From assembly GCA_949126835.1 (NCBI GenBank), contig OX421505.1, positions 8,626,587 to 8,690,586 of the forward strand: DNA of 64,000 nt, read 5' to 3'. The position numbers and the translations under genes were made by a program. Origin of the DNA: Anisus vortex. Taxonomy: Eukaryota; Mollusca; Gastropoda; Planorbidae. Shown piece after piece: positions 1 to 64,000 of the stretch; within the stretch, counting starts at the first letter, position 1, and each line of letters opens with the position of its first letter. Below the pieces are notes generated by a model that was not told the origin of the DNA, did not search any database, and saw only the letters and a list, made by a program, of their open reading frames with translations.

Positions 1-57
1 GTGAACGCTGCTTCACCAGCTCTATGATCAGTTTGGTCCGAAGCGTACTTTACTATG
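1..57 (+). repeat. SINE family A, 3' end fragment
   Basis: The window opens inside a copy of the SINE best seen at 31311-31578. The stretch around GAACGCTGCTTCACCAGC and the following pyrimidine-rich end match the 3' end of that copy. The tRNA-like head lies outside the window. Confidence 0.7.
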
Positions 58-59
58 GA

Positions 60-1190
60 CATCATCCTATAACTACGGCAATAAGGTTTCCAGGGCTATT
101 TCCTAATTACGTGCCCTTATATAATTCTCGCCTTTGCATTTAGATCTTAATCTGTAATCTGTGATGGAAAAATGACAAACACTTCAGAAAGCTAAATAAT
201 AATGAATATAAAGGTTTTATGCGAATAAATACTGTTTGTCGCTTTTTGTTAACTTTAAAAACACAAACTGTTACAACAGTTGCACCATGACCATCTCTAT
301 TAAGTCACTGCAATTTTCATTTTATTGAAGACACCCTGACACCTGGCTTCCTGACGATCGTGTCCCTCCACTGGGTCAAGATAAGCCGTTATCATTACTG
401 GACAGGTCAGAAGATGTATATGTTATTGTAAAAAAAAAACACACAACATGTTTGATTTCCTTTTCTGTTGTATTCAACTTCTGTGTTCTGTCCATATTGT
501 GCTCCTTGAGCTGTGAGAATGTTAACAAAAAATAAATCGAGACATAATTCAATTGGACGGCTGTTACGACAGAACGAAATCAAATATTATAGAAATACAG
601 ACATGATTATGTCTTAAGTAATTATTAACAATTACAGGGGGAGAAAGTCTGGGATATTTAGGATAGATATCCTTACAACAAGACAAACACGTGTGTGGGA
701 TTTCTTTTTTCCTTGGGTAAAACATTAAGCGGAAACCAAATATCTTCATAGACAAGGTCTCGTGTCCATATTGGACAATTATCTCCAGTCGCTTGTATTT
801 GTATTTTTTTTAAAAATATTTGTCCGGAACTTGTAGCGGAAATTTCTCCCAAGTATACACGTGTAGGGATATAACTGTACGGCAATATTATAAGTTTAAG
901 GAAACGTCGGATCGCCCTCTCCCCCCCTCCCCCCCCCCCCCCCCCGGGTACGTATCCGCCTAAGAGTAAAATTAACTTACAAAGATAAGAAAACATATGA
1001 TCGTAATACACTGTGTACTAGCGATATGCATTCAAGCGGATATTTGATCCTAGTTATATATAGATAAGCTCTTAAGATAGAGAAGGTTATATATTAAACT
1101 TTATACTATATTTATATTATATTATACTTTATTATGATACATTTTGTGGGAATTAATTGCTGTTCTATGTTTTTTTTATGCTAGTAAAAG
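60..1190. other. no gene seen; AT-rich spacer
   Basis: I see no coding signal. It holds homopolymer runs, including a C-rich run near 915-945. The small open frames here cross low-complexity sequence and look accidental. Confidence 0.5.
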
Positions 1191-1192
1191 TA

Positions 1193-1445
1193 TCCCGTCG
1201 AACCAAATTGATCCATAGGGCCGGTGAAGCAGCGTTCATCAGATTCTGTGGCATATTAGCTGATTGTGTGGCCAGCACAATGCCCAGCCGCCTTTACTAA
1301 GGTCAGCTACCTACCCATCAGAGCTGGGTACACTCAGGGACTCATTCCAGACGCGGGAAAAAAAATCCTAGCCTCTGCCAGGATTTGAACACAGGACCTT
1401 CGGTACGCCAGTCGAACGCGCTGCCGCTCGGCCCACTGTGCCCCC
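1193..1445 (-). repeat. SINE family A, near full length
   Basis: This is the reverse complement of the 31311-31578 copy. The minus strand begins with a tRNA-like head whose B box reads as the complement of AGGATTTGAACACAGG (diverged), followed by the CTAGGATTTTTTTCCCG block, the ACCCAGCTCTGATGGGTA core, and a 3' end at the GATCAATTTGGTTCGACGGG side. It is tRNA-derived by its head and non-coding. Confidence 0.75.
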
Positions 1446-1496
1446 CAATATGCTAGTACATGCGATAGAAATGTTAGTGTGGCCACGAGTCAAAGG

Positions 1497-1696
1497 NNNN
1501 NNNNNNNNNNNNNNNNNNNNNNNNNNNNNNNNNNNNNNNNNNNNNNNNNNNNNNNNNNNNNNNNNNNNNNNNNNNNNNNNNNNNNNNNNNNNNNNNNNNN
1601 NNNNNNNNNNNNNNNNNNNNNNNNNNNNNNNNNNNNNNNNNNNNNNNNNNNNNNNNNNNNNNNNNNNNNNNNNNNNNNNNNNNNNNNNNNNNNNNN
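1497..1696. other. assembly gap (200 N)
   Basis: Exactly 200 N. It falls on the outer edge of the left LTR of retrotransposon 1, so the LTR's first bases and its target duplication are not visible. Open frames drawn across it are meaningless. Confidence 0.99.
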
Positions 1697-2259
1697 TATT
1701 TTTAGTAATGTATTATTATATATTTTTTGATTCATATCCATCTTGGATCTCACAAGGTTGTATAAGAATTTATATTGATGTTATTGAATTAGATTTGATG
1801 TTTATTTGACTCGTTGCGATATGAATCTTTTGTGTATAAAGTGATTTAGATAAACTGTACCTTAATATATAGGAAATCCACAATCCTGTTTGAAATTGAA
1901 CACAATTTTTTTCCAACAAGTTGAGATGATAAAATATAACAATACCACAGAATACATGTACCAGTATTATATAATGAAACTTAATCAGTTAAGATTCTTC
2001 TATAATGAGTTAAGCCGTAATCCTATCTTTAAGAAAGTGGTCAAAAACAGTCCTCACACATTAGCGCCCAAACTAGAACTAAACTAAACGGTATTCCACC
2101 CTCGTGCATATGACGTATTTTATCGCTATGACGTAGTGTCTAGACATATGCATGTTTTATTCCTAACACAGAAACATTTCGGGTTTAAGATTATTTCATT
2201 TTAACTTTAGTTAATAATAACAGAACCAATATAATATGGAAATAAATCTACTCGTAACA
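1697..2259 (-). repeat. LTR retrotransposon 1, 3' LTR (left end lost in gap)
   Basis: Direct repeat of 7020-7583. On the minus strand the LTR begins TGTTACGAGTAG. I count about four differences between the two copies over some 563 bp, so the insertion is young. By comparison with the right copy, about 35 bp of this LTR lie in the N gap. A polypurine tract abuts it at 2260-2272. The 65-residue open frame in each LTR is probably incidental. Confidence 0.9.
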
Positions 2260-2272
2260 CTCGCCACCCCTT
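2260..2272 (-). promoter_or_regulatory. polypurine tract of LTR retrotransposon 1
   Basis: On the minus strand AAGGGGTGGCGAG sits directly before the 3' LTR (TGTTACGAG). It would prime plus-strand DNA synthesis. Its counterpart in retrotransposon 2 (51673-51685) is similar. Confidence 0.75.
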
Positions 2273-3082
2273 AAGACACAAAGGAATTACAGACAGCGTT
2301 AAGTATGGAATTCTTTGTAGAGTACCCATAAAATGAACCGAATTCCCAAACTTTTCGTAAGATTTAATTGACTATTGGACAATCTTTTAAAGATTAAAAT
2401 GAACCATATATTACATATCCCCTTAATAACAAAGTCGCTATTATGGAATCCCTTATCACATTATCGTATCAATGATTATTAATTAAACATTTATTTATCA
2501 ATTAATATTTACAATTATGATTATTGTGTGTACAACGTTGACCATAAAACTATTACCACCAATAACCAATTCCCACAGAATTGATATGAATTACCCAAAT
2601 AAGTGGAACCGATTAATAATTGATAGATAATTCTTTAGAAAATTTAATTTATTTATAACCGATCACTGTATCATTAACTAATGATTTTCAGTTATCATAT
2701 GATTATTATGATGTCTCAATTATGACATCAAGAATATTTTAAAAAAATGTTATAATCTCAGCTGATTTAGCTTTTACATAGCATAAAATAAGACATCCAA
2801 ATTATAACATGACGACATAGAAACAAACAATTTTCAAAACACATCAATAATCAATTGAACAAACACAAGTGTGGATGTATTCAAGTTAAATACCGGTGTG
2901 TGTGCAATTGCTGTATGCAATAGTTACCTTTTACCTTACAACGTATGATTGTTTCTAGTAGAATTTGAAGTTTTGTTCTGTAATGTCTCATATTGTAATA
3001 TTTCAAAACATAGTTTATTTATTGTCATATTTACAATAATATATATGTTAATCAATACAATGAATGACATAAAAGTAACATT
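2273..3082. other. AT-rich non-coding 3' region of LTR retrotransposon 1
   Basis: It lies between the integrase stop and the polypurine tract, where an intact relative would carry RT and RNase H. No RT, RNase H or envelope-like frame is visible on either strand. Confidence 0.6.
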
Positions 3083-4732
3083 TCATGGGAAACTGGTTTT
3101 CTCTTGTTCAATCAGTCTTGTTCTATTGCGTACATCTGCGAATAGATTAATATTAATATGTTCATTAATTTGACCTTTGATAGCGGATTGTTCGCAGGCG
3201 GGTAAATGTGCCAATTTTTCATTAAGGGTTTTTAGAGCTTTTGTGATTTGTAATTTGCTTTCTGCAACTTCACGCTCAATTTCGGGTGAATTATTCCTGA
3301 CTTTAACAACAGTGTTTACCGAGGCAACAACATTTTGTTCTTCTCTGGTAATGTATGGTTTCAACATATTGATATGGCACACTCGTTGCGATTTCCGTCT
3401 ATCAGGGGTCTTTACAAGATAGTTAACCTCACTAAGCTTAGCCATAACCTCGTAGGGTCCTGTAAACTTGGCACTCAGGGGTTGACCAAACAGTGGCGTC
3501 AGCATGAGAACTTTATCACCAGGTTGGCAGATACGGGTTCTTGCGTTGACGTCATAATAGACCTTCATCTTGTCTTGTGCCTGCAAAAGATTAGATCTGA
3601 CAACTTTTAATGCATTATACAGTCTATTTTTAAAATTTTCCACGTATGTCAGTAGACCAGTGTCTTCAGTGGATGACAACCATGTCTCTTGTAACAGCTT
3701 TAGTGGTCCACGAACTGTGTGTCCGAATACCAGTTCAAAGGGACTGAAACCAAGAGATTCTTGTACAGCCTCTCTGGTTGCGAAGAGTGCGAAGGGAATA
3801 CCACGATCCCAGTCGTCGTTATGCTCGAAACAGAAAGTACGGAGCATATTCTTCAATGTTTGGTGGTATCGTTCCAGTGCGCCTTGACTCTGTGGATGAT
3901 ATGCACTCGATACTGCATGACGAATACCCAGCCGTTCTAAGACTTGGCGAAATAACTTCGATGTGAAATTTGAACCTTGATCTGACTGCACGGTTTTCGG
4001 AAGACCATATCGGGTGAAGAATCCGATAAGTGCATCAGAGATTTTGTCGGCATTGATGCTACGTAGAGGAATAGCCTCTGGGAATCTCGTTGCCGAACAC
4101 ATTATAGTGAACAGATACTGGTGGCCAGCCTTAGTTTTAGGCAACGGACCGACGCAGTCTATAATGATGTGACTGAAGGGTTCTGAGAATGCTGGTATGG
4201 GTCGTAGAGGAGCTACCGGAATGGTCTGATTCGGCTTGCCGACCATCTGGCAGACATGACATGATCTGCAAAACGATGTGACGTCACGACGTAGGCCAGG
4301 CCAGAAGAAATATGGAAGAATCCTGTCGAAGGTTTTCTGTATCCCTAGGTGACCAGCATACGGTGAATCATGGGCCATATGTAGTATGTCCTTGCGGTAA
4401 ACATTGGGTACCACGATTTGATGTACTTCGCTGCATGTTTCATCGTCGTTTTCTTTCCCTCTCCATTTCCTCATCAACAACTCGTCCCTCAGGTAATAAC
4501 CTGCGGCCATTGTTTCTAACTTTCCTTCATTCTTTGCTTCCTCTTTTAGCTTCCCAATCTCTGGATCTTTGCCTTGAGCAAGAATGAGTAGTTGTCTAGG
4601 CGACAAATTATTTTGATCAGTATGACTTGAGTGACCACCTAGAACATCCGCCATGAAGGTTGCTTGTAAGTCAATCTCTGGTGTTGGTTCTGGTTTCTTT
4701 GTCGATTCATTAGTCATCTGCTGTTTCTCCAT
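3083..4732 (-). CDS. integrase region of LTR retrotransposon 1
   Basis: Integrase inserts the element's cDNA into host DNA. In this 549-residue frame the N-terminal HHCC zinc site is visible (H121, H128, C158, C161), then a catalytic triad D192, D251, E287 with exactly 35 residues between the last two (D,D-35-E), in the contexts IIDCVGPLPK, QSDQGSNF and GALERYHQ. A GPY/F module (AKFTGPYEV) follows near residue 420, as in Ty3/gypsy integrases; no chromodomain is seen. The C-terminal part resembles the linker that leads into RT in retrotransposon 2 but stops before any RT motif. The start is only the first ATG: the frame is continuous with the upstream gag-protease frame except for one UAG at 4814-4816, so this is probably part of one polyprotein and not a separate gene. 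Confidence 0.9.
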   Translation of the reverse strand: MEKQQMTNESTKKPEPTPEIDLQATFMADVLGGHSSHTDQNNLSPRQLLILAQGKDPEIGKLKEEAKNEGKLETMAAGYYLRDELLMRKWRGKENDDETCSEVHQIVVPNVYRKDILHMAHDSPYAGHLGIQKTFDRILPYFFWPGLRRDVTSFCRSCHVCQMVGKPNQTIPVAPLRPIPAFSEPFSHIIIDCVGPLPKTKAGHQYLFTIMCSATRFPEAIPLRSINADKISDALIGFFTRYGLPKTVQSDQGSNFTSKLFRQVLERLGIRHAVSSAYHPQSQGALERYHQTLKNMLRTFCFEHNDDWDRGIPFALFATREAVQESLGFSPFELVFGHTVRGPLKLLQETWLSSTEDTGLLTYVENFKNRLYNALKVVRSNLLQAQDKMKVYYDVNARTRICQPGDKVLMLTPLFGQPLSAKFTGPYEVMAKLSEVNYLVKTPDRRKSQRVCHINMLKPYITREEQNVVASVNTVVKVRNNSPEIEREVAESKLQITKALKTLNEKLAHLPACEQSAIKGQINEHININLFADVRNRTRLIEQEKTSFP

Positions 4733-4813
4733 AGCTCTGGTGATAACGCATACTGAATTTTCAGTATTCCTACACTGAACAGAGTCTTTGGTTTCTTTAA
4801 GTACAGGATGTAC

Positions 4814-4816
4814 CTA
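4814..4816 (-). other. in-frame UAG separating protease from integrase
   Basis: The gag-protease and integrase frames are in the same register and are separated only by this amber codon, with no other stop in the 27 intervening codons. Retrotransposon 2 has no stop here. It is either a single inactivating point mutation or a readthrough site; the sequence alone cannot decide. Confidence 0.8.
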
Positions 4817-6706
4817 ATTCTTAGCAATGTCACTTCCTAAAAGTAATGAAATGCCTCTGTAGGGAAATTTCTTCACTATCCCAACAATAACAGATCCAGT
4901 GAAGTAATTACTCTTCAACTGTATACGATGTAACGGTGCCGTAAGTGTTCCAGCCATAGTACTGATCAAGGCATACTGGCCTGTATGAGTCAATTTCGAC
5001 GTTGGTACAGTATTCTTCAACAGTAGAGATATATCAGCACCGGAGTCACGTAGAATTTTAATCTTCCGTTCTCTAGCTTGATTATCTATAGGTGACACAT
5101 AGCCCTCGCTAACATCCGATAGCATGCACTCGGGTAGTTCTCTGCCTACTGAGTTTCTTGCTACACTACTGCCTCCATAAGTAAATGTTTTATTTACTGA
5201 TTGTTCATCTGTCACACTCCCTTTGGAGTTGAAACTAGAATGTTCAATAGCCTCGGTCTTCATTTCAAAGACTTTTTCCGACTTTGAGCAACTTGGACAT
5301 GCGTGTTTCGCCATCTCCTCATGACTAACATCAGATGTCTTTCTTTCAGCTTTAATTCTTTTGTGGGCAGTTTTATTTATGTGAGTTTCAGTTTGTACGG
5401 CGATGTGTGATAAAACCACGTTGTTCTTGTTTTTAATGGGCCTTTTCTCTTTATGTAGACTCCAACAATTCTCTTTTATATGTCCATCTTTCTTACAGAA
5501 TGTACAGGTAATTCTCTTTTGTACAAAACTTGAATTCTCTTGTTTATCGGCTTTTTGTTTACTTTTATCATCTGTCGATCTTAACTTCCTCTCTGTATTA
5601 CTGTTTTGAGTCCTCAAACTTGTTCTGTCATTTTGAAAATATTGGCTATGCGGGTGAATAATGATGTATTCATCGGCTTTAACTGCTGCTTGTTCTGCTA
5701 TTTCAATACCACGATCAGCCAAATGAACTTTTATATCAGTGCGAATCTTCTCAGTAAAATCCTCCATCAGTATGAGATTATATAGTTTCTCATAATCTTT
5801 ATTCACATTCTTAGAACGTAACCATCGATCAAAATACTTTTTCTCTAATCTCAGGAAATCAACATGTGAAACTTCTGGTTCCTTCTTGTACTCACGATAT
5901 AACTTTCGATACTTTTCTGGAGTTAGAACATAACTCAATAGTACTCTGCTCTTTATTAGTTCATAATCATTGCATTCCTCTGGAGTCAAATTCAATACAA
6001 CATCTAGAGCCTTGCCTTTTGTTAGAGCTGAACGTAAAAGTACGGCTTTCTTATCTTCAGGAAATTTATAATCGATCGAGTTTCTTTCGAAGACCATAAA
6101 GAACTCATCAATCTCTATGTTCTCCATGCTTGGGACATGCTTTTTAAACTTATATAGTTCTACATTATTTGTTTCCTGAATCGTATGAGTTGACGAACGA
6201 GACTTTGCCAATTCAATCCTTTCATTACTAGCGATTCTTTCTTTTTCCAATTCCCCCAATCTTTTCTCTTTCTCTGCTTCTATTCTTTTACCTTCTAATT
6301 GTACTTCTATTCTTTTACCTTCCAATTGTACTTCTATTCTTTTACCTTCCAATTGTACTTGAATTTCTAACTTCCTCATTTCTAACTGGAATTTCATGTC
6401 TGCACTTAGTTCATTTCCATTCATTTTAAATTCATGGTTATCTATGTCTGTTTTCAGGGTTTCTGATACATTGAGAACCACTGATTCTTCACTATTCATA
6501 GTATTTTCTTCAAGCATTCTACCATGTCTTTTCAAACTGTCCTTAATATCTTGAATCAATTTACTCCTAACTGGTGTAACTTCAGTAATGTCTATTCCCA
6601 GAGAATTTGCCATCTCTTTTAACTGGGTTAGTGACATGCTAGTTAACTGTTCTGACGTGATAGCAAAAATATTCAGATGCTCCAACGTAAGATTAGCTTC
6701 CGCCAT
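4814..6706 (-). CDS. gag-protease of LTR retrotransposon 1
   Basis: The frame has 630 residues. An N-terminal helical region holds a charged coiled coil (about 105-170) with three tandem 9-residue units of the type QLEGKRIEV. A capsid-like segment (about 185-345) includes FPEDKKAVLLRSAL and LTPEKYRKLYREYKK, alignable by eye with retrotransposon 2. A CCHC zinc knuckle (CTFCKKDGHIKENC, 401-414) would bind RNA. An aspartic protease follows with the active site LRDSGAD near 552-558 and the closing LLLGSD near 621. Gag builds the particle, and the protease cleaves the polyprotein. The frame ends at a UAG, and integrase continues in the same frame 27 codons further on. The ATG at 6706 is well placed behind the leader. 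Confidence 0.9.
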   Translation of the reverse strand: MAEANLTLEHLNIFAITSEQLTSMSLTQLKEMANSLGIDITEVTPVRSKLIQDIKDSLKRHGRMLEENTMNSEESVVLNVSETLKTDIDNHEFKMNGNELSADMKFQLEMRKLEIQVQLEGKRIEVQLEGKRIEVQLEGKRIEAEKEKRLGELEKERIASNERIELAKSRSSTHTIQETNNVELYKFKKHVPSMENIEIDEFFMVFERNSIDYKFPEDKKAVLLRSALTKGKALDVVLNLTPEECNDYELIKSRVLLSYVLTPEKYRKLYREYKKEPEVSHVDFLRLEKKYFDRWLRSKNVNKDYEKLYNLILMEDFTEKIRTDIKVHLADRGIEIAEQAAVKADEYIIIHPHSQYFQNDRTSLRTQNSNTERKLRSTDDKSKQKADKQENSSFVQKRITCTFCKKDGHIKENCWSLHKEKRPIKNKNNVVLSHIAVQTETHINKTAHKRIKAERKTSDVSHEEMAKHACPSCSKSEKVFEMKTEAIEHSSFNSKGSVTDEQSVNKTFTYGGSSVARNSVGRELPECMLSDVSEGYVSPIDNQARERKIKILRDSGADISLLLKNTVPTSKLTHTGQYALISTMAGTLTAPLHRIQLKSNYFTGSVIVGIVKKFPYRGISLLLGSDIAKN

Positions 6707-6958
6707 GTTTTATATTAATGACGTAAACAGAAGATAAAAAATTTCAACTTTACCTTTCATAAAGTCCTTTGAAATATTTTTACACCACTTAATATTTGTA
6801 GGAAATAAATTTTAAGATGATTGTGTACAAAGCTGAAAACAGTATGTCCGAACACAGACAGTGCCTCCCACGTAGACAGAATTTGAATAAATATTTGTTG
6901 TAAATCGTTTTCACTAAAACAGTTGTATATTCTCAATTCTTATACATACAAACTTTAG

Positions 6959-6978
6959 ATCCAGGACTTGAGCCCCCA
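6959..6978 (-). promoter_or_regulatory. candidate primer-binding site, LTR retrotransposon 1
   Basis: On the minus strand TGGGGGCTCAAGTCCTGGAT starts 6 bases after the inferred end of the 5' LTR. It begins TGG, as expected for pairing with a tRNA CCA end, and resembles the proline-tRNA type primer site with two extra bases. The match is by eye. Confidence 0.45.
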
Positions 6979-6984
6979 ATCTTT

Positions 6985-7583
6985 TGTCACGTGCGAAATC
7001 AGCTACTGACGTTAGATGATATTTTTAGTAATGTATTATTATATATTCTTTTGATTCATATCCATCTTGGATCTCACAAGGTTGTATAAGAATTTATATT
7101 GATGTTATTGAATTAGATTTGATGTTTATTTGACTCGTTGCGATATGAATCTTTTGTGTATAAAGTGATTTAGATAAACTGTACCTTAATATATAGGAAA
7201 TCCACAATCCTGTTTGAAATTGAACACAATTTTATTCCAACAAGTTGAGATGATAAAATATAACAATACCACAGAATACATGTACCAGTATTATATAATG
7301 AAACTTAATCAGTTGAGATTCTTCTATAATGAGTTAAGCCGTAATCCTATCTTTAAGAAAGTGGTCAAAAACAGTCCTCACACATTAGCGCCCAAACTAG
7401 AACTAAACTAAACGGTATTCCACCCTCGTGCATATGACGTATTTTATCGCTATGACGTAGTGTCTAGACATATGCATGTTTTATTCCTAACACGGAAACA
7501 TTTCGGGTTTAAGATTATTTCATTTTAACTTTAGTTAATAATAACAGAACCAATATAATATGGAAATAAATCTACTCGTAACA
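6985..7583 (-). repeat. LTR retrotransposon 1, 5' LTR
   Basis: About 599 bp, with minus-strand ends TGTTACGAG and CACGTGACA. Only 7020-7583 can be matched to the left LTR because of the gap. The inner boundary is inferred from the TG/CA ends and from the parallel LTR-AAA-TGG layout of retrotransposon 2. Confidence 0.75.
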
Positions 7584-8458
7584 CTGTATACATACCCCTG
7601 CATATGTACATAAAGGAAAGAATAATTGTTGAAGTTTGGAAGAGGTTAAAGGTTAAAGGTTATGGTTTTCTTGTTTTGGTTTGGTTTGGCTTTGGTTAAG
7701 GTTATGGAAATGGTTGTGAGGGAGCGGCATGTAGATCTGACCTGCTGTTACATTTGAATAAAGTTTGAATGGCAGTAGCGAATAGACAGTCTACTCTTAC
7801 TTTATTTTCAAGAAAGCCAACAGTTTGTTTATGACCTATAGGCCTACTTTTACGTTCATATTTACAACATGATCTGTTATGTTTATTTTACATTGTTTAC
7901 AACGAGGTCAGCAACATTTGGTTAAAAGTGTGCTAATGTAGATTTCTAATTCATTCGGCGTGCCAAACAGCCTAAACGTCATCCTGCTCTAGCACTCAAT
8001 TTCTCGTTGAAGAGGCTTTAAAAATTGCATTTTTTAGGTGGTGTTCGTGTGCCATTTAATATCACACTGAGTGCAAAGTAGTGCATCCTAGGGAAAAAAT
8101 GTCTTTTGTTTGTTAGCTTTATATTCCTTGTCATTATAATATTTCCTTCTTTTTCTCCAACCCTAACAGTGACATGTCATTTTGATCTCTGATTTGCTTG
8201 AGCTAATAAAAGACAACAAACCTTTCTTATTTAGGGTGAACTTTCTTGAGCTTTATTGAAATCAAATGTTTCCCTTAAAAATCTTTTCATGTCATGCTAG
8301 TTTCTAATCAAATGATCGAAAACATTTTATGACCAGATCCTTAAAATGTTTGTATTCAGATATTTTGAATACTATCGCCGTTGTCCTAATGAGAACAAAA
8401 TTGAAAAGTGTGTGGATATGATTTTTATTTGATGTTAACAATTGAAAGGTAGAGCAGA
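7584..8458. other. no gene; spacer with hAT-type fragment
   Basis: GGTTT/GGTTAAGG-rich sequence lies at 7640-7710. A fragment of the miniature family best preserved at 18264-18433 lies at about 7925-8092 (shared phrases GATTTCTAATTCATTC and GGCGTGCCAAACAGCCT). No coding signal. Confidence 0.5.
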
Positions 8459-8661
8459 TGCATATAAGTACTCTTACTTCCCGAATGGCATTCGGGCATA
8501 TGATGGGTTGACTGAACAAACCAGGAAAACCAGTAACTTAACATCATTCAAAACATTAATCAAAATGCAAGAATAGACTCGGACTACGGATGAGCGTAGG
8601 ACGCGATAATCTTATTTATAGAAGAAGCGTCTGTAATGTATATAAGATAAGATAAGATAAC
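8459..8661 (+). repeat. dispersed repeat family B with (AAGAT)n tail
   Basis: This sense copy carries all the marks of the family: a GGGTTGACTGAACAAACCAGG block, then GAGCGTAGGACGCGATAATC, a short hairpin (CTTATTTATAGAAGAAG) and a GATAAGATAAGATAA tail. No tRNA-like head is obvious. It behaves as a SINE or LINE 3' end; other copies are at 17147-17290, 25373-25563, 31705-31857 and 35994-36150. Confidence 0.65.
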
Positions 8662-8749
8662 CTGTGCAGCGTACATGAACTATTTCTTTAAAAAAAATGT
8701 TTATATTGTAAAACATTTGTTTATATTATATATATAATTCTCTGTGAAT

Positions 8750-8894
8750 GTGTTTAACCAATCAAATGGTTTATTTCAAGACGAGTGACCTTATTGCCTC
8801 ATATTTCACCTTTGCAATTTGACTTAGCACAATTTAATGAGTAGCTTATATAGGCCTGTTTTATCCCCCCCCCCCCGGGCAACGCCTTAGCTTG
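8750..8894 (+). repeat. Helitron-like repeat family G, short copy
   Basis: It shares GTAGCTTATATAGGCCTGTTTTAT, CCGGGCAACGCC and the terminal TTAGCTTG with copies ending at 15195 and 33012. The 5' part resembles 14735-14810, so this copy looks internally deleted. Confidence 0.5.
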
Positions 8895-10066
8895 TTTTAT
8901 CTAATTATATCTTGGTGTGTATTATATCTTATTTTTATCCAAAATATTATACAAATTAAAGGTTACTAAACACTATTATTTTAAATCTTCAGGCCATCTA
9001 GAAACCATTTGAAATAACTGAACTCCGGTACATGAAGAAAAAAATGCCATTTGTCCTACCGGAAGTTGCTTGCTAACTTTAAAAAATTAACTCGTTTGGC
9101 ATCATTATAGCATACACTTTTTAGAATTTAATTAAAGGGAGGTAATTATGCTAGTTTTTTTGTGTTAAAATTTCTAATGTTCTTTTTTTTTCCTTTAAAA
9201 AAATGAATGTTTTATAATTTCTAACTTTAAAATGATCAAAGGATAAAAGATAGTTAAAAATTGTATAAATGTTTCATTACTAAATAATTTATATGTACAA
9301 ATTAAACATCACATAAACTACCTAATTTGTATGTGTATCATTTACAACAAATTGGAATCGGTTATACAAAATTAAAATTTTTTTTTAAATCTCAGTTATG
9401 CTGGGATCATACTATAAAGATTATAAGGCTATTACTTATTACTTAAGCTTAATGAATAGAACGTTCTTATTAAGACTAGGAACTATTAATCAATCAGATA
9501 TTTAACACTGTATTAAAATGTTATTAAGGCAAAGCAACACAAATTATGATACCAAAAATATCACATATCCCTCAAACACTTCTAGCGCATTGCCCGGACA
9601 ATAAAACGGTGTAAATAAATACAGGAGGACAAAATACATAAATTAAATGCCTTTATAGAAAAAAATGTTTCGTTGATATTTCGCCTTCACCAACGCCCCA
9701 CGGTGTAACGCCGGCGCCCTACTGTACACGACTGTATGCCCCACTATGCATTGGCGTCAGTATGTGTTTTTTTTTCGCCAACTTAACCATAAGCTGAAAG
9801 GGCATCTTTAAAGTTAGTTAGTTTAAAGGGCATTTGGAAGTGAAAACTTTTAAAAAAAAGTGAGGTGATACATTAGAAACAAATTCATTATAAATAAAAT
9901 AAAAATGCGAAAGTTAAATAAGTCGTGGCGGATTACGCGGGAATGTTAATGCCAGAGACTGACAGTAGCAATAAAGGAGTTAAATGTAAAATGTTGACAT
10001 AGTCGGTCACCTGTCTCTCAAGAAACTGGAAGCTAGCTCACCTTAGGGTGAATATTTTAAGGCTCT
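8895..10066. other. AT-rich spacer, partly related to a hAT interior
   Basis: 9060-9400 resembles 39900-40165 inside the hAT element at 39541-40610 (shared TTAATTAAAGGGA, AAATGATCAAA, AATTTATATGTA in the same order). No gene seen. Confidence 0.5.
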
Positions 10067-10074
10067 AATGCCAA

Positions 10075-10256
10075 CAGGGACGAAGCCAGACATTTTTCCA
10101 GGGTGGGATGAACTTTCGTGTGACGTACATTGATCTCAATTTTTCGCGAAAAAATTACATACTAAAAAAAAAAAAGTTGAAAAGAGTAATTTTTCTAAAA
10201 TTATGATTTCAGAAGGGGCGCCTCTCAGCCACACCCTATTCGTGGCTTCGCCCCTG
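10075..10256. mobile_element. 182-bp hAT-type miniature element
   Basis: Terminal inverted repeats CAGGGACGAAGCCA and, on the other strand, CAGGGGCGAAGCCA. The flanking 8-bp sequences are AATGCCAA (10067-10074) and AACGTCAA (10257-10264), 6 of 8 matching. It is non-coding. An 8-bp duplication and CAGGG ends are typical of hAT elements. Confidence 0.65.
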
Positions 10257-10264
10257 AACGTCAA

Positions 10265-11610
10265 ACCGCCAGCACCAAATAACCTTTCTATACCTGACTA
10301 CAAGATGTAAATCTTGATTTTGTTCCTTCAAATTTCAACCTTTGTGTACGCTTTTATCTTGGACAGTTTTTCAGTGTTATAATTTACATTCTACGTAATC
10401 CACAGTCAGTGTTGACGGTTTACATTTCATAAAACTGCAATTCCACCCATGTCCGTTTTTTTTTTTTATAAAACAATAATCCATTCCATTTTCCCCACCT
10501 GGTTACCTCAAAGCTTGTCTGCAGACAGGACAAAAACAACAACAAACAAATATAATTAAATGTCAAGCTTGGCGTATTCTTGCCTATTGTTTTTAATATT
10601 AGTTTGTGGTTGTTTTTTTTAAATATTTTTATAAAAGCAATATGAAAGGAAGAAATAATATTTTTTGTTGTTATAATATATATGTGCTTTTTTTTTTTTT
10701 ACAAAATTTCTTTAATTCAATATAGGATTTCTAAAGTGTTTTGACACATAATATTTTTTACCCATTCATAAACAAATTATAGATAGAATAAAAATAAAAT
10801 ATTATAGACGAACACATCACATAACAAAAAAGGTGAAGTCTAAACGAGATTTTATAAACAAATTACGTCGAACTCATTGATATGCATAATTCGTATTTAA
10901 CCACAATCAAGCCTCGTTTTTTTTTCATTGTATTCGGTTTTCGTTTAGTTTTGTATTTAACCAAAATCTAAACTCGTTTTTTTCCTTGTTAGTTTCGTAT
11001 TTCGTCGATTTTGTGAGTATGTATGTGCACAAAAAAATATTCTGTCCTTGTTTCGGTCGATAGCCTTAGTTCTCGTTAACTCTGATGATGGTCCTGGTTC
11101 TTAAAAGACTAATCCTAGGTATCATATAGATGGGAGGAGGGGGGGGGGAGGGGTCCTCCTTGCAAAGAATATATCTGCATATCACTCCCATTTTTTTTTC
11201 TCTTTTTTCATAGTTTTCCATAAGCTGAAAAAAAGGTCTTCGGAGAAATAATGTCATGTTACTTGTATATTCATTGGATTTATTTATTAAATATTACATT
11301 ATTTTCTTGCGTATTTAGTATTAAACACTTGACTTGTTTTCTTTTTGAAGTGTTCAGAGCAAATGATATGTATAGTGCGTTGATTCATGTACATTTAATT
11401 GCCTCGGTTTGCGTCGGTTTCGGATTACGCCAATAGTTCTCGGACGAATTATCCCCCCCCCCCCTCCAAAAAAAAAAAACCGAGGTTTGACTGTAACTTA
11501 TTATAATATCAATAACAGTGACTTTTTTTTTTCTTTTTTGTTCTATGTTATAGACACACCTTCTATATTTGATGATTATAGATTATTACATTTGATCGTA
11601 ATTAGCGTCT
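10265..11610. other. no gene; AT-rich with homopolymers
   Basis: Long T and A runs, and G/C runs near 11130-11150 and 11452-11465. The open frames here cross these runs and have no recognisable domain. Confidence 0.5.
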
Positions 11611-11611
11611 A

Positions 11612-11830
11612 GTCTTAAATTTTGATTAGTGCTTTAAATGTTAAGATTTAGTTTTTCCTCGTTGGCTCGGGCCATTCATCCCTTTTCTGGACCCCCACTC
11701 TGTAATCAACAGAATATATTGACATTTCTTTCTTGCATTTTCCTATGCCTTATCGTATGTTATATATTTCAGACGCCCCTTCCATAAAGAAGATTATTGC
11801 GTCCTACGCTCATCCTAAGTATCGGTATAA
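11612..11830 (-). repeat. two decayed family B fragments
   Basis: 11612-11690 matches the middle of family B (TTAGTGCTTTAAATG and GGCTCGGGCCATTCATCCC). 11768-11830 matches the 3' hairpin end (ATAAAGAAGATTATTGCGTCCTACGC). Both are antisense. Confidence 0.55.
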
Positions 11831-12413
11831 ATCTGTGTGTTTGTGGGGGGGGGTTCTGCAATTTATAATGACGGCCTTCCTTGCCTTCAATATGGTTAGT
11901 CGCACCCTTACTGGACACCGTTGGGACTATAAATACAAAACTACAACTTTCAATAAGGATTAGGATCAAATCGTTGAAGAATAACTGAAACTATACTAAA
12001 CTTATACAGAGGAAGATAAGATAATTACTTAATACAGTCTAGACAGAGACAGGGGAAAGCAACTCCCAAAGTGAATCTAAACTGTATGGATACGAGAAGA
12101 CATTTTACTAATAGGATTCTAAAAGTTGGACCGAAAGCCCATTGAAAAAATGGTAGAGGGGATGGATGCTTTCCTATTTGTGACCAGCTAAATCAAGCAT
12201 TATAAGATTTGGATTAAAATACCAACACACACAAAAACTGGATTACTAGAGCTGCAGAATTATCGAGTGGACGTAAGGGTGTAAAATAGCAATAATAATG
12301 AATACTTCTGTAGTGCATGTTTCCATTCTATTGAATATAGCGTGATCAGTGCGTATTTTTTCCATAATTAATTCAGTTGCAGTTGTTTGGGTTGGGGAAG
12401 GCAAAAGAACACC

Positions 12414-12956
12414 GGACAAAGGTCTACAAACACTGGACAAAGGTCTACAAACACTAGACAAAGGTCTACAAACACTGGACAAAGGTCTACAAACACTGGA
12501 CAAAGGTCTACAAACACTGGACAAAGGTCTACATACACTGGACAAAGGTCTACAAACACTGGACAAAGGTCTACAAACACTGGACAAAGGTCTACAAACA
12601 CTGGACAAAGGTCTACAAACACTGGACAAAGGTTTACAAACACTGGACAAAGGTCTACAAACACTAGACAAAGGTCTACAAACACTGGACAAAGGTCTAC
12701 AAACACTGGACAAAGGTCTACAAACACTGGACAAAGGTCTACAAACACTGGACAAAGGTCTACAAACACTGGACAAAGGTCTACAAACACTGGAAAAAGG
12801 TCTACAAACACTGGACAAAGGTCTACAAACACTGGGCAAAGGTCTACAAACACTGGACAAAGGTCTACAAACACTGGACAAAGGTCTACAAACACTGGAC
12901 AAAGGTCTACAAACACTGGACAAAGGTCTACAATCACTGAACAAAGGTCTACAAAA
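12414..12956. repeat. 21-bp minisatellite, about 26 copies
   Basis: Unit GGACAAAGGTCTACAAACACT, nearly uniform with scattered single-base variants. Because 21 is a multiple of three and several frames lack stops, long open frames appear on both strands (7-residue repeats such as TLDKGLQ and FVDLCPV). They are a by-product of the repeat and not evidence of a protein. Confidence 0.95.
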
Positions 12957-12957
12957 T

Positions 12958-13150
12958 CTTCATGAAGGCCTTTTTTTGTATCACAATTTCTTAGTGTCTG
13001 GGGCAAGCTGTTCCAGAATGCAAGTGTGGCAGATTTCAAATTGGCGCCCTCAAAAAGAGTTATTTTTGTGCCCGACGATACTGGGAACCTTAATGTAAAA
13101 AAAATAATGTGATGTTGAACACAGGCCCTTTGATGGCAAATATTTCGTAA
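12958..13150 (-). pseudogene. LINE ORF2 C-terminal fragment (CR1/Jockey-like)
   Basis: The minus strand encodes a short stretch around FWNSLPQTLRNC preceded by GANLKSATLA. This resembles the conserved end of many CR1/Jockey-type non-LTR retrotransposon proteins, where a W/F-WNSLP-LR motif follows reverse transcriptase. Only about 50 residues are recognisable, and the frame runs straight into the 21-bp minisatellite, so it is a broken fragment. The family assignment is by motif memory only. Confidence 0.5.
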
Positions 13151-13299
13151 TGTCAAGATAGAGTATAGGTCCTATAAGAAGGTTTGGTCCTTGTCTTTGA
13201 AAGAATAGAAGTAAAGTTGTCTAGAACCTGAATATTAACAGTGCGCTGTAAATGTTGTGATATTTATAGATTTTTTGCATTGGAATAGAACATAAACAT

Positions 13300-13463
13300 C
13301 TCAAAAGAAAGACAGAGAAAAAGAGAGAGATAGAGAGAAGGAACAAAAGGAATCGAGTGCGAGTTTAGGAGAGTGGGAGACAGAACGTAAGAGAGTTTGA
13401 GGTACGGAGAGTAAGGGAGATCGGAAGAGATGTATTGGGACAAAAATGAGAGGTATATAAAAG

Positions 13464-13503
<40 letters not shown>

Positions 13504-14330
13504 CGGAATGGAGAAAGAGGGAGGATAAGATTAATAGATTGCAAAGAGAGTGAGAGAAAGAGACAGGGAAGAAGATTGAGAAAATAAAAGAGATAATAGG
13601 AAAAGGGAGAATGGAGGAAGAGTGAAGAGAAAATAGAAAGAATGTAAAAGAAGAATTAGAGCATGAGATAATAAAACCCATAAAAGGAAAGAGATATGGA
13701 GTACATGGAAGAGAGAGAGAGAGAGAGTTCTAAAGATAGGGAGAAAATAAAAGAAAACGAAAAATCTCGACAACTAAATACATCAGCACGGTTTTCACTC
13801 CAGGCGTGACCTTCGCCTCTCCATCCCATAAGTCAACAAATATTAGACTTTTTTTTGTCAAACCCGCCCTTCCCTTCCCGCCTAATTCCATAACGCAATT
13901 AATGGGGTGGGGACGCAGTCTGGTAAAAATACATGAAATCATACAGATAAAATAGAATACGGGTGTGAACGATGGAAGAGAGAAATAGGCAGAGAGAGAG
14001 AGAGAGAGAGCGTTGAAGGAAGGGTGAGTAGAGCGGAAGAGTGAGGGAAGAAAAGAAATGTAGTGTGAGTAAACGAGAGTAGCGGACGTGGAAGGAGGAT
14101 TAGTAAGTGACCGGGTTGGGGGGGGGGTAGTTTGTTAGGGAGAGTGAACTTGGGACAGTAAGAAAGTGAGATTTAGCAAGAGTAAGTAAGAGACGGAGAC
14201 TAAGAGGGGCCTAAGGGAGGGGGATTAAGGGATGTTGAATTAGGGAGGAAGAGTAAAAGGTCGATGATTGAGAGTTAGGAAGAAACTGTAATGGGAGGAA
14301 GAAAGGAAAAGGGAGGACTATGCATTTTAT
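13300..14330. repeat. purine-rich tract with (GA)n microsatellites
   Basis: About 1 kb in which the plus strand is strongly enriched in A and G, with pure (GA)n blocks near 13468-13500, 13710-13730 and 13990-14010. The serine/leucine-rich minus-strand open frames follow from this composition. Confidence 0.85.
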
Positions 14331-14734
14331 TTATTATATAGTGCATCTCTCCAGGGTAATAATAATAATAATAATAATAATGAAGCTTATATAGCGCATA
14401 TCCCGCAATCAGTTCTATGCGCTTAACAATTACATCTACAATTACAATTACAATTACAATTACAATTACGTTTACAAGGCGGGAGAGAAGATTGCGGCAT
14501 GTTTCATTGTTATGGACACTCGATTTAGAAGTACAATGATTAAGCCAAGGCGCTAACTGTAGTTAAAGTATCTAGACATTTTCATTACGACTGTTGTATT
14601 ACTGTAAGGTATCTTTAGGTCTAGCCAGTAATAATGATCATTCAAAAAAAATGTGTTTAATCATAAAACATCGATGCATATAATATATGTATATATGTAT
14701 ATTTATAAAATAGACTGTGTGGGTGCTCTTTCAA
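14330..14734. other. spacer with short tandem repeats
   Basis: (TAA)n at 14357-14382 and (AATTAC)n at about 14431-14470. No gene seen. Confidence 0.6.
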
Positions 14735-15195
14735 TCATATTAGTTAATTTAAATACACTTGACCTTATTTTCTCATATTATACTTTAGCGATTTAACTTC
14801 TGACATGTGTCTTCGCTAGCTAAGTGGTTTACGTATCGGACTGCCATACGGGCTACCCGGGATCGATTCTCCAGTTAGTCTTATACCTTTTTTTTCTACT
14901 TTTTTTTTCAATTACTATTAATATTGCTATTATTATTACTTATTATTTTTAAAAAAAAAAAGGATTGTAAATCTACGAGCATCACCGGGCAATTTAGATT
15001 TTTGTTAAATAAAAAAAAATTGTACCCAATAATATACTTTTTTAAAATTACTTTCTAAAAAGTTTTCAGTAAAAAAAATGTTTTTAAATTATTAGAGCTG
15101 TAGCTTTCTGTTCTTTGTTGTCTGTAAAAGTTGAATCGGTAGTTTATATAGGCCTGTTTTATTTTTCACCGGGCAACGCTGGGCAATTTAGCTTG
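14735..15195 (+). repeat. Helitron-like repeat family G with tRNA-like segment
   Basis: The 3' end has an imperfect hairpin (CACCGGGCAACGCTGGGC) about 10 bases before TTAGCTTG, the layout of a Helitron terminus, although the last bases are CTTG and not CTRR. At 14810-14874 a tRNA-like segment shows an A-box-like TAGCTAAGTGG and a B-box-like GGATCGATTCT. Copies end at 8894 and 33012. Confidence 0.5.
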
Positions 15196-16284
15196 TATGA
15201 TAGATACATATATTATATATATTTATACATACATACTAACAGGCATGTATGCACATTAGAAGTCACTCACACGCATGCACACATATAGAAATGCATTCAT
15301 ACATAAGTGGAGAAACATACAGGTCCATTTACATAAGCAGACCTTAATTTGAAATTATACCATCTAAAAATTTAACTTTTTTTTTATTTTACTATAGATC
15401 TAGATCTTCCTACAACCCCATTACTCCCAATTGTATCTCTTCATTTTTTTTTTTCATTCATAACAATCTTGAATTTGCTGCTGCGCGGAATTAGAATAAT
15501 TTAACATCCAACGTGAACCTTCTTTAAAATCTTTAATTTGATCTCCACGGAGCTGCGTCTTGTAGATTTTTTTGACTTTTTATCTATTTGGGATTAGATC
15601 TACATCATTTTCTCAATCTGCATTCAGACCGAATGGCAAACATTTGTGCGCGTGTGTGTGTTCCATGACCAAGCGACCTCATTTCTAACGAGAACTATTT
15701 CCGGATAAAGGAGATTCTTAATTCTCTCCCTTTTCTTGATGTGTACATGTCTGACCCCAAATGTCGCTTCCGGTTGTTGTCTTACTGTTCAAGAGGAGCC
15801 GCAGTGTCTGGTCCGATCTATCGGAGATCATGAATGCTGGCTAGGGTGAAATGTAGATCTGAAATGCTGAGCATGCACTATTTAGAAAAAAAAAACTTTC
15901 TGAAGAAAAAAAAATAAAAGACCACTTTTTTTTCTGGGGTTGCGTCATTTACAGTGTTAAAGTATGTGACTTAAGTTAGTCTACCATAGCCCAGGCAGCC
16001 ATCAGTTATTTCAAAAATCGACTGGTAACATTGTCAATTTGTAGGCATTATAATACAAATTAAAAAATAACTTGTATGGACCTAAATATATTTTTGTTGT
16101 TGTGTATACAACTTGAACGACAAAAACAAAATAGGCTTTGGTAATCGGAACAGAGATATATGCATAATTTAAAAGGCCCTAATTACCATATTTCTGATAG
16201 GGGGACTAGCAGACCAAAAAAAATGAGAGATAGAAAGAGAGAGATAGAGAGAGAAATAGAGAGAGAGAGAGAGAAAATGCAGAA
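15196..16284. other. no gene seen
   Basis: AT-rich with TA and CA microsatellites (15200-15300) and a short (GA)n run near 16225-16275. No coding or RNA signal found. Confidence 0.5.
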
Positions 16285-16347
16285 AATGATTGCGTCCTAC
16301 GCTTATCAGGGTTGTGAATCTAGTCTGGCATTTCGAATAGTGTTTTA
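16285..16347 (-). repeat. family B fragment
   Basis: Antisense piece containing GATTGCGTCCTACGCTTATC and the following GTCTGGCATTT...AGTGTTTTAAA stretch. Confidence 0.55.
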
Positions 16348-16349
16348 AA

Positions 16350-17140
16350 ATGAGCATGTATCATTTATTATTTCTCCTAACAAGTTAGCATTTTTTGTTG
16401 TTGATGTTGTTGTTGTTTTGTTAAATGTCTTCCAATAATAAAATAGTTTATATTTATTAATGTCTTTTTCTTTGGTACTCTTAAAAACATTTGGCTCATT
16501 TCTCGATGGAAAGGCAAACTCCATTGGGATTTCCAGTTTTTGTAATTCATTGAATAAATGATTCTTTATTCATTTTGATGGCAATTATGGCCGAATTTCA
16601 CATTTTGCATGTGTCTTTACAAAAAATACAATGCTGAAGAAGCGAAACGATGAAGTAGATGGACATTTTTTTTTATTGAAATGGAAAATGCAACCAACAT
16701 TAGAGAAGCTAGCAGTTACAGCGGACCGTGAATTATCTAATAATACAATAGGATAAACTTCTATATATTTAGAAATGCACCCAAAAAAATCTATTATAAC
16801 AATCCGAACAACATATATTGATGAAAACAACAAAATAATCGAATTAAAAGTTTCAAACGCATTGAGATAAAAAAAAATATTCCTGTTTTGTTCCGTCTAT
16901 CAGGAACTTATTCATGTGGATGTTTTTATTTCAAGGATTAGATTCGTGGGGCGTAGAGTGCGTTATCACAACAAAACACGAAAACCAAGTTATGATATTT
17001 TTAAATTTATTATATCTGTATCAGGTCACTTCTTCTCAACCAATGCTAATGTTTTCTTCAGGGCACGTTACGATTGCAATAAAAGTTGCGAACGGAGGTT
17101 TTAACAACAACAACAACAAAATTGTATGTGTCTTATTTTA
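16350..17140. other. no gene seen
   Basis: AT-rich spacer with small (TTG)n and (AAC)n runs. Short open frames lack recognisable domains. Confidence 0.5.
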
Positions 17141-17146
17141 TATGTT

Positions 17147-17290
17147 ACAGACGCCCATACTATAAGGAAGATTATTGCGTCCTACGTGGTCCAAGTTTAG
17201 TCGCAATTTTATTAGTGTTTTAAATGATGTTACGTTACTGCTTTTCCTAGTTTGTTCAGGCAACCCATTCCATGCCCGAATGCAACAAAA
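17147..17290 (-). repeat. family B copy
   Basis: Antisense. It runs from the hairpin end (ACAGACGCCCATACTATAAG) through TTAGTGTTTTAAATGATGTTA to GTTCAGGCAACCCATTCCA. A 28-bp minisatellite starts about 40 bp further on. Confidence 0.65.
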
Positions 17291-17331
17291 CTATTTACAA
17301 GGTCCGTAGAAACAACAAGATACTACTCTTC

Positions 17332-17945
17332 ATTTCTTCCAAAGAACTGTCCAGTCTGCCGCCGTTCCAACGAACTGTCTGTTCTGCCGCTTTTCCAACG
17401 AACTCTTCGTTCTGTAGCTGTGTCGTTCTGTAGCTGTTCCAACGAACCGTCCGTTCTGCCGCTGTTCCAACAAACTATCCAGCCTGCCGCCGTTCCAACG
17501 AACTGTCCAGTCTGCCGCTGTTACAACGAACTGTCCAGTCTGCCGCTATTCCAACGAACTGTCCAGTCTGTCGCTGTTCCAACGAACTGTCCAGTCTGCC
17601 GCTGTTACAACGAACTGTCCAGTCTGCCGCTATTCCAACGAACTGTCCTGTCTGTCGCTGTTCCAACGAACTGTCCAGTCTGTCACTGTTCCAACGAACT
17701 GTCCAGTCTGTCACTGTTCCAACGAACTGTCCAGTCTGCCGCTGTTCCAACGAACTGTCCAGTCTGCCGCTGTTCCAACGAACTGTCCAGTCTGCCGCTG
17801 TTCTAACGAACTGTCCAGTCTGCCGCTGTTCCAACGAACTGTCCAGTCTGCCGCTGTTCCAACGAACTGTCCAGTCTGCCGCTGTTCCAACGAACTGTCC
17901 AGTCTGCCGCTGTTCCAACGAACTGTCCAGTCTGTCGCTGATTCT
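17332..17945. repeat. 28-bp minisatellite, about 22 copies
   Basis: Unit GTTCCAACGAACTGTCCAGTC plus TGCCGCT. Units at the left are diverged and those at the right almost uniform. 28 is not a multiple of three, so the reading phase rotates and the open frames on both strands are artefacts. Confidence 0.95.
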
Positions 17946-18263
17946 TAAACGGTGCCATCCTCAAACAAGTCGCATCTTTTATTTATTATTTGTCAATGGC
18001 ATTAATTTACCCTTTCAGCGTCAATGTGTCAATCTTAATATTGAAGTCTACTGTCTAACAAGTATTTCAGTTTATATCAGAGGAGTGGCTAAGTAAAAAG
18101 GAGGGTGGTAGGAACATACCTCCCCACGAGCCAAGGTAAAGGGGACGCCTGAATGAGCTTACAGCACTACATTTAATGAAAATGTGATTAAATCGTAAGG
18201 GGTAGGGGCACCAATTGTATACTCCCTTCCCTGGCGTGAAAAAAAAATATTCTTGATCTAACT

Positions 18264-18433
18264 CAGGTGTCGGCATCCTTTTGATAATACTGTGCCAAAA
18301 TGGGATTTCTAATTTATTCAGCGTGCCCACAGACTAAAAGTAATCCTGCTTTGACACTCGCTTTCATACTTTTTCCAGATTCTTCCGATTCTTTTCCAAG
18401 CGAAGCACGCGTCCCGTAGGTTGCCAACCTCTG
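18264..18433. mobile_element. 170-bp hAT-type miniature element (family D)
   Basis: Ends CAGGTGTCGGCATCC and, on the other strand, CAGAGGTTGGCAACC. The flanks ATCTAACT (18256-18263) and CTCTAACT (18434-18441) match at 7 of 8 bases, a hAT-size duplication. Related copies lie at 7925-8092, 31956-32147, 37535-37654 and 59896-60093. Confidence 0.7.
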
Positions 18434-18467
18434 CTCTAACTAATATTATTGTACCCGTCACAAACAC

Positions 18468-18530
18468 CACAATATGCGTGGGTCGCAATAACCTTCTGAT
18501 TAGAAGAGGCGTCTATAACATATAAGATAA
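18468..18530 (+). repeat. family B 3' fragment
   Basis: Sense fragment with ATGCGTGGGTCGCAATAACC, hairpin TTCTGATTAGAAG, GGCGTCTATAA and a decayed ATAAGATAATA tail. Confidence 0.5.
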
Positions 18531-18821
18531 TATATTGATAGAGTCATATTTTAATGAACACCTGTTTAATAAAGTTTTTCAAGTGAAAATAATGGAGTGC
18601 TTTGTCCTGACGTGGGCCAGGTGGTGTGCTATGCATGTGAATGTATTAACCTGAAAGTCCAATTACAAAGAACACATGTTTTAATAGGTAATATGTAGGC
18701 TTAGCTTATATTAACAGATTTTTAATAATAATAAAAAAAGACTATTTAAATAATGGATATATCCATGCTCTTAAGTTTGGCATGCTCAATGAGGTTTCAA
18801 TCTACAGTACAGTTGTTGATG

Positions 18822-18902
18822 TTAACCCTTACAGTCCCGGGCGCGTATATAGCGGAACTCAAGGCAGCATAGATAGAAGTAGGTCGGTACGGGAAGGGTT
18901 AA
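18822..18902. mobile_element. 81-bp TTAA miniature element, copy 1
   Basis: Begins TTAACCCTTACAGTCCCGGG and ends GGTCGGTACGGGAAGGGTTAA. The ends are inverted repeats (TTAACCCTT), with TTAA at each boundary acting as a target duplication of the piggyBac or Kolobok type. It is non-coding. Copies 2 and 3 are at 43359-43439 and 63002-63082, exactly the same length and orientation. Confidence 0.75.
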
Positions 18903-19924
18903 GACGTCATTATCATAATCATCATCATCATATCCGTGACTTTCGTGGTGAGGGTGCTACGCCGGTACGCGTAACCAGATTTCTCCATTCGTCCCAGTCA
19001 GAAGCCTTTTTACGCAAAAGCGTATCAAGAGGTAATTCGGTTCACTCTTGCAGGTTGTCCAACCAATTCTTTTTCTGGCGACATTTTTATGCGTGTTTCT
19101 TCCAAAGGGAGGGCTGAACTACTTTTGCGTGACAAACATTTACCAACTTTTTTCGAAAATTTAGTGCAGATTAAAAAGAAGAAAAAACGTTGAATTCAAG
19201 GGGTGGGGGGAGTACAGTTTTACTCATTCCCCCCCACACGCACACGTGGCTGCACTCCTGGTCTGAGCTCTATATACTCCCTTTCTCTTAGCTCGTACTG
19301 TCTGTCTGCTTGTTTGCTTGTAAAACTTTGCATCGATTTTTCGACCACTTCCCGTTGTCCAATTGAGCTGACACTTGGGCAGCAGACTTGTGGTGACTAA
19401 CAATACATTCAATCAAATTTTCAGTTAACAAAACTTAATTATACTATAATAAGGATTTTTTGGAAAATTTAACGCTTTATTTTGAATTCATGTTGAAAAT
19501 GCCGGTCCAACTTTTAATGGTTTTTCGTCACAAAGCTAGAAAAAAAAAAGGATGCCTAACGTCATCAAACTTTGCGCACTAGCTTTGTGAATGAAGGGAA
19601 AAAATAAATTCATGTTTACATTCGTGTCGTGTTTGTGTTCAAGCCCTACAAATGTTCACGGAAATCAGAAACTCGGTATTTAAAAAAAAATGAGGAATCG
19701 TTACAATTAGATATGTATTTGCCGTATTACAAAGAAAGGGAGTATGATAAAAGCGTGTTTTTTATGGGTTAGTTTTTTTATTATTTTAAAATTTAGTATT
19801 AATTTCTTACGGCAGATACTTAACGCATAAAAATGACAACAGAGAGAAACCCAGTAACAATACTAGAAATAAAACATACAAGTGATTCCTTACACAATGG
19901 GAGAAAAAAATTATGTAATATTCA
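18903..19924. other. no gene seen
   Basis: Unassigned AT-rich DNA with a few homopolymers. Small open frames show no domain. Confidence 0.5.
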
Positions 19925-19934
19925 CTTGTTCACC

Positions 19935-20185
19935 TCCAACACACCTGCTAAACCCCTCCCCCAACACACTTTCCACACACATCTAACACAAGTTAAACAC
20001 AGCTCCAACACACATCAAACACAAGACTACACACCTCTACAAAACACATCTAATACAAGACAAACACATCTCCAACACACATATAATACAAGACAAACAC
20101 ATCTCCAACACACAAATAACACAAGACAAAACACATCTCCAACAAAAATCAAACACAAGATCAACCACGAACATTCAACACACTT
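19935..20185. repeat. CA-rich imperfect minisatellite, about 33-bp unit
   Basis: Repeated AAGACAAACACATCTCCAAC plus ACACATATAATAC-type units between about 20020 and 20160, with looser copies on both sides. The threonine/histidine-rich open frame is a by-product. Confidence 0.75.
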
Positions 20186-21235
20186 TTACAATACGACAAC
20201 CCGCAATATGTTTTCGAATCTGCAATCATGTGGCTACCTCATTTAATGCCAACCCAACGCCAGAACGTCAACAAGGACATGTCTAATTTATGTCATCTCA
20301 TGCCTGGTCGCGTGCCCATAATTGTCAAAAAAAAAGTTTTGATGTTATTATTTGTCATTAATCGAAATATAACCATTAATTATTGATACCACACGCTCGT
20401 ATCAAGAGAGACAGAGAGAGAGGGGGGGAGAGAGGGAGTGATAGAGAGATAGAGAGAGAGATACAGAGAGAGAGACCTCAGTTTAGAAAAGGCACTAACA
20501 GTTTCTAATGTTTTCAAAAGTTCGCTATTTTTAAAGCAATGGGCGGAGTCGAGAGAGAAGTAAACGAATTGAATTAGAGCAAAAGAGGACCTAAACTCTT
20601 TGTATGTGATGTAATTGTACTTTTCTTTCTAAAAAAAAAACAACTCTTTACAGTTCAAGGCTTTCAGAACTGTCTTAACTGTCTTATGCCTAAAGACTCC
20701 AATTACATGTTTTCAACCGGGCTACTATGATGACTCAAACGAATGGATGGGAGTTTTTATTATGATGTCTTTTGAGACTGTTGGCCTTCTGTACCTTTTG
20801 AAGTCAGGATGATTTATAGTGCCATTGTATGATCTTTCTCGTGCCAGAGGCCAGCTTGTGGAGAAGAAGAGAAACGTGTAAATAAAACAGGGACTACAAG
20901 ATCCTTGCGCTATCTGGAAAGATATCTCGTGACCTTTGTCCTTGCCTTTTTTGTTGTTATTGTGTTTCCCTGTTATCTTTCAGAAAGCTGGAAACTGGAA
21001 CATTTTAGTGGGTGATACCAAAAGTACAAAACTATGAGCCAAATAAAAAAAATAAAGCTAAATTTGAGTGACATTGAAAAAGCTTAAAGCCCAATGTGTA
21101 AGAATTGCTTGACCAACAACTTAATTACTTTAGGAGGAATAAAATGTTTCAAGCCAAAATAAAACTATTTTTTTAGCCGAAAAGTAATTTAAGTTTAAGC
21201 CTAATAATGACTCTTTCAGCAATTAACTCTTATCC
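20186..21235. other. no gene seen
   Basis: A (GA)n block lies at 20405-20475; the rest is unassigned. No coding signal recognised. Confidence 0.5.
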
Positions 21236-21290
21236 TATCTTATCTTGAATGGTACAGACGCTCTTTCTATACAGAAGATTCCTGCCCTCT
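21236..21290 (-). repeat. family B 3' fragment
   Basis: TATCTTATCTTG tail followed by GGTACAGACGCTCTTTCTATACAGAAG, the antisense hairpin end of family B. Confidence 0.5.
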
Positions 21291-22069
21291 CTGCCTATTT
21301 TGTCCATCTGAGTATTTTAATATATTTTTTTCGCTGAATTAAATGCGTTATGTATTATTACTACTTTACTCTTTGCCCTTATGTCCTCTGGAGTTTCTAG
21401 GTTTAGTGATTTAACTATTGGTGTTACTCTTGTCAGTTGTGAATATGCGCTTGTGATGAGCGTTCGTTTAATACTGAAATACAAATAATAACAACCAAAG
21501 TCTACCCTAGAACTAACGAGAATTATCAACAACATTTACACGGCTCTGACCACTACGGGATTGTGGTCGTAACAATATATAAATATATATATATATATTT
21601 ATACGGTGCAGACAATACGAAAACAAAATCCTCCGCTGACTTGGGGAGGAGATGGGCGCCGTCAAGTCTACTTGGCCCACTTTCGTTAGCTCCTCTAATG
21701 ACTGTTAAAGTTAAGGGATTGCACAAGATCATGCACACCCGCTTCATGATAGCTACATAATATCTAGTCGAAGTGGTCGGCTTCTTTCTATAAGGGCAAG
21801 AACAGAGAGATTTAAGAACTCTTTTGTTCCACTGTCAGTAAGACTCTTTCAAAAGAATCACCTTTCAGCCAGGAAATACGATGGCTCAATAGCTGACTCC
21901 TAAATAATAGGCCTACTTTTTTTTTTCTTGTATGATAAATGGTATGATAGTGTGCGTGAATGTCTATTGTGTTTGAGTACAAATGGTTCTTTAATATTGT
22001 TTTAGGTATGCTGAAAAAACGGAATTTATGTAATCAAGTCAATTTTCCATTCATTTGGATCAATAAAGC

Positions 22070-22097
22070 AATCTTATCTTATCTTATCTTATCTTAT
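22070..22097. repeat. (TATCT)n microsatellite
   Basis: Four to five copies of CTTAT, the complement of the AAGAT tail of family B, about 50 bp before a SINE C hairpin end. Confidence 0.8.
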
Positions 22098-22147
22098 ATA
22101 TATATATATTGTTTAGAAATATGTATCCTATTTATAATATTGATAAG

Positions 22148-22288
22148 TTTTACGGAGGCTCCTTCTATATAGAAGATCATTACGTCCACTAGGCCCAAAA
22201 CTCATGCAGGGCGGCAGGGATCGGCCGGCGGCAGGGATAGAACCCGCGACGTTTTGGTTGACAGTCCGGTGAACTAACCGCTAGTATT
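22148..22288 (-). repeat. tRNA-derived SINE family C
   Basis: The minus strand starts with a tRNA-like head (AGCGGTTAGTTCACCGGACT, then a B-box-like GGTTCTATCCC), continues through GC-rich sequence and TTTTGGGCCTAGTGGACG, and ends in a hairpin CTTCTATATAGAAG followed by GAGCCTCCGTAAAA. That hairpin end is shared with family B. A better-preserved 5' end is at 35108-35265. Confidence 0.7.
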
Positions 22289-22967
22289 TGCGATATATTA
22301 GCAGGTCACGAAGAAGAAGGCAGTATTAAACTAACCGGGTCACTGCGAACACAGTTTTGAGAATCCTTGGTCTTTTATAACTCGGATATGACTTGTTTAA
22401 TAATAATCTTAGAATTTAATTAGGCTAATCATTTTTTTTTAAAACGACTATATACCAGATGTCGACGTTGGCTAAAGCTAAAAATAGTTGCCATAGAGTT
22501 GTGTTGAGTTAAATTTAGTAATATTAACCTTAATAATTTGTCCATACAACATTATAATATTGTGTATTCATGCATTAGAGTTTCTGGGGAGTTACCGCGT
22601 GAGAACTTGTATCCCTTGAGCCAACATTAATACAACTTTGTTGTTTTTTTTCTTGCAAGCGTGGGTCGTTAAGGGCTCGGTTGGATTTTAATCACTGGGA
22701 TTGAGTTTTTTTTTAATGGAGTCGCTTACATGTTTTTTTTTAGATTATAATTCGTTATATGAAACTTTGACTCTGTGTGTGTGAAATGTGTGTTTGTATG
22801 TGTGTGTGTGTGTGTGCACGTGAAAGCAAAGTATCCCTTACAAGCCAGTGAAGCTGCTTGCAGAAATTTCTGTCCGTACCCACAGTTTACTAGAAGATTG
22901 TGTGGAAAGAACATTGTCCAGCACGTTTTTACGGTTTTCTTAAATAAGTTCGAATGAACCATCAGAG
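22289..22967. other. no gene seen
   Basis: AT-rich; a (GT)n block at 22775-22817. No coding signal. Confidence 0.5.
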
Positions 22968-23140
22968 CTATCCGGCACCGTGGTCAAGCGACAACGCGCT
23001 CTGATAGCCGCACAGAAGGACCCGTTCTCCTGTTGAAGTCTCTCCAGCTCTGATGGGTTCCTGATATATTGCTATGTAAACAGTGAAGGCGGCAAGGTGT
23101 TGTACTGGCCTCACCAGCTCCTAGTATGCCGTGGCTATCG
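22968..23140 (+). repeat. SINE family A, diverged copy
   Basis: CACCGTGGTCAAGCGACAACGC head region, CAGCTCTGATGGGTTCCTGAT core and CTCACCAGCTCCTAGTATGC end resemble family A with rearrangement. Confidence 0.45.
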
Positions 23141-23892
23141 TGGATTTATTATAATTAACCAACATGGTAATAATGTGGAAACTCTCTACTATACTTGTAC
23201 CCATCAGAGCAGGGTATATACCAGGCCCTGGACTAAAAAACTAAGCTTTAACTACTGCACTCTAAAAGTGTTGCGGACACTCTTAGCCCATGATCTGTGT
23301 TCATCTTTAAGCACCGCTAAATTCGCCAACTTCGCTCCATGACAAACTACAAGTTAAACTACAGCTACCAAGAGAACACAATTGAAGACAGTGCTTATCT
23401 CAACATTGCTCATGCTTTCCTTTGTGTTGCTCTCTGTATTATGTTTACCTCTTTCACTGACCCAATGCTGATTCTCAAATGCTAAAGATAGTAACCGTCT
23501 CTAATCTGACTTGTGTTCCCCTCTCCCCTATTGAAAAAAAACATTTTTTGTCACAACATGCAACGCTAAAGTGTGGGCGTCATTAGACGCCATGCTGTCC
23601 GAGTGAGTGTCCTGTTTCCGGCGAACCAAAAATAACATCGCTATCCCTTTTTCTGAATTAGGTCATGATAAGGTCATGATTTGTCGCAGCAGAAATCTCA
23701 CAATCTCCCAGATTGCATAAATAAATATGGTGGATGCAATACCATCTGAATGTTAAAAAAAAAACGAAACAAAAATTGCGAAACTTGCGGCAAGATTCTT
23801 AAATAATGTAATGTTTCGATGAGCTCATTTTGAGTTTTTCGTAAAATTGCTTCTGTCCGTATTTCTGGAGGTCATAATAAAGTAGTAAACTA
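23141..23892. other. no gene seen
   Basis: Unassigned spacer. Confidence 0.4.
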
Positions 23893-24125
23893 CCCGTCGA
23901 ACCAAGTTGATCTATGGGGCCGGTGAAGCAGCGTTCACCAGTTTATGTGGACACGGCATACTACGGAGTGTGTGGCCAGCACATTGCCCAGCCGCCGTCT
24001 CTTTACTCCAAATAATGTCAATTACCCATCAGAGCTGGGTAGACTCAGGCACACCTTTCAGTCCCGGGAACAAATCCTAGCCCTCACCAGGATTCGAACC
24101 CAGGATCTTCGGTACGCCAGTACGT
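23893..24125 (-). repeat. SINE family A copy
   Basis: Antisense. Contains GGCCGGTGAAGCAGCGTTCACC, CCATCAGAGCTGGGTAGACTC, and at the right end the B box complement GGATTCGAACCCAGG. Confidence 0.75.
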
Positions 24126-25127
24126 CATAAAGTAGACCTCTCCTTTCAAAGACCGTATAGGTGCATAGGTTTAGTGAAGTGACATGCACTATCTACCTTG
24201 ACCGCGGTATACGATAAGATTGTGTAACTAACACAATGCACATCTGGCTTTACCTTTTCCAAAACTGTAAGCTACTTACCAGGTCCTTGTTAAACAAAGT
24301 CACGTCTGTACCTAAGGCCCTCAAATCTGTATTGGGCAAGCCACCAATACTCTCCCATTAATAGTTGCACATCCGAAGATCATTGCACTGGCAAGAGCAT
24401 ACTGTAACTCAGTTGAAAGGAATATCAACCGTCTCCAATTTAGAGTACAGGAAGAGAATGGTGTCTCCCGATCGTCGCGTGCTGACGACCAGATGATAGA
24501 TGTCCTCTAGACACTAAATCGAAGAGTGCCGTTCCCCTACCCTCTGGGATAGACGAACAGATGAGATATTGTTTTAGAGTGTGTATGAGGGGGAGGGTAA
24601 TAACGGACGTTCTGAACATACTTTACTAGTGAAAAACGGTTTGATACAATCATGCACGTTAAAGTGAACCTTTTCCAAATAATTTTTAACCTGTCCCTAA
24701 TCTTTTCCTTAACGTTAAATATGTCCCTAACCTTTGCCCTAACGTTAAACTTGACTCTATTCAATTCCTAACAAAGTTTTATCACTGATTGTAAGGACCC
24801 TACCATACAGTTTTACTACTGTGCTTGTACGTGACAAACATAAAAAAAAAACCCAAGAAGTCTTGGACATGTCTGTTGCATTCCATCCAGCGATTAAGAA
24901 ACTATATTTGGCTCAACACAAGCTGGCCGACTTTTAAAATCTAAGGTCGAGTTTTCTAAAATAAATTGTCCGAAGCTATCAATATATGAATCCGAATTTT
25001 CATCCTTTTATCCAACAATTTTCTATTCATCCATACAGTCATTCATTTATCCACCGGTCATAGAATTCATCCATTCATCCAATGACCATGTATTCCAAAC
25101 ATCAGTTGAACAATATATCATTACACG
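24126..25127. other. no gene seen
   Basis: Holds a short two-unit repeat around CCCTAACCTTTGCCCTAACG (24690-24760). Nothing else recognised. Confidence 0.45.
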
Positions 25128-25275
25128 GTGGCCGTGCCGGGCAGAGCGTTCGGCTGGCGTACCGAAGGTCTTGGGTTCAAATCCGAGTAAATGCTAGGAT
25201 TGGTACCCGAGTCTATACAGCTCTGACGTGTACCTGATGTTGGGGCACACAATCCCCTAGTATGTCATGGCCAAT
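25128..25275 (+). repeat. SINE family A copy, 3' truncated
   Basis: tRNA-like head GCCGTGCCGGGCAGAGCG...GGGTTCAAATCC, then CTAGGATTGGTACCCGAGTC and ACACAATCCCCTAGTATG. Confidence 0.7.
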
Positions 25276-25372
25276 AGATCTATCTATCTAATTAGCCATT
25301 GGTATTATTCTTTTACTATCTATCTGTCTACTATATTTATCTAACTATCTACACTGTATCTCTTTTTCTGTT

Positions 25373-25563
25373 TCTGACGTTCCTTCTATAAAGAAGATTA
25401 TTGCGTTCTACGCTTATCCGTGATCTGAGTCTAGTCTTGCATTTTTATTAGTGTTTTAAAGGATGTTACTTTACTGGTTTTCCTGGTTTGTTCAGGCAAC
25501 CCATTCCTGGCCCGGATGCCGATCGGGAAGAAAGAGTACTTTTATGCATTTGTTCTCGCATAA
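25373..25563 (-). repeat. family B copy
   Basis: Antisense, close to full length: CTGACGTTCCTTCTATAAAG hairpin end, then CTTATCCGTGATCTGAGTCT, GTTCAGGCAACCCATTCCTG and AAGAGTACTTTTATGCATTT. Confidence 0.7.
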
Positions 25564-26430
25564 GGGATAAGGAAAGTGTTTTTTGTCTTTATGTCTGTCT
25601 AAGCTTTGCAACATTTTGTTATTGGGTTGTATTTCTTAGTTACAGTTTTATGCTTTATTTATTATTACTACTACCCAAACTATTCATTCTCCCATTCATC
25701 TGACTATCCAGCCATATGTCTAATTATATAACTAACTACCTATCGATCTAATATACACATATATATATATATATACATATAAATCTTTCATCTTTCAAAT
25801 CTACACATTTATTTCTGTAATTTTAACAATACATCATTGAAATGTCAACCTAGCCACCTTGTATATATATTTTTTTATATACGTTCATTCTTAAGACAGA
25901 AAAAGTGCCAAAGAGAGAGAGAGAGAGAGAGAGACAAAGAGAGAGAGAGAGACAGAGACATACAGATAGAGTAAGCGAGATTTATGCATGTCCTCTGGAA
26001 TCTCAAATATTCCTCCCATTGCTCGGCATCTCAGCTCCAGGAGTTTAATTTTAACTCACCTGCAACTCTATATCCATAAATCTCAATTTATTCCCTCGCG
26101 GTTAGCCTCGGGAAAAGATGTTTAGGGTTATCCACCCGACTCGTTTCCCTTATCTTATTGTCAAGTCACTTATGGTGCTATGTTGTTTAAAAAAGAAGAA
26201 TCTCTGAATTGATAACATAACACTATGTGGTCATTTGTTCAAAGTTATCAGCTTTTTTTTTTTCTGGTTACATTTATCAATCTTAGTTTTGTCATTAAAT
26301 GACCAATTATTTTATAGTTGTTACTGTAATTTATTGTAATTTACGGTGCTAGCTAAAATTTGCCATTTTATATTTCTGCTTTTTTTTCTGTGGCGGGGGG
26401 GGGGGACTAAATGTTATTGTTATTTTTTTA
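25564..26430. other. no gene seen
   Basis: (GA)n at 25912-25950, a G run at 26392-26404, otherwise AT-rich spacer. Confidence 0.5.
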
Positions 26431-27060
26431 GATTCCCCCTCTTATCTATCTATCATCTATCTATCAATCTATTTATATGTCTGTCAGTCTTACTATCTAT
26501 CTCTCTATGTATCAATATCTATCATCACACATCAAACTAACTATACATCTATTTCTGTATCAGTTCATATATTAATATATTATATAATTATCTGTCTGTC
26601 ATCTATGAATTTATCATCCGTCATCTATCTATAGCTCTAACTATAATTTCTATCTATGTATCTGTCCATCACTGTCTATCTAATGATACATATTAATATG
26701 TATCTATCTATATGTTTCTCTGTCTGTCTATCTGTGTTTTTATCATCTAACCTTAAAATTAATCTATCTATATTTCTATCCATGCATCTGTATATCTGCT
26801 TTACATATTACTACCTACCCAGCCGTCCGTCCATCCGTCCATCTATCTGTCCATCTATATTTGTAAAAATACGAATAGCTAAGATATATATCTATATATA
26901 TAATGCATAATCTACATTTATAATTAGCTGCCTAGTTATCTACTTAAATGCGTTTTAATCCCACACTGAGTTAATGAATGAATCAATATGTATGTCTGTC
27001 TATAGATCTGTTTATCTATCTATATGGTTGCATATATATATACATGTATATATGTATATG
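26430..27060. repeat. TCTA/TCTG-rich degenerate microsatellite region
   Basis: Long degenerate tracts of TCTATCTA, TCTGTC and related tetranucleotides. Tyrosine/leucine/serine-rich open frames result from it. Confidence 0.8.
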
Positions 27061-27492
27061 TGTGTGTGTCTGTACATACATATTATACATTAAATGAAAG
27101 CTTTACATTATCTTTCATACAAATAGTTATTTGTTTCTTCCCTGCCATAATATGTTGACCTTCTTAATGTCAATTTTATTTCTTTTCGGACAGTGTCTTC
27201 CTTGAAATTAGAAGATAAAAACAACGCATTATCTCTCTTACCATTCCAGTCTATAAGGATACGTAGACCAGCTACCCAGCTAGACACCAGCTAGACACAC
27301 CAGCTACCCCCAGGAGTACTTCTAGATTTTATGGATCTCCTCCAGAACTTGGATAAAGATAGCTTAACGCCTGCACAGAAAAACGTCTGGATTTGAATTT
27401 ATATTCACAAATTTTTAGAAGAAAAAAATAAATAATTGGATTTACTACATTGGAGGCGGAAGTAGGGCTTTATTTGTGGTGACTACCTGAAG

Positions 27493-27541
27493 ATGTGGAG
27501 TACTGCTGTCACTGTGACCTGGCTGATTCTTACCTGTGCAG
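27493..27541 (+). CDS. candidate first coding exon of a secreted protein (signal peptide)
   Basis: The exon encodes MWSTAVTVTWLILTCAG: a start codon, a short hydrophobic core and a small-residue end, the pattern of a signal peptide. Immediately after the first base of the last codon comes CAG/GTAGGT, a consensus-like splice donor at 27542, so the exon would end in phase 1, common for signal-peptide exons. An in-frame stop lies upstream (TAG at 27463-27465), and the intron reading hits a stop soon after the donor, so this is not a piece of a longer frame. A TATAAGG at about 27254 could be a promoter element with about 230 bp of 5' UTR. No second exon is recognised downstream in the window. It may also be a chance match; no protein family can be named from 17 residues. 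Confidence 0.45.
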
Positions 27542-27544
27542 GTA

Positions 27545-27657
27545 GGTCGTGTGTCTGCATTTGATAAGGATGAAACTATTCCGTTACGTCTATCGTCACA
27601 GAATTACAAAGTTTAATTGTAAATTAATTCTTTTTCTTTGTCCATCACAACACTCTC

Positions 27658-27693
<36 letters not shown>

Positions 27694-28184
27694 ACCCCAC
27701 ACACACACACATATATATAATATATATTATGTTCATAAACACACATGCACACATATTATTATTACATTAAGAAATAAACTTCGGAAACCTGTGTCCATCG
27801 TTGTGCAAGTCTTCTATGTCACATTTTTGGTAAGCGAGCATACATTTCAACAGCACCTGGAGATTCTCTTGAATCGCTTTTTAAACCTTTCCCTAAAAAT
27901 TCGTGTACAATTATCCACAGGCATGTCGTCTATACACAATAATATATGTACTCAACTGTTCGTTCTAAACTTGTGCCCGAATTTCGTTTTTTATTTGAAA
28001 CAAACGGAAAAGACAAATTGTGAAAACTTTCATGGAGATTTTTTATTTATTTATTCTTCTACGTTATAAAAAGTTTTCAAACACATTGTTGTTTTTGTGG
28101 TTTTTGGTGACAGTGTAATCTACATGAAGGCAATGGAAATGTGGATGCATCTTAAGTTTCATATTAATAAATATAGACTTTTTT
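27545..28184. other. candidate intron sequence; TA and CA microsatellites
   Basis: (TA)n at 27660-27690, (CA)n at 27697-27710. No exon with both splice signals recognised. Confidence 0.4.
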
Positions 28185-28189
28185 TTGGA

Positions 28190-29000
28190 TAACTTAAAAC
28201 CAATGCGATTTTCATATTATCATCATCATTCCGATCCAACAGCCATCTGGGCACTTGCGATTCGTCCTGATGCTTTGGTGAATAAATTGCAGACTTTTTT
28301 TGTATCTGTTCGTAGTTTGAATACAAGGTGTTTGAGCAACTCGTTGTTTAGGGAGGTAGACAATTCGTATGTCCAGAAGTGCCCGACAGTCAAAAAGGTT
28401 AAGGGCAACTGTTTCATTTTAGTGTATACAGAGGGGGCATGTCGCCGCATTTTCTGCTTTGATGCGGTTATGGTGTGAGTTTAGATGTATGTGTCCTGTG
28501 CGCAGGCCACTTGATCTTGGTCTCTATAAGGCATTTATTGGGTCATTTCATCTGGTTTAGGCATATTTGGGAAGACACATCTTCCGGTAGTGCCCAGTGT
28601 CGAACCATTTAACCACTCCTTTTTACTGTTTCTTTTACTGATCTGTTTGGCTGTGTAAAATGATGCTGGTGTGTCCGGTTGAAAGTTGGTTGCTCCTTGC
28701 TTGGCTATAGTGTCTGCTATTATATTAACTTCTATTTTTTTGTGACTTGGAATCTACTGTAGTGTGAGCTTGACAGCAAAGGTATCGAGGAAAGAGTTGA
28801 TTTTCCAGAGTAGGGATTTGATTGGCCTTTTTAGAGATCTTGGCATTGATAATAGTACATTACGCCACTTGTATGTGGGATATGAGCGATCAGTAATGGA
28901 GCGTAGCATGATTGTTCAAGCGACATGCAGCGAAACTGTACTGTATTATCTTGAAAAGGTCCAAAGTAAGCCAGTACTCTTCATTTCCGGACACTTAAAA
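28190..29000 (-). pseudogene. decayed LINE ORF2, RNase H and C-terminal region
   Basis: Read on the minus strand, about 28690-28760 gives IPSHKKIEVNIIADTIAKQG, which matches the conserved end of the RNase H domain of I/Jockey-type LINEs (W-IPSH-G..GNE-AD-LAK-GA). The tryptophan expected before IPSH is replaced by a stop. Upstream KINSFLDTFAVKLTLQ fits the preceding helix. Further downstream, 28225-28450 has a cysteine-poor remnant of the usual C-terminal tail in broken frames. Multiple stops and frameshifts make it a dead fragment. Assignment is by motif; the RT domain itself is not seen here. Confidence 0.55.
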
Positions 29001-29002
29001 AT

Positions 29003-29120
29003 AGATTGCGTCATAGGCGTAGCTGGTGGTTGGTGTCTAGTATTTCATTGTGATTAGGGTTTTAATTGATGTTAATATTTTGGTTTCTTTCCAAGTTCGA
29101 ACAGTCCATCCCTTGCCTGT
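29003..29120 (-). repeat. family B, diverged copy
   Basis: ATTGCGTCATAGGCGTAGCT, GTGTCTAGTATTTCATTGTG, GTTTTAATTGATGTTAATAT and AGTCCATCCCTTGCCTG align in order with family B. Confidence 0.45.
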
Positions 29121-29124
29121 CTGC

Positions 29125-31211
29125 TGATCACATCGTGTAATGATTAAATGATAAAGTAAAAGCAACTTAATTTAATACCTAATACTTTGCAACCATACAG
29201 GTAAAAATACTTTGAAAATACACAGACCCACACTTTTGCGTTTTTATCTATTTATTCATGTGTGAGTGTGCATGCTATAAATGAAATCAAATAGGCCTAC
29301 ATCCTCAGGCCACTTTCATCGCACCATATATTATATTGCTCAATCTCTTTGTTCTATAACAGGTGTTGGGGACAGGCGGCCTGCGGGTCGAAACACGCCT
29401 CGCCAACATTTTTTACCTTGGCACGCACATAGCATCTAAGGGCGTTTTTAAAAAATTCATTGTAGCCTATTAATAATGCCAATAAATGTCCAGAAGGTGT
29501 GGCATATCCTGTTGTATTTTTTTTATATTCCTTTTTACGACCAAAAAGTCCAAGAACGCTGCAGACGATGTAATCTATATTCTGCGCTATAAAGACTTTT
29601 TCGGTCCAAAATACATTTTCTGATTCATTAACGTTTCTTACCTTCCCCTAGACCACCCTACCCAACCCCATCCCACAATTTTGTGTATGTGTGTGTGACT
29701 ATGTTATCCTCAGGTTTTATGCCCGAGACATGTATTATATCCCTCCACTCCCCCAATTAAAAAGTGCTTGTTAACCTTATTCTACTTTCAGCGCTATTCT
29801 TATTCTTCATTATACATGTTCCAGGTTAGGCGAAGAGATACGAACACATTTTTTTCTTTTCAACAAGGACGCATTTGAGTGATCCGTCCATAGGAGAGTG
29901 TGCTCCTGTAGTCTGCCGCGTCTAGAAATAGTGCCCATTAGGACTTCCTTGACGACCAGCTAGCTTTAAAAAAAACAAACAAAAAAGCAAAAACAGAAAA
30001 AAAAAAAATAGCGAGATATAATTTGATTCAACTGACCAAACTCTGTGAAACTAAGACATACAGTGGCTCGACTGTTTTATGTGAATATTCATAAATGTCG
30101 CTATAATTGACATGTTTGGCTTCAGACGAGAGTACTCAGACCAAAGTTGATATCTACCTTTTTTTAAATATTTTTTTTTAATATGATCTAATTATTATAT
30201 TTTTATCCAAATTCTTAAAATACCCTCTCTACCCACAAACACACACACACTGGCCTTTTTTTTTAATTTATTTTTTTTTTTTTTTTTTTTTTTCGTTTAT
30301 AAAATAAATATGTGATTAGATAAAGCCAAATTTAGGTCACAATAAATGTAGACATTTTTACAATTTATTTTGCGCCAGACACTTTCAAAAGGATGTGGAA
30401 CAAACAAAAAAATGGCAGATTAAGTAGAGTTGCTGCTTTTTTAAATTATTTATTGAATTTTTATTTTAATTATAACAATTTTAAAACATTTTTTCAAGCT
30501 TCACGTCTGTAGAAATTTAGCATTAAGATCAGTTTATGTTTAGTACAGTGCCTTATTGTGGTTTGTTGGGGGGGGGGGGGGACTTGTTCCCAATGGCCAA
30601 ATGTCTGATTAGCAGTTTGGTCCGAAGGGTAATTTTTTTTAAAATGTATGTGGGCTTTGTGGCCTCGCCCCTGCCTTTCGACATTCATGTGGTAGCCTTT
30701 ATTTTCGGGTGTGTGTGGAGCCCCCCTTCTGTGTGTGTGTTTGGGGGGGGGGGGGGGCTGTTCCATAGAACTTAGAACATGTGGAACATGCCGAAATACG
30801 GCCTCTGGTTTAGTAATATATTTAGCATTTAGATATCATCATCCTTGTCAATGGTTATAAAGAGAAGAAAGTTTGAGGACAGTCGTAGGATAGTAAGGAT
30901 AAGTGAGGCTTGTTTAAGGATAGTTTTACGATTGTTTGAAGATTGTTTCAGGATTATTGCAGGTAAATCTTGAGTTTCTAGAAATTGTTTGTCTGATAAA
31001 AAAAAGTTTGCTTTAATCTCTGAACCCATGGTTCTGCATGTCTCATGTTTTATTCGGTTGATAAAAAGTTAGTTGTTATCTTTATAGGGTTTATCTGTGT
31101 CACTGGATGACAAGCTAATCACCAACGCCATGCTAATAAACACGTCCAGTCTGTGTATGTAATATTTATATGTTTGTTTGTACGTATTATTATATGTGTG
31201 TTTGTGTTTAT

Positions 31212-31243
<32 letters not shown>

Positions 31244-31310
31244 CACACACAATGTATCCGTCTAAATATTTAACCACCTACCTCTTTCTTTCTCTATATC
31301 TCTATACATA
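29125..31310. other. no gene seen; homopolymer-rich spacer
   Basis: 29359-29450 has a GGCGGCCTGCGGGTCGAAAC piece like the end of a hAT-type element, but no matching other end. Long T runs lie near 30250-30295, G runs at 30570-30581 and 30745-30758, and (TA)n(CA)n at 31210-31250. No coding signal. Confidence 0.45.
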
Positions 31311-31578
31311 TTGAGAGCACAGTAGCCGAGCAGCAGAGCGTTCGACTGGCAATCCGAAGGTCCTGGGTTCGAATCCTGGCGGAGGCTAGGATTTTTTCCC
31401 AGGACCTGACGGTGTCCCTGAGTCTACCCAGCTCTGATGGGTACTTGACAAATAGTTGGGGTAAAGTGAATGCGGCTGGGCATTGTGCTGGTCACACATC
31501 CCCTAGTACGCCGTGGCCACAGGAACTGGTGAACGCTGCTTCACCAGCTCTTTGATCAGTTTGATCCCAATGGTACTT
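31311..31578 (+). repeat. SINE family A, reference copy
   Basis: About 268 bp. A-box-like TAGCCGAGCAG (31323-31333) and a perfect B box GGTTCGAATCC (31366-31376) give a tRNA-derived RNA polymerase III promoter. Then follow GGAGGCTAGGATTTTTTCCC, a core with CTACCCAGCTCTGATGGGTAC, and a 3' end GAACGCTGCTTCACCAGCTC ending in an ACTTTTACTAT stretch. It is the most complete copy in the window. Confidence 0.85.
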
Positions 31579-31704
31579 TTACTATACATATTGAATTCTA
31601 ACTAAAAAAATATAAAAAGAATAACAACTTATTACAATGCTCAGAACCAAAAGTCGGACAAAACAACTTTTATTTTTCCATATGCAAGAACAAATTCATA
31701 TATC

Positions 31705-31857
31705 TGCTCTTTCTTCAAGAGTGACATCCTGGCATGAAATGGGTTGCCTGAACAAACCAGTAAAACCAGCTACGTTACATTATTTGAAAATTACCAACCG
31801 AAATTCAAGACTAGATTCAAACCACGGATTAAGACCTACAATGGGATTATGCATCTA
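31705..31857 (+). repeat. family B copy
   Basis: Sense: GAAATGGGTTGCCTGAACAA, ACCAGTAAAACCAGCTACGT and AGACTAGATTCAAACCACGG. The hairpin and tail are missing. Confidence 0.6.
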
Positions 31858-31955
31858 GCACAATGCCCTGGAGAAATTAGAGGTTTCTTTTGTGTGCTCG
31901 AGAGCTTATATATTTGTTGATGCTGCTAAAAGTACTGCTTTATTACTAACTATGC

Positions 31956-32147
31956 CAGGGGGTCTTGTGCCAAAGTAGGTTATCTATCTCATTCAGCGTG
32001 CCGACAGCCTAATAGTCATCTTGTTCTAACCATCTATTTTGAAGTAGATACTAAAATTGCCATTTTGGGGGGGGGGGTCTTCCGCGTGCCATTAGAAATT
32101 GCTCTGCGTGCCATGTCTGGCAAGCGTTTCGTAGGTTGCCGACTCCT
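31956..32147. mobile_element. hAT-type miniature element (family D), diverged ends
   Basis: Begins CAGGGGGTCTTGTGCC and closes with CGTAGGTTGCCGACTCCTC. The interior shares CATTCAGCGTGCCGACAGCC and GCGTGCCATTAGAAATTGCT with other family D copies. Confidence 0.55.
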
Positions 32148-32374
32148 CAACTCTACCATCACCAGAATACAATCAACTGCACGTCACATCTCTTTGAACT
32201 AGATCTTCCACTCTCTGATTGGTGGCAATCACGCCTCTAGGCCATCAATAATATCCAGCTGCTGCCAGGAGATATAGCGTCCAGGATTGTTCACTTGTGA
32301 TAACCTGTCAGTGCCTCTGATGGATTAGATTTCTGAGGAGGATAATACGAAAATCTTCGCTCGATGAGAGGGAG

Positions 32375-32384
32375 GGGGATGAGT

Positions 32385-32426
<42 letters not shown>

Positions 32427-32460
32427 AGAGAGAGGGGGAGGCGAGAAAGAGAGAGAGATG
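32375..32460. repeat. (GA)n microsatellite
   Basis: Dense GAGAGA run with brief interruptions, followed to about 32600 by AGAGATTAA-type imperfect repeats. Confidence 0.85.
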
Positions 32461-32584
32461 AACGGAAATAGAGATTAAGAGATAAATAAAAAAAGTAGAG
32501 ATTAATTGATGAAGAGAATTAGAGATAAGTTGATAAAGAGAATTAGAGATTGAATTATTGATTTAAAGGAATCAAAGATAGACA

Positions 32585-33012
32585 AAGTGATAACGCGAAT
32601 TAGAAATCTTTTTGCGATCTGGCTTCTGGCATGTATCTACCCTCGCTGAGTGATTAGCGGGCGACCTGGGTTCCTACACCATTTAGAGATTTCCTTTTTT
32701 TTTTCTTTTTCTACTTTTTAAAAACTTGTAAAACGTGTAAAATAAGTTTTCCTACCATGTTATCAGTAATTAAAATCTAATAATTATATTTTAGACGCAT
32801 GCGGCAGACGACAAAGACTTTTTTTTACCCGATTACAATATTTATTTTGAATTACTTCGCCTAATTCGTTTCTGTAAAAAATTATTAATTATATATGTTT
32901 TAATTATCATAGCTTTTTTGTTCATTGTAGTTTATAAAATGCTTATCTATAGCTATATGTAAGCCTATAGGTCTTTGTATTTTCCCCGGGCAACGCGGGG
33001 TCATTTAGCTTG
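32585..33012 (+). repeat. Helitron-like repeat family G, copy with perfect hairpin
   Basis: Starts near GGCTTCTGGCATGTATCTAC (compare CTTCTGACATGTGTCTTCG in the 14735-15195 copy) and ends TTTTCCCCGGGCAACGCGGGGTC followed by ATTTAGCTTG. Here the stem is CCCCG/CGGGG, different bases from the other copies but still paired. Confidence 0.5.
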
Positions 33013-33730
33013 TTTTTATTTCTATATAATAAGACAGTCGCATTCATTGAGTTGATTTATAGGAGAAGCAATAGTCTGATTGTGTGCATGAGTTGAAATG
33101 CCTAGCCTGTTACGTTAGGTGTAGTTTATAAAAAATATTTTCTTCTCATGCCAAAAAGATGTCTGTTTATCTTTCTGTATCTTAACGTTCTATAGATGTA
33201 TCTCTGTCTGTCCGAGTGGTTGTCTTACTCAACGTATATTTACATATCTATTAATTTTTCTCTCTATCTCTCTCTCTAACTCTATGTCTCTATCTCTCTA
33301 TCTCTCTCTATATATAATATAACATAATAATATGTATATCTATTTATGTATCTGTTCAGGCAAATCTATCTAGCTGTCTTTCTAACTGTCTGCTTGAGTT
33401 CCCGGCTGTAATTTTATCTTTCTGTTTGTCTATCTACCTTACTATAGGCTACATCTCTCAATCGACTTTTCTATCCGTCTGTCTGCCTTTCAGTCTGTCA
33501 TTTTATGTAATTGTCTCATTTATATATAAAGTATACTGTATACAATTTACCCTGAAATAAATTAGTACTAAAACTCCTTCTGTATGCCTTTCTGTCAGTC
33601 TGTGTCGATCAGTCCATCTATTTCTCCATCAATCATTCTACTGTCTCTATATGTTGACTTGCGTGCCTGATTTTATTATTCTTTCTTTTTATATGTCTAT
33701 ATCGACTTTATGTTTATCTATATTTCTATC
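33013..33730. other. no gene; TCTA/TCTG-rich region
   Basis: Degenerate TCTC, TCTA and TGTC microsatellites from about 33160 onward lead into the 51-bp minisatellite. Confidence 0.6.
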
Positions 33731-34995
33731 TGAATGTCTAGCTATCGACTATATGTTTATCTATCTATATTTCTGTCTACCTATATATCTAGCTATCGAC
33801 TATATGTTTATCTATCTATATTTCTGTCTACATATATATCTAGCTATCGATTATATGTTTATCTATCTATATTTCTATCTATATATCTAGCTATCGACTA
33901 TATGTTTATCTATCTATATTTCTGTCTACCTATATATCTAGCTATCGACTATATGTTTATCTATCTATATTTCTGTCTACCTATATATCTAGCTATCGAC
34001 TATATGTTTATCTATCTATATTTCTGTCTACCTATATATCTAGCTATCGACTATATGTTTATCTATCTATATTTCTGTCTACCTATATATCTAGCTATCG
34101 ACTATATGTTTATCTATCTATATTTCTGTCTACATATATATAGAGCTATCGACTATATGTTTATCTATCTATATTTCTGTCTACATATATATCTAGCTAT
34201 CGACTATATGTTTATCTATCTATATTTCTGTCTACCTATATATCTAGCTATCGACTATATGTTTATCTATCTATATTTCTGTCTACATATATATAGAGCT
34301 ATCGACTATATGTTTATCTATCTATATTTCTGTCTACCTATATATCTAGCTATCGACTATATGTTTATCTATCTATATTTCTGTCTACCTATATATCTAG
34401 CTATCGACTATATGTTTATCTATCTATATTTCTGTCTACCTATATATCTAGCTATCGACTATATGTTTATCTATCTATATTTCTGTCTACCTATATATCT
34501 AGCTATCGACTATATGTTTATCTATCTATATTTCTGTCTACCTATATATCTAGCTATCGACTATATGTTTATCTATCTATATTTCTGTCTACATATATAT
34601 ATAGCTATCGACTATATGTTTATCTATCTATATTTCTGTCTACCTATATATCTAGCTATCGACTATATGTTTATCTATCTATATTTCTGTCTACCTATAT
34701 ATCTAGCTATCGACTATATGTTTATCTATCTATATTTCTGTCTACCTATATATCTAGCTATCGACTATATGTTTATCTATCTATATTTCTGTCTACATAT
34801 ATATCTAGCTATCGACTATATGTTTATCTATCTATATTTCTGTCTACCTATATATCTAGCTATCGACTATATGTTTATCTATCTATATTTCTGTCTACCT
34901 ATATATCTAGCTATCGACTATATGTTTATCTATCTATATTTCTGTCTACCTATATATCTAGCTATCGACTATATGTTTATCTATCTATATTTCTT
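33731..34995. repeat. 51-bp minisatellite, about 25 copies
   Basis: The unit contains AGCTATCGACTATATG, TTTATCTATCTATATTTCTG and TCTACCTATATATCT. Copies are spaced at 51 bp, with one short 47-bp copy at 33842. Because 51 is a multiple of three, a 430-residue open frame with 17-residue repeats appears; it has no other protein feature and I do not treat it as a gene. Variant units (CATATATATAGAGC, CATATATATATAGC) are interspersed. Confidence 0.95.
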
Positions 34996-35107
34996 TTTAT
35001 ATGTATCGCATTGTCTATACGTGTAGAATGCATGTCTGTCTTCCTGTCTGTCTGCGTAAGTCCTTTTTCTTTGTCTACCTATCTAAAGGCTATTGTATCC
35101 TATAAGT

Positions 35108-35265
35108 TTACAGACGTTCCTTCTAGATAGAAGATTATTACGTCCACTAGGCCCAAAACTCCTGCAGGGCGACAGGGATCCGTCGGTGGCAGGGCTAGAA
35201 CCCGCGACTTGTCAATTGGTTTTTGGTTGACAGTCCGGTGAACTAACCGCTGGACCAGCCGGATT
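35108..35265 (-). repeat. tRNA-derived SINE family C, best copy
   Basis: The minus strand begins CCGGCTGGTCCAGCGGTTAG, with TTCACCGGACTGTCAACC and a B-box-like GGTTCTAGCCC, then GGGCCTAGTGGACGTAATAA and the hairpin CTTCTATCTAGAAG, GAACGTCTGTAAAC. The 3' end is shared with family B. Confidence 0.75.
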
Positions 35266-35993
35266 GTATCTGTTTATCTATCTGTTAACTGTGCATGTAA
35301 ATATCTCTATCTCTATATTTCTGTACGCCTTGTGGGTCTATAGTCTATAGTATATAGTCTATATAGTCTATAGTCTATCCTTACAGTTATTACATACCAT
35401 GGACTGCATACCTTGTTTATTTCCCCAATAATGATGTGAGAGAAACACTTGAGTCTATATATAAACGTATAACCTGACAGGTACGCTTATCTTATCTCTT
35501 GTGATAACACGCAGGCGCGCTTTACATTTACCCTCTAAATTGATCCACTGGTCTAACCATTGCATTTATATATTCAAGAGTTTTTAAGCGATGCATCTCC
35601 ATCGGCTCAGGCAACCCATTCAAAGCCTGAAACGAAAGAGATAGAAATTAATACTTAGATGTTTTTAAAAAAAAAAAAGATACATGATTTTCAATCTTTT
35701 CGTCTCGATAAATGGACTAATCAAATCTTATGTTGTAGTGTAGTGCTCAATGTATTATTAATACTTTTTAGGTTCCATTCCTAAATTTAATATATATATA
35801 TATATAACTACATTTTAAAGATTTGATACTAACTACTAACACGCCTTATGTCTATTTTATAACTCTTAATGTGCTACAAATAAGTTTACTTTGCTAAATC
35901 TGACAGAAGACGTTATATAATAATAAAGTTCTGACTATATATATCAACTGTTTAGTTGCATGTTAATATTATCTTTTCTTCGGTTACATGGAT
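35266..35993. other. no gene seen
   Basis: TATAGTCTATAG repeats at 35335-35385, a weak family B trace near 35580-35630 and a (TA)n at 35795-35808. Confidence 0.45.
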
Positions 35994-36150
35994 GAAGACG
36001 CTCCTGAAATAAAGAAGATTATTGCGTCTTAAACTCATGCGTGGTTTGAGTCTAGTCCTGCAGTTTTATCAGTGTTTTAAATTATGTTAAGTTACTGCTT
36101 TTCTTTCTTTATTCAAGTAACCCATTCCATGCCCCTTTGCGACATGAGAA
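35994..36150 (-). repeat. family B copy
   Basis: Antisense: AGACGCTCCTGAAATAAAGA, CTCATGCGTGGTTTGAGTCT, ATCAGTGTTTTAAATTATGT and CAAGTAACCCATTCCATGCC. Confidence 0.65.
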
Positions 36151-36275
36151 CAATAAGTAGACTACTCATATGAAATTATTCGGCATAAGGTATAGGAAAA
36201 GTCGTTTGATCCTTTTTTATCTTAGCTATGTAATAGAGTGTTGATCAAATGTATTGGCTGGGTACGGCACCCCAT

Positions 36276-37507
36276 TTAAGGGGTATTCAACTCGGGTACT
36301 GATTTTTAGGTTTTACTTAATTAAATAAGTTCAACCATTTCTGTATACAAAAATGCCACTCTTATAGTAAAAAGCGCAATAGTTTTTTGTATATATTTTT
36401 TTAAATAGTATGTATGTAGCCAAGCGGTGAAAAAAAAATTAAAATTTGTGCATGTTTGACACCTCGAAACTCAAAGTAAAAAAGCAAAATGCTTATAGTT
36501 CTTTATACTAATAGATACGTAGTTTTATCCTACGCAATAATCAACTACATTTGGTCGAGAGAAAAAAAAAAGCAATTTATTTTGAATTTTTAAAAGAAAA
36601 AAATGTTTTTTTCATGTTTTTCTGACTTTTTGCGTTTTTCAAAAAATATTCATTTTTACTTCTTCTTCTTACAAGTTTCACATTTATTACCATATTCTAT
36701 TAAAACTTTGCCATTTTTATCTTGATACTAATTAGAATAACTTGAACTAGCTAAATTTAAGTATTAGTTGGTTAATTTTATATTATAGAAAAAATGCTGA
36801 GTATAATTATTTTATTGTTTTTATAGGTATAGTATGTATTTTTTGTTAAAAATGTTTTTTTTACGAACTAATCAAAATGAAATTTTGTATCAGTATTCCT
36901 TATACTATTGCTAATAAATTTCATGTTGATTGTTATATTAAGTGCTTGATAAATATCTTGTTTTTTAAACTTTTCTTACTTTTTTGCGTTTTACTCAAAA
37001 TAATTATTTTATACCTTATTTTTACTACTCCTCTCACATTATTTTACCGATTGTATTGAGACTTTGTAATTTTTATCTAAGCACCTATTACAACAGCAAG
37101 TTCCACTTAGATTTTGGAATTTTTGTTTAATTTTAATTTTATGGACGCAAACGTTGAGTTTTTTTGCAAATAATTAACTATTTAAAATGTGCCTTAAGAA
37201 AAAATTAATAAAAAATTAAATATTTTAAATTTTAAAAAAGTGGGTGGAACATTCTGTTGTAAATTCATATCTTTACTACATGTATCTAATTGTGTATTTG
37301 TAGGTGTAAAGGTTATAGAGGAGATATATTTTTAAAAACACCTATAAAATCCAATATGGCGGCGGTTGCCATGGCAACCAATGCATAAATTATTTTTTTT
37401 AACTGATTGCCCTTAATGATATTCCATACTTGTTATGTGGTTAAAGTTTCAGACGTTTTGGTCGGTAAATTCAAAAAAAGTGCCTAAAACGTGCCCCCCA
37501 GCCTTAA
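36276..37507. mobile_element. candidate non-autonomous TTAA element
   Basis: TTAA (36276-36279) is followed by GGGGTATTC; at the other end, read inward on the minus strand, TTAA (37504-37507) is followed by GGCTGGGGGGC. Both ends therefore read TTAAGG, as do the ends of the transposase-bearing element at 44315-47241. The 1.2-kb AT-rich interior has no gene. The inverted repeat is very short, so this is tentative. Confidence 0.3.
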
Positions 37508-37534
37508 GTTATAATTTTATGCCGTTTTTTACAT

Positions 37535-37654
37535 CAGGGGTCGGCAACCTAAGGCACGCGTGCCACACTTGGCACGCAGATCGATTTTAGGTGGCACTCG
37601 AGGATTTAGAAAACCTAGTTTGGAACACTATTAGCAAATGGTTGCCGACCCCTG
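37535..37654. mobile_element. 120-bp hAT-type miniature element (family D, short form)
   Basis: Perfect 15-bp inverted ends CAGGGGTCGGCAACC / GGTTGCCGACCCCTG. Flanks TTTTACAT (37527-37534) and ATTTACAT (37655-37662) match at 7 of 8 bases. The interior keeps the GGCACGCGTGCCACAC and GGTGGCACTCGAGG phrases of the family. Confidence 0.85.
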
Positions 37655-37662
37655 ATTTACAT

Positions 37663-38929
37663 TAAATTGCATGTTCTTGTTAAAAAAAATATTTCTATAT
37701 ACAAAAAACAACAACAACAATGAATTAGTGTCATGTCTGAAATTTTAACAACATAACGCCCATCAGCCTTTCTTTTATTTTCACCACACTAAGGAAAGGT
37801 ACCCCATCAGAAGAGCGAAGATTCAGTGTAACCTTCCAGGCGTTAGTACCCAAACTCACTGGACTCGAACCCAGGACCTACCTGTAGTGGCACTCCACTC
37901 ATGCGTATCCCTACAGAACTGGCCATGCATCTCATACAAACAACTAGTTGAGCATAGATTTTTTCTTTTAATTTAGACCACTTCGACTATTGTTTCTCTT
38001 TTATACCTTTCCACTTACCGTTCTTTCCATCAAACCATGTTTCTTGCCATCATTTGTTTCTACCGCCTTCTCTCTATCTCTCTGTCTCATTCTGTATCAT
38101 TCTCTCTTCCTCCCTCCATCCCAATCTTCTGTTCTTCCCTCCCCCCCCCCTCCTCACACCGCCATCCATTTTCCTTCTGTATTTATTTCTCCACTATCTC
38201 GGTTAACCTCTTGACTTTATCATGATATATAATGTTATCAAAAAGATTTGACCGCGGCAAAAAAAAAAGTGTATTTTTGGAACAATTGCCAGGCTTCAAG
38301 ACTTCTGCTACACAATTTCGAACTGTTTTGTTTTCCAGATATCTTGACGTCTGCGTGAGAGAGAAAATAAACAAAAGTTCAAAAACGTTGTCCTATCCGG
38401 CATCTTTTTTTTTAAATTTAAATTTGTAAGAAAGACTTGCATTGTGTGCCAGAATTTTCCCCGACATTTGAGCCAAAAGGAGACTTTATAGTTTCATAGA
38501 AATAATCGAACGATGCCTTGCTCTTTAAGGACACAGATAAAGAACTTTCAGTATGCGCCCTACCGAAAGTGCCCCCACTCCCTTGCATCGCTATCTAATT
38601 TCTTTAATTAAAATGAGAGAGAGAGACAGATAGACAGACAAACAAGAACAGTTGGTGAAGCTACTGATAAACGCCGGTGGGCGGACAAGAATGCAATCGT
38701 CATAAGGTGGAGGTTGGGGGGGGGGGTAGTCACGTGGTTGGAAGGTCACGTGATTCGCCGATAGAAATAGTAACATTGCATACACTCGCATCGTTTCAAG
38801 TTTAAAGTTTATAGGTGGCGGGTATGGCAGTCTGGAGTATTAGTAGACCTACTAAACTTGGACTGTGGTTTCCGTTTATGTATTGTTTCTTTACCCAATG
38901 CGCCTCAACGATGGCGAAGTGTGGAAAAA
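37663..38929. other. no gene seen
   Basis: 37795-37890 has a possible SINE trace (ACTCGAACCCAGGACC, a B-box complement). 38065-38150 is pyrimidine-rich, and a G run lies at 38717-38726. No coding signal. Confidence 0.45.
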
Positions 38930-39180
38930 AAGAAAACCACCGATACGCTTACATTAGGATCACACCGGTGGGCTAGTTGCCCAGCTAGTTGCGTGTCTGC
39001 GGATTATTGCACTGTCGCAGAGCTCCGAGACACGATGGGGAGGAAGCAATGAGCGCAACAGCCGCATATCAACCCCGATCTGGTGCCTGGATGCCCAGAC
39101 CTATAGTCTGGGATTTGATCTACCGTGGGACAGAGCAGGTATACGAGACAAGCCACCACGTTAATGATTCAAGGGGAATA
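38930..39180 (+). repeat. GC-rich dispersed repeat family F, copy 1
   Basis: It shares an ordered series of phrases with 60598-60870: GGCGAAGTGTG, ACCGATAC, CACCGG.GGGC, GGGGAGGAAGCAAT, GGTGCCTG, ACCTATAGT and GGTATACG. Origin unknown; it is more GC-rich than its surroundings. The small open frames across it are not conserved between the copies by eye. Confidence 0.5.
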
Positions 39181-39540
39181 AATACTTCCGCAGTTGAGGG
39201 AGTGAAGTGTAGATTGTGGGGCCTCACCACTCTCCATAATTTATGTAATTTCTTAGGTTGTGTTTTTTCTTTTCATCGATCATTTGATGTCAACCATCGT
39301 TTATAAGACGAATGGTCTGGTACAATTCAAGTATATTCTTATGTAGTTGGAGCCGTGCATCGCCTTACAGATGATTGTACTTCGAATCCGGGTAATAAGA
39401 CAACAACCCCGATAGGAGCTATCGGAGTATTGCATAACTCAGCATAACTAGTAACGTTATAAGAGGCAGGCTGGTTGTGCCGCTAGTATTCCGAACTGTC
39501 AACACGAAGACCTGGGTTACAACCCTTACTCTGTTTAATC

Positions 39541-40610
39541 CATAGGTTCTCAACCTTTTTCGGCTCACCGGTCCCCTTTACATTTTTTTTCCGCTCACCG
39601 CCCCCCACCCCAACTTAATTTTAATTAAATATTATTATAATTAATTCTAAAACAAATTTATTTGTATTATTAAGTTAGGAATATAAGGGACTTATTTAAT
39701 AGTACTATATCATGCTATTTCAGTAATTATTAATGTTTAACATATAAACTCCTTAAATGGACAAAACAATTAATGCAGGAAATGTTTATTTACAACTGTT
39801 TAACGTAAATTATTTAAATGCTCTAATAACTAAATCTTGTTATAAATACCATAATATTGAATGTGTATAAAGAAAAAATAATAATCAGTATTATTTGTTT
39901 TATTACAAAGCATAACTTGTTCGGCATCACTATTGAATTAAATGTGGAAACATTTGTTAATTAAAGGGATATAATTAACCCGTTTCATTTGAGCTAATAT
40001 TTCTGCATTTTTTCTTCCATAAAAAAAATAAATTGCTTACATTTATAACTTTGAAATGATCAAACTGTAAAAAGTATTTGAAAATTAAATAAATATTATA
40101 TGACTAAAGAATTTATATGTATATTTTCAAGCATTACAATAACTACGCATTTTGTATGATTACTACGTATCTATACCGCTTAAGGGTACTTTAACTTATT
40201 TACCTAATAAACTCAAACGGATTAAAGGAGATCTAGGTAAAACTGAGATCAAAATATCATTAATATTAGCAGATGATATGATGATTGTCCGGTGAACCTA
40301 CAATAGGACCAGCCGGCCGCACACTATATTGCTAAATACTACCCCTACTTCATTGCGATTCCTATTTCTTATTAGTTTAATAATATGTATGCCTAATGTT
40401 GGGGGATATCAAATATTTAGCAGCCCTTGTGTTTACATATTTCATCCAAAAACGAATCGATTCAAATAGCTTAGGTGTTCAAATTATATCAGGTACGTTT
40501 GTACCGCCCACTTGCTCTTCACCGCCCCCTTATCGCCCACGGAATATCAGCGCCCCCCTTAAGCGTCTCACCGACCCCGGGCGCGATAACGCCCCCGTTG
40601 AGAACATATG
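39541..40610. mobile_element. 1.07-kb non-autonomous hAT-type element
   Basis: 14-bp inverted ends CATAGGTTCTCAAC and CATATGTTCTCAAC (one mismatch). Flanks GTTTAATC (39533-39540) and GTCTAATC (40611-40618) match at 7 of 8. Both sub-terminal regions are rich in CACCG and CCCCC; the centre is AT-rich and non-coding, with a possible SINE C remnant near 40283-40317. Transposition would depend on a hAT transposase elsewhere. Confidence 0.85.
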
Positions 40611-40618
40611 GTCTAATC

Positions 40619-41561
40619 CCTTAATGCCCTGCTAGATGTTTGGGCAATGGACGTAATAATAGTCTGTATTGAAAGAAACTTCTGCAAACTCAGTGTAATA
40701 CATATCAGCTAAAACAGAGGATTTATGTGTTATTGAGCATCATAATGGACACACAATCCCCAAAACTCCATAACCAGTAAAAAGAAAACACAGATAAACT
40801 CAAGAAAAGGCCTTATGTTTATCACAAATTTTGTTTCCAAACAATATAAAAAAAAAACCACAACAACCAGAAACCTGTGTTTAAAATATAAACAGCATAT
40901 TGCAACGATAAAACATTAACAAATGCGTCGAGTACTGTAATGTACAACTATTTATTTATAGAGTTACTGCCCTTGTTATAATTTCCAAAAATATTTTTTT
41001 TTAATTTATTTAATTTTTTTTAAAATTTATTTCTATAAAACTGTTGAGAAATGGATTGCTTTTCCTTGTGCATCGAATTTAGCGGGAAAAATACTTGGTC
41101 TGACGTCTGCCAAGTAGATTTGCACGGCTGCCTAATGGGAGGGAAAGGAAGACGAAAAACAAAAAAAACAAAACATTCTAGCTTCCCTACAAATAAAAAC
41201 ACACACTTTAAAACCCACTGAGAAACAAGACTCAGCGCAGATCGTCTGCACGGGACTGTTATTTGTTTTTTCCTTTCCCGCCAAAAAAAAAACTAACAAC
41301 AGAAAAAAAGATACTCGCTCTGCGTGTTGGGGAATTTCCGATTATACTAAATGAATACTGCGCATGTGGTTGACAAATAGCACGCAATAATATATCCCTA
41401 CGCTGTTTCTTGTTCCGGTCACGTGTTAGTCGTCTGTACTGTTTAAACTACGTTCTAATGAAACAGAAGATTATATGTTTCGAAAATAAAAGGAATAAAC
41501 TGTCTCAAATCTACTTGAATTTGTTTTTATTGATATAATGTGTCTTGCATATTCAAAGACT
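40619..41561. other. no gene seen
   Basis: AT-rich spacer with A and T runs. The 60-residue minus-strand frame at 41020-41202 has no recognisable domain. Confidence 0.45.
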
Positions 41562-41772
41562 ATGGGGGCAGCGCGTTCGACTGGCGAACCCAAGGTCCGG
41601 GGTTCGAATCCTGGTGCAGGCTAGGATTTATTCCCGGGATTGGAGGTAGTCCCTGAGTGGGTATCTGACCTTAGTGTAAGGTAGAGACGGCTGTGCATAG
41701 TTTTGGCCATACAATCACCTAGTATGCCGTGGCCACAGAAAATAGTGAACGCTACTTCACCGGCCTTATGGA
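41562..41772 (+). repeat. SINE family A, sense arm of an inverted pair
   Basis: tRNA-like head with B box GGTTCGAATCC, CTAGGATTTATTCCCGGGAT, and the 3' region GTATGCCGTGGCCACAG...GAACGCTACTTCACC. It is joined directly to an antisense copy. Confidence 0.75.
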
Positions 41773-41870
41773 TTTGGGTAGACTCAGGAACACCCTGCAG
41801 ACCCGGGAAAAAATCATTAGCCTGCACCAGGATTTGAACCCAGGATCATCATTACGCCAGTCAACCCAGG
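41773..41870 (-). repeat. SINE family A, antisense arm of an inverted pair
   Basis: Contains GGGTAGACTCAGGAACACCC, CGGGAAAAAATCATTAGCCT, the B-box complement GGATTTGAACCCAGG and TTACGCCAGTCAAC. Confidence 0.75.
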
Positions 41871-43107
41871 AATCTGAACCTGTAACAAGACTGTTTTTAG
41901 AAGCACTAAAAAAAAAATTAAAAAAAACTTGCAAAAATACAAAATACGATACTTTGAATTTAAGACGTCGTCAATGACTCTGAGAGGAACATAAGCTTGT
42001 ACCTACACACACACAGACATACCCCGTACCCACACAGACACACACAGTGAAAGCCTGACACAGACATAGAAATCACAATGACAGACACTAAATACTAAAA
42101 TGCTCACCATAAAGTCAACAGCATTTGAAAAAAAATGGAACTCAAAATGTCCACAGCAAATAGAAAAGAAAACAAAAAGGCATAAAGAATGCTTTTATGG
42201 TTGATGCATAAAATAAATCACTCGAAATTGCCAGAACACATTACATCTTCTTTTTTTTACAAACAGTTTGTATCTAACTCTTTCACACATTAAACCATTT
42301 AACAACTTTTATTTTTTTACACACATGGTTAGCTCAGCAATCTTATCTTGTATAAGAACAAACATATTGTACAAATCAACGTATTGAAAAAGAAACAACA
42401 ACAAATAAAAGATAGAAACAAACAACAACACAGCAACAAACAACAACACAGCAACAGTATTAAAAAACTAACCCAGCCACTTTGTAAAAGAAAGATTACA
42501 GTGGCCAAATAGACTGTCTAGAATATAATCTTTTTATTGAATTTACAATGATACTTTTTTTTATATATATTATCTAAGAAATTTTGGATTCCTCGTTCCA
42601 CATGCTTTCTAATCCAGCAACCACAAATACATTCTGCCAACTTTGTGCGTGTATCGGTAATTAGATTTTTGTTTTATTTTGATTGGTTTAAACTAGTATG
42701 TGATAAGTCTAAATAATCAATACACCGAGTCTGTACAGAAAATACAGGTGTGTTCCCCAACGATGCTGTTACAGTTACATAGGAAATGCGTGTTTAAAGT
42801 GCTGCGTTTATTTCTTTGTGTTTTTAACACTTGCAGTCTTTTTCTGGATTGGAGTGTTGAGAGGGGGGAGATAAATGGGTAAGGTGTTAGTGGGGAATGC
42901 TGGTACACTGGTACACCTGTACAAGTTGTGACCTCCTGACCTTGTAGTAGTCATGAGTTTATGGTAGAAAGATTTCCAACTTGGCAGGAAAAGGTTCTAG
43001 TGAATCCTATAAATAGAATACGTTACCGTTTCGTGAGTGGCTTCACGTCAAATTTGGTTGGTTGCACTTACCTACATTCGTGTGTTTATATGTCATTTCT
43101 TTAGTTG
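41871..43107. other. no gene seen
   Basis: CA-rich short repeats (42005-42050) and (AACAACA)n near 42395-42455. No coding signal. Confidence 0.45.
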
Positions 43108-43289
43108 AATGGGCCGTATTGCTGCTGAGAGTTAACACCCTTGCCCCTTATACAAGTCAATCTTATATACCGTAATTGTAAAGATTGCTGCTGAGAGTTA
43201 ACACCCTTGCCTCTTATACAAGTCAATCTTATATACCGTAATTGTAAAATGGGCAAGGGTGTTAACTCTCAGCAGCAATACGACCCATT
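43108..43289. mobile_element. 182-bp foldback element with internal duplication
   Basis: Long inverted ends of about 35 bp, containing GCTGCTGAGAGTTAACACCC. Inside, an inverted-repeat arm plus its spacer (TTATACAAGTCAATCTTATA...CCGTAATTGTAAA) is tandemly repeated once, so the arm occurs twice in direct and once in inverted orientation. No clear target duplication is seen. Non-coding. Confidence 0.75.
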
Positions 43290-43358
43290 GACTGGACACT
43301 GTTAGTTATTGTTCTTTTTTTTATATTACTTTCCCGTTAGTTTAGATTGAAATTGTTT

Positions 43359-43439
43359 TTAACCCTTACAGTCCTGGGCGCGTATACAGCGGAACTGAAG
43401 GCAGCATAGATAGAAGTAGGTCGGTACGGGAAGGGTTAA
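43359..43439. mobile_element. 81-bp TTAA miniature element, copy 2
   Basis: Same length and orientation as 18822-18902; differs by about three bases (GTCCTGGGCG, GTATACAGC, ACTGAAGG). Confidence 0.75.
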
Positions 43440-43532
43440 TAAGCCGCTACAACTACTAACGGTGTTTTGAAATAAAAGTTTCCCTAAATAGAAGAAACTA
43501 TGTATCGAAAGTTAGGTTTAGTTATCACTTGC

Positions 43533-43922
43533 AGACCTAGTTCATCCATAGGGCTAGTGAAGCAGCGTCAACAAGTCTTAGTGTTTTGGACCAAATCATG
43601 CGATGAGATTGCGTGTTCAGCACAACGCCCAGCTGCTTTTTTATTATGCTCCAAAGAATATCGGATACCGATAATAATGGGGATTTATAAAGCGCGATAT
43701 TCCATGGGTGGCGTACTGAGCCAAGGTGAAAGATGGGATTTGTTCCCGGGATTAGAGGGTGTGTCTTGAGTCTACCCAGATCTGATGGATATCAGGCAAT
43801 GATAAAGATAAAGTAAAGGGCAGCTGAGCATTGTGCTGACCACACGATCCCCTAGTACATGCCACAGAAACTGGTCCTCGCCGCTTCACCGCCACTATGA
43901 TGACTTTGGTTCGAAGGGTACT
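43533..43922. repeat. inverted pair of SINE family A copies
   Basis: The left arm is antisense (43533-43660: CATAGGGCTAGTGAAGCAGC, CAGCACAACGCCCAGCTGC). The right arm is sense (43725-43922: GGGATTTGTTCCCGGGATTA, GAGTCTACCCAGATCTGATG, CCGCTTCACCGCC). Confidence 0.6.
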
Positions 43923-44038
43923 CTACCTACTTACTGCTCCGTGTTATTACATTTAGTCATGCTCAGATGCCCCATAGTGTGTGCATTATCCTAAAGTTGA
44001 ATTAATTGCATGCACCATTTTCTTAGTGTCGTTTGACT

Positions 44039-44191
44039 CAGCGCCCTCTTGTTTTTCGGAAGGTACCCAACAGAGCATGTCATGACTCAGTTACACACTC
44101 CATTGTAAAGACAACAAGAACAAAAAAACTCCAAGAGTTGGTACCTGACATCGATCCCAGTGTCCCACAGAAATTCAATTTGAGGGCGCTG
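44039..44191. mobile_element. candidate 153-bp miniature inverted-repeat element
   Basis: Ends CAGCGCCCTC and GAGGGCGCTG are perfect 10-bp inverted repeats, but no flanking duplication is visible. Confidence 0.35.
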
Positions 44192-44679
44192 ATCAGAGTG
44201 AGATCTGAGTGATAAAAGGATAGATCTATTCTGAGCTATTTGGAATCCTTTTATGGGATTTTGCTATAATCTTTTACCTCTTTTCAGCCTTATCCCCTGA
44301 GGCAAAAGAGTCTTTTAAGGTGATGATAAATCTTTGTAAACACGGTGTTATAACAAAATTTGGCCAAATGGGATAACACTTGATTTAAAAACTACATTCA
44401 TCTGTGAATAATGATTAGCAATTTGTTTTTATAATTTAGAGCGATAAATAGGTTTAATTACAAATTTTAAAAGGTCACTAATGTTGACTTTTATCTAATT
44501 ATATATGCATAATTTTCAAAACTTAATAACTTTTCCCCTAATTAACCGATTTCAATTATTTTTTCGGAATATTATTAATCTTATCAAGCAGAAGATTTCA
44601 TTGAAATATATTTGTTTACCACATAAACTTCAATTTCATTGGTTCTTATTTTTATACACAAGAGCTAAGCTACGATTTC

Positions 44680-44697
44680 AACCAATCAGAGCGCTTC
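44680..44697. promoter_or_regulatory. CCAAT-type box upstream of the transposase gene
   Basis: AACCAATCAGAGCGC lies about 150 bp upstream of the transposase ATG inside the element. It could bind a CCAAT factor; this rests on sequence resemblance only. Confidence 0.3.
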
Positions 44698-44837
44698 TTT
44701 CAAAGCTGCCATGGCATTACATTTATGTACATCCTCTCATGCTGTTTTTGATTTCCTACTAACAGTGCATATTTCATTGTGTTTTTTAAATCTTTTATTT
44801 GTGTATATTTCTGTTTATTGATTTATATTTCTAAACG

Positions 44838-46652
44838 ATGCCTAAAAAATCTAACCAGAGAAGTAATCGTCCAAAGAAAAGGAAATTCTATGGAAATAGG
44901 TTTTTTAAAAAGTTACGACTCGATGACGAAGCCATTGAGCCCATTGACATTGTTGAGCCTGTGCCTAGGCCTAGTGAAATGCAGCCTAATATTAGTGATA
45001 ATACTCTGGACATGGAAAATGAAAGTGGAGTTTTAAACACTGAAGCTGCTAACTCTGTTTTAAATACTGCTTTTTGCAAATTAAATGAAAGTGTAAGCGA
45101 GTTAGATGACTTTCCTGATATGCCAAGTGGCTATAGATTTATTGACATAGATAGTTTAGTAAAGTTTATGAATGCATTTATGTGTCCCTCTTGCCTTGAA
45201 GAATGTGGCTTTGAAATGACAGAGTCAAGGTTTGGTGTTAGCTCTAAAATGTCATTCATTTGTAAAGGCTGTAAACAAGACTTCTTATTGAATCATTGTA
45301 AAGAAAATTTAAATTTAAGATTTCAAATGGCTATGTATTCCATTGGATGTCATTATGAGCAGGGCAAAAAGTTTTTAGGAAACATGAACATGCCACCACC
45401 AGTGAGTGTTACTAGAAGTAACTATTTTAAAAGTAAAATACATACAGCCACAGAAAAAGTTGCTAATAACTGTATGAATAAGGCTGCAGCAGAACTTAAA
45501 ACATCTCAGTGTACTGATGGTGACAATGATGTGACAGTATCATGTGATGGCACCTGGCAGCGGCGCGGCTTCATTTCTAAAAATGGTGTGTCTACGGTTC
45601 TATCAGTTAATCCAAGAGGCCCACCTAAAGTTATTGACACCCAAACAAGCAGCAATTACTGTGATAAGTGTGCTAAAGGTAAAAAGAGGCTTTCTCCTGA
45701 TGAATTTTTAATTTGGAAACAAAACCATAATTCAGATTGTGAACAGAACCACACAGGAACTTCTGGAGCGATGGAGTCGCAAGGTATATTTAAATGTTTT
45801 AAACGTTCACAGGAAAAGTATGACCTTACCTACACCGGTTACTTGGGTGATGGAGACTGCAAAAGCTATAAAGCAGTAGCCGAAGCTAATCCACCAATAT
45901 ACCCACTTAAAAATATAAGAAAATTGGAGTGTTGTGGACATGTCCAGAAGAGAATGGGAAAGCGTCTGATGGATAAAACCAATGAATGTAAAGGTAAAGT
46001 CTATGTGGAAAATGGTAAGAAATACACTGGTATAAAGGGTGCTGGTAGACTGACAATATCTGCCATTAAAAGAATTCAGGGACATTATGGTGGCGCTATT
46101 AGAAACAATTCTGGAAATATAACAGCTATGAAAAAAGCCATAATGGGAATTTGGAAACACCGGTTCGGCGAACACGAGGATTGCGGTAATTGGTGCCCTA
46201 GAGACAAAGACTTAGACAAAGCGAATAAGAATAAGCTGCCTAACTTTGTCATGATGGAAATAAAACCTATATTTGAAGATTTAGCATCAGACACATTGTT
46301 AGAAAAGTGTTTACACGGTGGAACTCAAAATGCCAATGAATCTTTTCATCAACTTATATGGAAAAGATGCCCAAAAACAACTTTTGTGGGTAAAAAAAGA
46401 TTGGAAATTGCTGTCTATGATGCCACAATAGTCTACAATGAAGGTGAGTTAGGACGAAGGGACATTTTCAGTTTTCTAGGATTAGAAACAGGATTTTATA
46501 CAGTTAATTCGTTTCGTGCCGCGGACAAAAAAAGGATAGTTGCATCACTAAATGCACAAAAAAATAAAAATAAACAATCCAGGAGTTTTAAAAACAAGGC
46601 CACGAGTTTAGCAGATGCAGAGGAGGATAACTATATACCTGGAGGATTCTAA
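44838..46652 (+). CDS. Kolobok/Mutator-like transposase
   Basis: An intact 604-residue intronless frame. The basic N-terminus (residues 1-30, many K/R) looks like a nuclear localisation or DNA-contact segment. A four-cysteine zinc-ribbon-like motif follows (C116, C119, C142, C145). The catalytic domain shows SCDGTWQRRGF (D237), GYLGDGDCKSY (D338/D340), then KLECCGHVQKRMGKRL with H368, and GGTQNANESFHQLIWKRCPK (E501), consistent with a DDE transposase fold. A CDKCAK cysteine pair lies at 275-278. The motif set matches the Mutator-like transposase domain of animal proteins and also the DGD/EC-H pattern of Kolobok transposases. The enzyme would cut and reinsert the element; flanking TTAA favours Kolobok. 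No stops or frameshifts, so it may be functional. The ATG at 44838 is preceded by an AT-rich leader. Confidence 0.8.
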   Translation: MPKKSNQRSNRPKKRKFYGNRFFKKLRLDDEAIEPIDIVEPVPRPSEMQPNISDNTLDMENESGVLNTEAANSVLNTAFCKLNESVSELDDFPDMPSGYRFIDIDSLVKFMNAFMCPSCLEECGFEMTESRFGVSSKMSFICKGCKQDFLLNHCKENLNLRFQMAMYSIGCHYEQGKKFLGNMNMPPPVSVTRSNYFKSKIHTATEKVANNCMNKAAAELKTSQCTDGDNDVTVSCDGTWQRRGFISKNGVSTVLSVNPRGPPKVIDTQTSSNYCDKCAKGKKRLSPDEFLIWKQNHNSDCEQNHTGTSGAMESQGIFKCFKRSQEKYDLTYTGYLGDGDCKSYKAVAEANPPIYPLKNIRKLECCGHVQKRMGKRLMDKTNECKGKVYVENGKKYTGIKGAGRLTISAIKRIQGHYGGAIRNNSGNITAMKKAIMGIWKHRFGEHEDCGNWCPRDKDLDKANKNKLPNFVMMEIKPIFEDLASDTLLEKCLHGGTQNANESFHQLIWKRCPKTTFVGKKRLEIAVYDATIVYNEGELGRRDIFSFLGLETGFYTVNSFRAADKKRIVASLNAQKNKNKQSRSFKNKATSLADAEEDNYIPGGF

Positions 46653-47237
46653 AGTAAGGTAAAACATTGAAAAAATTCAATTTATTGTTGTTTTTACTGA
46701 TTTTCTCTGAATTCTCTTTTTCATTCATTTTTAGATAGCAAAAACAACTTATTTTCTAAACTATTCAAGCTATCTGGATGAAATTTGGGGAGGTTTTACT
46801 TTAACCCTATCTACACCAGATAGACTATTGAAAATACATTCAAGCATTTAGTTTTGAAGTTATGGCTTGATACTCTACCCCTCCCCCGAACTGTTTTAAT
46901 CTTTTTTTTTCAGCTTACTAAGAAATTCATAAAAAATTTGTTTTTTGATGTATTGCTTTCATAATAGTCTATCCTGTGTATTATATATCTCTATGCATTG
47001 TATACAATTTTCTTGGCATTAATTTGATTAGAACCTAAAATAACATGTTTGAACTGAATGGTGAAATCGTACGCTTCCCCCCCCTCGCCGCCCCTATTTG
47101 GCCCATTTTTCACACAGAAAAGTTATGTTCAAATTTTTTTTGTATTTTTCTTACCAGTTTTAGACCAAAAGTAACATTTTAACATATATAAACATACATC
47201 TTAGTGCATTTTTCTATTAGGGGGGGTCAACCTCACC
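46653..47237. other. 3' non-coding part of the transposon
   Basis: AT-rich with two C-rich runs (46870-46890, 47077-47092). No second frame. Confidence 0.5.
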
Positions 47238-47241
47238 TTAA

Positions 47242-48637
47242 GAAGAGGTTAAAGACATTTCTCTATGGCTAGTGGCTGTGTGCCTCACATACCAAAACAA
47301 CTTCAACAGCCATTTGTTCCTAGAGTGTATGTATAATGCTAAATTTAATAGCCTGGATACAAGCACTATATAAGTTACCTTTATTATTAATATTTCCCTC
47401 TCCCGTTTTATACTACTTTCCCTCACTTTCAACCTCTCTGACATCCTCTTTCCTCCTCTCTCTCCATTTTTCTCTCCCATGATCCTTTTCTATCTCCCTT
47501 TGTCTATCTCCCTCTCTCCCTCTTACCTCTCTGACTTCCACCTTCTCCCTCTCTCAACATCTCTGACCTTCTCTCTCCCCAAACTATCTCTCGGATGATC
47601 ACGATCAACACTCTATACCGATACCCACTCCGAATCTTCCACGTTTCATCTTCTCCCCCCAGGGATGTCTCTGACCTTGATGACATTGACCCGTTCACCT
47701 TTCACACCACTCCGTCCTTCACAAATGTCTATAAACTATAAACTACTTTCACATTTGGAATTGACATATAACTGTTGGCTTTTAGACAGGGAATAGATAC
47801 GATCGACACAAACACGTGTTTTAAAAAACAAATTTTTGAACCTCGCGAGACTTTCATCCCTCGCTTAACTCTCGAATCTCAACACTCGTGGTCTTATCAG
47901 ATTAGTTAATACATAGTTCACGGTTGTTGTTTTTTATTTTTTTTTTGTCATGAAATTTTCGATGCTTAAAATTTCATAAACATTTGTAACATTTTTCCAA
48001 TTTTCGGTAAACACCTTCTGCCCTGAACAGAATATTTGATGATTTCAGAAAAAAACAAATTATTTAATTTTTTTAAAGTAATTTCTTGTAATAAGTAAAA
48101 AAAATTGATTTTTTTCTCTTCAAAATTTAAATAATTGTCAACAGATTTTTTTAAGATTCGTATTGGCTTCATAAGGTTTTTTTTTTGTTTTTAATGTAAC
48201 TCAGTGGGAAAAAGACAAAAGATTACATATTTAGCCACAAAATAAGTAAAAGTTATGTGTGTATTATATAAAGGTTGACAATGTCACAAAACTATATAAC
48301 ACGTTACGTTCATATATTCATATAACAGTGTTGCGTAACTGTTATCAGAAAAAAAAAAAACACCACCTGGGGTCAAATTTAGGGCGTTTGTTTTTAAAGT
48401 ATTGTTATAATATGGTACTCTTAGTATCACAACAGAAAGTGGAAAATAATTTGTCAGTTTTTGTGTCATGTTACAAAATGGTACTTTTAATACCACCATT
48501 GTCAATGGTCCAGATTTGTAATGTTCTATTATTGTTACCACTGACGGTGGTCCAGAATTTTGTCATCGTTTTGTATTTTTTACAAAGTAGTACTTTTAAT
48601 TACATATATAAATATATAGAGATGCTCAAAATACTAT
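47242..48637. other. no gene; pyrimidine-rich tract and AT-rich spacer
   Basis: 47395-47700 is C/T-rich (CTCTCT, TCTCCC); 48400-48610 contains three loose repeats of a TGGTACTTTTAATACCACC-type unit. The arginine/glutamate-rich minus-strand frames are compositional. Confidence 0.5.
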
Positions 48638-48872
48638 TGCGTTGGACAAAATTGATCCTTACGGCCGATGGAACAGCGGCTGCCAGTTTCTCTGGTCACG
48701 GCCTATTAGACGATTGTGTGGCCAGCACAATGCCCAGTCGCTTTTACTTTACCCAAACCCTAATTCAGGTACACATCAGAGCTGGGTAGACTCAGGGACA
48801 TCCTCCTGTCTAAGTAACAAATTTTAGTCTTCACCGGGATTTAAACCCAGCACCTTTGGTACGCCAGCCGCT
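48638..48872 (-). repeat. SINE family A copy
   Basis: Antisense: GTGTGGCCAGCACAATGCCC, ACATCAGAGCTGGGTAGACTC, and the B-box complement GGATTTAAACCCAGC near the right end. Confidence 0.7.
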
Positions 48873-50992
48873 CGCCACCTTGCACCATATGGATGTTCAA
48901 GGACGTTGTCAAATTTCATCCGTTCGTCACAGCTGGTGTGGTATAAACATCCAATCTTTGAGTCCAAAGCTCTATTCCGTAGAGACCTTGGGCAGGCTCC
49001 TTCGTCATTCGACCATAAACTTCTCACAATATTGCTCGCCATGTAGCTTTTATAACATGCGCATCGATTTCCATGTAAAGGTCTAGATCGGGGAATAAAA
49101 AAACAACTACAAACTACAAGCAGACAATCAGCCAGTTGTTGTCTGGTTGACAGTTCCAGTGTTCCAGACTACCCACAATATAACAAAAGTCTGAAGTCTG
49201 ACGTGCTGCCCAACGCAAATATATTCTCTGCTTTATCTCTGTTATTCCAAGGTCAATCCTGATAAATAAATTTAAAAAATGTTATACATCGCTACAAAAA
49301 GTAATATAAAAGAGAAATAACAGCAAAAAGACACGAAACTAAAAAGACGAATGCACATTAATAGACACAAAAAAAGTACAGGATTACAGTAATAAGACAA
49401 ATTTCATCAAACAGCTTTCCGGCCATTGATTACGTTTCGGTTTACTGTAAACATTAGTATAGTCAGAGCCCCAAACACAATGTCTCTACATTTTCCTGTA
49501 TGAATAAATCTTGTATGTGTAAAGAGCAAACGAATGAAACCTTTCCCCAATCCATTTCTTACTATATTCGCTGACAGTGTAGTTATGTCTTCGACCCCCC
49601 CCCCCCCCCGAAAACCCTTTGCCCACAATTCCTCTTTGTCCCTTCTTTGGACTATTTCATGAGCTACTGCACTGTTCATTGACAAACTTGGTTTATTTAC
49701 TTATAGATCCGTGGACCCAGGCTGAAGAATTTATTGTCTAACTCTGGAACTAGACATGTACTTTTTTTTCTCTTGTGTATAAACTCTCCCCCATCTCACC
49801 GACCTCCCCCCCCCCCCCAATCCCCCTTAAAGTTCAATGTGCTGGCGTGCACACATGAGCGTGTTGGTCATTTCATTACTTTTTCCTTTATCTTTTTTTT
49901 TTCTTTTTTTTTTCATTATCGTACCAATTCCAGGAAATCGATAAATGGATTTTCCCGATTTCGTTCGTCAGGGTGCTGCTCTATCGCAGCTGTGGAGGTG
50001 TTATTTTTTTGGGGTTGTTATCTCTTCCTATTTAGAAACTTGGTGGTTTTTCTAACGGACATAATACTCATTTAGTTGACCAGGTCTGGCTTCTTTCTCT
50101 CCCCACCCCCTACATTCCTCCTCACCCCCCCCCGCGCCCACCACACACACACAAAATCTTTCTGCTAAAAATATCATCCAATCACCGGGAGACTCTACAA
50201 CTTGCTATCAATCAGGCCCTCTATCGGGAAAACTAGATCTAAAGTTGTTAGTGTTGTTTTTAAACAAGTCTGTTTTAGTCGTTGTTGTTGGTTCATTCAT
50301 TATTGACCAAAAAGTACTTTTACTGTAGCTGTACAAATAAATGCAAACGTAATTGGCTTCTGGTGTACTTCTGATGAACGGCTGTCAAAAAAGCCATCAA
50401 AGCTACAAATGGCATAGAGACGGTCAGGAGGCATCCGCAGAGGGATTTTTAATTTTTTATAGAGAAGAGAGAGAGAGAGGGCAAAGTTTTTGTAATGGAA
50501 GAAGATCTTGTCATAGAATATATATATCCGTAAACACGCCTACTGAATTGTAAAATAGATATGTCGATATATATTTGTAAGTAGGTAAGTAAATTTTAGA
50601 CGATTGAAAATGTTAGCATTTTTTGCTAAATTTAGCGAAATTCAAAGAAACTAATGCAGGAAATGGGAATATTTTGTCTCCCCTGTATCAAACACCGAAA
50701 CAAAAAGAGAAAGATGACTGGGCCAAAAATAATATAATTCAAATTACACAAAGATATTAGAGGTTTACAAAAAAAAAACTATAGGCCTACACGTTAACAC
50801 TAAAAGGTTGGTTTCTACAATAATTGCTCGCATGAATGGCCTGTATCCTTATGGGAAAAAATATATAAAGTTTTTAGTACGATGGATCAGATTGGAAAGG
50901 GGGGGGGAACTAGACCGTCATATTGTGAGAGCTGGAACATACGGGTAAAGTTATAAGCTGTTTTCTTTACATACATTAAAATTATAGGTTTA
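48873..50992. other. no gene seen
   Basis: C runs at 49596-49609 and 49807-49819, AT-rich elsewhere, a short (GA)n at 50467-50480. No recognisable domain in the small open frames. Confidence 0.45.
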
Positions 50993-50997
50993 TATAT

Positions 50998-51672
50998 TGT
51001 TACGTCCACAATCCCCTTGTGGCCAGAGCTGTGTAGATCTTGCTGATAATTCTCGTTAGTCCTAGGGGAGACTTTAATTATTAGTATTTATGTTTCAGTA
51101 TTACACGAACTCTTCTTATAGTCCTGGGCACAAATTCAGTATTTGTATTCCAACATTTCCTCTCTTGTAAATTATGGTAGTAGATAAATCTTATAGTAAT
51201 GTATACAACACAATAGGATAGTAACTTGACAAAGAAGCTTCAGTGTAACTGTTGTTGATAGTTTATTTCAGGTGGTATGTTCAATATATACAATATATCT
51301 ATTATGTACAGTTAGAATAAAATAGTGCAAACACAAACGTTCTCAAAAGAACATATTTTGAAACTCCCTATCTTTCAGACAAAACAAATCATTAAATACT
51401 ATCCGAGTGGTGCAAGGGACAGACCCACTACCAGTAGGGGTGAAAATCATGGTAACATTACAAAACTCATAACAAAACGATATGAACTTCCCCTATTAAA
51501 TAATGAGTCGTTCCCAGACTCTGAGAATTTGAGATCAACACAGAATCCCAGCATTACCTAGAACCTTTCGTTTTCCTACTAAACGTCCTAATATCGCGTG
51601 TAGTAAGAAAAGAGAGAGAGAGGAGAATAAACATTGCGTGTTCCGATTCTTGGAAAAACAATATACATGACA
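50998..51672 (-). repeat. LTR retrotransposon 2, 3' LTR
   Basis: 675 bp, plus-strand ends TGTTACGTCC and ATACATGACA. It differs from the 57255-57929 copy at a single base that I can find (AAATCATT against AAATTATT near 51386). ATAT precedes it and ATAT follows the other LTR, so a 4-5 bp target duplication (ATAT or ATATT) is likely. Confidence 0.95.
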
Positions 51673-51685
51673 CGCCCCCACCCAA
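51673..51685 (-). promoter_or_regulatory. polypurine tract of LTR retrotransposon 2
   Basis: The minus strand reads TTGGGTGGGGGCG immediately before the 3' LTR start TGTCATG. Confidence 0.75.
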
Positions 51686-52915
51686 TGAAAGAAATAATGT
51701 ACCATAATTACCCAAGTAATACTCAACATGGTACATTTTTCGTACTTAACACTATCGTTTTAACAACCAACAATCAATGGAAGATTATAAGACAATTTAA
51801 GCAAACATGGCTCACTGGCACAACTAGATTATAAAAAGTGTCACTACCCAATGGTAATTGTGATTATAACGTGATGGACAAATATTTCCCCGTTAGTATT
51901 AATATTAACTAATGTCTCAACAAGTACAAATAATTCAAAAATATTCTAGTCATTCTTATTTTAACTATGTACAGTTGTGTGGATTTCCACCAAAATTTGC
52001 AAAAAGTCTTAATCTATTTAAACAAATATAACATTGCTCAAACTCTGTCAATTTTCAACAGTTTACTTCTAATATACCAACCAAAAGATAAGTAATACAT
52101 AACTCGAATCAAACTATAGGTTACTTCCCCTTTAAATTACAGTGTCGACTTGACATTAACAGGGTTCATACCTAAGATGATGATACTTCCCCTTTTCTCA
52201 AATATGAGGAGAAAATACGCTCTAGTTACGATTACTACAGTAATCTCAATATTAAAATGTAATCCACTATTATGCGTTTTTGGCAAATTTGAAAGTTTAA
52301 TATAAAAGATTGTTCAGGGTTGAATGAGTGCCCACCTTTAGGTACCTTTGTTTCCCTCCATTCCCGGATATATGGAATATATAACAACCTATATACAACA
52401 TAGTGAATATCCACTAGTTTTTCCCATTCTATTACCATGATATAACAATTTAGCAATAGATTTCCAATATTATCTATTAATTTATACCAATTAAGATTAC
52501 ATCTCTTTCTAAGATAAAAATTGTACATGTTATTATTTAGTTCCATTCATTAACTAAAATAAAACAAGATAATAAATCAACTATCTCAAAGTTTTCCCAC
52601 TTAATTGCATGTGATGACAATTACTTTTATCCATCCATATCAAGTAAATACGTGCATATTATATATTTATTGCATCATGCATCAACATTTAAATGGAATT
52701 TCTTTTCCATAATCAAATGAATTTAAAATATATCAGAACATCAATATTATACATGATTATAAGAATTATTAATACTTTCAAAAGACTTGACTTCTGTATG
52801 ATACAAGTATTCTATAGGTATTCCATAATCAAAATTCAAACGAATGATAGGTTATCATGACACATTCTTAATGAATAGGTGAGATGATCTGAAAAAGAAG
52901 TATGGGGTTATTCAG
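51686..52915. other. AT-rich non-coding 3' region of LTR retrotransposon 2
   Basis: No frame of interest on either strand between the RNase H remnant and the polypurine tract. Confidence 0.6.
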
Positions 52916-52960
52916 TCAATCATGTATCACCCGAGATAGAGTATCAGCTATGACCTTGTC
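52916..52960 (-). pseudogene. RNase H C-terminal remnant at the deletion junction
   Basis: In a frame other than that of the long polyprotein, the minus strand reads DKVIADTLSRVIHD and then a stop. The ADTLSR/ADALSR motif closes the RNase H domain of Ty3/gypsy elements. It overlaps the last codons of the truncated RT, so the sequence jumps from early RT to the end of RNase H. Confidence 0.65.
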
Positions 52961-55900
52961 TCTATCTTGTCGATGATACGGGGAATGGGATACCAGTCGG
53001 TCTTTGTCAAATTACTTAATTTCCCAAAGTCTCTATAAAACTGCAGTGTGTGGTCGGCTTTTGGTACCATCACACAGGGTGTAGACCATTTGCTATCACA
53101 TTTTCCTCCTATGTCATTTTCTAACATATACTTTACATCTAATTTAAAATGCTCAGGTCTGATGGGGTCAAATGGATGCTGTTTAATAGACCTGGCACTA
53201 TCGGTTAACACTACATCGTGCTCTATGACATGTGTCCTACTGGGAACATTTGTAAACATTGACTTATTTTCATGCACCAGCTCAATAATCTTCTCCTTAT
53301 CTTCTACCGGAAGATGTTCTAGCCTTGTATCTAAACTCTTAAGGGCATCTGTATTATTAAGTTTACTTTCTGCAAACTTATATTCTATCCTAGATAAATC
53401 CGTCGGGACCCTAGCTAATGAAATCATGGGGACCTCCCGTGTTTTACTCTTTTCCCTGGAAACATAGGGCTTAAGCAAATTAATATGGCATACCCTCTGC
53501 TTTTGTCTCCGGTCAGGAGTCTTTATCAAATAATTGACCTCGCCAAGCTTTGACTCTATCTCATAGGGTCCACTAAACTTTGCACTTAAAGGCTGATTTT
53601 GCAAAGGTAGAAACACAAGAACTTTGTCACCTGGTGCAAAAGTTCTAGCTGTAGCTTTACGGTCATAGTTCTGTCTCATACGCTCCTGCATCTGTGGAAA
53701 ATGAATCTTCACATGGTTAAAAGCATGATAAAGCCTATTTTTAAATTTATCTACATATGACAAAAGTCCAATCGGTTCACTGTCCGTTAGCCAAGTTTCA
53801 TGTAGAAGTTTCAACGGACCTCTGACTGAGTGTCCATACACAAGTTCGAATGGGCTAAACCCCAGGGATTCCTGAGTGGCCTCCCTTGCAGCGAACAGTA
53901 CATAAGGCACACCCTTATCCCAGTCTTTCTCGTTTTCATAACAGTACTTTTTAAGCATCGATTTTAATGTCTGATGAAACCTTTCCAGAGCTCCCTGGCT
54001 CTCAGGATGATAGGCACTTGATAGCCTATGGCTTATCCCTAATTGTTCCATGACTTGTTTGAAAATGTTCGAAGTAAAGTTAGTCCCCTGGTCGGACTGT
54101 ACTGTCTTCGGTAGGCCATAACGTGTGAAGAAATTTGTCAGGGCGTCTACCACCTTCACTGTTGTTATGTTCCGCAACGGAATGGCTTCCGGGAAGCGAG
54201 TGGATGAACACATGACTGTGAGCAGGTATTGAAAACCGGCTTTTGTTTTCGGCAACGGGCCCACGCAATCAATGAGTATATGACTGAATGGTTCGTCGAA
54301 CGCTGGTATCGGCTGGAGTGGAGCGACAGGAATTCGTTGGTTAGGACGTCCTACCATTTGGCATACGCGGCAAGTCTTGCAGTATTGTTCGACATCTCTT
54401 CTCAGTCCTGGCCAGTAGAAGTAAGGGAGGATACGGTGGTGCGTTTTTCGGACTCCCATGTGACCAGCGAAAGGAAGATCATGCGCCATACGCAGTATAT
54501 CTTGACGATAGCACTTAGGTATTACAATCTGGTGAATACTGTCCCACTCGTTTGTACCTGAGTTGAGCGGTTTCGACTTTCTCATCAACACTTCATCTTT
54601 CATGTAGAAACATTCCGCCATTGCATCTGCAGTCTTTTCATCAACAGCTTTCATTCTGAGTTGCATTATTACTTCGTCATTCAATTGTTCTTTCACCAAT
54701 TTCTGCTTTGGTGACAAAATGTTATCGTTCTCGGTTGCATCACCAGTTGTTAGTTCAGCAAAGAACGTAGCACTTAAATCGATGTCAGGTGTTTCTGTTA
54801 TCACTGTTTCATTCGCATGTGTGTCTTCAGAACAGACAAACACATCTTTCGTTGCACTACACGGCGTAGCAGGAGTCTTTACCGACTTCTTTTTATGCAT
54901 TGCTCTTGTCAGTGCACATGTTGGGCGTTCATTGGCAGGACGTAGGTTTTTGTCCTCCGCCATCTTTGTCTCCAACACTTTAACCATGGGCTCGACAGTG
55001 ACTCTGCCGCCCATAATGTCATTTCCTAATATCATGGAAACGCCTTTGACGGGTAGTGCGCGCCACACTCCCACTACGATGTTACCTGTAAAAATATCCG
55101 ACTCGAGTTTTATTCTGTGCAGTGGAGCTTCCACAGCCTCCATACTAGCACCTCTCAGCACAACAGACTCACCGGTACTGGTGGCATCCGTTAACGGCAC
55201 ACTGCCCTCCAGGATCACGCTGACAGCAGAACCCGTGTCACGTAATATCTGTATTTTCTTCTTGCTGAGTACATCGACTTCTGTCGACACTGTCCCCTCG
55301 TAGACAAAGGGTCGAAAATCGGATAGGTCGTCCTCTTCCGGGACTTCAGGAACCATCTGTTCCTCACGGCCTTCTGAAAGCATAATAGATTGAGTACAGC
55401 TATTCTCTTTTACCTTAGATAGACTGTTCTCAAAAACCATCGACTCCACAACTATGGGCGATGCCGGCCGCATTTCTTTTGAGTTTCTTGACCCTGTGTT
55501 GCACACTTCTTCTGTCTGCTTGCTATCTTTCTGCACTCTGGCACAGTGTAGAATAGCACCTTGCTTCTTGGTAAGGATCCAACAATCTTTCTTCATGTGG
55601 CCCTCTTTCTTGCAATTGAAACATACCACCTTTGCTTTATTTACATCTGTCTGCTTCCTGAAATGAACTAAGTTACTATTATTATTTACACCACTGTTCT
55701 TATTATTGTTTTCACTTGTCTCTTTTGGTTTACTAGCCTCCTTGGGCTCTGGTTTGTGCACTTTGGGTTTGTCAGCATAATATGGCTTTATGCTGGCGTG
55801 AATTATGGCATAGTTATCTGCCAATCTAGCAGCTTCATGCACATCTTCAACCCCTCGGTCTGAGATGTGGGTTTTAATATCCACTCGAATACAATCATTG

Positions 55901-56832
55901 AATTCCTCAAACAATATTAGGTTCTTGAGTTTATCAAACTCACTTACATTCTGTGACCTTAGCCACTGTTCTAACATTTTCTCCTTTTGTCTCAAAAAGT
56001 CTACATGAGTTTGATCATATGCCTTCTTTCTGTCTCTAAATAGCTTTCTATATTTTTCTGGTGTCAGGGAATAACTTTTTAGCACCCTATCTTTGATTAC
56101 TTCATAGTCATTTATTTCCTCGGGTGTTAAACTCAACACTACGTCCAATGCTTTTCCTTTGTTGAGAGTTGACCTTAACAATAAAGCCATCTTATCATCA
56201 GGGAACTGATAATCTACAGCTATCCTCTCAAAAAGCAAAAAGAAATCTTGAACATCTTCTTCTCTGAATATAGGCAAGTGTTGCTTCATTGCGCTAATAT
56301 CCATACCATTGCTGTCCCTACGATGGTCAGGTCTGTTCATGCGTGCCATCTCTATCCTTTCTCTGCTTTCAATCCTAATTCTTTCATTTTCCCTTTCAGT
56401 TTCTATCCTAATTCTTTCATTTTCCCTTTCAGTTTCTATCCTAATTCTTTCATTTTCTCTTTCAGTTTCTATCCTCATTCTTTCCAATTCCATTCTCTTC
56501 ATAGCTAATTGGAATTTTAGGTTTTCACTCAGCCCTTCATCTTCATCATTGTTTGATGATCTAGATGACATATTTCTTACCTCGTCTCCGTGGGCAATTA
56601 CCTCGCCCCCACTGGGAGCTACATAACCTTCATTGATATCGTTCTGTCCCACTTCAACTACACTACCAGTGTTCATGGCATTCTGCCCGTTCAAACATGT
56701 CATAATTTCTTTGGTCAAACGATTACGATTAGGTCTTGCCTGTCCTGCCTCAATCCCAAAGGACTCAGCTAATTCTTTTAGTTCAGCAAATGACATGGCA
56801 TTAAGTTCCTCACTTGATATATTCGAAGCCAT
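52948..56832 (-). CDS. gag-protease-integrase-truncated RT polyprotein of LTR retrotransposon 2
   Basis: One uninterrupted 1294-residue frame. Gag: charged coiled coil (about 105-165) with three tandem units of about 10-11 residues like RIETERENER; capsid-like region (about 180-345); CCHC zinc knuckle CFNCKKEGHMKKDC (404-417). Aspartic protease: active site LRDTGSA (about 530-536) and closing ILGND near 601. Integrase: HHCC zinc site (H784, H791, C821, C824), triad D855, D914, E950 with 35 residues between the last two, GPY/F module (AKFSGPYEI, about 1085). After the integrase come a linker and the start of RT (HDVVLTDSARSIKQHPF to FGKLSNLTKTDWYPIPRIID, about 1205-1288). The frame then ends; the catalytic YxDD and RNase H core are absent. 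Particle formation, maturation and integration functions look intact. Confidence 0.93.
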   Translation of the reverse strand: MASNISSEELNAMSFAELKELAESFGIEAGQARPNRNRLTKEIMTCLNGQNAMNTGSVVEVGQNDINEGYVAPSGGEVIAHGDEVRNMSSRSSNNDEDEGLSENLKFQLAMKRMELERMRIETERENERIRIETERENERIRIETERENERIRIESRERIEMARMNRPDHRRDSNGMDISAMKQHLPIFREEDVQDFFLLFERIAVDYQFPDDKMALLLRSTLNKGKALDVVLSLTPEEINDYEVIKDRVLKSYSLTPEKYRKLFRDRKKAYDQTHVDFLRQKEKMLEQWLRSQNVSEFDKLKNLILFEEFNDCIRVDIKTHISDRGVEDVHEAARLADNYAIIHASIKPYYADKPKVHKPEPKEASKPKETSENNNKNSGVNNNSNLVHFRKQTDVNKAKVVCFNCKKEGHMKKDCWILTKKQGAILHCARVQKDSKQTEEVCNTGSRNSKEMRPASPIVVESMVFENSLSKVKENSCTQSIMLSEGREEQMVPEVPEEDDLSDFRPFVYEGTVSTEVDVLSKKKIQILRDTGSAVSVILEGSVPLTDATSTGESVVLRGASMEAVEAPLHRIKLESDIFTGNIVVGVWRALPVKGVSMILGNDIMGGRVTVEPMVKVLETKMAEDKNLRPANERPTCALTRAMHKKKSVKTPATPCSATKDVFVCSEDTHANETVITETPDIDLSATFFAELTTGDATENDNILSPKQKLVKEQLNDEVIMQLRMKAVDEKTADAMAECFYMKDEVLMRKSKPLNSGTNEWDSIHQIVIPKCYRQDILRMAHDLPFAGHMGVRKTHHRILPYFYWPGLRRDVEQYCKTCRVCQMVGRPNQRIPVAPLQPIPAFDEPFSHILIDCVGPLPKTKAGFQYLLTVMCSSTRFPEAIPLRNITTVKVVDALTNFFTRYGLPKTVQSDQGTNFTSNIFKQVMEQLGISHRLSSAYHPESQGALERFHQTLKSMLKKYCYENEKDWDKGVPYVLFAAREATQESLGFSPFELVYGHSVRGPLKLLHETWLTDSEPIGLLSYVDKFKNRLYHAFNHVKIHFPQMQERMRQNYDRKATARTFAPGDKVLVFLPLQNQPLSAKFSGPYEIESKLGEVNYLIKTPDRRQKQRVCHINLLKPYVSREKSKTREVPMISLARVPTDLSRIEYKFAESKLNNTDALKSLDTRLEHLPVEDKEKIIELVHENKSMFTNVPSRTHVIEHDVVLTDSARSIKQHPFDPIRPEHFKLDVKYMLENDIGGKCDSKWSTPCVMVPKADHTLQFYRDFGKLSNLTKTDWYPIPRIIDKIETRS

Positions 56833-57077
56833 AGTATAGCGTTCGAAATATTTGTTATAGTAGAGTAGTATATATTGTATAATAAAATATAAAGTTCCAA
56901 CTTACGATTTGTCCAGAAATTTGCACAATATAATATTAAACACTTCGTGGAATCTTCACACTTCCCAAGGAATAAAAACGCAAACCAGTTCTCTCCTCTT
57001 TTTAAAAAAAAATAGTTTCACAGTCCTGAAAACGAAACACAAATATGCCGCTCTCAGTACTACTAATGTCACAAAAT

Positions 57078-57254
57078 ATTTATAGGTCAGGAAAAAATAT
57101 AACTCAAATTTTCCAGACGAGATCAACAATTTTTTTTTCCAATCCTAGATCAAGAAAAGTAGAACTCAAATCTACCGAACGAGACTACCAAATCTTGTCA
57201 ATCCTAGGTCAGGAAAAGTAGAACTCAAATATACCGGGCGAGACCACCAAATTT
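57078..57254 (-). repeat. triplicated leader segment containing a primer-binding-site-like sequence
   Basis: Three tandem units of about 59-62 bp directly downstream of the 5' LTR. The first reads, on the minus strand, TTTGGTGGTCTCGCCCGG, the second TTTGGTAGTCTCGTTCGG and the third TTGTTGATCTCGTCTGG, each followed by ATTTGAGTT. The first begins TGG three to five bases after the LTR and is the likely tRNA primer site. Confidence 0.65.
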
Positions 57255-57929
57255 TGTTACGTCCACAATCCCCTTGTGGCCAGAGCTGTGTAGATCTTGC
57301 TGATAATTCTCGTTAGTCCTAGGGGAGACTTTAATTATTAGTATTTATGTTTCAGTATTACACGAACTCTTCTTATAGTCCTGGGCACAAATTCAGTATT
57401 TGTATTCCAACATTTCCTCTCTTGTAAATTATGGTAGTAGATAAATCTTATAGTAATGTATACAACACAATAGGATAGTAACTTGACAAAGAAGCTTCAG
57501 TGTAACTGTTGTTGATAGTTTATTTCAGGTGGTATGTTCAATATATACAATATATCTATTATGTACAGTTAGAATAAAATAGTGCAAACACAAACGTTCT
57601 CAAAAGAACATATTTTGAAACTCCCTATCTTTCAGACAAAACAAATTATTAAATACTATCCGAGTGGTGCAAGGGACAGACCCACTACCAGTAGGGGTGA
57701 AAATCATGGTAACATTACAAAACTCATAACAAAACGATATGAACTTCCCCTATTAAATAATGAGTCGTTCCCAGACTCTGAGAATTTGAGATCAACACAG
57801 AATCCCAGCATTACCTAGAACCTTTCGTTTTCCTACTAAACGTCCTAATATCGCGTGTAGTAAGAAAAGAGAGAGAGAGGAGAATAAACATTGCGTGTTC
57901 CGATTCTTGGAAAAACAATATACATGACA
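57255..57929 (-). repeat. LTR retrotransposon 2, 5' LTR
   Basis: 675 bp, the same length as the left LTR and one substitution apart. Followed on the plus strand by ATATT. The 78-residue open frame present in both LTRs is conserved only because the LTRs are. Confidence 0.95.
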
Positions 57930-57934
57930 ATATT

Positions 57935-58340
57935 ATATTATGTATATACAATATAATTTACAAACATTTCGTGCCGTCAAAACAGATAGCCCTAATAAGG
58001 GAGAGTTGGGATACTAGACCCCTAAAAAATCCAATTCTATAACAAAAACAAAGCCGTGCTTGTAGAAGCGTCAAGTTTAAATACAAGGACGGGATAAGAT
58101 ATACAAAATATGAAACCACCTTAGTGAGTCGACATTGTGGTGTCGACTTGCAATGAAAGTCTCCTTTGTGCTATAGAGAATCAGAACAATCATTCCCACC
58201 GGATAAGTCGTCTTCAACCACCCCTTCCATCCCGAATATTTACTAGAAGTGATGTGGAAACATGGATCTATTACAATAATTAAGAGGAAAGTCCATCCAG
58301 ATATTAATAACTTTCAGGCATAGAGCATAGACAAATATGA
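57935..58340. other. no gene seen
   Basis: Unassigned sequence between the LTR element and the LINE fragment. Confidence 0.45.
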
Positions 58341-58344
58341 ACTT

Positions 58345-59020
58345 TTAAAAGAAAATCTACACATGTCCAATCTATTGCTGCCAAAGCAAACAGGCCCTGC
58401 GCCTTCGTCTATAGGAAGGAACCTCAAGGGATGCTCCACCAGGATCCAGATCCATTGTTATAAAAGTTTAGCTCGACCCATCCTGGAGTACGCATCGACG
58501 GTTTGGGATCCCAATCATCAACAACAGATATCCACGTTGGAGGTGACCCAACGTCGAGCGACACATTGTATCTTACAGGACTACGGCCTTAAAACAAGCA
58601 CCTCTGCTCTGGTGGCCAAACTCCATCTTCAGCCCCTACAACATCGCAGAGTGGTAGACAAAGTCACCACTATGTACAAGATCATTAACCGCCACATGGA
58701 AATGTCCACACAGCCGCCAGGTGTGCCGCTCTACCCGAGGACACCAGCTCAAACTGCATGTTCGACATGCACGCACCGACGTCTACAATTTTTTTTTTTC
58801 CGTCAGCCATTATACTGTGGAACACACTGAACCAGGCCTCCATCACTGCTACTTCTGTGCCGGCTTACAAATCTTCATTGAAGGGCTGAACTAAATAACT
58901 CAAGAGACACTCTGTCATCTGTTTATAATTATTGTTTGTGATTTTTAAAATTGTATATGTAGTTAAATTGTGGACTCTTTCCTCCGTCCTAAAGGGGTCT
59001 TTACAATAATATGATAAAGA
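58345..59020 (+). pseudogene. 5'-truncated non-LTR retrotransposon (CR1/Jockey-like), ORF2 3' end and 3' UTR
   Basis: The translated core CYKSLARPILEYASTVWDP is the conserved C-terminal RT-proximal motif of CR1/Jockey-type LINEs, followed by LEVTQRRATHCILQDY and a helical tail. The protein has two frame changes: near 58420, where the preceding AKANRP stretch is in another frame, and near 58795 at a run of T, after which ILWNTLNQASI continues in a new frame to about 58885. The 3' UTR ends near TTTACAATAATATGATAAAG. Truncation at the 5' end is typical of LINE insertion. It is dead. Confidence 0.75.
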
Positions 59021-59035
59021 AGATTATGAAAGGTT

Positions 59036-59645
59036 AAAAATAACACACAAATACAAGTTTAAAAATGTCTAAATACACAAACAAATAATACAAAATGTCT
59101 AAATACACAAATAAAAGTTTAAAAAATGTCTAAATACACAAACAAATAATACAAAATGTCTAAATACACAAACAAATAATAACAAATTTCTAAATACACA
59201 AACAAATAATAAAAAATGTCTAAATACACAAACAAATAATAAAAAATGTCTAAATACACAGACAAAGTTTAAAAAATGTCTAATTACACAAACAAAGGTT
59301 TAAAAATGTCTAAATACACACAAAAAATAATTAAAAAATGTCTAAATACAAAAACAAAGGTTAAAAAATGTCTAAAAACACAGACAAAGTTTAAAAAATG
59401 TCTAAATACACAGACAAAGTTTAAAAATGTCTAATTACACAAACAAAGGTTTAAAAATGTCTAAATACACACAAAAAATAATAAAAAATGTCTAAATACA
59501 AAAACAAAGGTGAAAAAATGTCTAAAAACACAAACACGTGTTAAAAAATGTCTAAATACACAAACAAAGGCTTAAAAAATGTGTAAATACACAAACAAAA
59601 TTTTTTAAAGTCTAAGTACACAAACGAAATTTCGAAAAAATGTTC
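59036..59645. repeat. about 30-bp A-rich minisatellite, roughly 20 imperfect copies
   Basis: Unit close to AAAAATGTCTAAATACACAAACAAATAAT, with variants ending in AAAGTTT or AAAGGTT. It begins within about 20 bp of the LINE 3' end. Confidence 0.9.
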
Positions 59646-59767
59646 TGCAGATGTCGCAACCTTCTAGAGCAGCGGTTCCCAACCTGTGGGTCGCGATCCT
59701 TTAGGGGTCGAACGACCATTTCATGGAGTCGCCAAGGACCATAGAAAAACACTTATTTTTGATGGTT

Positions 59768-59893
59768 TTATTGAGGCTTTCCACAACAACATGTACAGCA
59801 CAGTATTCTTCGATGGCGCCACCTTACAACCCTCCCCAGTGTGTAGCGGGGTTAAACAGGGACGTTTCCTGGCACCAACACTCTGTAGTTTAG
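59768..59893 (+). pseudogene. LINE reverse transcriptase fragment nested in a hAT element
   Basis: About 42 codons: IEAFHNNMYSTVFFDGATL and SGVKQGRFLAPTL. SGVKQGCVLAPTLF is a signature of LINE reverse transcriptases. The rest of the element is missing on both sides. Confidence 0.7.
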
Positions 59894-59895
59894 AC

Positions 59896-60093
59896 CAGGG
59901 AATGGCAACCTTTTGATAATAGAGAGCCAAAGTGGGATTTCTAATTCATTCAGCGTGCCAAAAGCCTTAAAGTCACTCTGCTTTAGCACTCCATTTCTTA
60001 GAGAAGATACTTTAATAAAATTTTTTAAAGTCTTCTGTGTGCCATTGAAAATCATTTTGCGTAACTAGTCTGTCACGATACCCTAGGTTGCCG
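59896..60093. mobile_element. family D hAT-type miniature element, nested
   Basis: Begins CAGGGAATGGCAACCTTTTG; interior AAGTGGGATTTCTAATTCAT, GCGTGCCAAAAGCC, CTGTGTGCCATTGAAAATC; the right end CCTAGGTTGCCG is decayed. Confidence 0.6.
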
Positions 60094-60597
60094 CTAGACT
60101 ATTCCTCTTTTCTTGTCATTCTTCAAACCTTATAAATAAGGTTTTTCAAAAAATTTGGTTGAGAAAATATGAATAATGCATTTTTAAAATGAAGTAAATG
60201 CGTAGTAATGAAAACAAGCTAGTATCTAAAATGGTATTTTATAAATTACATTTATAATGAAAAAACATTAATTGATTGATTGTTCATTTTACGTATATTT
60301 ATCAATTTGAGTGCCAGTACTGGTATACGCATGTACAATACTTTTTTTTTTCAAATGCAAATTGTTTAGTAAAAAAAAATGTTTACTAAAATCATTTTCC
60401 CATAGACTTAAAACTAGCACTATTATCTCCCTTGATTAGATTTAGTAAGCATTTGTTTAATTTTTTTTTTAAATATCGGGTTCGCTCACGTTGCATTTTT
60501 TAATAATATACCAACATTTTATGTTAAATGGTGGCATTAAAAAGGTTGGGAACCACTGTTCTAGAGTCTTCAGACGTAGAATCACTTCTGTACCCAT

Positions 60598-60870
60598 GGG
60601 CGAAGTGTGTAAACTGCCGATACGTGCCCATTAAGAATACACCGGCGGGCGAACGCATTTGGATCAGCTCCCGCTGTGGGTCCGAGACGCATTGCTCTGC
60701 CGAGAGGCCACTGGGTCTCTGTGGGGAGGAAGCAATAGACGCAGCAACCCCGTTCTCGAGAACCACCCGGTGCCTGAATGTCTGTACCTATAGTATAGGA
60801 TTTGTGCTACCGGGTTACAGTGACGGTATACGGGGTGAGGCACCACGAAAGGCTAATTCTTAGGGTAACC
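60598..60870 (+). repeat. GC-rich dispersed repeat family F, copy 2
   Basis: Shares the ordered phrases listed for 38930-39180, here with GGGGAGGAAGCAATAGACGC and ACCTATAGTATAGGATTTG. Confidence 0.5.
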
Positions 60871-61676
60871 GCAGTGGTCAACCTAGCTACGGAATCATCA
60901 CTGTTACACGGCACGCCACCCTTTTGGCGTGTTGTGGGGTGGCTCCAACTCGGACAGAGCTGAGCTCAAACCTATAGTTACGCCCTGGAACAAAAGAGCC
61001 CATGGGGCTTATAACTCAGACGTTGGTTTTCACCTATCAGAAATTGGGCCTCCATTCCAATCAAAATGAAGACGCCACCGGTAGCGGATCTAAGCCTCTC
61101 GAGAATCGGTGATTGATTATTAGCTGTGATCTTTAAAAATATATAATAAAATGGACGCCAACATTGTAACAACAGCATTCTAAAAATCAAACAAACTTCC
61201 ACTGAAAAGAATAATAAATAAACTACAATGTAAAATCTCAGAACAGAAACATCAACCACAAATGATTGAGATCGAGATATCAAGGAATCTTTCTTTGTTC
61301 TTGTAGTTCTTCTTCCCAAATTATTTTCTCATAACCCATCACTAGTTCTTTCCGACTCCATGACGCCCCCGTTTGACAAATTCTAAGAACTTTTCCCGAA
61401 CAAGTGTATCTTGTTTAATAGATTTAGATTTACAAAAATCAAAGGGAGAGAATGGAAAAAATTTGGAATAATTTGTTTTTTTTATTTATCGAACTCTTTG
61501 CTGTCTCTTTTGTTCTAAATTCATGAGTCAATATCCTGGGTCGTCTTGATCTAGACGTAAAGGATGACATTTTCGAGAAACGCCAGACACTTTTTTGGGG
61601 GGTTTGGTTAGTGCTGTACACCTTTTCACTATCTCACTAATGAGTTGGTTTTTAAGGGGGCGTATTCATCCATTTA
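60871..61676. other. no gene seen
   Basis: 60900-60990 contains a GGCACGCCACCC / GGCGTGTTGTGGGGTGGC near-palindrome. The rest is unassigned. Confidence 0.4.
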
Positions 61677-61683
61677 AAGTGCA

Positions 61684-62255
61684 CCCGCACTAGTGGTACA
61701 CCCGCACTAGTGGTACACCCGCACTAGTGGTACACCCGCACTAGTGGTACACCCGCACTAGTGGTACACCCGCACTAGTGGTACACCCGCACTAGTGGTA
61801 CACCCGCACTAGTGGTACACCCGCACTAGTGGTACACCCGCACTAGTGGTACACCCGCACTAGTGGTACACCCGCACTAGTGGTACACCCGCACTAGTGG
61901 TACACCCGCACTAGTGGTACACCCGCACTAGTGGTACACCCGCACTAGTGGTACACCCGCACTAGTGGTACACCCGCACTAGTGGTACACCCGCACTAGT
62001 GGTACACCCGCACTAGTGGTACACCCGCACTAGTGGTACACCCGCACTAGTGGTACACCCGCACTAGTGGTACACCCGCACTAGTGGTACACCCGCACTA
62101 GTGGTACACCCGCACTAGTGGTACACCCGCACTAGTGGTACACCCGCACTAGTGGTACACCCGCACTAGTGGTACACCCGCACTAGTGGTACACCCGCAC
62201 TAGTGGTACACCCGCACTAGTGGTACACCCGCACTAGTGGTACACCCGCACTAGT
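61684..62255. repeat. 17-bp satellite, about 34 copies, essentially perfect
   Basis: Unit ACTAGTGGTACACCCGC with no internal variant that I can find; only the first (GTGCACCC) and last (ACTAGTCC) edges differ. Each unit contains the 8-bp palindrome CACTAGTG. 17 is not a multiple of three and it does not code. Confidence 0.97.
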
Positions 62256-63001
62256 CCTATGAACCAATAGCTTCTGAAATGGCCACTTATTATTTTGTTG
62301 TTGTTTACTTCTAAGACTCAGAAAAGTTTTTTTTTTTTGTAGATTAAATCAAATGAAGTAATGTCGCAATATGATGCTGTTTCATAGTTTCATACAAATA
62401 GGTTTGATCAATGGGTCTTAAAGATTTAACCTTAATTGTATCTGAAATTAAATTATCCCCCTTGTATTTTCTTTTATGATACCTTAAAGTAATTTAATTC
62501 TACTTGTATTATTTTTTATCAATATCTGTATTACTGTATGACTGTACTGTATTACTATTATTGCCTCGATATAATTTTTAATTATTTACAAATGCTTTAA
62601 TTCTCTTGCTATGTCTTTGACAATGCCTTCACCGTACTGATGTAGGCTACTATGTGTTTTGTGGACGACTTCATAGAACAGACATAGGCCTGCAAACAGC
62701 CGATATGAGTAAAACAGGATGAATACGTTATTTTTTTTATTTTTATCAATGTAATTATTTTTATTATTATTGATGTCCAACTGATTTAAAAAAAAATAAT
62801 ACATTCAGCACTAAAAAAGGACGAAAATTAGAATGATTTCTAAATATTTGGGGAAGATGCAAACTACGGTATTCATTTTGGTGAATTCAATTTTTTTTTT
62901 GTCTAATTGAGTACAACTTTCAAAGGGAGACTAATGAAGGAAATCTCTAATCAACTCTACTTTTCTTCATAGCACTAGTCAAGGGGAACTATGTGAACTT
63001 T
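62256..63001. other. no gene seen
   Basis: AT-rich spacer with T runs. Confidence 0.45.
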
Positions 63002-63082
63002 TTAACCCTTACAGTCCCGGGCGCGTATATAGCGGAACTGAAGGCAGCATAGATAGAAGTAGGTCGGTACGGGAAGGGTTAA
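63002..63082. mobile_element. 81-bp TTAA miniature element, copy 3
   Basis: Differs from copy 1 (18822-18902) at one base (AACTGAAGG against AACTCAAGG). TTAA at both ends. Confidence 0.75.
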
Positions 63083-63124
63083 AACAAAACATCAAGATAA
63101 ATGATAATAATATTTAATGAAAGG

Positions 63125-63157
63125 ATGAGAGAGAGAGAGAAAGAGAGAGAGAGAGAT

Positions 63158-63221
<64 letters not shown>

Positions 63222-63420
63222 TGAGAGAAAGAGAGAGAGAGAGAAAGAAAGAGAGAGAGAGAGAGAGAGAGAAAGTGATACTGATTGAGAGAAAGAAAAA
63301 GAAAAAGTGATTGAGAGAGTAAGAGAGAGAAAGAGAAAAGGACAGAAAAAAACATTAAAAAACATTTGTTTAAAGTTAGAAAGAGAAAGAAAGACAGAAA
63401 GATTTGGAGAATGAGAGTTG
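63125..63420. repeat. (GA)n microsatellite
   Basis: Long GA tract with AAAG interruptions. The apparent RE-rich and SL-rich open frames are by-products. Confidence 0.95.
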
Positions 63421-64000
63421 GCAAGATCTAACCTATTTCTACTATTTTATTATACTAGTGCCCGACACAAGAAACCATGTTGAGCAAAAAAGCTAAACAC
63501 ACGAGTCGTATATTTCGATAGGTACATAATCATGGAGTTGTAAGTAGCTCTAGTTGTGTGTACATGTATCCATAGCCCATACCCATAGACTGGATATTCC
63601 ACAACGTTTCCATACCAAAATGACAGGATAACCCATAAGGTATCCATACATGTGCACTGGATACTGGATATTCCAATGAGGTAACCCAAAAAATATATGC
63701 GTTATATTTTATTCCTATTCGACAATCCATGTCTGACAATCCTTGGGAGGGAGAAAAAATGACGAAATCTTGCTGTTGTTTTTGTCTGTGTGTTCGGGAA
63801 AGGGAGGGAGGGGGAGCTTAACGCCAAAGCACAGTCGGAGCCTCCAAGGTGGTCTCTTGTACAGACGGCGTGGTCTTGATGTAATAGATTAGCATTCGGA
63901 TTAGCTACACGAAGATCTTGTCGAGGTTATAAAGTCATATGTTCCCAGTAAACGTAGATTTATGTATGTTTTTTTTTTTTTTGAATGCAAATGTTTATAT
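63421..64000. other. no gene seen
   Basis: ACTGGATATTCC occurs twice (63590 and 63665), with several CCATA repeats between; otherwise unassigned. Confidence 0.4.

What the first reader, a model, noticed from the sequence alone, without database searches (positions are those of the whole stretch)
1697..57929. Two different, young LTR elements both keep gag-PR-INT and lack RT-RNase H
Elements 1 and 2 have clearly different gag and LTR sequences, so they belong to separate families, and their losses begin at different points (before RT in element 1, inside RT in element 2). Yet both have near-identical LTR pairs, meaning they were reverse transcribed recently. This points to gag-protease-integrase elements that use an RT supplied in trans. 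The Gmr1-like order places RT-RH last, so its loss leaves the rest translatable. This could be a recurrent, undescribed type of non-autonomous retroelement.
Basis: partly seen in the sequence, partly recalled or inferred. Interest (0 to 1): 0.88.

Follow-up and report, generated by a model that had tools for sequence, protein, structure and literature searches.

The report
Retrotransposons that borrow their reverse transcriptase
This genome holds two separate families of jumping elements, each found in at least 40 near-identical copies, that have lost the gene for reverse transcriptase yet apparently inserted very recently, so they likely borrow that enzyme from complete sister elements that sit in the same genome with matching ends.

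Summary
Each deletion is shared: all 40 scored genome matches to the E2 junction and all 40 to the E1 junction span it (scoring stops at 40). Six further copies checked have LTR pairs 99.8-100% identical and 4-bp target duplications. Each RT-less family has an RT-bearing sister family in this genome (97 of 97 scored RT matches each); the two copies of each that I read in pieces share LTR, leader and 3' noncoding sequence with E1 or E2. RT supplied in trans is the best explanation; it is inferred. New: beside each deletion the sequence is strongly diverged (E2 RT stub: synonymous divergence 0.23-0.24, versus 0-0.06 in adjoining integrase) while the rest nearly equals the sister. The RT-less junctions are probably old, their flanks renewed by recombination with the partner. 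That also weakens purifying selection on integrase as proof that RT-less copies use their own proteins. Wheat gag-PR 'semi-autonomous' elements are the closest known kind; ten literature searches listed no RT-less element that keeps gag-PR-INT.

The parts
6985..7583 (-). E1 5' LTR, 599 bp, TG...CA
1697..2259 (-). E1 3' LTR, cut at its outer end by the N gap 1497-1696
6945..6984 (-). E1 primer-binding stretch (first 40 nt after the LTR), identical in 2 of 2 RT-bearing partner copies read
4817..6706 (-). E1 gag and protease
   Evidence: SCAN E 3e-5, RVP E 0.0013, both just under the curated cut-off
4814..4816 (-). private in-frame stop between PR and INT; absent from 23 of 23 aligned other copies
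3086..4813 (-). E1 integrase, ending at the RT start
3073..3160 (-). E1 deletion junction zone; 53 of 74 aligned bases match partner copy C2 versus 95-100% per window further 3'
2260..2275 (-). E1 polypurine tract (approximate); one base differs from the partner copy read
57255..57929 (-). E2 5' LTR, 675 bp
50998..51672 (-). E2 3' LTR, 675 bp; target duplication ATAT
57215..57254 (-). E2 primer-binding stretch (40 nt), identical in 1 of 2 partner copies read
53257..56832 (-). E2 gag-PR-INT frame
   Evidence: integrase matches solved Ty3 and PFV integrases
52951..53256 (-). E2 RT stub (N-terminal part of RT), decayed
52928..52975 (-). E2 RNase H C-terminal tail, out of frame; the deletion junction lies at its upstream end
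51673..51683 (-). E2 polypurine tract; the 30-nt stretch around it is identical in 2 of 2 partner copies read

Best explanation
E1 and E2 belong to two independent, multi-copy families of Ty3/gypsy-type LTR retrotransposons with the Gmr1 gene order that lack reverse transcriptase-RNase H (E2 keeps only a stub) and are likely copied in trans by the RT of their own RT-bearing sister family in the same genome. Shown: the shared junctions, the young LTR pairs and target duplications, and the two sister families, of which two copies each were read and match in LTR, leader and 3' noncoding sequence. Inferred: RT-less RNA is packaged with sister RNA in shared particles, primed at the shared site, reverse transcribed by sister RT and inserted with the usual 4-bp duplication. 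Inferred, less sure: the Gag-PR-INT made by RT-less copies contributes to those particles. Inferred: the RT-less junctions are old, and template switching or gene conversion with the sister keeps replacing the sequence around them, which keeps LTRs and Gag-PR-INT compatible with the sister's RT while the stub next to the deletion drifts.
For: Independent insertions: in the 25 loci with a readable 3' flank after the E1 LTR, the 8-9 bases shown differ except in one pair, L058/L068; target duplications in 3 of 3 E1 and 3 of 3 E2 copies checked, LTR pairs 99.8-100%. More than one round without RT: INT plus 3' noncoding parts of those three E1 copies differ by 0.76-1.49%, although their LTR pairs differ by 0-0.17%; for the three E2 copies 0.71-0.94% against 0-0.19%. 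Partner of E1: 97 of 97 scored RT-RH matches at 99-100%; two copies read: LTR 98.2-99.3%, leader 97-98%, gag start 96-97%, INT end 93% (one copy, 245 bp), 3' noncoding 97%; 40-nt primer stretch identical in 2 of 2. Partner of E2: 97 of 97 scored at 75-76% to the P0002 query; two copies read: LTR 96.5-97.6%, leader 96-98%, gag start 99-100%, INT end plus stub 92%, 3' noncoding 94-96%. Old junction: E2 against partner copy C16 has 0 synonymous differences in 66 sites of the INT end but 16.3 in 67 of the stub (p 1e-5); the stub departs from 10 of 30 columns invariant in 12 RT-bearing relatives, INT from 5 of 126; E1 shows the same fall in identity towards its junction.
Against: No expression, particle or transposition data; trans supply is not shown. 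Copies were the best matches to the query, so they are biased to young, intact ones, and the ratio of RT-less to RT-bearing copies is unknown. Only two copies of each sister family were read; that the other scored matches carry the same LTRs was not checked. In the E1 partner copy on C2 the 3' part stops matching E1 after 553 bp and no 3' LTR lay in the piece read. For E2 against the second partner copy (C17) the contrast is weaker: 4 of 66 versus 15.3 of 66 synonymous (p 0.012). One of two E2 partner copies has a different primer stretch. The 3' noncoding part of E2 also has windows of 0.89-0.94 away from the junction. The stub could be a diverged foreign patch rather than aged sequence.
Confidence: 0.82

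Rival explanations
1. Pure hitchhikers: the RT-less copies use all proteins of the sister, and their own Gag-PR-INT frame is open only because the copies are young and recombine, not because it is used.
For: The INT end of E2 has no synonymous difference from one partner copy, so frame conservation can come from the partner; among E1 rows only 14 of 24 have INT fully open, 4 more with a stop only in the last codon.
Against: 23 of 27 E2 rows keep the frame over 600 codons; shared INT variants are constrained (E2 7N:11S, E1 29N:30S against neutral N/S expectations of 2.8 and 3.0).
Confidence: 0.35
2. The diverged block at each junction is a foreign patch: the deletion arose by template switching through a different, diverged element, so the junction need not be old.
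For: In E2 the divergence starts abruptly near the INT/RT border.
Against: The stub has lost residues invariant in 12 RT-bearing relatives, and its N:S ratio against the partner (0.59-0.62) is about what one unconstrained branch would give (my reasoning); among the 120 of 1726 relatives listed for INT plus stub, the best RT-bearing ones reach 62%. E1 falls off more gradually on its 5' side.
Confidence: 0.2
3. The RT-less form is a reverse-transcribed spliced RNA of the sister, renewed by ongoing splicing rather than by its own lineage.
For: In both E2 partner copies the segment missing from E2 can be read as starting with GT and ending with AG.
Against: A 3-base repeat at the two break points allows several equivalent placements; by eye there is no pyrimidine tract before the AG; E1's junction is too diverged to place; copies made by present splicing would carry the partner's stub sequence, but the stub is 23-24% diverged at synonymous sites.
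Confidence: 0.07
4. Copies spread by DNA duplication, or are an assembly artefact.
For: L058 and L068 share a flank; L013 and L014, on one contig, carry the same broken INT frame.
Against: Other readable flanks differ, 4-bp target duplications in 6 of 6 copies checked, matches on many large contigs.
Confidence: 0.02

Closest known systems
Gmr1 clade of Ty3/gypsy (integrase upstream of RT; PMC6238403, passage read)
   Same: Gene order gag-PR-INT-RT-RH in the sister families and in protein relatives P0002-P0004, P0054
   Different: E1 and E2 lack RT-RH; no reference Gmr1 sequence was aligned here
Semi-autonomous RLG_Sabrina_SA and RLG_WHAM of wheat (PMC9744471, passages read)
   Same: Multi-copy LTR elements that keep some protein genes, lack RT, and are thought to be mobilised by an autonomous partner with similar PBS and LTR ends
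   Different: They lack integrase as well as RT; E1/E2 keep integrase, lost RT independently in two families of one genome, and are near copies of their partner
RLG_Quinta with RLG_Cereba (PMC11302176, passages read)
   Same: Non-autonomous derivative with a gag frame and the same PBS and LTR ends as its partner
   Different: Encodes gag plus an unknown domain, no RT, no INT
BARE2 with BARE1 in barley (PMC3735527, passages read)
   Same: Conserved deletion that removes one function; RNA packaged into particles although it makes no Gag
   Different: The lost protein is Gag, not RT
Non-autonomous endogenous pararetroviruses of grasses (PMC5491270, passages read)
   Same: Defective lineages kept compatible with partners by recombination
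   Different: There the exchange described is of noncoding regulatory regions; here coding sequence is as close to the partner as the LTRs
TR-GAG (PMC4608283, passages read), LARD, TRIM (recalled)
   Same: Non-autonomous LTR elements
   Different: Keep gag (or gag-PR) only, or no genes

Membership tests
Gmr1-like Ty3/gypsy | integrase upstream of RT-RH | tested here: met
   INT directly followed by RT in partner pieces L081, L086, L089 and in P0002, P0003, P0054
Gmr1-like Ty3/gypsy | RT falls in the Gmr1 clade of a reference phylogeny | not tested
   No reference Gmr1 sequence used; the clade name rests on gene order
Non-autonomous LTR element with an autonomous partner | partner shares LTR ends, primer-binding site, polypurine tract | tested here: met
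   one of two E2 partner copies has a variant primer stretch; E1's tract differs at one base from the partner copy read
Non-autonomous LTR element with an autonomous partner | partner supplies the missing protein in trans | not testable with these tools
   no expression or biochemical data
Wheat-type semi-autonomous elements | intact gag(-PR) frame, RT absent | tested here: met
   gag-PR open in 6 of 6 copies read beside the window; RT absent or a stub
Wheat-type semi-autonomous elements | integrase also absent | tested here: not met
   integrase present; fully open in 23 of 27 E2 and 14 of 24 E1 rows
TR-GAG / LARD / TRIM | no integrase or RT (definition partly recalled) | tested here: not met
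   INT present

The most novel reading that the evidence does not exclude
A two-part retrotransposon system with division of labour: in families whose complete element is one unbroken gag-PR-INT-RT-RH frame, with no frameshift or stop seen that would make Gag in excess, RT-less copies serve as the Gag-PR-INT supply and RT-bearing copies as the RT supply. The RT deletion is kept as an old allele in each family, with everything around it continually renewed by recombination, so that RT loss has become a stable, recurrent life style of this clade made easy by RT lying last.
Probability: 0.22. Interest if true: 0.88.

Novelty: new variant of a known kind. Interest (0 to 1): 0.74.

Why it matters
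RT is the enzyme that defines retroelements; a multi-copy, recently inserting lineage that keeps gag, protease and integrase but not RT makes trans use of RT directly testable. It has arisen at least twice in one genome, with RT-bearing partners identified there, and protein relatives elsewhere (P0001 with E2's own junction; P0005 and P0008 with other RT deletions, as I read their ends) suggest recurrence. The pattern of an aged junction inside fresh flanks gives a way to date defective lineages that recombination otherwise makes look young, and is a caution against reading constraint in non-autonomous elements as proof of function.

Tried and rejected
RVT_1 search of the genome: the eight loci cut (L001-L008, of 150 scored) gave no tblastn match to Gmr1-type RT or INT. 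IMG/VR scan with P0001: no relative. P0003 family (97 of 97 scored copies at 100%) tested as a general RT donor with one copy: its LTR has no blastn match to E1 or E2 and its primer stretch differs, so it is not the natural partner. P0055 (1165 aa, 8 members) looked like a third RT-less family, but its tail reads as the RT start in another frame (my reading), so it is not counted; of the other RT-less-looking proteins only the ends were looked at. P0008, read as RT-less only afterwards, carried no RT-less label in the tree. Selection on INT is kept as a result but no longer as proof. Rows dropped before the variant counts: E2 L013, L014, L038 (frameshifted) and L023, L029, L033 (cut); E1 L046, L055, L056, L063 (frameshifted) and L041, L048, L049, L054, L061, L065 (partial). 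One search failed (script error) and was redone.
Full report
What is there. Two minus-strand LTR elements were confirmed. E1 has LTRs 1697-2259 and 6985-7583, the left one cut by a 200-N gap that adjoins it. E2 has LTRs 50998-51672 and 57255-57929 with one mismatch in 675. Both code for a SCAN-like capsid protein, protease and integrase; the E2 integrase matches solved Ty3 and foamy-virus integrases. RT-RH queries find E2's RT start (E 3e-30) and, at chance level, its RNase H end and 16 residues at the RT start of E1.

Copies. The window is part of an unnamed 863-Mb assembly of 159 contigs. A 601-base query across E2's junction gave 40 scored matches of 1901 candidates, all 40 full length at 99-100%; across E1's junction 40 of 1333, 39 full length and one 1-599, at 97-100%. 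These are lower bounds, because scoring stops at 40. Of the 30 E2 loci cut out, 27 (the window's own included) are colinear over 3.6 kb. E1's in-frame stop between PR and INT is private: 23 of 23 aligned other copies lack it. The INT frame is fully open in 23 of 27 E2 rows and 14 of 24 E1 rows (the window's own counted in each), and 4 more E1 rows have a stop only at the last codon. 5' halves of three further copies of each family were fetched: gag-PR is open as far as read in all six; LTR pairs are 100, 99.83 and 100% (E1, full 599 bp) and 99.8, 100 and 100% (E2, about 522 bp compared); target duplications of 4 bp were found in 3 of 3 E1 and 3 of 3 E2 copies. INT plus 3' noncoding parts of those three E1 copies differ by 0.76-1.49%, of the three E2 copies by 0.71-0.94%. 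Lineages that differ this much yet have near-identical LTR pairs must have inserted anew after they split, so the families probably went through more than one round without RT in cis (inference).

Two independent losses. There is no blastn match between the LTRs of E1 and E2. In an integrase tree of 38 rows, E1 groups with RT-bearing P0003 and P0004 (100/99), E2 with P0001 (100/99), and the RT-less label (E1, E2, P0001, P0005) needs at least two changes. P0001, a 1283-aa protein from a public 6.1-kb contig, is 98% identical to E2 and ends at the same junction.

Partners. RT of P0054, whose gag-PR and INT are 95-96% identical to E1, has 97 of 97 scored matches at 99-100% in this genome, of 6386 candidates; by my count of the printed column, 73 of 97 lie in an open frame of 1589 aa or more, the length of the whole polyprotein. 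Two copies read in pieces match E1 at 98.2-99.3% in the LTR, 97-98% in the leader, 96-97% in the gag start and 97% in the 3' noncoding part; the INT end, read in one copy, is 93% over 245 bp. In the copy on C2 the 3' match ends after 553 bp and no 3' LTR lay in the piece read; in the copy on C9 it runs 850 bp to the LTR. The 40-nt primer stretch is the same in 2 of 2. With the RT of P0002 as query, 97 of 97 scored matches (of 6271 candidates) are 75-76% identical, 75 of 97 in an open frame of 1622 aa or more; the two copies read match E2 in the LTR (96.5-97.6%), leader (96-98%), gag start (99-100%), INT end plus stub (92%) and 3' noncoding part (94-96%), with the same polypurine stretch in 2 of 2 and the same primer stretch in 1 of 2. 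Whether the other scored matches carry these LTRs was not checked. Relative to the partners, E2 lacks about 1.0 kb inside RT-RH; E1 lacks about 1.3 kb from the RT start to just behind the RH stop.

Old junctions in fresh flanks. E2 against partner copy C16: over 106 INT-end codons 0 of 66 synonymous and 1 of 252 nonsynonymous sites differ; over the 112-codon RT stub the figures are 16.3 of 67 and 37.7 of 260 (Fisher on synonymous sites 1e-5). Against copy C17 the synonymous figures are 4 of 66 and 15.3 of 66 (p 0.012). The two partner copies differ from each other by only 2-4% at synonymous sites in both parts. In 50-base windows E2's identity to C16 is 0.96-1.00 from 53560 to 53261, then 0.84-0.88, and 0.76 at the junction; on the 3' side it is 0.92, then 0.96-1.00, with a dip to 0.89-0.94 some 250-350 bases away. 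E1 against copy C2 falls from 1.00 through 0.95 and 0.88-0.90 to 0.76 and 0.68, then returns to 0.95-1.00; copy C9, read on the 3' side only, gives 0.65 and then 0.95-1.00. Two partner copies against each other, as control behind the RH end, give 0.95-1.00 in both families. The E2 stub departs from 10 of 30 columns invariant among 12 RT-bearing relatives, INT from 5 of 126; leave-one-out controls give 0-4 in the stub and 0-10 in INT. Equal mutation is unlikely to give so different synonymous change in neighbouring stretches, so the flanks were probably replaced (recombination with the partner, inferred) or the stub imported.

Selection. With 24 E2 and 20 E1 rows, variants shared by two or more copies in INT are skewed to synonymous (E2 7N:11S, p 0.002; E1 29N:30S, p 2e-5; neutral N/S expectation 2.8 and 3.0), single-copy variants less so (E2 24N:15S, p 0.07; E1 49N:30S, p 0.007), and the E2 stub is not (shared 8N:0S; INT against stub p 0.007). 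Since INT appears to be exchanged with intact partners, this constraint may have acted in the partners.

How it likely works. RNA of an RT-less copy is probably packaged with sister RNA, primed at the shared site, copied by sister RT and integrated with a 4-bp duplication. Whether RT-less copies help (extra Gag and integrase) or only take is open.

Known kinds. Wheat RLG_Sabrina_SA (gag-PR) and RLG_Quinta (gag) are called semi-autonomous or non-autonomous with autonomous partners and lack RT and INT (PMC9744471, PMC11302176; passages). BARE2 cannot express Gag (PMC3735527; passages). The Gmr1 clade has integrase before RT (PMC6238403; passage). Ten searches of the held open-access library listed no paper that, by title or start of abstract, describes RT-less elements keeping gag-PR-INT; most subscription papers and all preprints are missing there.

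Noticed in passing
44835-46652 (+): Intact 605-codon frame with a full-length Mutator-like transposase domain (PF20700, E 3e-58).
   Followed up: no
61682-62255: 33.8 copies of a 17-bp unit at 100% matches; other long minisatellites at 33737-34994 (51 bp), 12408-12955 (21 bp), 17433-17940 (28 bp).
   Followed up: no
18822-18905, 43359-43442, 63002-63085: Three 84-nt copies, 94-98% alike, that start TTAACCCTT and carry AAGGGTTAA near the other end, MITE-like.
   Followed up: no
57083-57257: E2's leader carries diverged tandem copies (about 59 bp) of the stretch that holds the primer site, just behind the real one.
   Followed up: partly
G000, P0003 family: A third RT-bearing Gmr1-type family with 97 of 97 scored copies at 100% RT-RH identity, which suggests a very recent burst.
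   Followed up: partly
proteins P0005, P0008: Public proteins of the same clade with other RT deletions as I read their ends (P0005 joins the RT start to the RNase H end in frame; P0008 seems to keep only the RNase H start), possibly further RT-less families.
   Followed up: partly
E2 partner pieces L086/L087, L089/L090: The segment missing from E2 can be read as GT...AG in both partner copies.
   Followed up: partly
L013 and L014 (G000:C4, about 130 kb apart): Two E2 copies with the same broken INT frame, probably one insertion duplicated with its surroundings.
   Followed up: no
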